A stretch of DNA of 64,000 nucleotides from assembly GCA_027604185.1 (NCBI GenBank), contig JADGKB010000002.1, forward strand, positions 287,874 to 351,873, read 5' to 3'. The stretch comes from Boothiomyces macroporosus (lineage: Eukaryota > Chytridiomycota > Chytridiomycetes > Rhizophydiales > Terramycetaceae). The position numbers and the translations under genes were made by a program. Within the stretch, counting starts at the first letter, position 1. Each line of letters begins with the position of its first letter. This document shows, piece by piece, positions 1 to 64,000 of this stretch. A model generated the notes under the pieces. It ran no database searches and was not told where the DNA came from. It was given only the letters and a program-made list of their open reading frames with translations.

Positions 1-1044
1 AAGCTTCATACAACTCTGCTTCACTCTCTGAATCATTCCGCTTTAGATTTGATTCATTCTTTTCACTTGTGGACTTAACTCTTCTTCTACGTCTTTCAAT
101 ACCCGATTCTTGACTCACAAAGTCCTTGAATTTGTCCATTTTGTTTGATATTTTATCAAATCCTCCAAATGTGAACTTGTTCAATCCAGACGTAATTGCT
201 TGTACAGCATTGTTTGGATTATTTGGATCACTCTTGCGCCGTTTCAACCTAAGAAATCCAGACTTTTGTTTGACTTTAAATAACGTTGGTTCTTCAGTTG
301 ATTTTGTGCTTAAATTTAGTTCAGAGGATTGTTCAGAAGGTAAATATGCTTCAGGAGACTCTGATGTCTGTGATAAAATGTCTGACTCAAAATCAGACTG
401 TTCAGATTTATAACCTTCGTAATAGGCAGTTTCCAGAAATTCAGGTTCCAGCAACTACAATTAAACAACGAATTTACAAACAATATCTTTTCATTTAGCC
501 AGTCAGGATCTGACAGAACATCCATGAGTAGAAGTAGCACATTATTGCAGAGTATCTCTTTCACAAGTATCCGCACGGAATCGCTGTTTACTTCTGATTC
601 CGGCAACAATATATCCAATAAAATATCTGATACTTTTTGCATGTATTCAAGCTCGCTTTCGTTGGAAGAAAGAGCGGTATGTGGTTGTATTCCATAAAAC
701 AATTCTTCAAATGACTTTCCTCCAGAATATGCAGTCCCTAACTTGCTGCAACAGTTTTTGTAATCCTTTATGTGATTAGTAAGGACTTTAGGCAAATCGA
801 AAGAGATCAGCTCTATCCAATCCACTCTGCTTAGCCGTCTCTCTATTTCCTGAATCAAAACGGAAATGGTTTGGACGATTTCCTTGTAAAACTCCATGTC
901 GTCTGAAAGCAGTGAATACCAAGCTGAAACATAGTCGTGCAGCAATAAGGCGATGATGCGAGAAAGTTCGCTGTTGACTTTTTCCGAACTCGTCATTTTC
1001 TGTTGCTTTACCAACTGCAGAATGTCTTTTAGATTTGAAGGCAT
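1..1044 (-). CDS. PXA-domain / nexin-C protein (Pxa1/SNX13-like), 5' part, cut by window edge
   Basis: This is the N-terminal portion of the gene seen complete at 41742-43640. It probably acts in endosome or ER-membrane contact and lipid traffic, as sorting-nexin-like PXA proteins do. Exon 1 (478-1044) encodes the PXA domain: helices with LSRIIALLLHDYVSAWY near the start and DVLSDPDWLNEKILF at its end. A 23-nt intron (455-477) follows, then a Ser/Glu-rich disordered segment that runs off the window at base 1. The ATG at 1042-1044 is the first in frame; an upstream open stretch lacks ATG. Only a 60-bp gap separates it from the stop of the upstream membrane-protein gene. The truncation is caused by the window edge, not by a visible mutation. 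Confidence 0.85.
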
Positions 1045-1104
1045 ATGAAAGTTAAAAACGGTGCGGCGAAACAAGAGCAAAAATCACTACCAAACAATAT
1101 ATTA

Positions 1105-1905
1105 CTAATATAAATCTTTGGTCAGCCAGATAATGAGGGTATAGCGCAGCAAGCAGGATGCGGTCAGGATGGCTGCATCTCGAGAAAACACTAGGAACCA
1201 GTACTTGGAAGTCCCGATAGGATAGTATTTTCTCGTTCCCAGTATGTCTCCGAAGCCAGTGAACAGTGTCCACAATTCAATATTTCGCGCCCATATAGAC
1301 TCGCCTCTATAATGACACTTTGACTGCCACAGCATAGGTGAGAAAGCATGTAACTTGAATTGCTCGTGATCAAATTCGCACTGTTCAATAATTTGAAATT
1401 TAAGCTCATTCGGTAGTTTGTTTCCAAGCTGAGCAACAAGTTCTTTCATTTGCAGTTGGAATTCGGTGTCAATCATGAATTCCGCAATTTGAACTTGTTT
1501 TTGTCTAATCCACAGGATGTGATTTTTAATGGTATCCAAATCCTGCAAATTGTTACAATTGTAACTGCCAAAAAGAATGAAAGTTGGCCATATCATGAAT
1601 CCAACAATAAATGGGACTGAAATAAGTGTGGGAATGGTGTAGAGCAGATAAGTATATAATGGTTGTTTTATGTGAGCATATATGAGGTACATGTGCATGT
1701 CAAATATTCTGTAGGTACTGTATGATAATAAAAGCAGTTGAACTGCTGCTGCTACTGCCATTATCTGCTTTGCCAGATTCCTATTCATTGATTTGTAATA
1801 TAATTGAACTGTCCAGTTTTCATGGACGAATGATTCGGGTGGGAAAAAGAATCGTTTTGGCGATGAATAGATTGGTGTTTGACCTGTTCGTTTAGTGACT
1901 ATCAT
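1105..1905 (-). CDS. Hypothetical multi-pass membrane protein, 266 aa
   Basis: I do not recognise this protein with confidence. It is a single open frame from ATG 1905 to TAG 1105. Two strong hydrophobic segments lie at about residues 47-67 and 85-112, with a weaker one at about 235-261. A charged, helix-prone stretch (about 122-185) follows the second. The arrangement of a proline-containing hydrophobic pair followed by a charged helical region faintly resembles LETM1-domain mitochondrial proteins. The diagnostic residues are not clear, so this is only a suggestion. No signal peptide is obvious; the basic, aromatic N-terminus (residues 1-22) could be a mitochondrial presequence. It lies head-to-head with the TBCCD1-like gene, about 300 bp away. 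Confidence 0.7.
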   Translation of the reverse strand: MIVTKRTGQTPIYSSPKRFFFPPESFVHENWTVQLYYKSMNRNLAKQIMAVAAAVQLLLLSYSTYRIFDMHMYLIYAHIKQPLYTYLLYTIPTLISVPFIVGFMIWPTFILFGSYNCNNLQDLDTIKNHILWIRQKQVQIAEFMIDTEFQLQMKELVAQLGNKLPNELKFQIIEQCEFDHEQFKLHAFSPMLWQSKCHYRGESIWARNIELWTLFTGFGDILGTRKYYPIGTSKYWFLVFSRDAAILTASCLLRYTLIIWLTKDLY

Positions 1906-2206
1906 AGATAATTGACGAAAAGTTCCTGCTTGAATTTAAGGTGCAGTAGCAGACTCAGATGATCCACGAGCAAAATGAACCCATTGTTGTCATTTTTGTT
2001 TGACAGGAGCCACATCACAGGAAAATCTTGGATGGATTGAAACAAATCACTTGACCAATACTTTGTTCGTGAGTAAACGCTGGCTAGTCAAATGCGACTT
2101 TATGAAGTTTTGATGTTCGTAATATTCGGTCATTTGGTATCGCCTTTTGAAGCTATTGCCGTCAGATAGTATCAAGTATGCGAATCTATTTTTTCAGATA
2201 TTAGCA
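1906..2206. other. Divergent intergenic region with unresolved 5' exon of TBCCD1-like gene
   Basis: This stretch lies between the start codons of the membrane-protein gene and the TBCCD1-like gene. An open frame beginning with ATG near 2090 ends in a PFEAIA-like segment. It could be a first exon, because animal TBCCD1 has a PF-containing N-terminus. Joining it would need an intron of about 37 nt ending at the TTTTTTCAG near 2199, longer than usual here. No other signal was seen. Confidence 0.4.
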
Positions 2207-4056
2207 ATGTTGAAAATTGTGTTTTTTGATAATTTTTCGTGTACTGGTCCCAAGATGACATTGTACTTGAACGAAAACCTACACGATTTCTCTCAGCTAA
2301 TTATCCCAGATGATACGCACTTCAACTATACAAACTTATTGGCGCTTTGTACGGATTTAACGGGAAAGCAAACCATCGGATTAAACTTGTGGACCGAGTT
2401 GGCGTCATCCCACTTTAAACTCGCTCCACAGGATTCAAGGATATTCTTTGAAACGTTTTCCCTATCGTTTGCGGAACAGAAGGGGTCTATGATGTCTGTT
2501 CCAGTTTTAACATTTGTATTGTTTCTGTATAATCAGCTATATGGCCTATCAATCAGTCAAATCCCTGTGAAGACCCAGGATGAATATCCAAACCTCAAAG
2601 AAGGACCGCATTTCCCGTTGGAAAATACAGAGCTACCAACCCACGCTTCTTGTGCTTCTTTGGATGAAGAAGATATTGAAACACTAAATCACCAATCTTT
2701 TCCTTCTCATTTGATTGATGGAAGAAACAAACTCACAACATATTGGCGTTCGACAACTAAAAAATGGCTACAATTGATCTATGTTGTGGTATATGGAAAC
2801 AAGGCAGACGCCAGACACAATTCATCAAGGCCAAACGGATTTGATTTCAACATCAAAGACTTGGCCGGCATGGATGCCTTCTTTACTGCTGTATTGCCTG
2901 CTTCTAGATCGCAATCAAGTAAAATTAACCACGAGCGATTCCAATCCTGGATGAATCAACGGGAATTTGCAATTACTTTCAACTATCCAAAAGATCTCCA
3001 TACTGTTTCAGATAATACTCTTCGCCGAGCGGATGCATGCAGTCTTCTCAAGGAGTATTTCCAGTATTCTACCTTTTCAAATTGCAAAGTACCTTTAGAC
3101 GCTTTACACTACTGTTTCCAATGGTGTATTATGGAGGGTCAACCAAATTATTCAACGATAAAATTATCAGAGAACGGAGTAGCTCTTGAAACTGAAACTA
3201 ATAGACAAGTTTCTTTTGCCAATCCAGAAGGTTTATTTCGTTTAATGTAGTTTTGCTATCTCGTAAAAAACACTTGTCAATCATGCTATCAAGTGAATTT
3301 ATAGAAAACAAGAAAGTCATACTTCACCGACTTTATGATTGTAATATTTACCTGGTTGGTCTGGCAAAGAATGTAATGATCTCCAGATGTAAGAATACAA
3401 ACATTTATGCTGGTGTCCTACACAACCAAGTTCACTTACAGTCAAGCGTAAATTGTAGGGTCCACGCGATTTGTAAAAGGATTATGGTTTCTATGGATGC
3501 TTCTACAATCACATCAAATATAGACAGCAACCACCTCTTTATCAATACCAAATTCAACCCTCTATTATCATGCTCGGCCACAAACAATATTCCAGTTGTC
3601 TTAGCCCCATTTGATAATTGGCACTTTGGGATATTGGATCAAATCAAATTAACTGGAAATGATTTAAAAGTAAACCTATGGGACCAACCGGTATCAGTAC
3701 AAAGAAAGAGCACAGACTATTCCATACTTGCTCCTGCTCAGTTTTTCTTGTCTGAGCTTCCATTTACTGTCTTGCCAAATCCAGCAAACGCTGTCAATGA
3801 AGGTAGACCCGAGACTACGGTTGAATATCAAACCATTTTGAAACATTTGCCCGTGCAGTACGCGACTTGGCTAGAAGGGATGTCAAAGATCAATAATCTG
3901 CTGATTGAAGCTATCAAGAAAGCAACTTTAATGGATCCTACTTTGAGTACAACTGTTGAAGATGAATTTCAGAAATGGCTTACCACTTCGGGTAATATCA
4001 AGTATGTAGGAAGTATGTTGGGTTTGCAAAGTGATTATGAAAAGCTGATTAAATAA
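2207..4056 (+). CDS. TBCCD1: TBCC domain-containing protein 1 (TBCCD1-like)
   Basis: Related to tubulin-folding cofactor C and to RP2. TBCCD1 proteins associate with centrosomes and basal bodies and help position them. Exon 1 is 2207-3230, followed by a 20-nt intron (3231-3250, branch TTTAAT) and exon 2 (3251-4056), giving 609 aa. The N-terminal half contains a FETFSLSFAEQKG region and FVLFLYNQLY, like the helical N-domain of TBCCD1. The second half is the C-CAP/TBCC beta-helix, with alternating short strands such as LYDCNIYLVG and CKRIMVSMDAST, ending in a LAPFDNWHF-type segment typical of TBCCD1. The first in-frame ATG is 2207; a short upstream coding exon is possible. It is convergent with PEX14, with 24 bp between stop codons. 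Together with DRC8 nearby it implies a ciliated life stage. Confidence 0.8.
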
Positions 4057-4080
4057 CATTACTTGATGTAATTACTATAT

Positions 4081-4997
4081 TTATTGTTTTAGTTTGCCTG
4101 CAGTGGGAAAATTGCGGCGAGATAAAAGCAATCCTTTTAAACTACGAATTTCACTTTTTATCGAATTGGCTTCAGAGTGGTATGTGCTATATGCTGGATA
4201 GTATGTTGCTTGGCGGACAGCTTGGCCCAAATTCTGCGCTTCTAAGGAAACTTCCTTGTATATATTTGGCTGCACGGTAGCATCCTGTAGCTGGTTGTTT
4301 AGCTTTGAAATATTTTTGGAGACAGAGTAAACCATTTCTTTGAAAGATTTCGATATACTGGTATCTGCCTCATCGCAATCCAGCACTGATTTATACAACG
4401 TGCAGAAAGCAAAAGCATCCTGAAAATATGCACTTGTCGATTTTAATCTCTTTGCTACCTGAGCTTTATATAATTCTAGGAATGGAATGTAAACTGCTTG
4501 GAGCCACTTCTTATTGTTAGATTTATCGATACCTTCATTTGGTAAACTATCCAAGACCCGCCTCCTAGAATAGGGAGTAAATATAACAACAGAAAATATC
4601 GAGTTGGTCTTGGTTGAACAACACTTGTCTTTGCGACAGGCTGAATAGAATTAGTCGGTTCGCTAATTGGAGTTGGAGGCGGTAAAGCTGTATTCGTAAC
4701 ATTGGTGGATTCGACCTTTTCAAACGCCGTCTGGATTTCCCCATCCGTTAAGCCTTTGCCTTTCAGAAACTTAATCTTTTCTGCTTTTGGAGCAGTCTGC
4801 ACTTTGGGGTTGGACAAAAAATCTACAGCTTTTTGAACATTTTGTTGATTTTGTAAATTGGCTACCTCTGCTACAACTGACTCCTGGAGCTTCAAATCAT
4901 TTTCTTTTGAAATATTCTCCGCTGTTGAACTAGTCTGTTCATGGTTGGGCACCACTGGCATTGGGTCTATTTTCTCCTCGTTTTCTTTTGATGACAT
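4081..4997 (-). CDS. PEX14: Peroxin-14 (peroxisomal import docking protein)
   Basis: PEX14 sits in the peroxisomal membrane and docks the cargo receptors PEX5/PEX7. Exon 1 (4533-4997), a 23-nt intron (4510-4532) and exon 2 (4081-4509) give 297 aa. The conserved N-terminal PEX5-binding domain spans roughly residues 52-95, with VDFLSNPKV, KIKFLKGKGL and EIQTAFEKV exactly in family order. A Pro-rich linker leads to a hydrophobic segment (about 132-155, FLLLYLLPILGGGSW). The intron falls right after it, and a coiled-coil-prone C-terminal half rich in Lys, Gln and Ser follows. The ATG is followed directly by an acidic, unstructured leader as in other PEX14 proteins. It is direct evidence that the organism has peroxisomes. 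Confidence 0.92.
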
Positions 4998-5345
4998 GTA
5001 ATTTTTTCTTTACAAAATTTTCAAATTACTGGTCTGCCTATAGCACACCATTCGTTTGGAAGCACACTCCTTAGATCCCTCTTCAGGAATCTGATTCGTC
5101 GGGTTCACCATCCTTGCGATGGTTGTTGAATAGGCTTGAGTCATTGGTGTGCAACATTGATATACCTTCCTGCTTTTCCCATAGAACTAGCCAGTCTGTT
5201 GACGAGTATACGCAAGTTCTACTGGATTATAGGAGGACATTTTACTGGTATTGGTTTAATTTATCATACTCAGCATAAATTAAGTCAAGTGCAAAGACAA
5301 TATAAATTAAAAAAGTGAGCATCAATGTTCTGACCTCAGAATATC
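4998..5345. other. Intergenic region between PEX14 and ACBP; possible tiny gene unresolved
   Basis: This 348-bp divergent region has no convincing gene. On the plus strand a 60-codon frame without ATG ends at 5318 and contains a short hydrophobic segment. On the minus strand, fragments including an AGRYINVAH stretch faintly recall the F1 ATPase epsilon subunit, but I could not join them with acceptable GT-AG introns. An AT-rich stretch precedes the ACBP start. Confidence 0.35.
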
Positions 5346-5630
5346 ATGACTATATCCTACCAACAAATTTTCGAAATGGCTGCCAGTTACGTCCGCTGCA
5401 GTGATCCTAAACCTGTAGATCCCAATGTAATGTACCAGCTCTATTCTTATTATAAGCAAGCAACAGAAGGCGATCAATACCGTGAAGCGCCATGGAAAAT
5501 CAATGTTGAATCCTATGCCAAGTGGAACGCTTGGAAATCTCTAAAGGGAATGCGAAAGGATCAGGCAATGACGAAATACGTCGAACTTTTGAATCAAGTT
5601 GAACCAGGTTGGATAAACAAGCGAATCTAA
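5346..5630 (+). CDS. ACB1: Acyl-CoA-binding protein
   Basis: A small cytosolic four-helix protein that binds medium- and long-chain acyl-CoA esters and supplies them to lipid synthesis and beta-oxidation. The single exon encodes 94 aa, the usual family length (about 86-92). The signature YSYYKQATEGD, the WKSLKGMRKDQAM helix and the C-terminal YVELL are all present in order. The tyrosine and lysine residues that contact the CoA phosphate are retained within these motifs. The start at 5346 leaves a short normal N-terminus (MTISYQQIFEMAA). It lies head-to-head with PEX14, which is compatible with shared fatty-acid metabolism but proves nothing. Confidence 0.95.
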   Translation: MTISYQQIFEMAASYVRCSDPKPVDPNVMYQLYSYYKQATEGDQYREAPWKINVESYAKWNAWKSLKGMRKDQAMTKYVELLNQVEPGWINKRI

Positions 5631-5848
5631 TCGAAATGTATAAATCCTACGGGAATGATTTTAAATAAATATAGTTTGCCAAACTTGTTTGGAATTCAAC
5701 CTGTAAGTTGAATCCCATTCGCCATTGTGGTATATATTAATGGACGACCACCACCGCAACGAAGGGATATCTAGGAGAGCGGATTTGAGCACTGTTCTTT
5801 TTCCAATTGTTGTTTCCAATTCTCCTATTGGACTTTGTCAAAAAAATT

Positions 5849-8800
5849 ATGTTGAGTTCAAGATCAGCAATTCCAAACAATTCAAAGCCGGACCAATTAC
5901 GGCAAACGTCGCTGCTGATTGAAGAGCAAATAAGCAGAGACAAGTAATTGATTATTAACTTTGCTTTCCTGACTTGCAGGATTTACTTCTTGGAGAAAGA
6001 AAACGAACTTCACAAACAACCATAAATGTGGACAACTCTGGCAAATGGAATTATCTCGTGGCAGAATCTTTTAAAAATCTTCCGGATTTTATTCTACAGC
6101 GATATGATTGTAATTTCAACTAATATTAGCGTTGATGGTGTCATCATTCATGGGTATCTTTCCCGAGATTAATCATGTGTGGATGACCATTGATAACCAA
6201 TTATATCTCTGGAATTATGAAGTACAAGAACCTATTTGTACCCATGAGGATCCGGACCAAGTCATTATCCATGTCAGTCTCGTCAAACCGCTACCTGGAA
6301 TATTCTTGGAGCAGATCGAATATTTGCTTGTTATTGCAACACCATTAGAAATTACACTACTTGGAATTGCTTTTGAAGAGAAAAAGAAGGCTGGAAGGCC
6401 AAGAGGAAAAGTAAAGATTTTTAGAACGGATTTAGCGTGTCATGCTGACAGTGTCAATATGTCTAGCATCATTGGTACTGATCAAGGCCGTATTTTTATG
6501 AGAGGAAATGATGGGCAGCTATTTGAACTGGTCTATCAAGGTGATGATGGATGGCTTACTAGAAAAATTAGAAAGTTGAACAAATCTGGAAGCAGTTTAG
6601 CCGTATTCATTCCATCCATCTTTAACTGGGCTGGAAGTGGTAAGAAGAAACTCATGTTAGATCCTATCAAATTGATTGCGTTCGATAATGATCGAAATGC
6701 ACTTTACACTGTGACTAAAAACAACTATATTGAATTGATTTATCTTGGACCGGATGGAAAAGGCTTTACCAGAATTGCAAAGTACAAGGATCTCAACAAT
6801 GATTTGAACAAAATCAACGCCTTTGATGATCAAATTATTGCTTTGTATCCAGTTTCACCAATGGAGTCCAGATCTTTGCATATGGTTGTGATTACTTCTT
6901 CGGGAGTGCGTGCATATTTTTCAACAAATGATTACAGTTACGCTACAACTACCAACCCAAAATTCATTGAACCTAAAACACTAAAATGTCTATTTGCTAT
7001 ACCGCCAAGCAATATTGCTGGCGCTGTTAATCAAAGAATTAAAGTTCATCAAGGATACTATTCAAATGGAATCACCATTACTTCTCAGGCTCTGGAAGAC
7101 ATTGATCGTATTTTGATGTCGGCTCCTCATGCTGGGGCTATCGTGCAAGGGGATAGAAAATATTTGGTAGAATATGCTGGCTATTGTGAAGTAGAAGGTC
7201 GTACTTGGGCCATTGAAGAAGTCCCTTCCGATTTGCTCTCGTCAATGAAAAAGAAGCCTGTAGTTGGGTATCACTTGAACGAATTAGCCACTCAATTTGA
7301 ATTCGAGCCCAGAAAGTTCTATCTTTTGACAAATGGAGGGTTGCACACGATTGTGAAGTATCGGCCAATTGATATCCTCTACCAGCTCCTCTCCTCCCAA
7401 TCTCCGAGCAACCTGCGTGTATTTCAAGACTTTTTCTCAAAGTAATCTAGTTCATAACAATAGTTTTGGAAACGATCAAAGTTGTGCAATGTGTTTGGCT
7501 ATTGCTGCAAATCATCCGTAACTATTACTAACTGTAGAACAATTAATCAGGGCCTTTACGCAGGTAATTGAGCATTTATTTCAGTCAATAACAATATCGT
7601 GAGTCTTGCAACAAAATTGTACTTTGAGCTTGGTGGGGTGCCGTCCATGAGAAACTCTCCACAAACTCAAATGGGAGGTAATCCAAGATTAATTTCCAGT
7701 TACTTCTTTAGGAGTTCCATTTTCCCCTAATGACGTCGCTCATTCTGCAAAGTATAATGGACTTGTATTATACATTTCAAGGCTAGTTCGATCATTGTGG
7801 AAGCGGGAGTTGGTCTCTAAAAGGTTCATATCACTAATTTATAGTTTGTCACCCAATGGACAAGAGTTGTTAGTGCCTACATTTACATCCGAGCAATTGG
7901 CATCAATCCAATTGAATCTGGGTTCTTTGGAGGCTTTTCTGAAATTGTATCCAAAGTTGACGGCTGCACCAACGCCAGATACCAGACCAACTCAAGGAGA
8001 CCATGAAGCATGGAAGATTGAACAGCAATCATTTGCATACATTCATGAAATCATTATTAGAACTTTGGAAACAATTTCATTTCTATCAATACTTATTGAC
8101 TTTAAAATCCCCAACCTGGTGCAAAATCTTTCAGAACACGATCGAAAGGAATTAATCTCAATCACGTTTGATGGTTTGGTGATTTTGCCAAAGGGGAGAG
8201 AAGTTGCCAAAGCTTTAATGTCTGCGCTAATCAACAATCAAATCAACAAGGAAATCGGTGCTGAATATGTTATTGATTCATTACAAAAGCGCTGTCCTGG
8301 CATTTGTGAAAGCAACGATGTTATCCTCTTCAAAGGAATGGAAAACCTCCGAACAGCTAAATCTATTGCCAACCAAGGCTCGTCAGCTCAACTATTACAA
8401 GATGCGCTCAAGTACGACGTTATTGATTGTAGGTTATTTTTGTCCATTTCCAAGCATTTGACGTTGGAGAAATTGTCTGAAATCGTTGAAAACTTTAAGC
8501 AGTTGCGATTTTATCCTGGAATCATTGACTTGGTGTTGCTTAAATCCTCGGAATATGTAATTCCTGACAACCTCGCAGTGGATGTAAACAATCCTTACAA
8601 TGAAATATTAGATTTAAGGCAGAGATGTTATGAACTAATCTTTGGAACATTTTCTTCAATTTCAAACTTGGGCACCACTGGGCAAATGTCTAAGGATCAG
8701 GTTGAAAAATACACAAAGGTATTGCTAAACAAAGCTTTGGCAAGCGATGATAGAAACTTTCACTATTCATTATACACTTGGTTCATTAATCAGAGTTGGA

Positions 8801-9866
8801 TCGACAAACTGCTCGAGATCCAATCACCACATTTCGAGGCATTTTTGGTCGAAAAGAAGAGAGACTTGGTGCTTGCTGATTATCTGTGCCGATTTTATGT
8901 GCGAAACAATAGATTCTTTGATGCTGCGCAATTGCTCAGCGAAATCGCTTATTACCCAGGTTTAAATCTTGATACAAGGCTCTCCTATTTGGCAAATGCA
9001 ATTGCCAATGGAAAGAGTTGCACTGGGTCCAACACTCAAGAATTGCTAGGTCAATTGAACGATCTCCTGGATGTAGCTCGTATTCAAGCAGACATTATTT
9101 CCACGCTTAAAAATATTCCTGACACAGAGCTCTTGCTGCAAGAACTTGATAGTGAATTGTTGGATCTTGCAACCGTAATATCAAATTAACATAGCTTTTT
9201 AGCAAATACGCCAGACCTTACGAAATGAATGAAATTATGCTTCAAATCTTTTACATTTCCGAAACTAGTCCTGATAAAGCAAGAATTATAATTGAAAAAT
9301 GCTGGGATGATATAATCAAGCAAAGTAATTATTGCTAAATAATAGAATTCAGAGACGCACAATTCAGCAAGATATCTCCATTTGATTCTCTTTCTGATAA
9401 GATCAAAGAGCTCGGGTTAAAGTTTTACCCTTCAGACTTGGTATTCCCGTTATTGTATTTGGTCAACAAGCTCGAACAGTCCAGCTTGGACTATTACATC
9501 AAGGAAAATTCATACTCGTATGGATGGGTTGCTCGATCACTTCTTGATGTTAAAATACCATTTAATCTGTTGTTCCAAGTCTACCAATCCATCTACGAAT
9601 CAAAGGTATTTCTAAATCTTACGTAGTTGCCCCCATGGTCGTCAAACGAGGCAATCGCATTCTTGATTCACAATATTTTAAAACTCGTTCAGACTTGGTT
9701 CGACTATATTAGGTCACCAGCCACTGGATTCTATGAAAGAGATGAATTCCCAGCAAGAGAAATTGATGAAGTACTAAGCAAATATCTCTCCAATCTCCCT
9801 ATGGACAACAAATCATTAAGCAACGAAATCCAAAAACTACAAAGCAGGCTCCGATCTGCCTTTTAA
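5849..9866 (+). CDS. NUP155: Nucleoporin Nup155/Nup170 (inner-ring nuclear pore scaffold)
   Basis: A large scaffold subunit of the inner ring of the nuclear pore complex, with an N-terminal beta-propeller and a C-terminal alpha-solenoid. Later exons: to 6109, 6130-7441, 7464-7517, 7538-7563, 7585-7677, 7700-9174, 9195-9324, 9346-9605 and 9627-9866. They join cleanly through 20-22 nt introns. Family landmarks are SFMGIFPEINHVWMTID near the start, LYLWNYE, YLLVIATP, AKYNGLVLYISRLVRSLW and LEQSSLDYY. The first exon (5849-5943, with a SLLIEEQISRD segment matching Nup155) cannot be joined in frame using the obvious acceptor at 5979. An acceptor at 5999 (56-nt intron) restores the frame and gives about 1264 aa. 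One exon carries all ten differences from the second copy. Animal Nup155 is about 1390 aa. Confidence 0.9.
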
Positions 9867-9880
9867 TAAAAAATCCATCT

Positions 9881-10497
9881 TTATTTTGCGAGAATTGTAA
9901 TATAATCTTCATAATAAATCTTGTTTTCTGCTGGATCAGTACAGGCAGCCAGCATTTCTTCAATCTCTTCTTCTGTAAATACTTCGCCTTGGGAAGTTAG
10001 TGACTTTTTCAACTCATCTGGAAGTAAATAACCTTTCTTGTCTGTATCTAGAGTCAGGAACGCTCGAAACAGAGTTTCTTCGTCACTCTTCACTGGATAA
10101 GTTCCACTAAGAATTCTAATAGTGACTTTGGAAAATCTTTCCCATGTAACAAATCCTGATGGCTCATCTTCTTCCATCTACGTTAAATCAATGCCATACT
10201 TCAGTTACCCATCCATGCAGCTGCTCCAAAGTAGGATAAATCCCCAAAGATCTCAGGATTGTACCGATTTCACGTACTATATTAGTTGAAATTACCATCA
10301 CATGTGCTGTTGTTTTGTTGGTCAAAAGTATCAAATGCTGCCCTGACTCGCTTCAAAAGGATTGTTTCTGGAGACTCTACTTCTTTTACGGGAAGCGGAG
10401 GAAGTGGAGCTTCAACAGATTGAATTTCAACTTGTGGTTTTTCAATTGGGGCTTCTTCTTGTGTGGTTATTTCTGGAACAGGTACTTCACCGTTCAT
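9881..10497 (-). CDS. DRC8: Dynein regulatory complex subunit 8 (EFCAB2-like EF-hand protein)
   Basis: A subunit of the nexin-dynein regulatory complex on axonemal doublets, found in organisms with motile cilia. Exons 10296-10497, 10200-10276 and 9881-10177 (introns of 19 and 22 nt) give 191 aa. After an acidic, Pro-rich N-terminal extension of about 45 residues comes a calmodulin-like region: RVRAAFDTFDQ, then REIGTILRSLG, then EDEPSGFVTWERF, then LFRAFLTLDTDKKGYL, and finally IYYEDYITIL. This order matches EFCAB2/DRC8 more closely than calmodulin or centrin. Only the third loop (DTDKKGYLLPDE) looks able to bind calcium; the others are degenerate, as in the family. Its stop lies only 14 bp from the NUP155 stop on the other strand. 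Confidence 0.85.
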
Positions 10498-10682
10498 TGA
10501 GGGGTAAAGTACGCGCTAAGCTTTCTATACTTATTATTGACGTGCAATTTTCCTCATGCGAGTTATTGGAAACTAGAGCTATACAATTGAAAAACGAGAA
10601 AGGTTATAAAAAATTAGCTGCAATTCATGAAATGGGCAAGTAAAGTTATCTTTATAAATCCAATGATTTCTCGGTTTTCAAC

Positions 10683-10754
10683 GGCTGTGTAGCTCAATGG
10701 TAGAGCGTTGGACTTCGGATCCAGAGGTTGCGGGTTCGATCCCCGTCATAGTCT
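10683..10754 (+). tRNA. tRNA-Arg (anticodon TCG)
   Basis: A full cloverleaf can be drawn. The acceptor GGCTGTG pairs with CATAGTC through G-T wobbles. The D arm contains GCTC/GAGC, the anticodon stem is TTGGA/TCCAG with loop CTTCGGA, and the T arm has loop TTCGATC. The anticodon TCG occupies 10715-10717 and reads CGA. The A box (TAGCTCAATGGT) and B box (GGTTCGATCC) are intact, there is no intron, and a run of eight T starting two bases after the discriminator is a good polymerase III terminator. Confidence 0.95.
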
Positions 10755-10880
10755 CTTTTTTTTCTCATTCCTTTGAATGCTCTTGGGTAGTATTGGATAT
10801 TTTTTAACTCATAGGTGATAATTTGTACTTTTAAAGTTTATGTTGAGATTATTTGGCTTTTCAGCTTCATTTGCCTTCAT

Positions 10881-12056
10881 ATGAGTGGCGCCAAGATTTT
10901 TCACAAACTGAACCCAAAACTGAAATTCATGAAATTTCCGAAAGCAGACACAGCGTGCAGACCTTCCACAGAATGTGTAGACTATTTCCATCATGAATTC
11001 GACTTTCTTGACCTGCACACCTGTTGGAGAAAGGCGAATTTACAAGGAAAACAAGATACCATTGAAGCAAAACGAAGAGAGAATGCAACATGGAGAAAAT
11101 ACTTTCAAAACAAGTACAATATACCCAAATGCAACCCGCAAGACATTGACTGGTATAAAGACAACGACGTTCTGTGGTTTTACGGGCCATTTTTCGCCCA
11201 TAAAGAATCCGAGACTACACCACTATCGAGGGTGCCTTCGTCGAATTCGATTTCGGATTTAAAGCTGAAGCCGTCACTAAAGCGAATGATTCGACCGAAA
11301 GAAATCCTTCCGGTCATCACCACATTGAAGAAAACATTATCAGACTCATGCCTAATTGATCCAAACAGCGAGATAGAAATTGAAAGACCGTTAAAAGACA
11401 TCGAAAGCCCTGTGACGCCAAAAGATGTGGTGTCAGAGTTTTTTAAACAGGAAAAACAAAAGACCAAGAAACACATTCGGTTTAGTACCGACTTTAAGCC
11501 CACAAAGCACGGATTCATATTGCAAAACTTTATCAACCATAGGGACTCGCTGGCAGAGAAGGAAGATGCTACTAATTCAAAGTGTAGCTCTACGATTCGA
11601 CGCGATTCTACTGGCGAGCGTGAAGAGTTTTACTCTGCAGAGGAAATTTACGTTAAAGAACAAATCAAGGCTCTCGATATACAAAGCGATATTCAACTAC
11701 AAGCAATCGAGATATCTGAAGAGATAATTATTGCGAAACTTTGCGAATCTCCAATTCCACTACGAAGAGAGATTAAAGATTCATTTGTGTATCGGCAATC
11801 TTCTCTTTTGGATCTTATAGAAAATGATTCAGAGTACCAGCAAGACACGCATCTGCCCTACCCGCCTTATGAAGAAGATGAGGTGGAAGAAGAGGAAGAC
11901 CCTGAAGTGATAAAGCAAGACAAGATTAGGGACCAACTAGTAAATCAAAATGTACAATACAATGTTAGAGAATACATCTGTGACTCTATCAAAAACACTA
12001 TTGAAATTGGATTATTTGTATTTCATTGTGCGAAATCAATTTCATTCTGGCAATAA
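10881..12056 (+). CDS. Reg1-like PP1 regulatory protein (DUF1752/GATA-like domain)
   Basis: Probably a regulatory subunit that targets type-1 phosphatase to Snf1/AMPK-type glucose signalling, as Reg1 does in yeasts. The single exon encodes 391 aa from ATG 10881. Residues about 35-104 form the fungal domain: a C-W-R motif (TCWRKAN), then RRENATWRKY, then DIDWYKDNDVLWFYGPF, matching the ENASWR and KDxDVxWLYGP landmarks. At 197-201 KHIRF, followed by STDF, resembles the RVxF-type phosphatase-docking motif in Reg1. The remainder is acidic and Ser/Thr-rich, probably disordered, with a Glu run near 355. The domain is typical of fungi, which supports the lineage inference. The exact pathway role is inferred. 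Confidence 0.72.
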   Translation: MSGAKIFHKLNPKLKFMKFPKADTACRPSTECVDYFHHEFDFLDLHTCWRKANLQGKQDTIEAKRRENATWRKYFQNKYNIPKCNPQDIDWYKDNDVLWFYGPFFAHKESETTPLSRVPSSNSISDLKLKPSLKRMIRPKEILPVITTLKKTLSDSCLIDPNSEIEIERPLKDIESPVTPKDVVSEFFKQEKQKTKKHIRFSTDFKPTKHGFILQNFINHRDSLAEKEDATNSKCSSTIRRDSTGEREEFYSAEEIYVKEQIKALDIQSDIQLQAIEISEEIIIAKLCESPIPLRREIKDSFVYRQSSLLDLIENDSEYQQDTHLPYPPYEEDEVEEEEDPEVIKQDKIRDQLVNQNVQYNVREYICDSIKNTIEIGLFVFHCAKSISFWQ

Positions 12057-12155
12057 AGTTAATTTTAAGTTAAGCTTTTTTAATGCATGCCTAGCCAATA
12101 GATTAAGGTTGAAAAAGTTAATTTCAACATAAAAAAATGACGAATTTAAATCGGT

Positions 12156-13376
12156 ATGGCCACTCTGAGCTCGCTCATCTTTGTTGCCTTGAATGACATT
12201 GATTCCACCACTGGGATTAAAGAGTATGAAGATTCACAAACAAAGAATTGCTCGTCCAAATTGTACAGTCACCTGCCAAAATGCAGAGCATGTGTGAAAA
12301 AGAATGGAGAATTATGCAGGTTCAAGAACTTTCGGAGATTCTTTAGACTAAACGGGCTCTCTAGTGGTCCAGTATTCTATTTCGGTGATCCGCCGGTATT
12401 CAATCTGCCAAAGCTGGATTACTTTGCACTCATTATCAAATCTAGATGGATTAACTACTTGCATGTAGAAGCCATCTACCGCCCAGAGTTATTCAAGTGC
12501 GACTATTGCTCATTCCCTGTATTTATTTATCGGCTATGCAAAGTCTGCGGTATAATCTGTTGTCAATTTTGTCAAAAAACATGCCATTCAAGCGATATTG
12601 TTTGTTCCATGATTGATAACAATTATCTGCAACGGCTAATTTATGAATCTTTGGACATCCAGACTGGAGTGTGTCCCCGGAATGATATTTTGGTGATGCA
12701 TACAGATACTGTGTTCCCAAAGTTGCTCAACCTGATGGAAAACAAACGAGTTACATTGATTGATTGCAAGACTGGCTCAAAAATAAAGGCATTCCTGGAA
12801 TCTGTAGCGATGAATAAGCGGGTACTGAAATACCAGGATTATTTTGGTGGATACAATGACTATCTACCAAAACTCCCTTTGCAAAATCTCTTGGATTTCA
12901 GCCTAGTTAAATTCGACCCTTATGTTGAATTTGGTAGCGAATGTGACTCTGGTTCTTGCACCAATCCACTGACTTTGTTGAAGACTGATCAATTGTGTGT
13001 GATGATTCAGGGTGAAGGGGTGGTAGAATGGGATATTTGGGAATACCATTCATTAAAACAAGCGATTCAAGATATCACACCATTGGATCCGTTCAAAGAT
13101 CCCAGTTGGTTTTTAGACGACTATTGGAAACATCAATTGCCAAAAGCGAAACGAATTGAACAGTGTGTGGGAGATATAGTCTATTTGCCAGCTGGAAGTG
13201 CGTTCCAAACTGTAAACAAGTGCTTGGCAGTACTAGTAAATTCCAATTGATATTAGGTAAAACTGGATTTTTGCTCAATTGCAAATCTTTGCAAGTGTAT
13301 GGATATTCAAGATCAGTATCCTGGAAATGTCAACTTTGATGCTTTATTGTTTAATTATCTCAATTCAAACAAATAA
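12156..13376 (+). CDS. KDM3-like JmjC protein with degenerate iron site
   Basis: Resembles KDM3/JHDM2 histone H3K9 demethylases. Exon 1 (12156-13235), a 21-nt intron (13236-13256) and exon 2 (13257-13376) give 399 aa. Near residue 43 a CRACxxxxGELCRFKNFRRF segment matches the KDM3 N-terminal zinc region. Residues about 116-148 hold a cysteine cluster (CDYC, CKVCG, CQFC). The C-terminal half has the JmjC landmarks QDITPLDPFKDPSWFLD-like and CVGDIVYLPAGSAFQTV. The catalytic His-x-Asp stretch aligns with CTNPLTLLKTDQLCVMI, where the His is absent. The distal His after PAG is a Phe. It is therefore likely inactive as an oxygenase and may be a chromatin reader or scaffold. It is convergent with 5-oxoprolinase, 20 bp between stops. 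Confidence 0.7.
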
Positions 13377-13396
13377 AATGCATTAATCCACCACAT

Positions 13397-16300
13397 TCAA
13401 ACAGAATTCTGTGAGTCCGTGTAATTCAACAGAGATCCTCCTGCTTTCGTGACTTTCATTGGGGGATTACCAACATCTTCAAGGGGACGCTTGGCAGAAG
13501 GATTACCGTATCCTCCACCACCTGGCGTTTCAATTCGAATCCTATCACCCTTTTGCATAACAGTGGAATTCTTTCCTCCAAAATTCACCCAAAGCGGACC
13601 TTTTGCAGTGCTTCTGATCAAATAATTCATTCCAGCAGCTCCAGAATCACCCCCATTCAGCCCATAAGGTTGAAATACCCTTCTTTCGGACAAAATCGAT
13701 AATTGGAGCTCTTCCAAAAATTCAATCTGGTTTAATATTGCTTTTACCTCTCTTACCACACCATCTCCACCTCGGTACTGTCCTGCCCCACCACTATTCT
13801 TTCGCAAACTGAATTCTCGGAGAATCACAGGATACCGTCTTTCCAAGATTTCTGGATCAGTAATTCTTGTATTTGTCATATGTGTATGCACTCCAGATCT
13901 TCCATTCCAAGTTGGACCTGCACCGGAGCCACCTGCAATTGTCTCATAGTAACCAAACCCTTCGCCTTCCTGAACTGCATCTTTACCAAACGTTAAATTA
14001 TTGCAGCAGCCTTGCGAAGCCGAGCATGCCCTAAATGCTTTGAAAATAACATCACAAAGTCTTTGGGAGGTCAATACATTCCCTCCAACTACCGCGGCAG
14101 TTTCGCTTGGGTTTAACAAACAACCTTCAGGGATACTAATTGAAACCGGACCTAAAGCACCTTGATTCAAGGGCATATCCAAATTGATCAAGCACCTCAG
14201 GCAATATATGATGGCAGAATAACAAACTGATTTAGGTGCATTCGTATTTGCATACACTTGAGGACCAGTTCCAGCAAAATCAAATGAAGCAGTGCCCTTA
14301 GCAGGATCAATTCGTACAGTTAATGCAATGGGTGTGCCATCATCCATATAATCGACTGCGTGTAACCTACTTCCAAGAGTTGCATGGGTCTTCTTCAGCA
14401 AATCACAAACAGCATGGTACGCATTTTCTTGTATGAATTTCATATACGCTTGAACAATTGAAAGTCCAAATTCTTTAATCAGCGATTTCACCAGTTGAAT
14501 TCCACGATTATTCGCTGCAACCTGAGCCTTGAGATCCGAAATATTATCTTTGATACATCTACTTCCTGTACACCCAGCGTACTGGGCAGGATCCGTAACC
14601 AAGAGTTTTGTGATTCCCTTTTCGTCAAAGACTCCATCCTTGACAATCTGGAAAGACTTGATAGCAGCTCCTTCTTGATAGAGTTCTCTGGAGTTTGGAG
14701 GCATCGACCCAGCTTGCATCCCCCCAATATCTGCATGATGTCCTCTAGACGCAACGAAAAAGACAATATTTCCATTATCAAAAACGGGAGTAATTACTGT
14801 GATATCCGGGAGATGTGATCCACCAGCCATAGGGTGATTGGTAAGCAGCACAGTACCTTCTTTTATCTTGTTCTTTAAATGCTTCATTTGCCATTTAACT
14901 GCTTCTTGCATACTTCCGAGATGCACTGGTATGTGCGGAGCATTTGCGACCAATCCACCATCTGGCCCAAATAAGGCACAAGAAAAGTCGAGTCTTTCTT
15001 TGATATTTGTAGAAATGGATGTTTTTTGCAGAGTTCTTCCCATTTGTTCTATAGTTTAACAAAAATTACCAGCGATACTCATAAACCTATGACCAAAAAC
15101 GGACAATAAAATAGGATCACAAACTATCTCTGTTTCTGAAACAACCATTTCTTGTTTACCAACAAACCCAACCACATGCTCAGAGGTAACTACAGCTTTG
15201 CAGTTGGGCTCCACAGCAATTGTTGAAGTATTGTCCAGAATCAAAGCAGGTCCAGATATCTCAGACCCTACTGGTACATCTTTCAACAGATATACCGGGG
15301 TATTGATTCTTCCAGGCCCCTCCCAGTATGCAGAAATGGTATGGGAAGCTTTAGAGAAAGGTTTTCGATTAACAGTTTCCAACTCTTGGTATACCGTGGT
15401 CCATTTCACATCCTTTCCGGTTGCAATACTCTTTCCAATTCCTCGAATGCGAATATCGTCCACCAGTATAGATCTATCTGGCAATGTAAACCCAAATTCC
15501 TGTTGATAGTTTTCCAAGAATATTTTTTCAAACTCCCACGAATTTGTAGGTTTTAGTGTCATAATTGCAGTATCAGTACCCTGGTATCGCAAGTTAAGGT
15601 ATACTTCGGTTTCAATCTTGCTCCCAGGAAATCCTTGCTGCTTCAACTCTTTTCGACAAAGCTTATCTAACCTCGTGCATGTGTCTTTGATATCCTTCAT
15701 TTCAGAAGCCTGAAGAGTGTGTGCAGCAGGTTCTTGAATTTCATAAACAACATCTGCCAATGCCTGACCATACGCAGAAAGTATTGAAGAATATTTGTGA
15801 ATCAGTATTGTATGAATTCCTAAAGATCTTGCAATGGCAAATGCGTGCTGACCACCAGCCCCGCCAAAACACGCTAAAATGTGATCAGATGCCTTAAACC
15901 CTTTCCCTTCAGTCAACGCTCGAATAGGTCTGCACATAGACTCATTTGCAACTTTGATGAAACCATACGCTATTTCATCGATAGACATTTCCTTTGAGCC
16001 GTCCTGCTTTGCAAGAAAAGCGTTGATTTCCTTGGCAATTTTTTCAAAGCCTAACTTTGTAGCATTTTTATCCAATGGCTCGTTTTCGGATTTGCCAAAA
16101 ATCTTTGGAAAGTATTCTGGATCCAGCCTACCGAGCTGCAAATTGGCATCTGTTATCGCTAGAGGACCATTTTTTCTATAACATGCAGGTCCAGGATGAG
16201 CAGACGCACTTTCAGGGCTAATATCAGGGAAAATTTACCCAACTACAAACATGCCATTTCGGAAAAATAATCGAGAGCCTCCGCCAGCTGCTACAGTGTT

Positions 16301-17470
16301 AATATCTAATTGAGGAGCCTGAATTGGAATACCAGCAGTTATAGTTTCAAAAACATGTTCAAAAGCTCCTCCGAAACGTGAAACATCCGTAGAAGTGCCA
16401 CCCATGTCAAACCCAATTACAGCTTTTCCATTTTCTTGCCAACTTGTTGTAGCATACCCGACCACTCCACCGGCAGGCCCACTCAAGATTGCTTTTGACC
16501 CATTAAAGTTGAAAGCATCTACTAAACCACCGTCAGATTGCATAAATTCAACTTTGACCTTTGGTTTTTGCCCATTCAAAGCCAACATTCCGTCATCGAA
16601 TCCAGAAAAAAAAGAGTCAAGGTATCTTTGAATACATGGAGTTAGATAACCATCTGCAGTGGTAGAGGTACCTCTAGGTACCAACTTGATCATTGGCGAT
16701 ACGCTGCTTGATATAGTTACGTGTCGAAATCCGATCGATTTACACAGTTCTTGCAACTGCAACTCGTGGTCTGGAAATGTGAATGCATGCATAAGGCAGA
16801 TAGCAACGCTTTCAATACCCGACGATTTAATTCTTTCAAGTCTAGGTCTGATTTTTTCCAATTCTAAATCAGAAATAGTCTACCTGGCGCCTTCAAAATA
16901 TGCACCCATTCTCCAGTAATCCCTTTTACATAACTATCGTCACCTTCAGGTATTTGAACGTTCAATCCTGATGCTACTGACGAATATCCAACAAGGGTAA
17001 CCCTCTCATCAACTTCCAAAACTTGTTTGTACAACACGTCTGGTGTAGCAATCGATAAATCAAACAAATTAGGTCTAGCTTGATTGCCAATCTTTAAAAT
17101 ATCACCAAACCCTTTCGTTATCAAAAGTGCTGTTGGTTCTCCCTTGCGCTCCAGCAACTATATTAAATTTGATGTTTACCGCATTCGTCGCTACTGTTGT
17201 TCCCATTCGGATCAATTCAAGGTTAGATGTGTCTACTGGTTTATCCCGTGGATGTTTAACCCCGGTAGCAATTTCCAAGATCCTCCGAATACCTTCTCTT
17301 GGAGCATCCTGGTAATTATTAGGGTCTACTGACAAGAGCTTCACTACGATTGTTCGAAATGGTTCCTGTGGTTTTGGAGATCCCTTTGGATATATATGAT
17401 TTGGTACGAACGCTATGCAATCGGTAAATGTTCCTCCGCGGTCAACACACACCCGAATTTTAGATTGCAT
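13397..17470 (-). CDS. OXP1: 5-oxoprolinase (ATP-hydrolysing)
   Basis: Hydrolyses 5-oxoproline to glutamate with ATP, returning glutamate from the glutathione cycle; cytosolic. Exons 17180-17470, 16884-17157, 16239-16863, 15070-16217 and 13397-15048, separated by introns of 20-22 nt, give 1329 aa against about 1286 in yeast. The HyuA-like half starts with [13 protein letters not shown] and [15 protein letters not shown], then [14 protein letters not shown] and GGGSRLFF. The HyuB-like half starts at [19 protein letters not shown] and includes [20 protein letters not shown] and the Gly-rich [10 protein letters not shown] near the end. All nucleotide-site motifs look intact. The ATG is 46 bp downstream of the PDI stop on the same strand, so its promoter must overlap the PDI 3' end. 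Pairing with glutathione peroxidase nearby is thematically suggestive only. Confidence 0.96.
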
Positions 17471-17516
17471 TTTCAATAGAGGAAATAAGATGAAACAAGT
17501 ATGATGCAACAATTTA

Positions 17517-19085
17517 TTAAAGTTCTTCACGCTCAACCTTATCATCAGAAGATTCTGAAGATTCTGCTTCTCCGGCCAACTGCTCACCATGAACAGCATT
17601 CTTGATCAAGAATTCTTTGAAGCTTTCAACAGAACGTTCACCATTGAAAGTGACTCTTTCATTTGAGTCGGCTTTGAATAAAATAATGGTTGGGAACCCT
17701 TGAATATCAACTGGGACGTCATTTGCAGTAGCATCACATTTAGCAATAACAATATCTGAGGTCTTTTTAGCAATTTCAGCACCTAATTCTTCCCACTTTG
17801 GAGCCAATTGCTTACAATGTCCACACCATGCTAAGATTAGAAAAATTCTTACGAGCATAGAATTCAATCAAAACATCCTTCTTTTCATCAAGAACAAGGG
17901 ACTTGAAGTTCTTTCCAACAACGACTTTAACTGGTTCATCGTTTGATTCTGGGATTTCTTCAGATTTGAGAGTTGGCTTCAAAGTCCCTAAAGATTAAAA
18001 TTATCTTACCTGAAGCGAATCCTTTTACAAGTGCTTTGATATCAGCAGCTTCAAGTGCTTTGGATTGATCATAAGGGAACTTTTCGTTCTTGACAGTGTT
18101 GTGAATAGCGAATGCTGGCCATTCTCCTTGTTTAAGTCCAACATTGTCAGCATGAGCACCATACAAGTTTGCGTCCAAGTAGACAAAGTTAATTTTGCCC
18201 TTGTGTTCTTTTGCAATGGCTTCAAAAGTAGGGCCATGTTCAGATCTTTGTTCTGGAGTAGAGTAGAAAAAGTAACCCATTGGTAGACCCATAGACATGT
18301 ACTTTTCATAGTTTTGTGGACCAATGTCATCCATAACTGGAGTAGCACTGACCTTGACGAATTCAGATAAAGCATCCTTTTCATATTTACCATCAAAAGT
18401 GTTCTTTCCTTCATCGAATTTCTTGAACAATACAACAGCTGGGGCAGCAACGTCATTAGCCTTGATTAATTTTTCAGAGGAGGTGGCAGCAAAGATGTAA
18501 TCGTCTCTAAGGACAGAGGCGACCTTGTCGAATACTCCACGTTCTTTGCTTCCTTCAGCAAAGAAACCAACAACTACAACTTTGTTTTCTTCAGTAAGTG
18601 CTTCAAGTTCGCTCTTGGTGGTCAATTCAGATACAGCAGGCAATAATTGTTTCTTCATAGTGTCAACGATAGAGGTTGAAGTACGTTGGCCTTTGTAGTC
18701 TGAAGGAGTACCATCTCTAAAGATTTTAAGAGTAGGGAATCCTTGAATTCCATAATCTTCACAAGTAGTCTTTTCAACTGTACAGTCTACTTTGGCAAGT
18801 GGAACTTTTTCAAGCAATTCAGTAGCAGCACGTTCATATTCTGGTTTCAATCTAAAGTTAATTAGCGGTTACTGTTTACAGTGTCCACACCATGGCGCAT
18901 AGAATTCGATCAATGAGAGTGGGTTTTCAGTAAGGAAGCTCTTGAAGTTGGTATCGGTTAAAACAACAACATCGCTTTGTTCATCAGAGTGATCATGATC
19001 GTGATCATCATGTCCTGCATCTATATTAATCTACTCAATTACGAGCGGCGGCAAATGCAGCAAGGGCAAAGAGTGAGAACTTCAT
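17517..19085 (-). CDS. PDI1: Protein disulfide isomerase, ER
   Basis: Forms and rearranges disulfides in the ER lumen. Exons 19043-19085, 18873-19020, 18010-18851, 17853-17987 and 17517-17830 (introns of 21-22 nt) give 493 aa, the usual PDI length. A short hydrophobic signal peptide ([14 protein letters not shown]) is split from the rest by the first intron. A His/Asp-rich stretch ([11 protein letters not shown]) follows. The a domain has [12 protein letters not shown], b and b' domains fill the middle, and the a' domain repeats [12 protein letters not shown]. Both active-site introns interrupt the thioredoxin motif: one inside the second WCGHC region and one just after the first. The C-terminus is acidic and ends REEL, a plausible variant of the K/HDEL retrieval signal. 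It diverges from glutathione peroxidase across 299 bp. Confidence 0.96.
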
Positions 19086-19384
19086 GGGTGAAAAAGGAGT
19101 CAGTGTTTCTGGGGTTTTATGTCATTTCCTGGAGAGGTAGCATGATTTGATTGGCCAACGTATGTGGCGCAAAACATAAGGGAATTCTGCTTGCAAGTAA
19201 ACTGCGATTACTCAAGCTTAAAGGGGATTAGGATATATACATCTTTGGTATGTTTATTTCCGGAGATGGGTTGGCGCTTTGCCTTACAAGTTACTTTCGA
19301 GTTTGATACGTAGCTGAATGATCACGCTCTCATGCTCCGGAGATGTAAGCTGCAAATTTTCAGTATCAATGTGGTCAGAGATAA
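19086..19384. promoter_or_regulatory. Shared divergent promoter region of PDI and glutathione peroxidase
   Basis: The two start codons are 299 bp apart. Visible elements are an ATTGG/CCAA box pair at 19150-19158, AGGGG (like a yeast stress-response element) at about 19222, a TATATA-type stretch near 19233-19240, and an exact 10-base direct repeat TCCGGAGATG at 19259-19268 and 19336-19345. The roles are inferred from resemblance only. Confidence 0.45.
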
Positions 19385-19969
19385 ATGACTAAACAAAGCC
19401 TGCATAAATTTCCCAGAATGTTGAGAAGATTTTCCACTCTGAAAAAAATGTCAGAAATATACAACTTCAAAGTCAAAGATCTATTTCAACGAGACTACGA
19501 CCTTGCAGCTCTTAAAGACAAAGTAGTAGTGGTATTCAATACCGCTTCAAAATGCGGTTTTACCCCTCAACTCGAAGATTTTGAAAAGTTGTACAAAAAG
19601 CATAAAGATAACGGACTGGTAATCCTCGCGTTTCCTTGCAATCAAGTACGAAATTTCTAATCTAGTTCGCCAACCAGGAACCGGGGAATGCAGAAGACAT
19701 TATTGAGGTTTGCGAACGAAATTATGGAGTTACTTTTCCAGTGATGGAAAAAATAGATGTAAACGGTGATAACGCTCATCCACTGTTTGAATACTTGAAG
19801 AAGGAAAAGCCTGGTATCTTGGGATTGAAGCGAATCAAGTGGAGTAAGCCTAAACTAACCAGATTTTGAAAAGTTTTTGATTGACAAGCAAGGCAACGTT
19901 GTCAACAGATATTCCTCCATGGTAAAGCCGTTTGACATTGAACCAGATATTTTAAAATTGATGGAATGA
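19385..19969 (+). CDS. Glutathione peroxidase, thioredoxin-dependent type
   Basis: Reduces peroxides and lipid hydroperoxides. Exons 19385-19645, 19666-19843 and 19863-19969 (introns of 20 and 19 nt) give 181 aa. The peroxidatic cysteine is C57 in FNTASKCGFTPQ (cysteine, not selenocysteine). FPCNQFANQEPG supplies the resolving-cysteine loop, and the catalytic Trp lies in IKWNFEKFL, recreated only after the second intron is removed. Three in-frame ATGs occur, at residues 1, 12 and 22. Residues 1-21 are basic and Ser-containing like a mitochondrial presequence, while M22 begins the conserved cytosolic form. Alternative starts could therefore give two locations. It is divergent from PDI. Confidence 0.95.
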
Positions 19970-20026
19970 ATTGTTTTGCACTTTTCAACTGTTCAAGTAT
20001 AGCGTATCACAATAATGAAACATTGT

Positions 20027-21183
20027 TTATTTCTTTGCCTTCTTCTTTCTGTATTCAGTGGCTAAAAGGTCAACAATTTCTTGTTCCTTTACAGAAATAT
20101 CAGAAACGATGGATTCATCTTCCCAGGTACCAGAAAGCTTAATTGGACCGTTTGGCATCAACAAGATGGTGAACACTACGTGGGCAACATGTGCTTCAGG
20201 CTTTTCCAAAACGACTTCATACCCGTTAACAAGTCTGTGGGTGTTGCATTCAATGATACCCATGCGAGCCTTCTTTTCATCTTCCAATTGTCTAAGAGAG
20301 AATGCCATAGTTCCGCAATTCTTTTGGATTTGGGAAAAGATTTGTCTGGCAGTGTTCATTTTCAATTGGTAGACTGCATCAGCATTGCGCTTGAAAACAG
20401 TGGTACGTACATTTCCTGGCTTTGGTTTTCCATCACCAGTAGAGATTAAGAGGTCAACGGAATACACTTCTCCCTGTTCAAAGGTATGGGTTTCGATTTC
20501 CTTTCTTTGTTGTTCAGATGGGTTCAGTACAATTTGCTTTGGTCCATCCAAGACGTTTCTCAAGACTTGGTGAGTAAGGAAGCCTGAAAGTCAGTTCTAT
20601 CATACCTTCAACAGCCTTGCATCCAAATTCGGCAGCAATCTTGTCAATTACTTCAGTGACTTGATAGTTGGTGTTTCCTGGCTTGATCAAACGAATGGCA
20701 GCTTCAGCACAAGTGGCTGCTGCTTTAATAACATCTGCTTTCTTTCCAGTAACTGGTGCTGCTTTGGAGGCACCAACAACCACAGTTTGAGCAACTTGAG
20801 ATACGTATCCGTCGACATGTGCACCCAATTCAATTCTGACAACGTCTCCGTCTTTCAAAGCGAGGGATGATTCAGGATCAGAATCCAATGGAGATAAATG
20901 GCAAACATATTCGTTTGGTGATACACAGGTTGGGAATGCGATACCCTTCTTGACTTTGTTCTTGTTGTAAACAGTCTTTGCAATCTTTTCAATGGTTTCA
21001 TCACCTAATTTGCAAAGGTCCAATACCTTTGCTCCAGCCTTGGTGGCATCTACGACTGCCTTGATTGCACCTAAGGTTAGACCGAGATCTACGAGCAGTG
21101 ATGTCTCCAGCAACTTGGTACTTGGTGATATTTACTGGTGAGAGTTCATTTTCATTAACTTCAACTTCTTCGTTGTCTGCCAT
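20027..21183 (-). CDS. PA2G4: Proliferation-associated 2G4 / EBP1 (inactive methionine-aminopeptidase fold)
   Basis: A ribosome-associated protein with the pita-bread fold of methionine aminopeptidase but without peptidase activity; in animals it sits near the ribosomal exit tunnel. Exons 21093-21183, 20606-21070 and 20027-20583 (introns of 22 nt each) give 370 aa. Landmarks in order are KYQVAGDITARAIKAVV, FPTCVSPNEYVCH, GDVVRIELGAHVDGY, PGNTNYQVTEVI, AVEGFLTHQVLRNVLDG, RTTVFKRNADAVY and DEKKARMGIIEC, then TILLMPNGP. The short Lys-rich tail (RKKKAKK) stands for the longer basic tail of animal EBP1. The promoter side holds the 37-bp tandem repeats and a tRNA-like relic. Confidence 0.95.
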
Positions 21184-21199
21184 TTTTCTGTGAAAAAAA

Positions 21200-21259
21200 A
21201 CCCTCACAATTAGGGCTATTAGGGCTTTTGGACTTGTACCACTGAGCTACTGTATCCCG
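21200..21259 (-). pseudogene. tRNA-like 5' fragment (A box only)
   Basis: Read on the minus strand, a GGGATACAG acceptor-like start is followed by TAGCTCAGTGGTA, a perfect polymerase III A box and tRNA D-arm sequence. The sequence then degenerates: no anticodon arm, B box or matching 3' acceptor is present, and CCCTAATAGCCCTAAT-like short repeats follow. It looks like a truncated tRNA relic in the EBP1 upstream region. Confidence 0.5.
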
Positions 21260-21265
21260 AAAATA

Positions 21266-21404
21266 CAGAATTAATTTATAGTAATCGCGCTGTATTATAT
21301 ACAGAGACGAAATTATAGTAATCGTGCTGTATTATATACAGAGACGAAATTATAGTAATCGCGCTGTATTATATACAGAATTAATTTATAGTAATCGCGC
21401 TGTA
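21266..21404. repeat. Short tandem repeat, about 37 bp, 3.5 units, each with a palindrome
   Basis: The core ATAGTAATCGCGCTGTA begins at 21278, 21315, 21352 and 21388, giving periods of 37, 37 and 36 bp; the second unit has GTG for GCG. Each complete unit contains CTGTATTATATACAG, whose arms CTGTA and TACAG are perfectly complementary. Units 1 and 4 are preceded by GAATTAATTT, the middle ones by GAGACGAAAT. It lies between the EBP1 start and the 3' end of the AVT gene. The second copy ends at the last base of the window. Confidence 0.9.
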
Positions 21405-21485
21405 GAGAATGACAAATAATTCGCAAACACTTCATTCATGTCAATATACAACTAGTTTCATGGAATTTTTTATTAGAATGGTTTT

Positions 21486-22768
21486 CTAAAAGAATACCCA
21501 TACTGTGCCCATACCTCCCATCACAATACCAGCTGCTGTAATGAAAAGTTCAACTGCCCATTCGAATTTGGTTAATTCGGAACCAAATAACGACATGTAG
21601 CAGCACGATGGGAAAATAACAGATACTGTAAAGGCAAATACAGATCCTAAAAGGGCCATTACTTTGTGGAATTCAGGGACTGATACTGCAATAAACAAAA
21701 TCAATCCACCAGAAATGGTAATTGACAAAAGTCTCCGCACATTCGAGTTCATCTTGAAAAAGAAGCTAAAGATTTGTTCCATTTGCGAGTTGACAGGGCT
21801 GATACTTATTGGATATTTTGTAAATGCATTGATTGCAACCAGGCCAATCATTAAATTGGTCAATATAGTGTTGTATTCTGGAACTAACGGAATATTCTGA
21901 GTAATCTAGGTTAGCCTTAACTCACTTCATCTTTAGTATCGCTTCCAAACATAAAGTATCCAATAACACCAACAAACCCGTAAATCAGCACGACAATGAA
22001 ATAGGACAAGTTGAGCAATTTTGGATATTTTTCAGGCTGCTTCATGTCATGATAGATTTGAGGAAATACTAGGATAAGAAATGAAATACCAGAATGGCCA
22101 CAGAATCCAGCCATCAATAAACCAAAGGATAGTGGTATCGGAGAATACGCTGGTGGTCCTGCCGATACATTGGCGCTGTGGATTATGGAGCCTGGTGATT
22201 CTGCTTTGGTGAATCCATCATACGAAAGAATTCCAATCAGGTTTACCATCGCGATAATTCCAATTAATGAAATATAGGAGATGATGGAAAGAGATCGAGG
22301 CCAAGTAGCAGGAATAACCAAACATGAGACTATGATTTTTACATAGAATAGGTTGTAATGGGGAAACAAAGCAATAATCGAATCAGCGGTCAAAATCACA
22401 AGAGCTACTGCTGCAGTGCCCAATTCTAAAAAGAATATGACACTGATGAATGTCCTCCCAGGAACCCCGAATGCAGCTTGTCCAATATCGCTGTATGTAA
22501 ATCCAGCCTCATCATTCGCCTTGCACTTGTTCAAACACTTGCCCAAGTGTTTCCCAGTGTGGTGCGTAATAATAGCATAAAATACTAGCAGAAATAGGCC
22601 AAGACCATATCCTGTAATACTGAACGCAAATGGAAGGGACAGTAGCCCAGTTCCCATCAAAATATTCACAGAGTTGAACAGCGAATTCGTAAAGCTAGAC
22701 CGTCCGTCGTTTTCAAATAACTTGAACTTGTTCCGCAGTAACATCAATTGAGTTGGTTCTTGCTGCAT
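21486..22768 (-). CDS. Vacuolar amino-acid transporter, AVT/AAAP family (short form)
   Basis: A multi-pass amino-acid/proton transporter, probably in the vacuolar or lysosomal membrane by family analogy. Exons 22090-22768, 21926-22068 and 21486-21905 give 413 aa. The junctions are introns of 21 nt (22069-22089) and 20 nt (21906-21925). The 21-nt intron is in frame and has no stop, so unspliced RNA would code for a seven-residue insert. It is recognised because its removal yields MAGFCGHSVFPQIYHDM, which matches the neighbouring paralogue. Family signatures are NSVNILMGTGLLSLPFAF in the first membrane helix, TWPRSLSIISYISLIG, and VMALLGSVFAFTVS near the end. About 11 hydrophobic segments can be counted. 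Confidence 0.92.
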
Positions 22769-22785
22769 CGGTAGATTTTTTTAAT

Positions 22786-23065
22786 TTAGGTGAAACCGGA
22801 ATACTTGCGGAATGAAAAGTTGTTCACTTGACCTACTGAACCAAATATTCCAAATCCACACAGTGCAACAAACTGGCCGGCGGATCTGCAATACTATAAA
22901 TCATGGATATCAAGTCCACAAATCTAACAGCAGAGCAACTGAAAATATCTGGTTAAATGAATCGCTGCAGGTAGATCCACCAATTGAACACATCTTCCTA
23001 TCAGAAAATGACTCTAAATGAATTGCAAGGATTTGATAACAGATAAGGAGAGTTGCTGCCCACAT
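22786..23065 (-). CDS. Possible small two-segment membrane protein (uncertain)
   Basis: Between the two AVT start codons, a minus-strand frame starts with ATG at 23063-23065 and has a hydrophobic segment (WAATLLICYQILAIHL). A second open frame with another hydrophobic stretch (FVALCGFGIFGSVG) ends in TAA at 22786-22788. Joining them needs an intron ending TTATAG near 22898, but no donor keeps frame convincingly with the usual intron length. It may be a real small gene or chance. The stop would lie 17 bp before the downstream AVT start codon. Confidence 0.25.
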
Positions 23066-23127
23066 GCCAAAAACGAGGACCCTGCTTATCTTGGATAAAA
23101 GAAAAACTGCAAACCCATTCACTCAAA

Positions 23128-24773
23128 ATGACTGACCCAGAGAGAGCAATCGATATACAGCCAGGCAATCGTCGAGGCTCAGACAGGAACTACGGAAGCT
23201 TTTTGGATTTACAAAGGAATACATCCATTTCCAATGGCAACGTTCAGCCATCTTGGTCGTCGTCATACAAGCGATCGTTAGATTATACATACTTCAGGAA
23301 TAGCAGAGCATCAGGTGTTACACTGCCTAGTATTAGCATTGAAGATCCCAGTCCAAACACTCCAGATTTCACAGATGATGAAAGTCCACTGTTGGAAAGC
23401 TCATTCCTCAGGAACCCGAAATTAGCTCGACATGATGATGTTTTAGGGGACACAGAGGTAATATACGAAGAAGAAGAAAGCCTTATTGAAGAAATTGATC
23501 AAGTTCACTCCACTTTTTCACAAACGCTGTTCAACAGTGTAAATATATTGATGGGAATTGGCATTTTATCACTGCCTTTTGGCTTTGCTATTACTGGCTG
23601 GGCTGTAGGGCTTGGTCTTCTAGTGCTGTTTGGATTAATGACGTATCACACTGGATTGTTGCTGGGAAGATGCTTGGGAGAGAGAAAGAGCGGCCAACCA
23701 GTATGTTACACATATGGAGATATAGGTATACACAAACTAACAGTAGGTGAAGCAGCATTTGGTATGGGCGGCCGTACATTCATCTGTATTGTATTCTTTC
23801 TTGAGTTGTGCGCTGCAAATATTGCTTTAATCATTTTAGCGGCCGATTCTATCGTTGCACTAGTTCCTTCATTGGATTTAGTTCTTGTAAAATGCGCTGT
23901 TGCTTTCATTGTCTTTCCTTTGACTTGGCCAAGGTCACTGGCAATTGTTTCTTATGGATCATTGATTGGCATCATTGCAATTTTAAATCTCGTTGCAATC
24001 CTTTTGGTCGATGGATTTTCTAAATCCACTGCTCCAGGTAGTTTGTGGGAACCTGGAAATACCAGTGTGTTACCACCTGCCTATTATCCAATCCCATTAG
24101 CATTTGGATTGATTATGGCAGGGTTTTCTGGTATGTTTAAGCTTACTTTAGGTCATTCGGTTTTCCCAAATCTCTATAGGGATATGAGAGAGCCTGAAAA
24201 GTTTCCGCTGCTTTTGAAATCAACCTATCTGGTCATCATGATATTCTATGCTCTAGTTGCGTCTGCAGGCTACTACATGTTTGGAGATGCAGTTAGGGAA
24301 GAAGTAAGTGTTTCTAATCTAGATTACTCAAAATCTTCCGTTAATTCCAGAATATAATCCTATATTAACGAGAGTTACTGTTGGAATAGTAGCAATTAAT
24401 CCGTTAACGAAATACCCACTTAATGTAGCCCCACTGAACTTTCAACTTGGTAAGAGTCCACTAACAAGAACAAATATTACTCTATTTTATTCCCTTGAAA
24501 TCAGTTAATCTTTCCAGAGCAATATGCTGTGTTGCGTCTGCCATTGTAATTCTATTCGTCTCGGTAACTTTTCCAGGATTCCACTCTGTAATGGCTTTGC
24601 TGGGATCATTCTTTTCATTTACTGTATCAGTAGTATTCCCAGCAATGTGCTATTTAAAGCTTTTTGGGTCAGATATCAGTACACTTGAATATCTGTTTGA
24701 AGTAACTGTCGCCGTAGTTGGGGCTTTCTTTGGTATTGTAGGTACCGTATGGGTGTTCTTACCACTAAATTGA
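23128..24773 (+). CDS. Vacuolar amino-acid transporter, AVT/AAAP family (long form)
   Basis: A paralogue of the divergent neighbour at 21486-22768. Exons 23128-23725, 23747-24130, 24152-24303, 24323-24449 and 24469-24773 (introns of 21, 21, 19 and 19 nt) give 521 aa. It carries a polar N-terminal extension of about 125 residues rich in Ser, Asp and Glu (for example EVIYEEEESLIEEIDQ), absent from the short form and typical of fungal AVT proteins. Core signatures are NSVNILMGIGILSLPFGF, TYGDIGEAAFG across the first intron, TWPRSLAIVSYGSLIG, and VMALLGSFFSFTVS. The first two 21-nt introns are in frame without stops, so exon joins rest on alignment to the paralogue. Two of the intron positions coincide between paralogues, supporting local inverted duplication. 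Confidence 0.93.
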
Positions 24774-24813
24774 CGGCACTCAAAAGAGTTATTGAAATTA
24801 AATAAGTGTTTAT

Positions 24814-26110
24814 TTACCATAATTTTCCTAAATTTAAAACATCTTTGACTAGCTCAAAGAAACCATGACCCATTTCTAGGACGGTCTTGTTTCTCTGTGC
24901 TACCATATCTATGATGTCGACTTCTTGTGAGCTGGAAGGATTCTGATAGATCATTGAATCGGTTAGAACATATGGAGTATAAGAGTTTGGCGCAGGCATA
25001 GGTAAAGGTAGAGTATCTTTTAGTAGATCTGCCTTTCTATCTGCTAGCTTGTTTGGTTTGCTAAATATTCCTTGTGGTTGAATGAACAAAGGCATGTATT
25101 CTGGTATCAATTTTAGCATTTCCTGGACCATCTTTTCAGTAACTTGCATGAAACTTGGGAGGTAATATATACTCTTGTTACCAACTACAATTAGAAACAG
25201 CTTACGTGTATCGATTTTTAATAGAGTTTCTTTGACGGGTGAAAGCCCAGAGTACGTGTCAGTTTCAACTATGTTTCTCTGTTCTACTTTCCAGTTGAAA
25301 CCAACTTTGGACCCATACTCGTGTAGTAACTTTCCATACTTGTCAAACTGCACGTTAAGTGACTTTGGTTCCAACATGTTCTTTGATTCTACAAACTCCA
25401 CACTGCTTCCGGAATCTTTAAACGAGCGTTTAATTTTCAAGATATTGCTTTTGACTGTAGGATCACTGTGTAGTATAGACTTTTTTTTGTATTTGCGTGA
25501 CAGTGGAAGATAATTTGGAGGATTTAAAAGTACATTTTTTAGTCGATCTAGTAGCTTGGTTCGTTCCGGCCCACAGAGCTGCGAGCAAAGCTTCAACAGA
25601 TTGAACCAGTCCGGCCCTATAGAAAGCTTTTTGAAATTTATGCTTGACTCCTTTTTACAGCTCGCGTTTATGCTACAGGTTGGTTTTATATACAGAGTGC
25701 CACAAATTGTTGCGTCCAGTTCAGCCCTATTATAAGTGGAAATAGTACCATGTAAAAGTCAAGCTGGAGTTGTCCTGTAGCGGATTAAATAAACCAAGAC
25801 GGCGAAAAGTTTGGTTGAATTTTCGTATCAGGACATTTTCAAGCCGTTCTCTGGCGACACCGCACGCTAACGGTATCAGTCTTTGTCTAGTAAATTTAAA
25901 TGTTTGAGCTAGATCCAGATAGTCAAAGTCTCTATACAAGAAATCTACACCGACTGCAGTAAAACCATTAGGCTCGCAGTCCGGATAATATCTTGTCAAA
26001 GGGTCATGCGAATATAATTGATTATATGCTGGCAGGATCAAGATCTGAGCTGCGGTGTAGTCGTAATTTGGCTTGACTGTAATTCTATGAATTTCTCTTT
26101 TCAATGACAT
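24814..26110 (-). CDS. Unrecognised conserved-looking protein, 424 aa
   Basis: I do not recognise this protein. Exon 1 (25749-26110), a 22-nt intron (25727-25748) and exon 2 (24814-25726) give 424 aa from ATG 26110. It has no clear signal peptide, membrane segment or named motif. It looks globular in the first 200 residues, with RYYPDCEPNGF, DFDYLDLAQTF and SIGPDWFNLLKLCSQLCGPERTKLL. A basic stretch (LPLSRKYKKK) follows, and the later part is mixed polar with a hydrophobic strand (KLFLIVVGNKSIYYLPSF). Because ciliary genes occur in this window, a zoospore role is conceivable, but the sequence does not show it. It is convergent with the long AVT gene, 40 bp between stops. Confidence 0.75.
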
Positions 26111-26534
26111 GAAAAATAGGTTTAAAAATTTTAATTAAGAAAGTAAATTGCGTTCTATTGCGCTAGGACTTTCAAAATTTTTCATGTTACACAGGGAGCT
26201 GTATTAGGGTTGACAAAGAGGCCCCACGCCCTCCCTAAACCGGTTTGATTGGCTGCTGAAGGAAAGTAGAATCCCCCCAAAACGAGTCCTCTAAACTGTG
26301 CGACACTGCACAAATGGTAATGCACACGACCAGCTGATCAACAGTGAAAGACTTTCTCAACTGATCAAAGGCAGGACCAAGCGCACTCATTTCCACGTAC
26401 CTTTTTTGAGCATGAAACATATTGATTAATAAGTGACCAATGTTGATAAGATAGCCAAAGCGTTATCAGAAATAGGCTCCAGTTTATCTTACTGTTCGCT
26501 TTATTTACATTTTCGCAAACAATGAAAGTTTCCA
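26111..26534. ncRNA. Intergenic segment, GC-richer core, possible non-coding RNA
   Basis: No protein gene is convincing here. The core (about 26190-26390) is clearly richer in G and C than its surroundings. It holds short complementary or repeated pieces: CTGATCAA twice (near 26334 and 26361), TGCACA/TGCACA around 26308-26325, and runs of five or six C. A 61-codon minus-strand ATG frame (26235-26420) overlaps it but resembles nothing. I could not match it to U-snRNAs, SRP, RNase P or MRP by eye. Confidence 0.25.
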
Positions 26535-27457
26535 ATGAACCAGCAACCTCTGCCTCCAATTCAAAGCAATAACCTCGACGCTTTCAAAGCCGAAATGAAT
26601 AATGCATTCAAAATGCAGCAAATCATCCATAGGGATACCGACATGCTTCAGCAGTACATTGCACTAATAGTAGAATAATGCATACGCATTTTGTATTTTT
26701 GGAGCGAGTTGTTTCAGACTTATCACATAGAATAAATGACTTGCAGGAGCAGCTTAATATCGAACGAAAGGAACGTTTGGAATATCAAAGTAAAAACCCC
26801 GAAACGCCAAATGTCAAACTTGACAACTATCAAAAGCAAAATGACAATCGAGACGAATTAAATCTACTAGATCAAAAGATTCAAATACTGCATCAAAACG
26901 CCTATTCTCAGAACGACACAATAGCCCAGTTAACGGATGTTGTAAATACAAATAAAGCCTACCTCCAAGACTTGCTATCATCACACAAGCAAACTATAGA
27001 AACAGCAAATGCAACAATTATGAAAAACTATGAGACATTCCAAACTAAACTGACAGGCGAACTAAACTCTTTCAAAGTTGATATCGAAGAAGCAATCAAA
27101 ACGAAATTCAAAGAAGTAGAGCTATTCAATGTAATGGTGATTAAAAACCAAGAAGAATCAAACTCTAGGTTTCTGGAATTGGAAAAGAGTTTGATAGCAA
27201 AAATTGAACTGGATGTCCAGGATTCGAGAATACATTTTAGAAATGAGCTGGAGCTTTCGAATCAGTCAAGAAGGCACGAGCAGACGAGTATCATTGGAGT
27301 TATCAGTACAATGAAACACAGCATCACTGGAATGAGGCAGGAACACAAATTATTTGAGCAAAAATTGATTCAGCAAGTGAACAGCAAGATAATTCAGTTT
27401 GAGTCAGATATTAGGAACGAGATTAAAAAAGTGTCCAGACCTCTAATCGTAACTTAA
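26535..27457 (+). CDS. Coiled-coil protein, 300 aa
   Basis: Not confidently recognised. Exon 1 (26535-26653), a 20-nt intron (26654-26673) and exon 2 (26674-27457) give 300 aa. An alternative acceptor three bases upstream (17-nt intron) would add one residue. A short Pro/Gln-rich head (MNQQPLPPIQSNN) is followed by almost continuous heptad-like sequence with few prolines, consistent with a long coiled coil from about residue 45 to 290. The HTHFVFLERVVSDL segment is the most distinctive. FAM81-type and other basal-body coiled-coil proteins look similar in composition, but coiled coils make such resemblance weak. It is convergent with ATP1, 61 bp between stops. Confidence 0.7.
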
Positions 27458-27518
27458 TCCGCACATAAAGTCAATAAAATGCAAGCAATTCAATTTTTAA
27501 ATTTATTTGAAATAGCGT

Positions 27519-29247
27519 TTACTGTTGGAATTGAGCAGCAAAGTCACCAAGGACCTTTCTGATTTTAGCATCAGTTTCAGGGCTAATTGCGTTTTCCTTC
27601 TTGATGGCAGCAAAGATTTCAGGTGCGTTTGCGTTGACGTATGGAACGAGAGCAGCTTCGAAAGCAGTAACTTTGTTAACTGGGATCTTGTCAAGGAAAC
27701 CGTGGACACCAGAGAAGATAATGACGACCATGTGTTCAACGGAAAGTGGGGCATATTGGTTTTGTTTCAACAATTCAGTGAGACGGGCACCACGGTTAAG
27801 TGTGGATTGAGTAGCAGCATCTAAATCAGAACCGAATTGAGCGAAAGCAGCCATTTCACGATATTGAGCCAAGAAAAGTTTGAGGGAACCAGCAACTTGT
27901 TTCATGGCCTTGACTTGAGCAGCAGAACCGACTCTGGATACGGAAAGACCGACGTTAATAGCTGGACGAACACCCTTGAAGAAGAGTTCAGCTTCCAAGA
28001 AGATTTGACCATCAGTGATAGAAATTACGTTGGTTGGGATATAAGCAGATACATCACCACCTTGGGTTTCAATAACTGGAAGAGCAGTCATGGAACCACC
28101 ACCAAAGTTCTTGTTCATCTTAGCAGCACGTTCTAAAAGACGGGAGTGGAGATAGAAAACGTCACCAGGGTAAGCTTCTCTACCTGGTGGACGACGGAGC
28201 AACAAAGACATTTGACGGTAAGCAACAGCTTGCTTGGACAAATCATCATAAATGATAAGAGAGTGCATGCCATTGTCACGGAAGTATTCTCCCATAGCAG
28301 CTCCGGAATATGGAGCCAAGAATTGAAGTGGAGCAGCATCTGAAGCAGTAGCAGCTACAACAATAGCGAACTTGAGCGCATCGTTTTCTTCCAAAGTTTG
28401 GACGAATTGAGCGACGGTGGATCTCTTTTGTCCGACAGCAACGTAGATACAGTAAAGTTTCTTGGTTTCATCAGAGGTGTTGTTCCATTTTTTTTGGTTA
28501 AGAATGGTATCAAGAGCGACAGCAGTCTTTCCGGTTTGACGATCACCAATGATCAATTCTCTCTGTCCACGACCAATTGGTACCATGGAATCGATACATT
28601 TAATTCCGGTTTGCATAGGTTCGTTGACAGATGCACGAGGAATAATACCTGGAGCCTTAACTTGAACTCTTTGACGTTTAACGTTTTGGAGTGGTCCCTG
28701 ATATTAAATTTGAAGTACCTTTCCGTCAATTGGGTTTCCAAGGGCATCAACAACACGGCCAAGGAGACCAGCACCAACAGGTACGTCTACAATGGAACCG
28801 GTTCTCTTGACAATATCACCTTCCTTGATAAGACGATCGTTTCCAAAAACTACAATACCAACATTGTCGGTTTCCAAGTTCAAAGCTTGCCCCTAACAGT
28901 CAATTAACAATATACCTTAATACCAGAAGAAAATTCCACCATCTCTTCTGCTTGGACATTCTTAAGACCATAAACACGGGCAATACCATCCCCAATGGAG
29001 AGTACTCTTCCAGTTTCCTGAATATCAAAAGACTTGTCAGCACCAAGGATTCTTTCTTCCAAGATTGAAGAGACTTCAGAAGTCACTAATATAAAATATG
29101 TCCTTACAAGCTTTAGCAGCAAATGCTGGCTTTGAAGTTGAGATTGGTCTTGCAAGTGCAGCTACACGAGTCTAATACAATTAAATTCGATTGACTTACA
29201 GCGACTGAAGAGCGCATCAGAGGAGCGAAACGAATTGTTCTAAACAT
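27519..29247 (-). CDS. ATP1: Mitochondrial F1F0 ATP synthase subunit alpha
   Basis: The non-catalytic nucleotide-binding subunit of F1. Exons 29200-29247, 29108-29171, 28916-29085, 28719-28892 and 27519-28697 give 544 aa. Introns are 28, 22, 23 and 21 nt; the first, inside the presequence, is the longest well-supported intron in the window. The N-terminus ([19 protein letters not shown]) is basic and Ser/Arg-rich, a clear mitochondrial presequence. The Walker A GDRQTGKT lies at about 203-210, and the family signature [13 protein letters not shown] and the DLDAATQ region are intact. All expected motifs are present and full length, showing the mitochondrion makes ATP by rotary catalysis. Confidence 0.98.
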
Positions 29248-29518
29248 GATCAGATGAAGCGTTGAAATTTTTTCTTTTCACTCTTGCAGAAATAGGTTCA
29301 AATTTTTTTAAGCCAATCAGAACCCACCTCGTGCAAATTAACAATCTTCTCATCGTTTTTAAATCATAAAACTGGGTCTTGCAATTACAATTTCGCATGG
29401 GTTGAACATGATATAGAATGAATAAATAGCGGGGAAATTGTAAGGCGGATTGTGCATTGAAATTGTCATATTTTTCCGCATTGGAACATGAATACAGAAA
29501 GACACTGAGCAATCTGAA

Positions 29519-30007
29519 TTAATCTTTATTAATTTTAATTTCTGATAATCGCAGAATGGTGTGGTGAGTTTGATTGCGGACATATTTAGTTAACCCGCTC
29601 TTTTTCCAATGCTTGCGTTCAATTTCCTTTGCAGATGCATGTTCAACCACCACGGCTTTCAATGTGCAATAGTCTGGCAGGATGTAAGGGTTTCCCTTTA
29701 GCACAAACGATTCATTTCCAATTTCTCTGATTCTATCTAATTCAATAACATCACCAATCTTCAGGTCGTTCATTCGCATGGTTATGATGATATCATTCAG
29801 TGCGGCATGGTATGGCCGTTGCTTTAATTCAAATGTAGCGTAAAAGTTCTTTCCAGAATCCAGTAGCTCTAGAGCTTTTTTGGTTTCTGGACTTTTTGTT
29901 TTTGGAATTGCTGGTCTTGGTTGCAGTTGTTGGTGAACTTGCGGATATACTGGATAATCAGCTATAGTCTTGGAATACAGTCTTTTAAATAATCGCTGTG
30001 TCGACAT
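29519..30007 (-). CDS. MRPL21: Mitochondrial ribosomal protein bL21m
   Basis: A component of the large subunit of the mitochondrial ribosome, binding 23S-like rRNA. The single exon from ATG 30007 gives 162 aa. It has a basic leader of about 20 residues (MSTQRLFKRLYSK) suited to mitochondrial import. The bL21 core follows: FYATFELKQRPYHAALNDII, DLKIGDVIELDRI, FVLKGNPYI, KAVVVEHASAKEI and a C-terminal TILRLSEIKI. The basic loop KHWKKSGLTKYVRNQ replaces the KKRRKNYRR-type loop of bacterial L21. Longer upstream frames lack support. The start codon faces that of CWC15 across only 29 bp. Confidence 0.85.
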   Translation of the reverse strand: MSTQRLFKRLYSKTIADYPVYPQVHQQLQPRPAIPKTKSPETKKALELLDSGKNFYATFELKQRPYHAALNDIIITMRMNDLKIGDVIELDRIREIGNESFVLKGNPYILPDYCTLKAVVVEHASAKEIERKHWKKSGLTKYVRNQTHHTILRLSEIKINKD

Positions 30008-30036
30008 TTTGGTTTTGAAAAAAAACTCGAGAAAAA
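30008..30036. promoter_or_regulatory. 29-bp divergent spacer between bL21m and CWC15 start codons
   Basis: The two ATGs point away from each other with 29 bp between them. The spacer holds a run of eight A and a second A-run directly before the CWC15 ATG. Any promoter for either gene must extend into the coding region of the other, or serve both. Confidence 0.6.
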
Positions 30037-30726
30037 ATGACATCCGCAGCAAGACCTACTTTCCTTCCAGCTATTGGTGGTCACTCTCTCAGAGATACCG
30101 GTGCTGGGCCAGTTACAATGCAGTCCGCCAAAGACTTGGCTGCGCATACCAAGTTGAAATTCAGACAAAAAGGACAGTTTTCAAAGGATGAAATGAAGAG
30201 GATTGATTTGAAAGCTCAGCTCCAAGAAAAGGAACAAGCCTACTTTCAAAAGATCAAATCTTCTGGTAAATAGTGTTTTACAATAGCGACTCTGAGTACA
30301 AATGTTGAAGAGAAATTCATCGAGTTTCAAAATCTAGACAAGGACGATACCGATGAAGACGATGATGGTAGAAAATGCTTTACTTTAGATGATGACGACG
30401 ACGAAGAGGATGAAGATGATACTGCTGAATTGATGAAAGAACTGGAAAAGATCAAACAAGAACGAAGGCAAGAGCAGGAACGGATTGAGCGAGAACAGCA
30501 AGAGCAAGAAGAAAGAGAAGCAGAAGAACGAGCAATGACGGGCAATCCGCTATTGAATGAATCTACTCTCGGAGGGAGCAGCTTTACAATCAAACGAAGG
30601 TGGGACGACGACGTTATTTTCAAAAACCAATCCAGAGGCGTAGTTGAAGCTCCGAAAAAGAGATTCATTAACGACATGTTAAGATCAGATTTTCACCGCA
30701 AGTTTATGGATAAATATGTTAAATAA
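30037..30726 (+). CDS. CWC15: Spliceosome-associated protein Cwc15/Cwf15 (AD-002)
   Basis: A component of the Prp19/NTC-associated active spliceosome. Exon 1 (30037-30265), a 21-nt intron (30266-30286) and exon 2 (30287-30726) give 222 aa. The N-terminal hallmark is [14 protein letters not shown] then [17 protein letters not shown] long Asp/Glu stretch (about residues 98-133) and a charged [16 protein letters not shown] helix follow. The C-terminal box is [15 protein letters not shown] and [21 protein letters not shown], almost unchanged from other eukaryotes. The gene is notable in a genome whose introns are about 20 nt, since the Cwc15-containing complex acts on the branched intermediate. 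Confidence 0.96.
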
Positions 30727-30786
30727 ATACTAATCAATTTTTCAACTGGTTTTTAATGGGAAAAGTCTATCACGGTTTTTCCAAAA

Positions 30787-31480
30787 ATGTCTGCTCTGGT
30801 GGAAATGTTGATTGGGAAAAAACTAACTCCAGAAGAGCAGGTAAAGAAATGGAGGCAATCGATAAGAGCTCAAGAGCGGGAGCTTGATAAGAGCGTAAGG
30901 AATATCGAAAAGGAACAACAAAATGCCAAGAAACTTATCAAACAGGCTGCAAAGAGAAATGATTTGGCATCTTGTAGGATCCTGGCAAAGGAAGTTGTCG
31001 CTAGCAAGAAGGCAATCAACCGCATTATCACTTCCAAAGCGCAATTAGGTTCACTAGCGATGAGCATGCAACAACAACTAGGTGATCGAAACTAATATAG
31101 CCGTGATTAAAGTGACTGGAGCACTAGAGAAATCTACTCAAGTGATGAAAGTGGTGAATAAGCTTATGAAATTACCGGAAATATCCCACACGATGACGGA
31201 AATGTCTAAAGAGATGATGAAAGTATTTAGTTATAATGTAGGCGGGAATAATTGAGGAAATGATTAACGATACGCTTGAAGAACAGGATGAAGATATTGA
31301 AGAAGAGGCGCAAGAAGAAGTTGACAAAGTACTCTTTGAATTGACAGATGGTAAACCGCACTAATCGCAGGTCTCTTGGGAGAAGGTGGTATTGTCGGTC
31401 AAGATTTACCAGCAACGCAAGTCAAGGAAGATTCAAACAAGGAAATGGAGGCCAGGTTGAAGGCATTGCAGTCTGTTTAA
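30787..31480 (+). CDS. VPS24: ESCRT-III subunit Vps24/CHMP3
   Basis: An ESCRT-III filament subunit that acts in multivesicular-body sorting and membrane scission. Exons 30787-31081, 31101-31222, 31242-31350 and 31371-31480 (introns 19, 19 and 20 nt) give 211 aa. The basic N-terminal core includes EEQVKKWRQSIRAQERELD and ILAKEVVASKKAI. The central LPEISHTMTEMSKEMMKAGI and EEMINDTLEE match CHMP3 rather than other ESCRT-III members. The acidic C-terminal arm ends in MEARLKALQSV, an MIM1-type motif for Vps4 (pattern L-x-x-R-L-x-x-L, with M in the first place). A myristoylation-type MG start is absent. Confidence 0.93.
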
Positions 31481-31602
31481 TAAATTTGAACTGTAAATCG
31501 TTTTAACTGGCTCCGTGGCATTGAAGGAAATTCGTCTCTTTAAATCTATCTGTAATTTTTTGCCACACGTTTTCCTTGATTTTTTTTTTCAAAAAAAACT
31601 AA

Positions 31603-33197
31603 ATGGCATCCATTGGTATTAGTTTTGGTACTGTCTACTCTTGTATCTCTATTCCAGACAAGGTATCTCGCCTTTAATTTCAGAACGGAATCCCGGAAGC
31701 AATTGCAAACGAGGACGGTTTCAGACAAATTCCCTCATATGTCGCATATAACGACGTAGAAGTGTTATGTGGTACACAGGCAAAGCAGCAAGCATTGTCT
31801 AACCCAAAAGGAACAATCAACCACTTCCGCCCTCTTTTGGGGAAAAAGTAATTTGATCTTGACATAGAATTGGTGACAATGAAGTTGAAGATTTTGGAAA
31901 GACTTTTAGAGTGCCTCTTGTCCCATCCAGTGATGATGCTGCCTTGCCAGTCTTTGAAATTGAAACTTTCCCTGAAGGTGCAGAGGAACCAATTATTTCA
32001 CAATATTCAGTTACTGATGTAACTGCTACCTACCTTAAAAAATTAAAGGACACTGCAGAATACTTCCTCAGTTCACAAGTAGACAACTGTGTCATTTCAA
32101 TCCCAGCCCATTTTGAAGAATCTCAAAAGAAAGCTTTGTTGAAAGCTGCACACGAAGCCGGGTTCAAATCTGCCTACGAGCTCCATGAACCAGTTGCTGC
32201 TGTAATGGCATTCAACAACCTTGGTTCCACTACTCAAAACAAACTTGACAAACAAATTGTTGTTCTAGATCTTGGGGCTGAATCATTCAACATTACTGTT
32301 ATTTCCAACCACGATGGTTTGTACACTATTGAAGACTCTGTAGAAGAGCCAAACTTGGGTGGTAATGACTTTGACCAAGTCTTGGTTGGATTCGCAAAGG
32401 AAGAATTCAAGCGCAAGACTAAAATGGATATTTCAGACAACAAGCGTTCATTGATCAAATTACAAAATGCTTGCGAACGCACTAAAAGAGCATTAACCCG
32501 TAACGACACTGCTCCATGCTCTGTAGAATCATTGTATGACGGTATGGACTACAACGGCTCCATCCCTAGAGCTAGATTTGATATGCTTGCTGAACCACTA
32601 TATGCTAGATGTAAAGCAGCAGTATTGAAAGCTCTAAAGAAGAACAAGCTGTCTGTGGAAAAAGTTGATCAAGTTATTTTGATTGGTGGAAGTTCAAGAA
32701 TGCCAAGATTCCAAGCTTCAATGAAATCTCTTTTCCCAAATGCTGATGCAGAAACTGAATTCAGATGTGATATTGAACCTGATGAAGCTATTTCTTTGGG
32801 TTGTGCAGTTCAAGCCCAGATTTTGTTGGCCAACGAAGTCGATTTCGATGTCAAGTTTGAAAAAAAGTTGATTGATGCCGAACATTTGTCCAAAACTATT
32901 ACTATTGCTTCTGCAAGTGGCGAGCACGTCCCTGTTATCCCTGCAGGTACCCCATTGCCAGTTCGTCGTCAATTTACCCTTCCACTTGCCGCAAAGCAAA
33001 CCGGTGTGTATCTGTCTGTCTCTGAATCAGACGGCGCTGCAAACTCCCTACTTGGGGAAGTTGTGTTGTCCGGTCTACCAGATGATATCAAGGACGGAAA
33101 AGTTGAAGTTGTGTTCTTGATCGAATTAGATCATGTTCTTCAAGTCACTATCACTGAAAAAGTAAGTGGAGAAAAGGTTCATGTTGCATTGAAATAA
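31603..33197 (+). CDS. SSZ1: Atypical Hsp70 Ssz1 (ribosome-associated complex)
   Basis: Ssz1 pairs with the J-protein zuotin on ribosomes and assists folding of nascent chains. Exons 31603-31662, 31684-31847 and 31868-33197 (introns of 21 and 20 nt) give 517 aa, well short of the 640 of canonical Hsp70 and close to Ssz1 (538). The start MASIGISFGTVYSCISI lacks the canonical GIDLGTT. The ATPase fold is otherwise kept (VDNCVISIPAHFEESQK, IVVLDLGAESFNITV, VILIGGSSRMPR). The substrate-binding domain is truncated, with no C-terminal lid or EEVD tail, as in Ssz1. Immediately upstream is a T-run followed by an A-run. Ssz1 orthologues are characteristic of fungi; the animal counterpart is HSPA14. Confidence 0.9.
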
Positions 33198-33259
33198 ATC
33201 ATTAATTTTCCATAACTTTATTTGTCCAGATTTCTTGACATTTTTGCCTCCATCTCAAA

Positions 33260-36200
33260 ATGGCAAAGAAAAGAATTACAGATTCGGATGAAGAATCGGT
33301 GAACAAACGACAAAGAAAAGAAGTAGAAAACAATTAATAATTAGGAGTCGGAATCTGACGCCTCTGAATCTGAGGCCCTTGAATCAGAAGCCGAACAGGA
33401 TGAACCATCAAGGAAGGATTTTTCTGGACTAGGAACAATCGAATCGGTAACCATGGTCAATTTCATGTGTCATAAATACTTGGAAATTAAATTGGGAGAG
33501 AAATTGAATTTTATTGTTGGACACAATGGTTCTGGAAAATCAGCAATTCTAACTGCATTAACAGTTGCATTAGGCGGAAAAGCGTCTTTTACAAACCGAG
33601 CAACTAGCATTTCCAAATTGTTGAAAGAAGGGGAAGAGTATTTCGTAGTTAAATCAGGGTTGGCGAAGTGGTTGTAAGAATTCGTAATCGCGGGCCAGAT
33701 GCCTATAAGCATAGCGAATATGGAGATACTATTGTTGTTGAACGAAAGATTGCGCAGGCTGGAAGTGCCTCTGGATACAAATTAAAATCTCATTCTGGAA
33801 AGCTTGTTTCAACAAGACACGATGAATTGATGGCTATTTGCGATCACTTACAAATTGAAGTTGATAATCCAATGGCAATTCTTACTCAGGACACTGCAAG
33901 GATGTTCTTATCGAACAGTACCCCAAAAGATAAATACAACGTACTTTTTTTCTAACTCAGTTCTTTTTGAAAGGAACCCAGTTGGAAAGGTTACAACAGG
34001 ATTATGTTAAAATGACTGAAAATATGGAAATGATTCAAAACTCTCTTTTACGTAAAGAGCAAGTAATGCAATTTAACTGTAGGGTTTACCAGACTTGGAA
34101 AAGGAAGTTAATGATTTGGCAAAGAAATGGAAGGTCATATCTCTTTAATCCTAGGATATGGAAATGGCGACAAAACTTGAAGGAAAGATCAATGAACTAC
34201 AAGCGGAACAAATCTGGTCGCGCGTTGCTGAAGTTGAGAAGAGGGCTGAAGGTAAATTGACCGAGTGCAAATCATTAAAGGAAAAAATCAAGAAGGTTGA
34301 TGGATATATTGAAAACTATCAGCAACAAGCCCGGCAGTTTAGCGAATCTGGAGACGAGCTGCGAGAAAGAGAAAAGTTTGCAAAGTCCCAACTTACTCCA
34401 CTACAAATGCAAAAATCTGATATTTTCCATGCACTTCAGCAAATCAAGGCTGAATTACACAGCTGTGAATCTGCAAAAGCAAATTTGCAAAATCAGATTC
34501 AGCGCCAAAAGGAAGTTGTGAATGATATAACTGGCCGTATTGAAAGGGAAAATCAGAAAATGTCCAAAGACTTTTTAAGCCAAAAAGAGGCTAATGAAAA
34601 GGAATTGGAGTCAATGATCCACAAACGTGATGGACTCATTGATCAAATTTCAAGGGTAAGGCAAACTAATATAGGCAAGGAAAGAAATTGATAGATTGGC
34701 TAGTGATATTGATCGCGAGCAACAACAAGAAAGGAAAATGGAGGCTAATTTGCAAGCTATTCGAAAGGACATTGATGGCGTCCAAAGAAATATCAGAGAC
34801 TGTGATGCCCAAAAAACTGACAAATTAGCCGCTTACACCAGGAACATTTCTGCTGTTGTTAAAGATGTTGACGATTGTGAACGGTTGCGTAAATGGAGTG
34901 GATATAAACCAGTTGGCCCGATTGGGATTCACATAAAGTTGAATCAGAAAAAGTATGCCCATGTAATCGAAACAATTTTGAACAAGTCTATGAATGCATT
35001 TGTCGTACAAAATCAGGAGGATTTCCGTCTTTTACAAGGAATTTTAAGAAATAGACAGTGGTAAGCGAGTTGTTTATTATTAGTGCCGCACCAATATACA
35101 AGTACAGTCCTAAATCAAGCCTGAATTATTTTGATGGGCAGCCATCTAAACAATTGAAAACCGTCTTGGATGTGCTATCTGTAATATATGCTAATCTAGA
35201 TTGACAACCAAATTGCCCTTGAACAATTGATTATCAACAACAACATTGAAAAGTCGGTCCTTGTTGATACGATGGAAGAAGGTGACAGTCTAAACCCTTG
35301 GCCAAAGAATGTTTTGGGTGTGTTTACTCCAGAAGGTCATATTATCGGTGGAAAACAGGGTGGATTGTCTACTACAAGTATGACCATGTATCGAGGAGCA
35401 CCACGGTTGTCTGAAAATTTGGACGAATATGTTCGGTAATAGTTTCTCATATATAGTGAGCTAGAATACGAATTAAACCAATTGAAATCAAAATACAATG
35501 ATTTGAACGCTGACCTTAGTGAGGCAAATAGGAGAAGAGTGTCCGTCGAGCGTCAAAAAAGCAATCTGATTGCTGAAACGAGAAAGCTAGAGACCTCAAA
35601 GTTAAGACTTGACGGGCTGATCAGAGAAAGAGAGGAACGAATCAATGTATGTCAAATTTTAATCTTAGGATGCACAGCCTGTTAACATCGATTCATATAT
35701 TGATATGAAGAATGTAATTGCAAACTAATTTCAGGAAGAACTGAGTAAACTGGAATTACTCGAAAAGCAAATGTGTGATGCCAGAAATGCGCTCGCTGAA
35801 ATTGCTCAAGAGCAGAAAGCAAAGATCATGGAAAAAGATGAAATTCTAAAAGAAATCAGCAAATGTGACGCTACAATTAATAGTATCCAAAACGAACTGG
35901 CTCAATTTGAACCGCAATTGCTAAAGTTCAGAACTCAAATTGAAACGTATGTTAGAAGGAGAACTGAATATGCTGAGCAGTTGGCAGAATGCACGGAACA
36001 ATATGAAATATTGACTGACGCCCTTGAAAAGCAAATCGAATCTTGCAATGCTTACTGCGAACGCGTTGAAATCACCCGTCCAAGAGAGGAAATTGATGAG
36101 GAACTGAAAAAGGTGCAGGCTTTATTGAAGGAAAAAGAAAAACAGTATTTACATATTAACATGTAGACTGGGATCCCGTGAAGCACTCCACAAAAAGTAT

Positions 36201-36846
36201 ACTCAAAAGAAAGAAGCGCTTGATAATGCTATTAAAGAGATTAATGATTTCAAGACTTTAATGGAATGCTTGTTAAAGACCAAGGCTAGACGTGAAAGAA
36301 GATATGAAAGTTTCAAATCTTTCATTACAATTAGAGCAACCAGAATGTTTGCCGAGTTGATTAGAAAGAGAGGATATCGTGGTGTCCTTTCACTTGATCA
36401 TGAGGCTGGGACATTGTCTTTAAATGTATTGAAATACTAATTGTAGGTTGACGTAGAAAACAAGGGTAGCGTTGACGAAGCTGAAGATGAAATTGATAAT
36501 GACCCGAGAGCATTGTCAGGGGGCGAGAAAAGCTATGCGACAGTATGTTTATTGCTAGCTCTGTGGGAAGCTATGGCTTCTCCTTTCCGTGCGTTAGATG
36601 AGTTTGATGTTTTCATGGACGCAGTTAATCGTAGACTTGCAATGAAATTAATGATTGACAATGCGAGAGATGCTGATGTACAGTCTCAATACATTCTCAT
36701 CACTCCACAAAACATGAGGTAAGTTATTTCTGATCACTAGTAATATCAACATGAATGCTGCAGATATTCGTGTTCATCTTCTCAAGGCACCAGAGAGAGG
36801 ACAGCAAACATTGGATTTCTCCAGAGCCCGTGCACGAAACGAATAA
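33260..36846 (+). CDS. SMC6: SMC6, structural maintenance of chromosomes protein
   Basis: An ATPase arm of the SMC5/6 complex in DNA repair and replication-fork stability. Fifteen exons (first 33260-33322, last 36741-36846) are separated by 14 introns of 19-23 nt, giving 1097 aa, the usual SMC6 length. After an acidic Ser/Glu tail comes MVNFMCHKYLEI and the Walker A GHNGSGKSAI at about 80-89. KYNFFLKGTQLERLQQDY spans intron 3. Coiled coils flank a hinge around GGKQGGLST. The C-terminal ATPase half has LSGGEKSYATVC at about 995-1006 and the SMC6-type Walker B FRALDEFDVFMDAVNRR. The GTA donor/TAAT-AG acceptor rule was tested most thoroughly on this gene: every join restores frame. Confidence 0.96.
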
Positions 36847-36879
36847 ATATAATCATTATTGTTAATGTGGCCAAATTTA

Positions 36880-38793
36880 TTACAAATTCATATTTGATTT
36901 GGAAGCCTTTCCAAAGATGCCCCGCTTCTGTGGTTTGTTGAGACTGGTTCTGGATGCGGACTCTACATTTTGCACTGGGGCTCCAGAATTAGTTCTGTTC
37001 AAAAAGTTTAAGCCAAACTTTGATTTTTCATTTTTAGGTCTGCCAGGCGAATCCATTTGTGTGTTTGCTAGGGAAGAAATCTCTATCGCTGATATGTTTT
37101 TTTCTTTTTCAAGGAACTGGGCTTTGTCTGGGGGTTGATCTACATTAAATATTGATTACTGAACAAAGTATCGATTGTTGCTTCATCCAGACCAATCCTT
37201 TTCGCTAAATCCACTGGGGTTTCACCTTGATCGTTCTTGATTGAAGGGTCTGCTGATTTATATAGCAAATAGTGTGTTACTAGTACATGCGAGTAGCTAA
37301 TGGCCTCGTGCAATGGAGTCCTAATACTAAGAAAGAAAGTACCATCCGTTAAATCCAGAACAATTGATATCAGCGCCATTCAAAACAAGAGCAATGACAA
37401 CATCCAAATTTCCTCTTCTAACTGCAATGTGGAGAGCTGTAGATCCACACCCATCTTTCAGATCAACCTTGACTCCAGCATGTAGCAGCAATTTTGTAAT
37501 ATTGATTTGTTTTGATAATAGTAGTCCAAATGAGGATTTGGCAATGACAGCTTTGCTTGCCCTACGAATAAGTAAAGTTTACAATTCAATGAGCTGTAAT
37601 GCTACAGTTTCGTGTCCACTTGCTAAAGCTAATTCATACAGTAATATTTCTTTTTCATTGATAAATTCTTGGGGAAAGGTAATTGGCCCTTTCTGGCCAT
37701 ACTGTCTGAATGCATCTTTAAAAGGCGATGGACTTTCTGGCGAACCATTTTGTGGTGATCCATTACTTGATTTTGGTACATGCGATTTCAATCTGTTCAA
37801 TAAACACAAATCTGCGAGTCCAAGTGTCTGGTTAACGTTTGCCCCGCACTGGAGAAGCAACTGAATCATCTGATCATTGCCTTGTACGCAAGCAATCTGC
37901 AATGGTGTGACTTGATACCAACTCAAATTTGGATCTGCTTTGAACTAATATTAGAAGGGTTTACTTTAATCATTGTCTTGCATAGCTGGTCCAGCCCAAA
38001 GGAACATGCAAGTTGGAAATAGGAAGGAAATGTGAATTTGGGTGGTTTTTGAGGATTAACAGGTTTGAAAATTGAACTATTAACATTTTGGGGAAAGCCT
38101 TTTTCCATCATATGAATACACACCGTTTGTAACCTATTAATCATTGCATTGAGAAATATTCTGTTTGCATCTTGCGGCCTCTTTTTTATCAGTGTAGCGT
38201 CAGAAAGCAAGTCTAGTAAAGCACAAGACTCAATCACTTGTCTATCCATAACCGCGATGGTAAGCGAGTGGAATATTCCTTCATTTAGAAATATTTACCA
38301 GTGCGGGTCCGTTTTTGTTTCTTGTTGCGCAAAAGCGCATTTATTTTACTTCCAAATCCGAGGCGTTTACCTGATTTATCACCCTTGGCTATCATTAATC
38401 AGAATTACTAGTCGCATCCTGGATTGTTTTATTTGCAGTTGGTTTTAATTTGTTTGATAGTATATGTCGCTGATTAAGTGCATACAGTATCTTGCGTTGG
38501 AATTTAGGTTCTCTATCGGTTCTGCGGAAGTATGCGAATGAATCGTTTTCGGGTATCGCTTCAACGGTCACTAATTCACTAGAACTCTTTCCTTTCTCGT
38601 CTTTCGTCTCCTCTACTCCTACTGTTCTGCTTCTCGCCCGATGCTGTAAAGGAGCGGTGAGTAACTTGTCTTTGGATAAATTAATTGATGATGTGGACCT
38701 TGGGCGGGTTTGATTATCATTTGCAGTTTTTGGTATATCCTCAGTCACAATAATGATATTATCTGCTGGTGGAGTCTGCCCTGTCTGCTCCAT
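36880..38793 (-). CDS. Ankyrin-repeat protein, 596 aa
   Basis: Exons 38409-38793, 38299-38388, 37965-38278, 37583-37944, 37343-37561, 37160-37320 and 36880-37139 are joined by six introns of 20-22 nt, giving 596 aa. The N-terminal part is polar and Ser/Arg/Lys-rich (MEQTGQTPPADN..., KNKKQKRTRTG). From about residue 250 onward ankyrin repeats appear: VTPLQIACVQGNDQMIQLLL, STALHIAVRRGNLDVVIALV, GADINCSGFNGWTPLHEAIS and DQGETPVDLAK. The last about 90 residues are basic and disordered (FGLNFLNRTN, QKRGIFGKASKS). The specific family is not recognised. It is convergent with SMC6, 33 bp between stops. The partner and location cannot be inferred from ankyrin repeats alone. Confidence 0.85.
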
Positions 38794-38947
38794 AGATTAG
38801 CAAAGCGAAGTTGTGGATGTCACAACATTGTCTTTAGCGTGACACCTAATTAGTGTTATTATCAATGGCTGGGCTTTGCTTTGAGAAGCTGGAAGAATTA
38901 CTTTGAATTGCAAACTGGTAATAGCGTTCATTTATTATTAACATTTA

Positions 38948-39271
<324 letters not shown>

Positions 39272-39383
39272 TTAACCTGGAAAAAGAAGTTATAGGTAAT
39301 TTGGATGGTAAATGAACTATCCTTCAAGCCGGTTTTAGCCGTAAGTTGGCCGAAGCCATCCGAAATTTTGTTTCATTTTTTAA

Positions 39384-40268
39384 ATGTCAAAATCAGCAAA
39401 GGTAATGAGCAAGATTGTAGAAATCAATGGGATCAAAACGGAATTGACGCACTACAGCTCAAAAGAAACTGATCACTGTTTGATCTTCTTTCCCGGAAAT
39501 CCCGGCCTTGCAAGTTTCTATGTAGAATTTTTGTCCAAAATCCATGATGAATTAAACGGAGATTTAGATATCATCTGTTGCTCATATCCCGGGCATTCAC
39601 CTGCGGATGGTTCAATGTTAAATTTAGACGAACAGATTCAACATAAAATTGATTTGGTAGACTATCTCTCTGAATCACTTTCTGATACCAAATTCTACAT
39701 TGGAGGCCATTCTATTGGTGCGCATATGGCAATCAATGTAATCAAACATAGACCAAATCACAATATCGTTAAAGTGTTTGCCTTGTTTCCGACTTTGCAT
39801 GGAATGGCAGAAACTCCAAGAGGTAAAGAAGTGTCCAAAATTACGGGTGCAGTGGCTAGATCCGTTATTGCGTGGGTAGTGGTGGTCTTGAATATCTTGC
39901 CAATGGCTTTACTTGTAAAGATTTGCCAATTAGTAACCAAACAACCAAAGCCAATGGCTCAAGTCACTGTTCAGCAACTCTGCAGATATAACACGATAAA
40001 GTCAGTGTTGCATTTGGCAGATTGGGAAATGAAGCAAGTGATTGAATTAGATAAAGACACAATCAACAAACATTGTGACAAGCTTGTCATGTACTATTCA
40101 CAAGACGATGGATGGGTACCTATGGACTACTATCATGAAATCAAGGCTGAATTTCCTGATGTTGAAATCCATTTGTGCAAAGATGGAATGGATCACGCAT
40201 TTGTTACGCATCACTCTGTCGCGATGGGTGTAAAGATGGCTGGTTGGATCAGAAACTTGATTAAATAG
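39384..40268 (+). CDS. LDAH-like lipid-droplet-associated serine hydrolase
   Basis: An alpha/beta hydrolase of the LDAH (C2orf43) family, which act on lipid droplets. The single exon gives 294 aa; a second ATG at residue 8 is also possible. The oxyanion strand is LIFFPGNPGLASFY. The nucleophile elbow is YIGGHSIGAHMA with Ser at about 110, and the catalytic His lies in KDGMDHAFVTHHS near the C-terminus. A hydrophobic hairpin (about 155-180, VARSVIAWVVVVLNILPMALLV) may bury the protein in a droplet or ER monolayer, as in the family. The substrate is not deducible. Confidence 0.88.
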   Translation: MSKSAKVMSKIVEINGIKTELTHYSSKETDHCLIFFPGNPGLASFYVEFLSKIHDELNGDLDIICCSYPGHSPADGSMLNLDEQIQHKIDLVDYLSESLSDTKFYIGGHSIGAHMAINVIKHRPNHNIVKVFALFPTLHGMAETPRGKEVSKITGAVARSVIAWVVVVLNILPMALLVKICQLVTKQPKPMAQVTVQQLCRYNTIKSVLHLADWEMKQVIELDKDTINKHCDKLVMYYSQDDGWVPMDYYHEIKAEFPDVEIHLCKDGMDHAFVTHHSVAMGVKMAGWIRNLIK

Positions 40269-40582
40269 ATCAACAATTTCGTTTAGACGGCCTTTATTCT
40301 GGTGGTTAGAGAATGAATTTTTATCAATAAAACATTAGGAGACGAAAGCTTTAAATTTTTGCACGGACTGCTAGTTCAGATTGATGATTTTTGGTATAAT
40401 TCACAGTAAGAGTAGATAACAATCCATCAACTATTATCCCGCATTAAAACCTAGGTATTACCGATAGTTGTCTTGGCTATGGTGTAAAAATGGTCACATG
40501 ACCGTCGCCCGAACTGAGTCGAGGTTTTATCATTTGGCCGAACTTATCCACTACTTAACCCCGCAAAAAACTACCTACCAGC
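40269..40582. promoter_or_regulatory. Upstream region of the PTGR3-like reductase
   Basis: This 314-bp stretch between two plus-strand genes has no coding potential. It includes a likely 3'-end signal (AATAAAA at about 40327) for the upstream gene. It also has a TCACATGA element (M-box/E-box type) near 40496, inside an imperfect GGTCACATGACC inverted repeat. An AT-rich patch lies around 40390-40440. Roles are by resemblance only. Confidence 0.35.
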
Positions 40583-41696
40583 ATGTCATCAGTTAAAGAA
40601 TCTCTTAAGAACCTACCAACAACCTTTCAAAAGATCATTGTCCACACTCTCTCCAACGATTTCGATCAGGCAACTAAAATCGTTACTGTTGATTTCAAAT
40701 CATTTATTTCTCAGCTAAGACCAAACCAAGTAGTTGTTAGATACAAATACGTTGGTATTAACGCCTCAGATATCAATTTCACCGCTGGAAGATACGACCC
40801 AACAATCAAGCCTCCTTTTGATGCTGGTTTTGAAGCTATTGGGGAAGTTGTAGCCACGGGAAAGGCAACCAAAATAAAGCTGTTACAGCCAGTAGCGGTA
40901 ATGAACTATGGTGTTTTTGCTGAATATCAGATTGTGTCTGAAAAAGCATTAATTCCAATCCCAACACTAAACAAAGCATTTTTGTCCTTGATCGTGTCTG
41001 GATTAACTGCTTCGCTAGCCCTAGACTACCATGGACATATGAAATCCAAGGAAGTTGTTTTGGTTACTGCTGCAGCTGGTGGTGCTGGCCAAATTGCCGT
41101 GCAATTGGCAAAACTCGCGGGTAATCATGTAATTGGAACTTGCTCCACTGGAAAAGAAGCCTTTTTAAAGTCAATTGGCTGCGACAGGGTCATTAACTAC
41201 AAAACTGAAAACGTTGCAGCAGTATTGAAGAAGGAGTACCCAAAAGGTGTAGATATTGTATTTGAATCTGTTGGAGGAGAAATGTTCCAAACTTGCATGA
41301 AGGCATTGAATGTAAAAGGTTCGTATTGCTGATTGTAGGTCGTATGATTATCATTGGCGCTGTTTCCTCTTATGCAAACGAAGTCAAGGATGGTGAAAAG
41401 ATGAACGTGTTTAGCTGGGACTCTGTGAAAACAAACACTCTCCTCAACAAATCAACCACTATTACAGGGTTCTTTTTGAATCATTATGTATCAGAATTCC
41501 CTGTAACAATGAAGAAACTTACCGATTTGACCCTCTCTGGTAATTATAATTAATTTCAGGTAAACTCAAGCCTGCTACTCACGATGAAGGATTTGCAGGG
41601 TTGCAAGATGTATCCAAGGCAATTAAATGCATGCATGCTGGCAAAAACATTGGTAAAGTTGTTGTGGAATTGAAAACTCCATCAGCGAAACTATAA
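40583..41696 (+). CDS. Zinc-free medium-chain reductase, PTGR3/ZADH2-like quinone oxidoreductase
   Basis: An NADPH-dependent reductase of the quinone-oxidoreductase superfamily. Exons 40583-41318, 41339-41539 and 41560-41696 (both introns 20 nt) give 357 aa. The N-terminal GroES-like domain holds VRYKYVGINASDINFTAGRY and FDAGFEAIGEVV. The nucleotide-binding domain has VLVTAAAGGAGQIAVQLAKL (the AxxGxxG motif) then NHVIGTCST. The C-terminal part, with the segment TTITGFFLNHY, matches ZADH2/PTGR3. There are no structural-zinc cysteines. The likely substrates are enones such as 15-keto prostaglandin-like lipids or quinones; this is inferred from family only. Confidence 0.9.
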
Positions 41697-41741
41697 CAAG
41701 CCGTTGCAAGTCAATAATAAAACAGTTTTATTTACTTTCTA

Positions 41742-43640
41742 TTAGAAATTCACTTTGGGACTGGCTATTTCTGGTGCTATATGAACAAGGATGAGGTCAA
41801 CTGCGATGTACAATAGATGCTTATTGATTCGTTTGTTTTGGAAAACATCCACAAGCGATTTGACTTTTTCTTTTGTATCTTCTGGTTTCATCAAGTAGTT
41901 ATAGTTTTCTATCGTTAAATAAAAGTACTGGGTATCATATCGTGAAGATTGTTTTCTAGCCGCTCTCTGATTGCCTTTTTTTCAGATTCCGATCTCAATG
42001 GATTTGGTGCGCAGGGAATGTCGTTTGGCCAGAACGACTCTCTTATCAGTTCCAAGTATAGAGCCAAAGTATCTTCTCTAATTATTTGGTATATGCCCCG
42101 TATTATTCCTCTGCAAGTTAGCTTTTGAGTTACCTGTTGATTATGTGACCAAAAAAGGTTGCTGTTACTGGTCGAATGAAAAACTGAATATGCATAATTG
42201 ACCAATACTGATCTTTATCTAACTCTAAAATAGCGTGCACTAATTCGAGAAAAGATTCCTCTAGGTGATGTCGATCATATAGTGTTGTGTTAATGGGTCC
42301 AAGTTTCCATGGTCCTTTCTTGGTTTCCCAGTGTAATTTCCATAGTTGATCCCAAACATTCTTGAGAACACCATAAACATCACTCTGTGTCGGTACTGTT
42401 AACTCTACCGATTCTTCAGATTTCAACTCTGAAAATGAAACCATAGGCTTCATCTTTAGCATTCCTGGAGGAGCTAAATGACTGTCTAATCTTGACTGTT
42501 CGCTATACATGTGATTGGAAGTAAGTTGAGATAGATCGGAATTAGATTTGGTTATGACAAGTTGTGGTGCTTTTGAAGGCGAGGTGTCAGGCGTTGAAGC
42601 TTCATACAACTCTGCTTCACTCTCTGAATCATTCCGCTTTAGATTTGATTCATTCTTTTCACTTGTGGACTTAACTCTTCTTCTACGTCTTTCAATACCC
42701 GATTCTTGACTCACAAAGTCCTTGAATTTGTCCATTTTGTTTGATATTTTATCAAATCCTCCAAATGTGAACTTGTTCAATCCAGACGTAATTGCTTGTA
42801 CAGCATTGTTTGGATTATTTGGATCACTCTTGCGCCGTTTCAACCTAAGAAATCCAGACTTTTGTTTGACTTTAAATAACGTTGGTTCTTCAGTTGATTT
42901 TGTGCTTAAATTTAGTTCAGAGGATTGTTCAGAAGGTAAATATGCTTCAGGAGACTCTGATGTCTGTGATAAAATGTCTGACTCAAAATCAGACTGTTCA
43001 GATTTATAACCTTCGTAATAGGCAGTTTCCAGAAATTCAGGTTCCAGCAACTACAATTAAACAACGAATTTACAAACAATATCTTTTCATTTAGCCAGTC
43101 AGGATCTGACAGAACATCCATGAGTAGAAGTAGCACATTATTGCAGAGTATCTCTTTCACAAGTATCCGCACGGAATCGCTGTTTACTTCTGATTCCGGC
43201 AACAATATATCCAATAAAATATCTGATACTTTTTGCATGTATTCAAGCTCGCTTTCGTTGGAAGAAAGAGCGGTATGTGGTTGTATTCCATAAAACAATT
43301 CTTCAAATGACTTTCCTCCAGAATATGCAGTCCCTAACTTGCTGCAACAGTTTTTGTAATCCTTTATGTGATTAGTAAGGACTTTAGGCAAATCGAAAGA
43401 GATCAGCTCTATCCAATCCACTCTGCTTAGCCGTCTCTCTATTTCCTGAATCAAAACGGAAATGGTTTGGACGATTTCCTTGTAAAACTCCATGTCGTCT
43501 GAAAGCAGTGAATACCAAGCTGAAACATAGTCGTGCAGCAATAAGGCGATGATGCGAGAAAGTTCGCTGTTGACTTTTTCCGAACTCGTCATTTTCTGTT
43601 GCTTTACCAACTGCAGAATGTCTTTTAGATTTGAAGGCAT
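41742..43640 (-). CDS. PXA-domain / nexin-C protein (Pxa1/SNX13-like), complete
   Basis: Exons 43074-43640, 42134-43050, 41929-42110 and 41742-41908 with introns of 23, 23 and 20 nt give 610 aa. The PXA domain occupies about residues 10-190. A Ser/Asp/Glu-rich linker (about 200-405) has basic clusters such as RLKRRKSDP and GIERRRRRVKS. The nexin-C domain (about 430-605) includes VWDQLWKLHW and ends with FQNKRINKHLLYIAVDLIL. No PX or RGS domain lies between them and there is no N-terminal membrane anchor, so it resembles fission-yeast Pxa1 more than SNX13/Mdm1. The reading frame crosses 42596/42597 without a break. Its stop is 45 bp from that of the convergent PTGR3-like gene. Confidence 0.9.
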
Positions 43641-43700
43641 ATGAAAGTTAAAAACGGTGCGGCGAAACAAGAGCAAAAATCACTACCAAACAATATATTA

Positions 43701-44501
43701 CTAATATAAATCTTTGGTCAGCCAGATAATGAGGGTATAGCGCAGCAAGCAGGATGCGGTCAGGATGGCTGCATCTCGAGAAAACACTAGGAACCAGTAC
43801 TTGGAAGTCCCGATAGGATAGTATTTTCTCGTTCCCAGTATGTCTCCGAAGCCAGTGAACAGTGTCCACAATTCAATATTTCGCGCCCATATAGACTCGC
43901 CTCTATAATGACACTTTGACTGCCACAGCATAGGTGAGAAAGCATGTAACTTGAATTGCTCGTGATCAAATTCGCACTGTTCAATAATTTGAAATTTAAG
44001 CTCATTCGGTAGTTTGTTTCCAAGCTGAGCAACAAGTTCTTTCATTTGCAGTTGGAATTCGGTGTCAATCATGAATTCCGCAATTTGAACTTGTTTTTGT
44101 CTAATCCACAGGATGTGATTTTTAATGGTATCCAAATCCTGCAAATTGTTACAATTGTAACTGCCAAAAAGAATGAAAGTTGGCCATATCATGAATCCAA
44201 CAATAAATGGGACTGAAATAAGTGTGGGAATGGTGTAGAGCAGATAAGTATATAATGGTTGTTTTATGTGAGCATATATGAGGTACATGTGCATGTCAAA
44301 TATTCTGTAGGTACTGTATGATAATAAAAGCAGTTGAACTGCTGCTGCTACTGCCATTATCTGCTTTGCCAGATTCCTATTCATTGATTTGTAATATAAT
44401 TGAACTGTCCAGTTTTCATGGACGAATGATTCGGGTGGGAAAAAGAATCGTTTTGGCGATGAATAGATTGGTGTTTGACCTGTTCGTTTAGTGACTATCA
44501 T
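43701..44501 (-). CDS. Hypothetical multi-pass membrane protein, second copy
   Basis: Same 266-residue product as the gene at 1105-1905, with no differences seen. Here the downstream PXA gene is complete, so the local order and 60-bp spacing are shown in full context. Confidence 0.7.
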   Translation of the reverse strand: MIVTKRTGQTPIYSSPKRFFFPPESFVHENWTVQLYYKSMNRNLAKQIMAVAAAVQLLLLSYSTYRIFDMHMYLIYAHIKQPLYTYLLYTIPTLISVPFIVGFMIWPTFILFGSYNCNNLQDLDTIKNHILWIRQKQVQIAEFMIDTEFQLQMKELVAQLGNKLPNELKFQIIEQCEFDHEQFKLHAFSPMLWQSKCHYRGESIWARNIELWTLFTGFGDILGTRKYYPIGTSKYWFLVFSRDAAILTASCLLRYTLIIWLTKDLY

Positions 44502-44802
44502 AGATAATTGACGAAAAGTTCCTGCTTGAATTTAAGGTGCAGTAGCAGACTCAGATGATCCACGAGCAAAATGAACCCATTGTTGTCATTTTTGTTTGAC
44601 AGGAGCCACATCACAGGAAAATCTTGGATGGATTGAAACAAATCACTTGACCAATACTTTGTTCGTGAGTAAACGCTGGCTAGTCAAATGCGACTTTATG
44701 AAGTTTTGATGTTCGTAATATTCGGTCATTTGGTATCGCCTTTTGAAGCTATTGCCGTCAGATAGTATCAAGTATGCGAATCTATTTTTTCAGATATTAG
44801 CA

Positions 44803-46652
44803 ATGTTGAAAATTGTGTTTTTTGATAATTTTTCGTGTACTGGTCCCAAGATGACATTGTACTTGAACGAAAACCTACACGATTTCTCTCAGCTAATTAT
44901 CCCAGATGATACGCACTTCAACTATACAAACTTATTGGCGCTTTGTACGGATTTAACGGGAAAGCAAACCATCGGATTAAACTTGTGGACCGAGTTGGCG
45001 TCATCCCACTTTAAACTCGCTCCACAGGATTCAAGGATATTCTTTGAAACGTTTTCCCTATCGTTTGCGGAACAGAAGGGGTCTATGATGTCTGTTCCAG
45101 TTTTAACATTTGTATTGTTTCTGTATAATCAGCTATATGGCCTATCAATCAGTCAAATCCCTGTGAAGACCCAGGATGAATATCCAAACCTCAAAGAAGG
45201 ACCGCATTTCCCGTTGGAAAATACAGAGCTACCAACCCACGCTTCTTGTGCTTCTTTGGATGAAGAAGATATTGAAACACTAAATCACCAATCTTTTCCT
45301 TCTCATTTGATTGATGGAAGAAACAAACTCACAACATATTGGCGTTCGACAACTAAAAAATGGCTACAATTGATCTATGTTGTGGTATATGGAAACAAGG
45401 CAGACGCCAGACACAATTCATCAAGGCCAAACGGATTTGATTTCAACATCAAAGACTTGGCCGGCATGGATGCCTTCTTTACTGCTGTATTGCCTGCTTC
45501 TAGATCGCAATCAAGTAAAATTAACCACGAGCGATTCCAATCCTGGATGAATCAACGGGAATTTGCAATTACTTTCAACTATCCAAAAGATCTCCATACT
45601 GTTTCAGATAATACTCTTCGCCGAGCGGATGCATGCAGTCTTCTCAAGGAGTATTTCCAGTATTCTACCTTTTCAAATTGCAAAGTACCTTTAGACGCTT
45701 TACACTACTGTTTCCAATGGTGTATTATGGAGGGTCAACCAAATTATTCAACGATAAAATTATCAGAGAACGGAGTAGCTCTTGAAACTGAAACTAATAG
45801 ACAAGTTTCTTTTGCCAATCCAGAAGGTTTATTTCGTTTAATGTAGTTTTGCTATCTCGTAAAAAACACTTGTCAATCATGCTATCAAGTGAATTTATAG
45901 AAAACAAGAAAGTCATACTTCACCGACTTTATGATTGTAATATTTACCTGGTTGGTCTGGCAAAGAATGTAATGATCTCCAGATGTAAGAATACAAACAT
46001 TTATGCTGGTGTCCTACACAACCAAGTTCACTTACAGTCAAGCGTAAATTGTAGGGTCCACGCGATTTGTAAAAGGATTATGGTTTCTATGGATGCTTCT
46101 ACAATCACATCAAATATAGACAGCAACCACCTCTTTATCAATACCAAATTCAACCCTCTATTATCATGCTCGGCCACAAACAATATTCCAGTTGTCTTAG
46201 CCCCATTTGATAATTGGCACTTTGGGATATTGGATCAAATCAAATTAACTGGAAATGATTTAAAAGTAAACCTATGGGACCAACCGGTATCAGTACAAAG
46301 AAAGAGCACAGACTATTCCATACTTGCTCCTGCTCAGTTTTTCTTGTCTGAGCTTCCATTTACTGTCTTGCCAAATCCAGCAAACGCTGTCAATGAAGGT
46401 AGACCCGAGACTACGGTTGAATATCAAACCATTTTGAAACATTTGCCCGTGCAGTACGCGACTTGGCTAGAAGGGATGTCAAAGATCAATAATCTGCTGA
46501 TTGAAGCTATCAAGAAAGCAACTTTAATGGATCCTACTTTGAGTACAACTGTTGAAGATGAATTTCAGAAATGGCTTACCACTTCGGGTAATATCAAGTA
46601 TGTAGGAAGTATGTTGGGTTTGCAAAGTGATTATGAAAAGCTGATTAAATAA
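44803..46652 (+). CDS. TBCCD1: TBCCD1-like protein, second copy
   Basis: Identical to the first copy at 2207-4056; the intron is at 45827-45846. The same uncertainty about a short upstream exon (near 44686-44755) applies, so that puzzle is not a sequencing slip confined to one copy. Confidence 0.8.
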
Positions 46653-46676
46653 CATTACTTGATGTAATTACTATAT

Positions 46677-47593
46677 TTATTGTTTTAGTTTGCCTGCAGT
46701 GGGAAAATTGCGGCGAGATAAAAGCAATCCTTTTAAACTACGAATTTCACTTTTTATCGAATTGGCTTCAGAGTGGTATGTGCTATATGCTGGATAGTAT
46801 GTTGCTTGGCGGACAGCTTGGCCCAAATTCTGCGCTTCTAAGGAAACTTCCTTGTATATATTTGGCTGCACGGTAGCATCCTGTAGCTGGTTGTTTAGCT
46901 TTGAAATATTTTTGGAGACAGAGTAAACCATTTCTTTGAAAGATTTCGATATACTGGTATCTGCCTCATCGCAATCCAGCACTGATTTATACAACGTGCA
47001 GAAAGCAAAAGCATCCTGAAAATATGCACTTGTCGATTTTAATCTCTTTGCTACCTGAGCTTTATATAATTCTAGGAATGGAATGTAAACTGCTTGGAGC
47101 CACTTCTTATTGTTAGATTTATCGATACCTTCATTTGGTAAACTATCCAAGACCCGCCTCCTAGAATAGGGAGTAAATATAACAACAGAAAATATCGAGT
47201 TGGTCTTGGTTGAACAACACTTGTCTTTGCGACAGGCTGAATAGAATTAGTCGGTTCGCTAATTGGAGTTGGAGGCGGTAAAGCTGTATTCGTAACATTG
47301 GTGGATTCGACCTTTTCAAACGCCGTCTGGATTTCCCCATCCGTTAAGCCTTTGCCTTTCAGAAACTTAATCTTTTCTGCTTTTGGAGCAGTCTGCACTT
47401 TGGGGTTGGACAAAAAATCTACAGCTTTTTGAACATTTTGTTGATTTTGTAAATTGGCTACCTCTGCTACAACTGACTCCTGGAGCTTCAAATCATTTTC
47501 TTTTGAAATATTCTCCGCTGTTGAACTAGTCTGTTCATGGTTGGGCACCACTGGCATTGGGTCTATTTTCTCCTCGTTTTCTTTTGATGACAT
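46677..47593 (-). CDS. PEX14: Peroxin-14, second copy
   Basis: Same protein as at 4081-4997, with the 23-nt intron at 47106-47128. Both copies are intact, so neither shows decay expected of an old redundant duplicate. Confidence 0.92.
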
Positions 47594-47941
47594 GTAATTT
47601 TTTCTTTACAAAATTTTCAAATTACTGGTCTGCCTATAGCACACCATTCGTTTGGAAGCACACTCCTTAGATCCCTCTTCAGGAATCTGATTCGTCGGGT
47701 TCACCATCCTTGCGATGGTTGTTGAATAGGCTTGAGTCATTGGTGTGCAACATTGATATACCTTCCTGCTTTTCCCATAGAACTAGCCAGTCTGTTGACG
47801 AGTATACGCAAGTTCTACTGGATTATAGGAGGACATTTTACTGGTATTGGTTTAATTTATCATACTCAGCATAAATTAAGTCAAGTGCAAAGACAATATA
47901 AATTAAAAAAGTGAGCATCAATGTTCTGACCTCAGAATATC

Positions 47942-48226
47942 ATGACTATATCCTACCAACAAATTTTCGAAATGGCTGCCAGTTACGTCCGCTGCAGTGA
48001 TCCTAAACCTGTAGATCCCAATGTAATGTACCAGCTCTATTCTTATTATAAGCAAGCAACAGAAGGCGATCAATACCGTGAAGCGCCATGGAAAATCAAT
48101 GTTGAATCCTATGCCAAGTGGAACGCTTGGAAATCTCTAAAGGGAATGCGAAAGGATCAGGCAATGACGAAATACGTCGAACTTTTGAATCAAGTTGAAC
48201 CAGGTTGGATAAACAAGCGAATCTAA
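47942..48226 (+). CDS. ACB1: Acyl-CoA-binding protein, second copy
   Basis: Same 94-aa product as at 5346-5630, intact and unchanged, with the same upstream region of about 350 bp. Confidence 0.95.
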   Translation: MTISYQQIFEMAASYVRCSDPKPVDPNVMYQLYSYYKQATEGDQYREAPWKINVESYAKWNAWKSLKGMRKDQAMTKYVELLNQVEPGWINKRI

Positions 48227-48444
48227 TCGAAATGTATAAATCCTACGGGAATGATTTTAAATAAATATAGTTTGCCAAACTTGTTTGGAATTCAACCTGT
48301 AAGTTGAATCCCATTCGCCATTGTGGTATATATTAATGGACGACCACCACCGCAACGAAGGGATATCTAGGAGAGCGGATTTGAGCACTGTTCTTTTTCC
48401 AATTGTTGTTTCCAATTCTCCTATTGGACTTTGTCAAAAAAATT

Positions 48445-51400
48445 ATGTTGAGTTCAAGATCAGCAATTCCAAACAATTCAAAGCCGGACCAATTACGGCA
48501 AACGTCGCTGCTGATTGAAGAGCAAATAAGCAGAGACAAGTAATTGATTATTAACTTTGCTTTCCTGACTTGCAGGATTTACTTCTTGGAGAAAGAAAAC
48601 GAACTTCACAAACAACCATAAATGTGGACAACTCTGGCAAATGGAATTATCTCGTGGCAGAATCTTTTAAAAATCTTCCGGATTTTATTCTACAGCGATA
48701 TGATTGTAATTTCAACTAATATTAGCGTTGATGGTGTCATCATTCATGGGTATCTTTCCCGAGATTAATCATGTGTGGATGACCATTGATAACCAATTAT
48801 ATCTCTGGAATTATGAAGTACAAGAACCTATTTGTACCCATGAGGATCCGGACCAAGTCATTATCCATGTCAGTCTCGTCAAACCGCTACCTGGAATATT
48901 CTTGGAGCAGATCGAATATTTGCTTGTTATTGCAACACCATTAGAAATTACACTACTTGGAATTGCTTTTGAAGAGAAAAAGAAGGCTGGAAGGCCAAGA
49001 GGAAAAGTAAAGATTTTTAGAACGGATTTAGCGTGTCATGCTGACAGTGTCAATATGTCTAGCATCATTGGTACTGATCAAGGCCGTATTTTTATGAGAG
49101 GAAATGATGGGCAGCTATTTGAACTGGTCTATCAAGGTGATGATGGATGGCTTACTAGAAAAATTAGAAAGTTGAACAAATCTGGAAGCAGTTTAGCCGT
49201 ATTCATTCCATCCATCTTTAACTGGGCTGGAAGTGGTAAGAAGAAACTCATGTTAGATCCTATCAAATTGATTGCGTTCGATAATGATCGAAATGCACTT
49301 TACACTGTGACTAAAAACAACTATATTGAATTGATTTATCTTGGACCGGATGGAAAAGGCTTTACCAGAATTGCAAAGTACAAGGATCTCAACAATGATT
49401 TGAACAAAATCAACGCCTTTGATGATCAAATTATTGCTTTGTATCCAGTTTCACCAATGGAGTCCAGATCTTTGCATATGGTTGTGATTACTTCTTCGGG
49501 AGTGCGTGCATATTTTTCAACAAATGATTACAGTTACGCTACAACTACCAACCCAAAATTCATTGAACCTAAAACACTAAAATGTCTATTTGCTATACCG
49601 CCAAGCAATATTGCTGGCGCTGTTAATCAAAGAATTAAAGTTCATCAAGGATACTATTCAAATGGAATCACCATTACTTCTCAGGCTCTGGAAGACATTG
49701 ATCGTATTTTGATGTCGGCTCCTCATGCTGGGGCTATCGTGCAAGGGGATAGAAAATATTTGGTAGAATATGCTGGCTATTGTGAAGTAGAAGGTCGTAC
49801 TTGGGCCATTGAAGAAGTCCCTTCCGATTTGCTCTCGTCAATGAAAAAGAAGCCTGTAGTTGGGTATCACTTGAACGAATTAGCCACTCAATTTGAATTC
49901 GAGCCCAGAAAGTTCTATCTTTTGACAAATGGAGGGTTGCACACGATTGTGAAGTATCGGCCAATTGATATCCTCTACCAGCTCCTCTCCTCCCAATCTC
50001 CGAGCAACCTGCGTGTATTTCAAGACTTTTTCTCAAAGTAATCTAGTTCATAACAATAGTTTTGGAAACGATCAAAGTTGTGCAATGTGTTTGGCTATTG
50101 CTGCAAATCATCCGTAACTATTACTAACTGTAGAACAATTAATCAGGGCCTTTACGCAGGTAATTGAGCATTTATTTCAGTCAATAACAATATCGTGAGT
50201 CTTGCAACAAAATTGTACTTTGAGCTTGGTGGGGTGCCGTCCATGAGAAACTCTCCACAAACTCAAATGGGAGGTAATCCAAGATTAATTTCCAGTTACT
50301 TCTTTAGGAGTTCCATTTTCCCCTAATGACGTCGCTCATTCTGCAAAGTATAATGGACTTGTATTATACATTTCAAGGCTAGTTCGATCATTGTGGAAGC
50401 GGGAGTTGGTCTCTAAAAGGTTCATATCACTAATTTATAGTTTGTCACCCAATGGACAAGAGTTGTTAGTGCCTACATTTACATCCGAGCAATTGGCATC
50501 AATCCAATTGAATCTGGGTTCTTTGGAGGCTTTTCTGAAATTGTATCCAAAGTTGACGGCTGCACCAACGCCAGATACCAGACCAACTCAAGGAGACCAT
50601 GAAGCATGGAAGATTGAACAGCAATCATTTGCATACATTCATGAAATCATTATTAGAACTTTGGAAACAATTTCATTTCTATCAATACTTATTGACTTTA
50701 AAATCCCCAACCTGGTGCAAAATCTTTCAGAACACGATCGAAAGGAATTAATCTCAATCACGTTTGATGGTTTGGTGATTTTGCCAAAGGGGAGAGAAGT
50801 TGCCAAAGCTTTAATGTCTGCGCTAATCAACAATCAAATCAACAAGGAAATCGGTGCTGAATATGTTATTGATTCATTACAAAAGCGCTGTCCTGGCATT
50901 TGTGAAAGCAACGATGTTATCCTCTTCAAAGGAATGGAAAACCTCCGAACAGCTAAATCTATTGCCAACCAAGGCTCTTCAGCTCAACTATTACAAGATG
51001 CCCTCAAGTACGACGTTATTGATTGTAGGTTATTTTTGTCCATTTCCAAGCATTTGACGTTGGAGAAATTGTCTGAAATCGTTGAAAATTTTAAGCAGTT
51101 GCGATTTTATCCTGGAATCATTGACTTGGTGTTGCTTAAATCCTCGGAATATGTAATTCCTGACAACCTCGCAGTGGATGTAAACAATCCATACAATGAA
51201 ATATTAGATTTAAGGCAGAGATGTTATGAACTAATCTTTGGAACATTTTCTTCAATTTCAAACTTGGGCGCCACTGGCCAAATGTCTAAGGATCAGGTTG
51301 AAAAATACACAAAGGTATTGCTAAACAAAGCTTTGGCAAGCGATGATAGAAACTTTCACTATTCATTATACACTTGGTTCATTAATCAGAGTTGGATCGA

Positions 51401-52462
51401 CAAACTGCTCGAGATCCAATCACCACATTTCGAGGCATTTTTGGTCGAAAAGAAGAGAGACTTGGTGCTTGCTGATTATCTGTGCCGATTTTATGTGCGA
51501 AACAATAGATTCTTTGATGCTGCACAATTGCTCAGCGAAATCGCTTGTTACCCAGGTTTAAATCTTGATACAAGGCTCTCCTATTTGGCAAATGCAATTG
51601 CCAATGCAAAGAGTTGCACTGGGTCCAACACTCAAGAATTGCTAGGTCAATTGAACGATCTCCTGGATGTAGCTCGTATTCAAGCAGACATTATTTCCAC
51701 GCTTAAAAATATTCCTGACACAGAGCTCTTGCTACAAGAACTTGATAGTGAATTGTTGGATCTTGCAACCGTAATATCAAATTAACATAGCTTTTTAGCA
51801 AATACGCCAGACCTTACGAAATGAATGAAATTATGCTTCAAATCTTTTACATTTCCGAAACTAGTCCTGATAAAGCAAGAATTATAATTGAAAAATGCTG
51901 GGATGATATAATCAAGCAAAGTAATTATTGCTAAATAATAGAATTCAGAGACGCACAATTCAGCAAGATATCTCCATTTGATTCTCTTTCTGATAAGATC
52001 AAAGAGCTCGGGTTAAAGTTTTACCCTTCAGACTTGGTATTCCCGTTATTGTATTTGGTCAACAAGCTCGAACAGTCCAGCTTGGACTATTACATCAAGG
52101 AAAATTCATACTCGTATGGATGGGTTGCTCGATCACTTCTTGATGTTAAAATACCATTTAATCTGTTGTTCCAAGTCTACCAATCCATCTACGAATCAAA
52201 GGTATTTCTAAATCTTACGTAGTTGCCCCCATGGTCGTCAAACGAGGCAATCGCATTCTTGATTCACAATATTTTAAAACTCGTTCAGACTTGGTTCGAC
52301 TATATTAGGTCACCAGCCACTGGATTCTATGAAAGAGATGAATTCCCAGCAAGAGAAATTGATGAAGTACTAAGCAAATATCTCTCCAATCTCCCTATGG
52401 ACAACAAATCATTAAGCAACGAAATCCAAAAACTACAAAGCAGGCTCCGATCTGCCTTTTAA
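48445..52462 (+). CDS. NUP155: Nucleoporin Nup155/Nup170, second copy (diverged block)
   Basis: Same exon structure as at 5849-9866; the later introns are at 48706-48725, 50038-50059, 50114-50133, 50160-50180, 50274-50295, 51771-51790, 51921-51941 and 52202-52222. The exon 50296-51770 carries ten substitutions relative to copy A. Seven are silent. Three change the protein: Thr to Ala in LGTTGQ, Tyr to Cys in IAYYPG and Gly to Ala in ANGKS, all in the alpha-solenoid. The open frame is preserved. The unresolved first splice junction is identical in both copies. Confidence 0.9.
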
Positions 52463-52476
52463 TAAAAAATCCATCT

Positions 52477-53093
52477 TTATTTTGCGAGAATTGTAATATA
52501 ATCTTCATAATAAATCTTGTTTTCTGCTGGATCAGTACAGGCAGCCAGCATTTCTTCAATCTCTTCTTCTGTAAATACTTCGCCTTGGGAAGTTAGTGAC
52601 TTTTTCAACTCATCTGGAAGTAAATAACCTTTCTTGTCTGTATCTAGAGTCAGGAACGCTCGAAACAGAGTTTCTTCGTCACTCTTCACTGGATAAGTTC
52701 CACTAAGAATTCTAATAGTGACTTTGGAAAATCTTTCCCATGTAACAAATCCTGATGGCTCATCTTCTTCCATCTACGTTAAATCAATGCCATACTTCAG
52801 TTACCCATCCATGCAGCTGCTCCAAAGTAGGATAAATCCCCAAAGATCTCAGGATTGTACCGATTTCACGTACTATATTAGTTGAAATTACCATCACATG
52901 TGCTGTTGTTTTGTTGGTCAAAAGTATCAAATGCTGCCCTGACTCGCTTCAAAAGGATTGTTTCTGGAGACTCTACTTCTTTTACGGGAAGCGGAGGAAG
53001 TGGAGCTTCAACAGATTGAATTTCAACTTGTGGTTTTTCAATTGGGGCTTCTTCTTGTGTGGTTATTTCTGGAACAGGTACTTCACCGTTCAT
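52477..53093 (-). CDS. DRC8: Dynein regulatory complex subunit 8, second copy
   Basis: Unchanged relative to 9881-10497; introns at 52774-52795 and 52873-52891. The stop again lies 14 bp from the NUP155 stop. Confidence 0.85.
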
Positions 53094-53278
53094 TGAGGGG
53101 TAAAGTACGCGCTAAGCTTTCTATACTTATTATTGACGTGCAATTTTCCTCATGCGAGTTATTGGAAACTAGAGCTATACAATTGAAAAACGAGAAAGGT
53201 TATAAAAAATTAGCTGCAATTCATGAAATGGGCAAGTAAAGTTATCTTTATAAATCCAATGATTTCTCGGTTTTCAAC

Positions 53279-53350
53279 GGCTGTGTAGCTCAATGGTAGA
53301 GCGTTGGACTTCGGATCCAGAGGTTGCGGGTTCGATCCCCGTCATAGTCT
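53279..53350 (+). tRNA. tRNA-Arg (anticodon TCG), second copy
   Basis: Identical to the tRNA at 10683-10754, with the same T-run terminator; the anticodon TCG is at 53311-53313. Confidence 0.95.
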
Positions 53351-53476
53351 CTTTTTTTTCTCATTCCTTTGAATGCTCTTGGGTAGTATTGGATATTTTT
53401 TAACTCATAGGTGATAATTTGTACTTTTAAAGTTTATGTTGAGATTATTTGGCTTTTCAGCTTCATTTGCCTTCAT

Positions 53477-54652
53477 ATGAGTGGCGCCAAGATTTTTCAC
53501 AAACTGAACCCAAAACTGAAATTCATGAAATTTCCGAAAGCAGACACAGCGTGCAGACCTTCCACAGAATGTGTAGACTATTTCCATCATGAATTCGACT
53601 TTCTTGACCTGCACACCTGTTGGAGAAAGGCGAATTTACAAGGAAAACAAGATACCATTGAAGCAAAACGAAGAGAGAATGCAACATGGAGAAAATACTT
53701 TCAAAACAAGTACAATATACCCAAATGCAACCCGCAAGACATTGACTGGTATAAAGACAACGACGTTCTGTGGTTTTACGGGCCATTTTTCGCCCATAAA
53801 GAATCCGAGACTACACCACTATCGAGGGTGCCTTCGTCGAATTCGATTTCGGATTTAAAGCTGAAGCCGTCACTAAAGCGAATGATTCGACCGAAAGAAA
53901 TCCTTCCGGTCATCACCACATTGAAGAAAACATTATCAGACTCATGCCTAATTGATCCAAACAGCGAGATAGAAATTGAAAGACCGTTAAAAGACATCGA
54001 AAGCCCTGTGACGCCAAAAGATGTGGTGTCAGAGTTTTTTAAACAGGAAAAACAAAAGACCAAGAAACACATTCGGTTTAGTACCGACTTTAAGCCCACA
54101 AAGCACGGATTCATATTGCAAAACTTTATCAACCATAGGGACTCGCTGGCAGAGAAGGAAGATGCTACTAATTCAAAGTGTAGCTCTACGATTCGACGCG
54201 ATTCTACTGGCGAGCGTGAAGAGTTTTACTCTGCAGAGGAAATTTACGTTAAAGAACAAATCAAGGCTCTCGATATACAAAGCGATATTCAACTACAAGC
54301 AATCGAGATATCTGAAGAGATAATTATTGCGAAACTTTGCGAATCTCCAATTCCACTACGAAGAGAGATTAAAGATTCATTTGTGTATCGGCAATCTTCT
54401 CTTTTGGATCTTATAGAAAATGATTCAGAGTACCAGCAAGACACGCATCTGCCCTACCCGCCTTATGAAGAAGATGAGGTGGAAGAAGAGGAAGACCCTG
54501 AAGTGATAAAGCAAGACAAGATTAGGGACCAACTAGTAAATCAAAATGTACAATACAATGTTAGAGAATACATCTGTGACTCTATCAAAAACACTATTGA
54601 AATTGGATTATTTGTATTTCATTGTGCGAAATCAATTTCATTCTGGCAATAA
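53477..54652 (+). CDS. Reg1-like PP1 regulatory protein, second copy
   Basis: Same 391-aa product as at 10881-12056, including the DUF1752-type domain and the KHIRF docking-like motif. Confidence 0.72.
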   Translation: MSGAKIFHKLNPKLKFMKFPKADTACRPSTECVDYFHHEFDFLDLHTCWRKANLQGKQDTIEAKRRENATWRKYFQNKYNIPKCNPQDIDWYKDNDVLWFYGPFFAHKESETTPLSRVPSSNSISDLKLKPSLKRMIRPKEILPVITTLKKTLSDSCLIDPNSEIEIERPLKDIESPVTPKDVVSEFFKQEKQKTKKHIRFSTDFKPTKHGFILQNFINHRDSLAEKEDATNSKCSSTIRRDSTGEREEFYSAEEIYVKEQIKALDIQSDIQLQAIEISEEIIIAKLCESPIPLRREIKDSFVYRQSSLLDLIENDSEYQQDTHLPYPPYEEDEVEEEEDPEVIKQDKIRDQLVNQNVQYNVREYICDSIKNTIEIGLFVFHCAKSISFWQ

Positions 54653-54751
54653 AGTTAATTTTAAGTTAAGCTTTTTTAATGCATGCCTAGCCAATAGATT
54701 AAGGTTGAAAAAGTTAATTTCAACATAAAAAAATGACGAATTTAAATCGGT

Positions 54752-55972
54752 ATGGCCACTCTGAGCTCGCTCATCTTTGTTGCCTTGAATGACATTGATT
54801 CCACCACTGGGATTAAAGAGTATGAAGATTCACAAACAAAGAATTGCTCGTCCAAATTGTACAGTCACCTGCCAAAATGCAGAGCATGTGTGAAAAAGAA
54901 TGGAGAATTATGCAGGTTCAAGAACTTTCGGAGATTCTTTAGACTAAACGGGCTCTCTAGTGGTCCAGTATTCTATTTCGGTGATCCGCCGGTATTCAAT
55001 CTGCCAAAGCTGGATTACTTTGCACTCATTATCAAATCTAGATGGATTAACTACTTGCATGTAGAAGCCATCTACCGCCCAGAGTTATTCAAGTGCGACT
55101 ATTGCTCATTCCCTGTATTTATTTATCGGCTATGCAAAGTCTGCGGTATAATCTGTTGTCAATTTTGTCAAAAAACATGCCATTCAAGCGATATTGTTTG
55201 TTCCATGATTGATAACAATTATCTGCAACGGCTAATTTATGAATCTTTGGACATCCAGACTGGAGTGTGTCCCCGGAATGATATTTTGGTGATGCATACA
55301 GATACTGTGTTCCCAAAGTTGCTCAACCTGATGGAAAACAAACGAGTTACATTGATTGATTGCAAGACTGGCTCAAAAATAAAGGCATTCCTGGAATCTG
55401 TAGCGATGAATAAGCGGGTACTGAAATACCAGGATTATTTTGGTGGATACAATGACTATCTACCAAAACTCCCTTTGCAAAATCTCTTGGATTTCAGCCT
55501 AGTTAAATTCGACCCTTATGTTGAATTTGGTAGCGAATGTGACTCTGGTTCTTGCACCAATCCACTGACTTTGTTGAAGACTGATCAATTGTGTGTGATG
55601 ATTCAGGGTGAAGGGGTGGTAGAATGGGATATTTGGGAATACCATTCATTAAAACAAGCGATTCAAGATATCACACCATTGGATCCGTTCAAAGATCCCA
55701 GTTGGTTTTTAGACGACTATTGGAAACATCAATTGCCAAAAGCGAAACGAATTGAACAGTGTGTGGGAGATATAGTCTATTTGCCAGCTGGAAGTGCGTT
55801 CCAAACTGTAAACAAGTGCTTGGCAGTACTAGTAAATTCCAATTGATATTAGGTAAAACTGGATTTTTGCTCAATTGCAAATCTTTGCAAGTGTATGGAT
55901 ATTCAAGATCAGTATCCTGGAAATGTCAACTTTGATGCTTTATTGTTTAATTATCTCAATTCAAACAAATAA
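54752..55972 (+). CDS. KDM3-like JmjC protein with degenerate iron site, second copy
   Basis: Same as at 12156-13376; the intron is at 55832-55852. The missing catalytic histidines are shared by both copies, so they are not a base error in one. Confidence 0.7.
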
Positions 55973-55992
55973 AATGCATTAATCCACCACAT

Positions 55993-58900
55993 TCAAACAG
56001 AATTCTGTGAGTCCGTGTAATTCAACAGAGATCCTCCTGCTTTCGTGACTTTCATTGGGGGATTACCAACATCTTCAAGGGGACGCTTGGCAGAAGGATT
56101 ACCGTATCCTCCACCACCTGGCGTTTCAATTCGAATCCTATCACCCTTTTGCATAACAGTGGAATTCTTTCCTCCAAAATTCACCCAAAGCGGACCTTTT
56201 GCAGTGCTTCTGATCAAATAATTCATTCCAGCAGCTCCAGAATCACCCCCATTCAGCCCATAAGGTTGAAATACCCTTCTTTCGGACAAAATCGATAATT
56301 GGAGCTCTTCCAAAAATTCAATCTGGTTTAATATTGCTTTTACCTCTCTTACCACACCATCTCCACCTCGGTACTGTCCTGCCCCACCACTATTCTTTCG
56401 CAAACTGAATTCTCGGAGAATCACAGGATACCGTCTTTCCAAGATTTCTGGATCAGTAATTCTTGTATTTGTCATATGTGTATGCACTCCAGATCTTCCA
56501 TTCCAAGTTGGACCTGCACCGGAGCCACCTGCAATTGTCTCATAGTAACCAAACCCTTCGCCTTCCTGAACTGCATCTTTACCAAACGTTAAATTATTGC
56601 AGCAGCCTTGCGAAGCCGAGCATGCCCTAAATGCTTTGAAAATAACATCACAAAGTCTTTGGGAGGTCAATACATTCCCTCCAACTACCGCGGCAGTTTC
56701 GCTTGGGTTTAACAAACAACCTTCAGGGATACTAATTGAAACCGGACCTAAAGCACCTTGATTCAAGGGCATATCCAAATTGATCAAGCACCTCAGGCAA
56801 TATATGATGGCAGAATAACAAACTGATTTAGGTGCATTCGTATTTGCATACACTTGAGGACCAGTTCCAGCAAAATCAAATGAAGCAGTGCCCTTAGCAG
56901 GATCAATTCGTACAGTTAATGCAATGGGTGTGCCATCATCCATATAATCGACTGCGTGTAACCTACTTCCAAGAGTTGCATGGGTCTTCTTCAGCAAATC
57001 ACAAACAGCATGGTACGCATTTTCTTGTATGAATTTCATATACGCTTGAACAATTGAAAGTCCAAATTCTTTAATCAGCGATTTCACCAGTTGAATTCCA
57101 CGATTATTCGCTGCAACCTGAGCCTTGAGATCCGAAATATTATCTTTGATACATCTACTTCCTGTACACCCAGCGTACTGGGCAGGATCCGTAACCAAGA
57201 GTTTTGTGATTCCCTTTTCGTCAAAGACTCCATCCTTGACAATCTGGAAAGACTTGATAGCAGCTCCTTCTTGATAGAGTTCTCTGGAGTTTGGAGGCAT
57301 CGACCCAGCTTGCATCCCCCCAATATCTGCATGATGTCCTCTAGACGCAACGAAAAAGACAATATTTCCATTATCAAAAACGGGAGTAATTACTGTGATA
57401 TCCGGGAGATGTGATCCACCAGCCATAGGGTGATTGGTAAGCAGCACAGTACCTTCTTTTATCTTGTTCTTTAAATGCTTCATTTGCCATTTAACTGCTT
57501 CTTGCATACTTCCGAGATGCACTGGTATGTGCGGAGCATTTGCGACCAATCCACCATCTGGCCCAAATAAGGCACAAGAAAAGTCGAGTCTTTCTTTGAT
57601 ATTTGTAGAAATGGATGTTTTTTGCAGAGTTCTTCCCATTTGTTCTATAGTTTAACAAAAATTACCAGCGATACTCATAAACCTATGACCAAAAACGGAC
57701 AATAAAATAGGATCACAAACTATCTCTGTTTCTGAAACAACCATTTCTTGTTTACCAACAAACCCAACCACATGCTCAGAGGTAACTACAGCTTTGCAGT
57801 TGGGCTCCACAGCAATTGTTGAAGTATTGTCCAGAATCAAAGCAGGTCCAGATATCTCAGACCCTACTGGTACATCTTTCAACAGATATACCGGGGTATT
57901 GATTCTTCCAGGCCCCTCCCAGTATGCAGAAATGGTATGGGAAGCTTTAGAGAAAGGTTTTCGATTAACAGTTTCCAACTCTTGGTATACCGTGGTCCAT
58001 TTCACATCCTTTCCGGTTGCAATACTCTTTCCAATTCCTCGAATGCGAATATCGTCCACCAGTATAGATCTATCTGGCAATGTAAACCCAAATTCCTGTT
58101 GATAGTTTTCCAAGAATATTTTTTCAAACTCCCACGAATTTGTAGGTTTTAGTGTCATAATTGCAGTATCAGTACCCTGGTATCGCAAGTTAAGGTATAC
58201 TTCGGTTTCAATCTTGCTCCCAGGAAATCCTTGCTGCTTCAACTCTTTTCGACAAAGCTTATCTAACCTCGTGCATGTGTCTTTGATATCCTTCATTTCA
58301 GAAGCCTGAAGAGTGTGTGCAGCAGGTTCTTGAATTTCATAAACAACATCTGCCAATGCCTGACCATACGCAGAAAGTATTGAAGAATATTTGTGAATCA
58401 GTATTGTATGAATTCCTAAAGATCTTGCAATGGCAAATGCGTGCTGACCACCAGCCCCGCCAAAACACGCTAAAATGTGATCAGATGCCTTAAACCCTTT
58501 CCCTTCAGTCAACGCTCGAATAGGTCTGCACATAGACTCATTTGCAACTTTGATGAAACCATACGCTATTTCATCGATAGACATTTCCTTTGAGCCGTCC
58601 TGCTTTGCAAGAAAAGCGTTGATTTCCTTGGCAATTTTTTCAAAGCCTAACTTTGTAGCATTTTTATCCAATGGCTCGTTTTCGGATTTGCCAAAAATCT
58701 TTGGAAAGTATTCTGGATCCAGCCTACCGAGCTGCAAATTGGCATCTGTTATCGCTAGAGGACCATTTTTTCTATAACATGCAGGTCCAGGATGAGCAGA
58801 CGCACTTTCAGGGCTAATATCAGGGAAAATTTACCCAACTACAAACATGCCATTTCGGAAAAATAATCGAGAGCCTCCGCCAGCTGCTACAGTGTTAATA

Positions 58901-60066
58901 TCTAATTGAGGAGCCTGAATTGGAATACCAGCAGTTATAGTTTCAAAAACATGTTCAAAAGCTCCTCCGAAACGTGAAACATCCGTAGAAGTGCCACCCA
59001 TGTCAAACCCAATTACAGCTTTTCCATTTTCTTGCCAACTTGTTGTAGCATACCCGACCACTCCACCGGCAGGCCCACTCAAGATTGCTTTTGACCCATT
59101 AAAGTTGAAAGCATCTACTAAACCACCGTCAGATTGCATAAATTCAACTTTGACCTTTGGTTTTTGCCCATTCAAAGCCAACATTCCGTCATCGAATCCA
59201 GAAAAAAAAGAGTCAAGGTATCTTTGAATACATGGAGTTAGATAACCATCTGCAGTGGTAGAGGTACCTCTAGGTACCAACTTGATCATTGGCGATACGC
59301 TGCTTGATATAGTTACGTGTCGAAATCCGATCGATTTACACAGTTCTTGCAACTGCAACTCGTGGTCTGGAAATGTGAATGCATGCATAAGGCAGATAGC
59401 AACGCTTTCAATACCCGACGATTTAATTCTTTCAAGTCTAGGTCTGATTTTTTCCAATTCTAAATCAGAAATAGTCTACCTGGCGCCTTCAAAATATGCA
59501 CCCATTCTCCAGTAATCCCTTTTACATAACTATCGTCACCTTCAGGTATTTGAACGTTCAATCCTGATGCTACTGACGAATATCCAACAAGGGTAACCCT
59601 CTCATCAACTTCCAAAACTTGTTTGTACAACACGTCTGGTGTAGCAATCGATAAATCAAACAAATTAGGTCTAGCTTGATTGCCAATCTTTAAAATATCA
59701 CCAAACCCTTTCGTTATCAAAAGTGCTGTTGGTTCTCCCTTGCGCTCCAGCAACTATATTAAATTTGATGTTTACCGCATTCGTCGCTACTGTTGTTCCC
59801 ATTCGGATCAATTCAAGGTTAGATGTGTCTACTGGTTTATCCCGTGGATGTTTAACCCCGGTAGCAATTTCCAAGATCCTCCGAATACCTTCTCTTGGAG
59901 CATCCTGGTAATTATTAGGGTCTACTGACAAGAGCTTCACTACGATTGTTCGAAATGGTTCCTGTGGTTTTGGAGATCCCTTTGGATATATATGATTTGG
60001 TACGAACGCTATGCAATCGGTAAATGTTCCTCCGCGGTCAACACACACCCGAATTTTAGATTGCAT
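55993..60066 (-). CDS. OXP1: 5-oxoprolinase, second copy
   Basis: Five exons matching 13397-17470, with introns at 57645-57665, 58814-58834, 59460-59479 and 59754-59775; full length and unchanged. Confidence 0.96.
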
Positions 60067-60112
60067 TTTCAATAGAGGAAATAAGATGAAACAAGTATGA
60101 TGCAACAATTTA

Positions 60113-61681
60113 TTAAAGTTCTTCACGCTCAACCTTATCATCAGAAGATTCTGAAGATTCTGCTTCTCCGGCCAACTGCTCACCATGAACAGCATTCTTG
60201 ATCAAGAATTCTTTGAAGCTTTCAACAGAACGTTCACCATTGAAAGTGACTCTTTCATTTGAGTCGGCTTTGAATAAAATAATGGTTGGGAACCCTTGAA
60301 TATCAACTGGGACGTCATTTGCAGTAGCATCACATTTAGCAATAACAATATCTGAGGTCTTTTTAGCAATTTCAGCACCTAATTCTTCCCACTTTGGAGC
60401 CAATTGCTTACAATGTCCACACCATGCTAAGATTAGAAAAATTCTTACGAGCATAGAATTCAATCAAAACATCCTTCTTTTCATCAAGAACAAGGGACTT
60501 GAAGTTCTTTCCAACAACGACTTTAACTGGTTCATCGTTTGATTCTGGGATTTCTTCAGATTTGAGAGTTGGCTTCAAAGTCCCTAAAGATTAAAATTAT
60601 CTTACCTGAAGCGAATCCTTTTACAAGTGCTTTGATATCAGCAGCTTCAAGTGCTTTGGATTGATCATAAGGGAACTTTTCGTTCTTGACAGTGTTGTGA
60701 ATAGCGAATGCTGGCCATTCTCCTTGTTTAAGTCCAACATTGTCAGCATGAGCACCATACAAGTTTGCGTCCAAGTAGACAAAGTTAATTTTGCCCTTGT
60801 GTTCTTTTGCAATGGCTTCAAAAGTAGGGCCATGTTCAGATCTTTGTTCTGGAGTAGAGTAGAAAAAGTAACCCATTGGTAGACCCATAGACATGTACTT
60901 TTCATAGTTTTGTGGACCAATGTCATCCATAACTGGAGTAGCACTGACCTTGACGAATTCAGATAAAGCATCCTTTTCATATTTACCATCAAAAGTGTTC
61001 TTTCCTTCATCGAATTTCTTGAACAATACAACAGCTGGGGCAGCAACGTCATTAGCCTTGATTAATTTTTCAGAGGAGGTGGCAGCAAAGATGTAATCGT
61101 CTCTAAGGACAGAGGCGACCTTGTCGAATACTCCACGTTCTTTGCTTCCTTCAGCAAAGAAACCAACAACTACAACTTTGTTTTCTTCAGTAAGTGCTTC
61201 AAGTTCGCTCTTGGTGGTCAATTCAGATACAGCAGGCAATAATTGTTTCTTCATAGTGTCAACGATAGAGGTTGAAGTACGTTGGCCTTTGTAGTCTGAA
61301 GGAGTACCATCTCTAAAGATTTTAAGAGTAGGGAATCCTTGAATTCCATAATCTTCACAAGTAGTCTTTTCAACTGTACAGTCTACTTTGGCAAGTGGAA
61401 CTTTTTCAAGCAATTCAGTAGCAGCACGTTCATATTCTGGTTTCAATCTAAAGTTAATTAGCGGTTACTGTTTACAGTGTCCACACCATGGCGCATAGAA
61501 TTCGATCAATGAGAGTGGGTTTTCAGTAAGGAAGCTCTTGAAGTTGGTATCGGTTAAAACAACAACATCGCTTTGTTCATCAGAGTGATCATGATCGTGA
61601 TCATCATGTCCTGCATCTATATTAATCTACTCAATTACGAGCGGCGGCAAATGCAGCAAGGGCAAAGAGTGAGAACTTCAT
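60113..61681 (-). CDS. PDI1: Protein disulfide isomerase, second copy
   Basis: Matches 17517-19085, with introns at 60427-60448, 60584-60605, 61448-61468 and 61617-61638. Both CGHC active sites and the REEL end are kept. Confidence 0.96.
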
Positions 61682-61980
61682 GGGTGAAAAAGGAGTCAGT
61701 GTTTCTGGGGTTTTATGTCATTTCCTGGAGAGGTAGCATGATTTGATTGGCCAACGTATGTGGCGCAAAACATAAGGGAATTCTGCTTGCAAGTAAACTG
61801 CGATTACTCAAGCTTAAAGGGGATTAGGATATATACATCTTTGGTATGTTTATTTCCGGAGATGGGTTGGCGCTTTGCCTTACAAGTTACTTTCGAGTTT
61901 GATACGTAGCTGAATGATCACGCTCTCATGCTCCGGAGATGTAAGCTGCAAATTTTCAGTATCAATGTGGTCAGAGATAA

Positions 61981-62565
61981 ATGACTAAACAAAGCCTGCA
62001 TAAATTTCCCAGAATGTTGAGAAGATTTTCCACTCTGAAAAAAATGTCAGAAATATACAACTTCAAAGTCAAAGATCTATTTCAACGAGACTACGACCTT
62101 GCAGCTCTTAAAGACAAAGTAGTAGTGGTATTCAATACCGCTTCAAAATGCGGTTTTACCCCTCAACTCGAAGATTTTGAAAAGTTGTACAAAAAGCATA
62201 AAGATAACGGACTGGTAATCCTCGCGTTTCCTTGCAATCAAGTACGAAATTTCTAATCTAGTTCGCCAACCAGGAACCGGGGAATGCAGAAGACATTATT
62301 GAGGTTTGCGAACGAAATTATGGAGTTACTTTTCCAGTGATGGAAAAAATAGATGTAAACGGTGATAACGCTCATCCACTGTTTGAATACTTGAAGAAGG
62401 AAAAGCCTGGTATCTTGGGATTGAAGCGAATCAAGTGGAGTAAGCCTAAACTAACCAGATTTTGAAAAGTTTTTGATTGACAAGCAAGGCAACGTTGTCA
62501 ACAGATATTCCTCCATGGTAAAGCCGTTTGACATTGAACCAGATATTTTAAAATTGATGGAATGA
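61981..62565 (+). CDS. Glutathione peroxidase, second copy
   Basis: Matches 19385-19969 with introns at 62242-62261 and 62440-62458; the three possible start codons are also conserved. Confidence 0.95.
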
Positions 62566-62622
62566 ATTGTTTTGCACTTTTCAACTGTTCAAGTATAGCG
62601 TATCACAATAATGAAACATTGT

Positions 62623-63779
62623 TTATTTCTTTGCCTTCTTCTTTCTGTATTCAGTGGCTAAAAGGTCAACAATTTCTTGTTCCTTTACAGAAATATCAGA
62701 AACGATGGATTCATCTTCCCAGGTACCAGAAAGCTTAATTGGACCGTTTGGCATCAACAAGATGGTGAACACTACGTGGGCAACATGTGCTTCAGGCTTT
62801 TCCAAAACGACTTCATACCCGTTAACAAGTCTGTGGGTGTTGCATTCAATGATACCCATGCGAGCCTTCTTTTCATCTTCCAATTGTCTAAGAGAGAATG
62901 CCATAGTTCCGCAATTCTTTTGGATTTGGGAAAAGATTTGTCTGGCAGTGTTCATTTTCAATTGGTAGACTGCATCAGCATTGCGCTTGAAAACAGTGGT
63001 ACGTACATTTCCTGGCTTTGGTTTTCCATCACCAGTAGAGATTAAGAGGTCAACGGAATACACTTCTCCCTGTTCAAAGGTATGGGTTTCGATTTCCTTT
63101 CTTTGTTGTTCAGATGGGTTCAGTACAATTTGCTTTGGTCCATCCAAGACGTTTCTCAAGACTTGGTGAGTAAGGAAGCCTGAAAGTCAGTTCTATCATA
63201 CCTTCAACAGCCTTGCATCCAAATTCGGCAGCAATCTTGTCAATTACTTCAGTGACTTGATAGTTGGTGTTTCCTGGCTTGATCAAACGAATGGCAGCTT
63301 CAGCACAAGTGGCTGCTGCTTTAATAACATCTGCTTTCTTTCCAGTAACTGGTGCTGCTTTGGAGGCACCAACAACCACAGTTTGAGCAACTTGAGATAC
63401 GTATCCGTCGACATGTGCACCCAATTCAATTCTGACAACGTCTCCGTCTTTCAAAGCGAGGGATGATTCAGGATCAGAATCCAATGGAGATAAATGGCAA
63501 ACATATTCGTTTGGTGATACACAGGTTGGGAATGCGATACCCTTCTTGACTTTGTTCTTGTTGTAAACAGTCTTTGCAATCTTTTCAATGGTTTCATCAC
63601 CTAATTTGCAAAGGTCCAATACCTTTGCTCCAGCCTTGGTGGCATCTACGACTGCCTTGATTGCACCTAAGGTTAGACCGAGATCTACGAGCAGTGATGT
63701 CTCCAGCAACTTGGTACTTGGTGATATTTACTGGTGAGAGTTCATTTTCATTAACTTCAACTTCTTCGTTGTCTGCCAT
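62623..63779 (-). CDS. PA2G4: PA2G4/EBP1, second copy
   Basis: Matches 20027-21183 with introns at 63180-63201 and 63667-63688. It is the last complete gene in the window. Confidence 0.95.
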
Positions 63780-63795
63780 TTTTCTGTGAAAAAAA

Positions 63796-63855
63796 ACCCT
63801 CACAATTAGGGCTATTAGGGCTTTTGGACTTGTACCACTGAGCTACTGTATCCCG
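63796..63855 (-). pseudogene. tRNA-like 5' fragment, second copy
   Basis: Same A-box-only relic as at 21200-21259. Confidence 0.5.
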
Positions 63856-63861
63856 AAAATA

Positions 63862-64000
63862 CAGAATTAATTTATAGTAATCGCGCTGTATTATATACAG
63901 AGACGAAATTATAGTAATCGTGCTGTATTATATACAGAGACGAAATTATAGTAATCGCGCTGTATTATATACAGAATTAATTTATAGTAATCGCGCTGTA
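63862..64000. repeat. 37-bp tandem repeat, second copy, ending at window edge
   Basis: Same units as at 21266-21404; cores begin at 63874, 63911, 63948 and 63984. The window stops exactly at the end of the fourth core, just where copy A leaves the array. Confidence 0.9.

Follow-up and report, generated by a model that had tools for sequence, protein, structure and literature searches.

Predicted 19–23-nt spliceosomal introns with two limited spacings in a chytrid-lineage fungus

The window, a stretch of 64,000 nt from contig JADGKB010000002.1 of Boothiomyces macroporosus, includes 42.6 kb of unique DNA with genes for 5-oxoprolinase, PDI, ATP1, a zinc-type alcohol dehydrogenase, and proteins resembling glutathione peroxidase, PA2G4 and HSP70. 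The host is a member of the Chytridiomycota, as judged from the kinship of one gene: in the ATP1 tree, it lies within the chytrids together with P0124, Kappamyces, and Globomyces (support 95/86). The final gene models place 65 introns in the window, 64 of which are 19–23 nt long (Table 1). The preliminary description, which had put about 67 introns into the unique 42.6 kb, is matched by 66 predictions, of which 65 were kept; a 77-nt candidate (12018-12094) was dropped, as it spans the stop codon that closes an open frame. The observation itself is confirmed as real. The lengths are mostly 19–23 nt as described, 60 of the 65 introns begin with GTA, and the longest, 28 nt in the ATP1 presequence, is the same in the final models. 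The CTAAT/CTAAC/TTAAT-like branch motif was recovered as YTRAY or YTRAA, the best motif in 55 of the 65 introns, and it ends 2–6 nt ahead of the AG in 59. The description of the branch site as fused to the acceptor is slightly too strong, because the motif, although close, is not in the AG and ends 2–4 nt before it in 58 of the 65.

Table 1. Predicted introns of the window (positions within the window; junctions as amino acid numbers).
Position	Strand	Length (nt)	Gene and remarks	Basis
455..477	-	23		gene finder
3231..3250	+	20		gene finder
7442..7463	+	22	nucleoporin (Nup133/155-type)	gene finder
7518..7537	+	20		gene finder
7564..7584	+	21	weak branch motif	gene finder
7678..7699	+	22		gene finder
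9175..9194	+	20		gene finder
9325..9345	+	21		gene finder
9606..9626	+	21		gene finder
10178..10199	-	22		gene finder
10277..10295	-	19		gene finder
13236..13256	+	21	3' end of gene, doubtful	gene finder
15049..15069	-	21	5-oxoprolinase, aa 780	gap-free 90/91 alignments; gene finder
16218..16238	-	21	5-oxoprolinase, aa 397	gap-free 87/88 alignments
16864..16883	-	20	5-oxoprolinase, aa 189	gap-free 6/6 alignments
17158..17179	-	22	5-oxoprolinase, aa 98	gap-free 2/2 alignments
17831..17852	-	22	PDI, aa 390	contiguous with solved PDI
17988..18009	-	22	PDI, aa 345	contiguous with solved PDI
18852..18872	-	21	PDI, aa 64	contiguous with solved PDI
19021..19042	-	22	PDI, close to N-terminus	gene finder
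19646..19665	+	20	glutathione peroxidase-like, aa 67	contiguous with HYR1
19844..19862	+	19	glutathione peroxidase-like, aa 126	contiguous with HYR1
20584..20605	-	22	PA2G4-like, aa 186	contiguous with solved PA2G4
21071..21092	-	22	PA2G4-like, aa 31	contiguous with solved PA2G4
21906..21925	-	20	amino-acid transporter	gene finder
23726..23746	+	21	amino-acid transporter	gene finder
24304..24322	+	19		gene finder
24450..24468	+	19		gene finder
25185..25205	-	21		gene finder
25727..25748	-	22		gene finder
26654..26673	+	20		gene finder
28698..28718	-	21	ATP1, aa 153	contiguous with solved ATP synthase alpha
28893..28915	-	23	ATP1, aa 95	contiguous with solved ATP synthase alpha
29086..29107	-	22	ATP1, aa 38, weak branch motif	one-residue gap 5 residues off, presequence
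29172..29199	-	28	ATP1 presequence, longest	gene finder; outside aligned region
30266..30286	+	21	weak branch motif	gene finder
31082..31100	+	19		gene finder
31223..31241	+	19		gene finder; motif-blind run picked 31238-31256 instead
31351..31370	+	20		gene finder
31663..31683	+	21	HSP70-like, aa 21	one-residue gap 2 residues off
31848..31867	+	20	HSP70-like, aa 75	contiguous with solved HSP70
33323..33344	+	22	presumably SMC6-like	gene finder
33638..33657	+	20		gene finder
33941..33960	+	20		gene finder
34063..34082	+	20		gene finder
34134..34154	+	21		gene finder
34656..34674	+	19		gene finder
35061..35083	+	23	weak branch motif	gene finder
35181..35199	+	19		gene finder
35436..35456	+	21		gene finder
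35647..35668	+	22		gene finder
35714..35734	+	21		gene finder
36145..36166	+	22		gene finder
36426..36446	+	21		gene finder
36719..36740	+	22		gene finder
37140..37159	-	20		gene finder
37321..37342	-	22	weak branch motif	gene finder
37562..37582	-	21	weak branch motif	gene finder
37945..37964	-	20		gene finder
38279..38298	-	20		gene finder
38389..38408	-	20		gene finder
41319..41338	+	20	zinc-type alcohol dehydrogenase, aa 246	contiguous with solved ZADH2
41540..41559	+	20	zinc-type alcohol dehydrogenase, aa 313	contiguous with solved ZADH2
41909..41928	-	20		gene finder
42111..42133	-	23		gene finder

The sampled DNA comprises 292.6 kb: the unique 42.6 kb of the window and 25 stretches of 10 kb each. 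The decisive decoding was motif-blind, required only GT..AG boundaries under a flat length prior, and employed a coding model that had gone through two rounds of retraining on GT-AG decodings of this DNA. It predicted 128 introns of 19–23 nt, about 20 of which are expected by chance from the decoys; each of ten decoy dinucleotide pairs, including AT-AC and GC-AG, gave 11–26 introns of these lengths. Introns of 19, 20, 21, 22, and 23 nt number 29, 50, 29, 14, and 6, respectively, and the decoding may have overlooked 21-nt introns that lack a stop. No excess over the decoys was found at 12–18 nt or above 23 nt in this decoding of the 292.6 kb. When GT-AG competed alongside four decoys, it received 79 introns of 19–23 nt versus 4, 5, 5, and 4. 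The peak is yielded by GT..AG boundaries alone and by none of the ten other pairs. A U12-type assignment by AT-AC ends was rejected, as the AT-AC count of 25 is at the background level. The final models, obtained with a length and motif prior, contain 366 introns of up to 28 nt, and 360 of their 374 predicted introns measure 19–23 nt, about one third of the usual fungal intron length. Coding calls cover 229,893 of 292,596 nt, the intron density is about 1.6 per kb of coding sequence, and extrapolation gives about 19,000 introns in the nucleus. The introns have a GC content of 29%. At donor position 5, 45% of the introns have U and only 17% have G; this mismatch to the canonical U1 found in the genome is a point against the explanation favoured below.

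The predicted branch adenosine is located 14–15 nt from the donor, with 5–6 nt remaining to the acceptor. A YTRAY motif with its A at position 14–16 is present in 88 of the 128 motif-blind introns, compared to a mean of 7.6 and a maximum of 17 in 500 runs with shuffled interiors. Among the 366 introns, the A is at positions 13, 14, 15, 16, 17, and 18 in 2, 128, 110, 25, 7, and 0 cases, for which shuffled interiors give 7.9, 7.6, 7.4, 7.6, 6.0, and 2.9. The donor–branch and branch–acceptor spacers are uncorrelated (r = 0.004, n = 296; r = 0.02, n = 90 in the motif-blind set). The two distances are separate, independent constraints, which the preliminary description had overlooked, and the sharp floor at 19 nt follows from their minima of 14 and 5. 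YTRAY occurs in 73–77% of the introns (73% in the motif-blind set) and WCTRAY in 21–22%. The best hexamer is found in 10%, making the signal weak by the measure in PMC2483917, one hexamer in more than half of introns.

Eighteen of the 65 window introns were checked against homologous proteins. In six genes, for which the top alignment of each was read by eye, 14 junctions fall into aligned regions, and 13 of these are free of gaps within four residues; one of the 13, in the ATP1 presequence, lies five residues from a one-residue gap. The remaining junction, in the HSP70-like gene, has a one-residue gap at a distance of two residues. Each of the four oxoprolinase junctions was scored for gaps within five residues over all its alignments (Table 1).

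Genes for U2, U6, and U4 RNAs score above the cut-off. U2 is present in two copies with the GUAGUA region, U6 carries ACAGAGA, and U1, with a score of 68.8 bits, is slightly below its cut-off of 69.5 and has the 5' end AUACUUACCUG; these segments match the GT(A) donors and YTRAY branch sites. Searches for U5 snRNA with Rfam and with a single strict pattern gave no hit; this counts against the U2-type reading, although neither search proves that U5 is absent. The SF1 gene encodes the HH, KH, and zinc-knuckle domains. Splicing of four predicted introns raises the U2AF65 score to 341.6 (TIGR01642 cut-off 310.3) from 230.7 for the best unspliced stretch, and RRM1-RRM2 and the C-terminal RRM match solved chains. 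Loss or change of U2, U6, SF1, and U2AF had been proposed for inspection; the question is answered in part, since U2, U6, SF1, and the U2AF65 subunit are present with canonical pairing regions or domains. YJU2, CWC25, and ISY1 genes are also present, and the GGG plug of CWC25 is intact (MGGGDLNLKKSWHP), matching the solved homologue. When an internal ATG is taken as the CWC25 start, its N-terminus is identical to that homologue over 14 residues; the start chosen by the gene finder lies 43 residues upstream.

Such introns might be mimicked by indels from sequencing, or by an over-fitted gene finder that trims short stretches to hold frames open, and the HMM can indeed invent them, as seen from many long false introns and the 11–26 decoy introns. 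However, the ten decoy pairs lack the 19–23 nt peak, the branch motif stands at a fixed place although it was not used in decoding, and homologous proteins are continuous through the junctions tested. These results refute an artefact for the class as a whole, leaving it a very small probability, whereas individual introns remain predictions. The short, AT-rich, and uniform segments would also suit removal without a spliceosome, either by programmed DNA elimination, as of the internal eliminated sequences of ciliates, or as non-conventional introns of the euglenid type. Such removal is just as improbable, given that decoy boundaries including AT-AC and GC-AG form no peak, the motif at the fixed place is complementary to U2, the genome keeps branch-site factors, and the host lies among fungi. 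Programmed DNA elimination is not known in fungi.

Deletion bias, or selection acting on genome size, could instead keep spliceosomal introns short, so that the spacings are not read and the branch position merely follows from the 19–23 nt length. The compact genome agrees with this, and a short intron with the AG close to the branch leaves little room. We nevertheless consider it unlikely: the lower edge is abrupt (2 introns at A13 versus 128 at A14), A at 17–18 is at or below background despite available room, and the spacers vary independently, whereas a length limit alone predicts a negative correlation. The trait may, with somewhat less than an even chance, be shared by a wider chytrid clade and have been missed or mis-annotated there, which is compatible with our preferred explanation. 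Such introns would escape gene finders that set a minimum intron length, and the nearest named relatives by ATP1 are Kappamyces and Globomyces. As regards chytrids, none of the present results argues against it. The non-chytrid fungi compared in PMC2483917, however, have longer introns, for example with medians of 57 nt in Rhizopus and 56 nt in S. pombe.

The segments are very probably U2-type introns of a chytrid-lineage fungus, which the ordinary major spliceosome would remove from pre-mRNA by intron definition, their length being the sum of two limited distances. The distance from the donor G to the branch A, which is nucleotide 14 or 15, plus 5 or 6 nt to the acceptor, would give the floor of 19 nt and the mode of 20 nt. 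About 14 nt may be the shortest span that lets U6 (or U1) pair with nucleotides 1–6 and U2 pair with the branch heptamer without overlap. Only 2–3 nt would then be free between the two pairings, and because of this the long U6/5'SS and U2/branch helices known from the human B complex could not both form. Recognition by SF1 and U2AF would take in the branch site together with the nearby AG, as a single unit with no pyrimidine tract in between. The geometry of the human B complex needs about 52 nt from the 5'SS to the branch (PMC6692369), and some difference in assembly must therefore exist here; none was found among the spliceosome parts checked. The chances appear evenly balanced that nearly all of the fungal introns are at the geometric minimum for coexisting U6–donor and U2–branch pairing while the nucleus keeps the branch-site machinery known from intron-rich eukaryotes (SF1, U2AF65, and an intact CWC25 plug).

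If this last reading is true, the spliceosome measures two distances, each independent of the other, and can do without the long helices and the 15-nm gap seen in the human B complex, and the splicing of 20-nt introns requires loss of neither the branching-factor plugs nor the branch signal. The host lineage has cultured relatives. It is near genetically used fungi, which makes it possible to test how short the donor-to-branch distance can be and how a spliceosome is structured on a 14-nt loop. In such genomes, annotation that assumes the usual minimum intron length would get many genes wrong. As far as our literature searches show, this is the first fungal genome in which nearly all introns are near 20 nt; ultra-short introns are known elsewhere, and what is new is their occurrence with a fixed branch site in an intron-rich fungal genome. 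This differs from the published picture, in which short introns in intron-rich genomes go with an absent branch signal (PMC2483917).

The interpretation of the preliminary description, ultra-short spliceosomal introns in a fungus-like genome, is supported, with ATP1 grouping within the Chytridiomycota. As it stated, the lengths approach the shortest known: they are near those of chlorarachniophyte nucleomorphs (18–21 nt; PMC10245619) and above those of mikrocytids (16–17 nt) and Stentor (15–16 nt; PMC10245619, PMC9505925). The Bigelowiella natans nucleomorph is similarly intron-rich, with lengths of nearly equal size in a narrow range (860 introns, median 19 nt, s.d. 0.57) and donors that are mostly GT(A), nearly as here. 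It is, however, the relict nucleus of an algal endosymbiont rather than a fungal genome and has no branch motif, with WCTRAY in 1.39% of introns versus 21–22% here (PMC2483917). Stentor coeruleus shares the very narrow lengths, GTA donor, and fixed branch A and has the major snRNAs, of which U2, U4, U6, and, slightly below its cut-off, U1 were found here, but its A is at nucleotide 10, without a strong branch consensus, whereas in the introns of 19–23 nt described here the A is at 14–15 in a recognisable motif. Its CWC25 has no GGG plug, a loss reported for Stentor only (PMC9505925), whereas the plug is kept here. Mikrocytos and Paramikrocytos also have uniform tiny introns with conserved sequence, but M. 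mackini has 224 introns and a heavily reduced spliceosome (PMC10245619), whereas here there are about 1.6 introns per kb of coding sequence and the few spliceosome factors checked are present. Paramecium resembles the present genome in being intron-rich with short uniform introns; its median is 25 nt, and CTRAYW occurs in only 3.55% of them. Encephalitozoon and other microsporidia are fungus-related and carry a branch motif in their short introns (CTAAYTT in E. cuniculi), but their genomes are intron-poor and reduced, with a median of 32 nt among 13 Encephalitozoon introns studied. The absent branch signal shared by the intron-rich genomes with ultra-short introns compared in PMC2483917, the source of these values, is not seen here, where YTRAY reaches 73%, whereas the narrow range below about 28 nt, a trait of the nucleomorph, Stentor, and mikrocytid genomes, is present.

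The predicted introns of Boothiomyces macroporosus form a single class with an abrupt lower edge at 19 nt, since GT-AG introns are in excess at 19–23 nt and show no excess at 12–18 nt or at 24 nt and above. The assembly comprises 15.2 Mb in 216 contigs, and the window takes up the final 64,000 bases of the 351,873-base contig C2. Bases 42,597–64,000 of the window repeat bases 1–21,404 with 10 mismatches, and therefore only bases 1–42,596 were counted; together with 25 stretches of 10 kb, one per contig from 25 contigs beyond the window, the sample amounts to 292,596 bases. Introns were predicted by a codon-based, two-strand gene finder with an intron state of explicit length. In the key run, GT..AG was the sole intron requirement, lengths of 12–120 nt were equally weighted, the branch motif was not used, and the coding model was retrained in two rounds on this DNA as decoded with GT-AG. 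The run placed 29, 50, 29, 14, and 6 introns at 19, 20, 21, 22, and 23 nt, a total of 128, whereas ten decoy pairs run in the same way (TG-GA, GA-TG, AG-GT, CT-AC, AC-CT, TG-AG, GT-GA, CA-AC, GC-AG, and AT-AC) placed 11–26 each, with a mean of 20.3. Therefore, about 20 of these 128 motif-blind introns may be false. When GT-AG and four decoys competed, the counts at 19–23 nt were 79 versus 4, 5, 5, and 4. At 12–18 nt, GT-AG (10) was below every decoy (11–29), as it was at 24 nt and above (158 versus 227–248).

A second model, trained on the 128 motif-blind introns, was rerun and predicted 374 introns, with 80, 150, 81, 38, and 11 at 19, 20, 21, 22, and 23 nt, six at 17, 18, 24, 25, 25, and 28 nt, and eight at 40–77 nt. 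The eight introns longer than 28 nt were removed, which left 366 for counts. The density of predicted introns is 1.6 per kb of coding sequence, and plain extrapolation gives about 19,000 in the whole assembly, duplicated contigs counted in. Motif scoring with a flat length prior up to 200 nt produced many introns of 25–200 nt, none of which was accepted as real, because the GT-AG count at 24 nt and above lies below all ten decoys and some of the candidates enclose shorter introns; a rare long intron may still occur. A rigid pattern searched genome-wide gave no match. The finder is blind to stop-free introns with a length that is a multiple of three, and tiny exons are mis-parsed. Among the 83 predicted introns of such length, 67 contain an in-frame stop, compared with 52 and 56 in the other phases; selection for intron stop codons was dropped as a reading because stop-free introns would escape the finder.

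The branch site is placed at a nearly constant distance from both ends of the intron. The motif YTRAY, which was not used in decoding, occurs with its A at nucleotide 14, 15, or 16 in 88 of the 128 motif-blind introns, against a mean of 7.6 and a maximum of 17 in 500 trials with shuffled interiors. In the set of 366, the A is at nucleotides 13, 14, 15, 16, 17, and 18 in 2, 128, 110, 25, 7, and 0 introns, where shuffled interiors give expectations of 7.9, 7.6, 7.4, 7.6, 6.0, and 2.9. The branch A is at nucleotide 13 or earlier in 16 introns, 14 of which have a further T.A site at nucleotide 14 or later. After exclusion of 52 introns without a strong branch score, 314 remained for the measurement of distances, and in 260 of these the A is followed by 5 or 6 nt. 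The preliminary description had the branch site fused to the acceptor, which captures only half of the arrangement: the acceptor side is tight, but the distance from donor to branch is equally so. The two spacers vary independently (r = 0.004, n = 296, with 18 introns with the A outside 14–17 excluded), and the main combinations, 14+5, 14+6, 15+5, and 15+6, occur 61, 65, 63, and 42 times. Motif-blind introns give r = 0.02 (90 of 128, after exclusion of 38 without YTRAY at 14–17). A fixed total length would predict a negative correlation between the spacers. The 19-nt floor is the sum 14+5.

Little donor information lies beyond GTA, which starts 335 of the 366 introns: positions +3 to +6 carry 1.22, 0.38, 0.22, and 0.40 bits. 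The donor consensus is GTAATT-like, with 45% of introns having U and 17% having G at position 5 (366 introns, from the window and stretches L007–L031). The U1 snRNA scores 68.8 (cut-off 69.5) and starts at its 5′ end with AUACUUACCUG; the U-rich position 5 is odd and unexplained, given that this end is canonical. The introns have a GC content of 29%, end in TAG (262), CAG (68), AAG (33), or GAG (3), and are distributed over phases 0, 1, and 2 as 144, 126, and 96. The frequency of T at nucleotides 5–11 is 45, 58, 40, 40, 47, 35, and 44%, compared with 31% in the genome.

The spliced products of six window genes (ATP1, PDI, PA2G4-like, glutathione peroxidase-like, alcohol dehydrogenase, and HSP70-like) were compared by eye with solved chains, using the top alignment of each. 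The aligned regions contain 14 junctions, 13 of which are gap-free within four residues, including that at residue 38 of ATP1, which has a one-residue gap five residues off; the junction at residue 21 of the HSP70-like protein has a one-residue gap two residues off. In alignments of 5-oxoprolinase with relatives, the junctions at residues 98, 189, 397, and 780 have no gap within five residues in 2/2, 6/6, 87/88, and 90/91 cases. Altogether, protein homology supports 18 of the 65 predicted window introns. With its four predicted introns removed, U2AF65, encoded outside the window, scores 341.6 on TIGR01642 (cut-off 310.3), and its best unspliced stretch scores 230.7.

The closest named relatives of the window ATP1 are chytrid proteins, from Kappamyces (94%, with 91% of the query covered), Globomyces (93%), and Phlyctochytrium (92%); no protein identical to that of the window is among the matches listed. 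In a tree of 39 sequences, chosen by name from the list of relatives, it groups with a metagenome protein, Kappamyces, and Globomyces (95/86). The group is nested among chytrids, in a 24-row clade (98/96), separate from Amoeboaphelidium and a second putative aphelid, assigned from its label. Judging from ATP1 alone, the host is a fungus of the chytrid lineage with a small genome.

Both copies of the U2 snRNA (L001 and L002) contain GUAGUA; they differ in the 3′ half and share the branch-pairing region, and the gene adjoining one of them appears to resemble a hAT-type transposase. The U6 snRNA carries ACAGAGA, and the U4 snRNA is above its cut-off. U5 was not found in the genome by Rfam or by one strict pattern, both of which are weak tests. 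SF1 retains the helix-hairpin, the KH domain, and the zinc knuckles; a KRKTRW stretch in it aligns with the U2AF-binding motif of the human protein. U2AF65 retains two RRMs and the C-terminal RRM. Genes for YJU2 and ISY1 were found, the exon parse of the ISY1 N-terminus being ambiguous. The finder's model of CWC25 begins 43 residues upstream of an internal ATG; from this ATG, the protein starts with MGGGDLNLKKSWHP, of which 14 residues are identical to a solved CWC25 homologue. In Stentor, with the branch A at nucleotide 10, CWC25 is reported to lack this glycine plug, a loss proposed to keep the protein from colliding with the very small lariat (PMC9505925). For a loop of 14–15 nt, loss of the plug is evidently unneeded. 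CWC25 occurs in two contigs, and an RRM match of equal score occurs twice in C20; parts of the assembly appear to be present as duplicate blocks. For the tandem repeat at the end of C2, a recent duplication, two haplotypes, and an assembly error are indistinguishable here.

Positions of individual features in the window and in other contigs (C) and loci (L) of the assembly
Feature	Sequence	Position	Detail
H/ACA snoRNA SNORA53	window	5061–5241	Rfam 60.5 bits (cut-off 38)
Tandem 42,596-base unit, end of C2	window	1–21404 and 42597–64000	21,394/21,404 compared bases identical
Differences between repeat copies	window	8382–9138	10/10 differences
37-base unit	window	21276–21404	3.5 copies, intergenic
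Amino-acid transporter gene pair	window	21486–24773	adjacent, divergent, common Pfam family
Introns with weak branch motif	window	7564, 29086, 30266, 35061, 37321, 37562	homology support for 29086 only
SF1	L004	654–2124	N-terminal arginine-, aspartate-, serine-rich stretch, unaligned with human, precedes presumed U2AF-binding motif
CWC25, two copies	C49; C100	3194–3481; 4789–5076	identical scores; same gene models in both 3288-base loci (L032, L033)
RRM match, two copies	C20	74242; 119309	equal score

Pairing with U1 and U6 uses nucleotides 1–6 of an intron, and pairing with U2 involves about 7 nt around the branch A. With the branch A at 14–15, this spacing would leave only two or three nucleotides free between them. 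The 17-nt U6/5′ splice site helix and the 14-nt U2/branch helix of the human B complex are described as 15 nm apart, which would need about 52 nt (PMC6692369). This geometry is impossible here, which calls for either shorter helices and a more closed complex or an early hand-over of the donor. The helices might remain short within the more closed complex; alternatively, U6 could receive the donor before full docking of U2. SMU1 and RED are reported to ease the spacing constraint in human cells (PMC6692369), and SMU1 and RBM17 to be retained in short-intron ciliates (PMC12862383). A pyrimidine tract would have no room between the branch and the AG, and the raised T at nucleotides 5–11 might bind U2AF65.

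Introns of 15–21 nt are known from Stentor, mikrocytids, and chlorarachniophyte nucleomorphs (PMC9505925, PMC10245619). The branch signal is described as absent from intron-rich genomes with the shortest introns, and short introns with conserved branch sites are described from the intron-poor E. cuniculi and T. vaginalis (PMC2483917). By the same type of count, a WCTRAY-type motif is present in 21–22% of introns here, in contrast to the 1.4% given for the B. natans nucleomorph and 3.6% for Paramecium (PMC2483917); the looser YTRAY is in 73–77%. By the yardstick of that source, a single hexamer in more than half of the introns, the motif here is weak, as the best hexamer reaches 10%. The fungal medians in its table, microsporidia excepted, are 55–467 nt, and that of Encephalitozoon is 32 nt (PMC2483917), compared with about 20 nt here. 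Among the matches listed from openly licensed PMC papers, judged by title and start of abstract, none reports ultra-short chytrid introns or the combination found here. Introns of this kind are already known, and the combination of a fungal, intron-rich genome with introns of about 20 nt, a fixed branch site, and retained branch-site factors appears, as far as these searches show, to be new.
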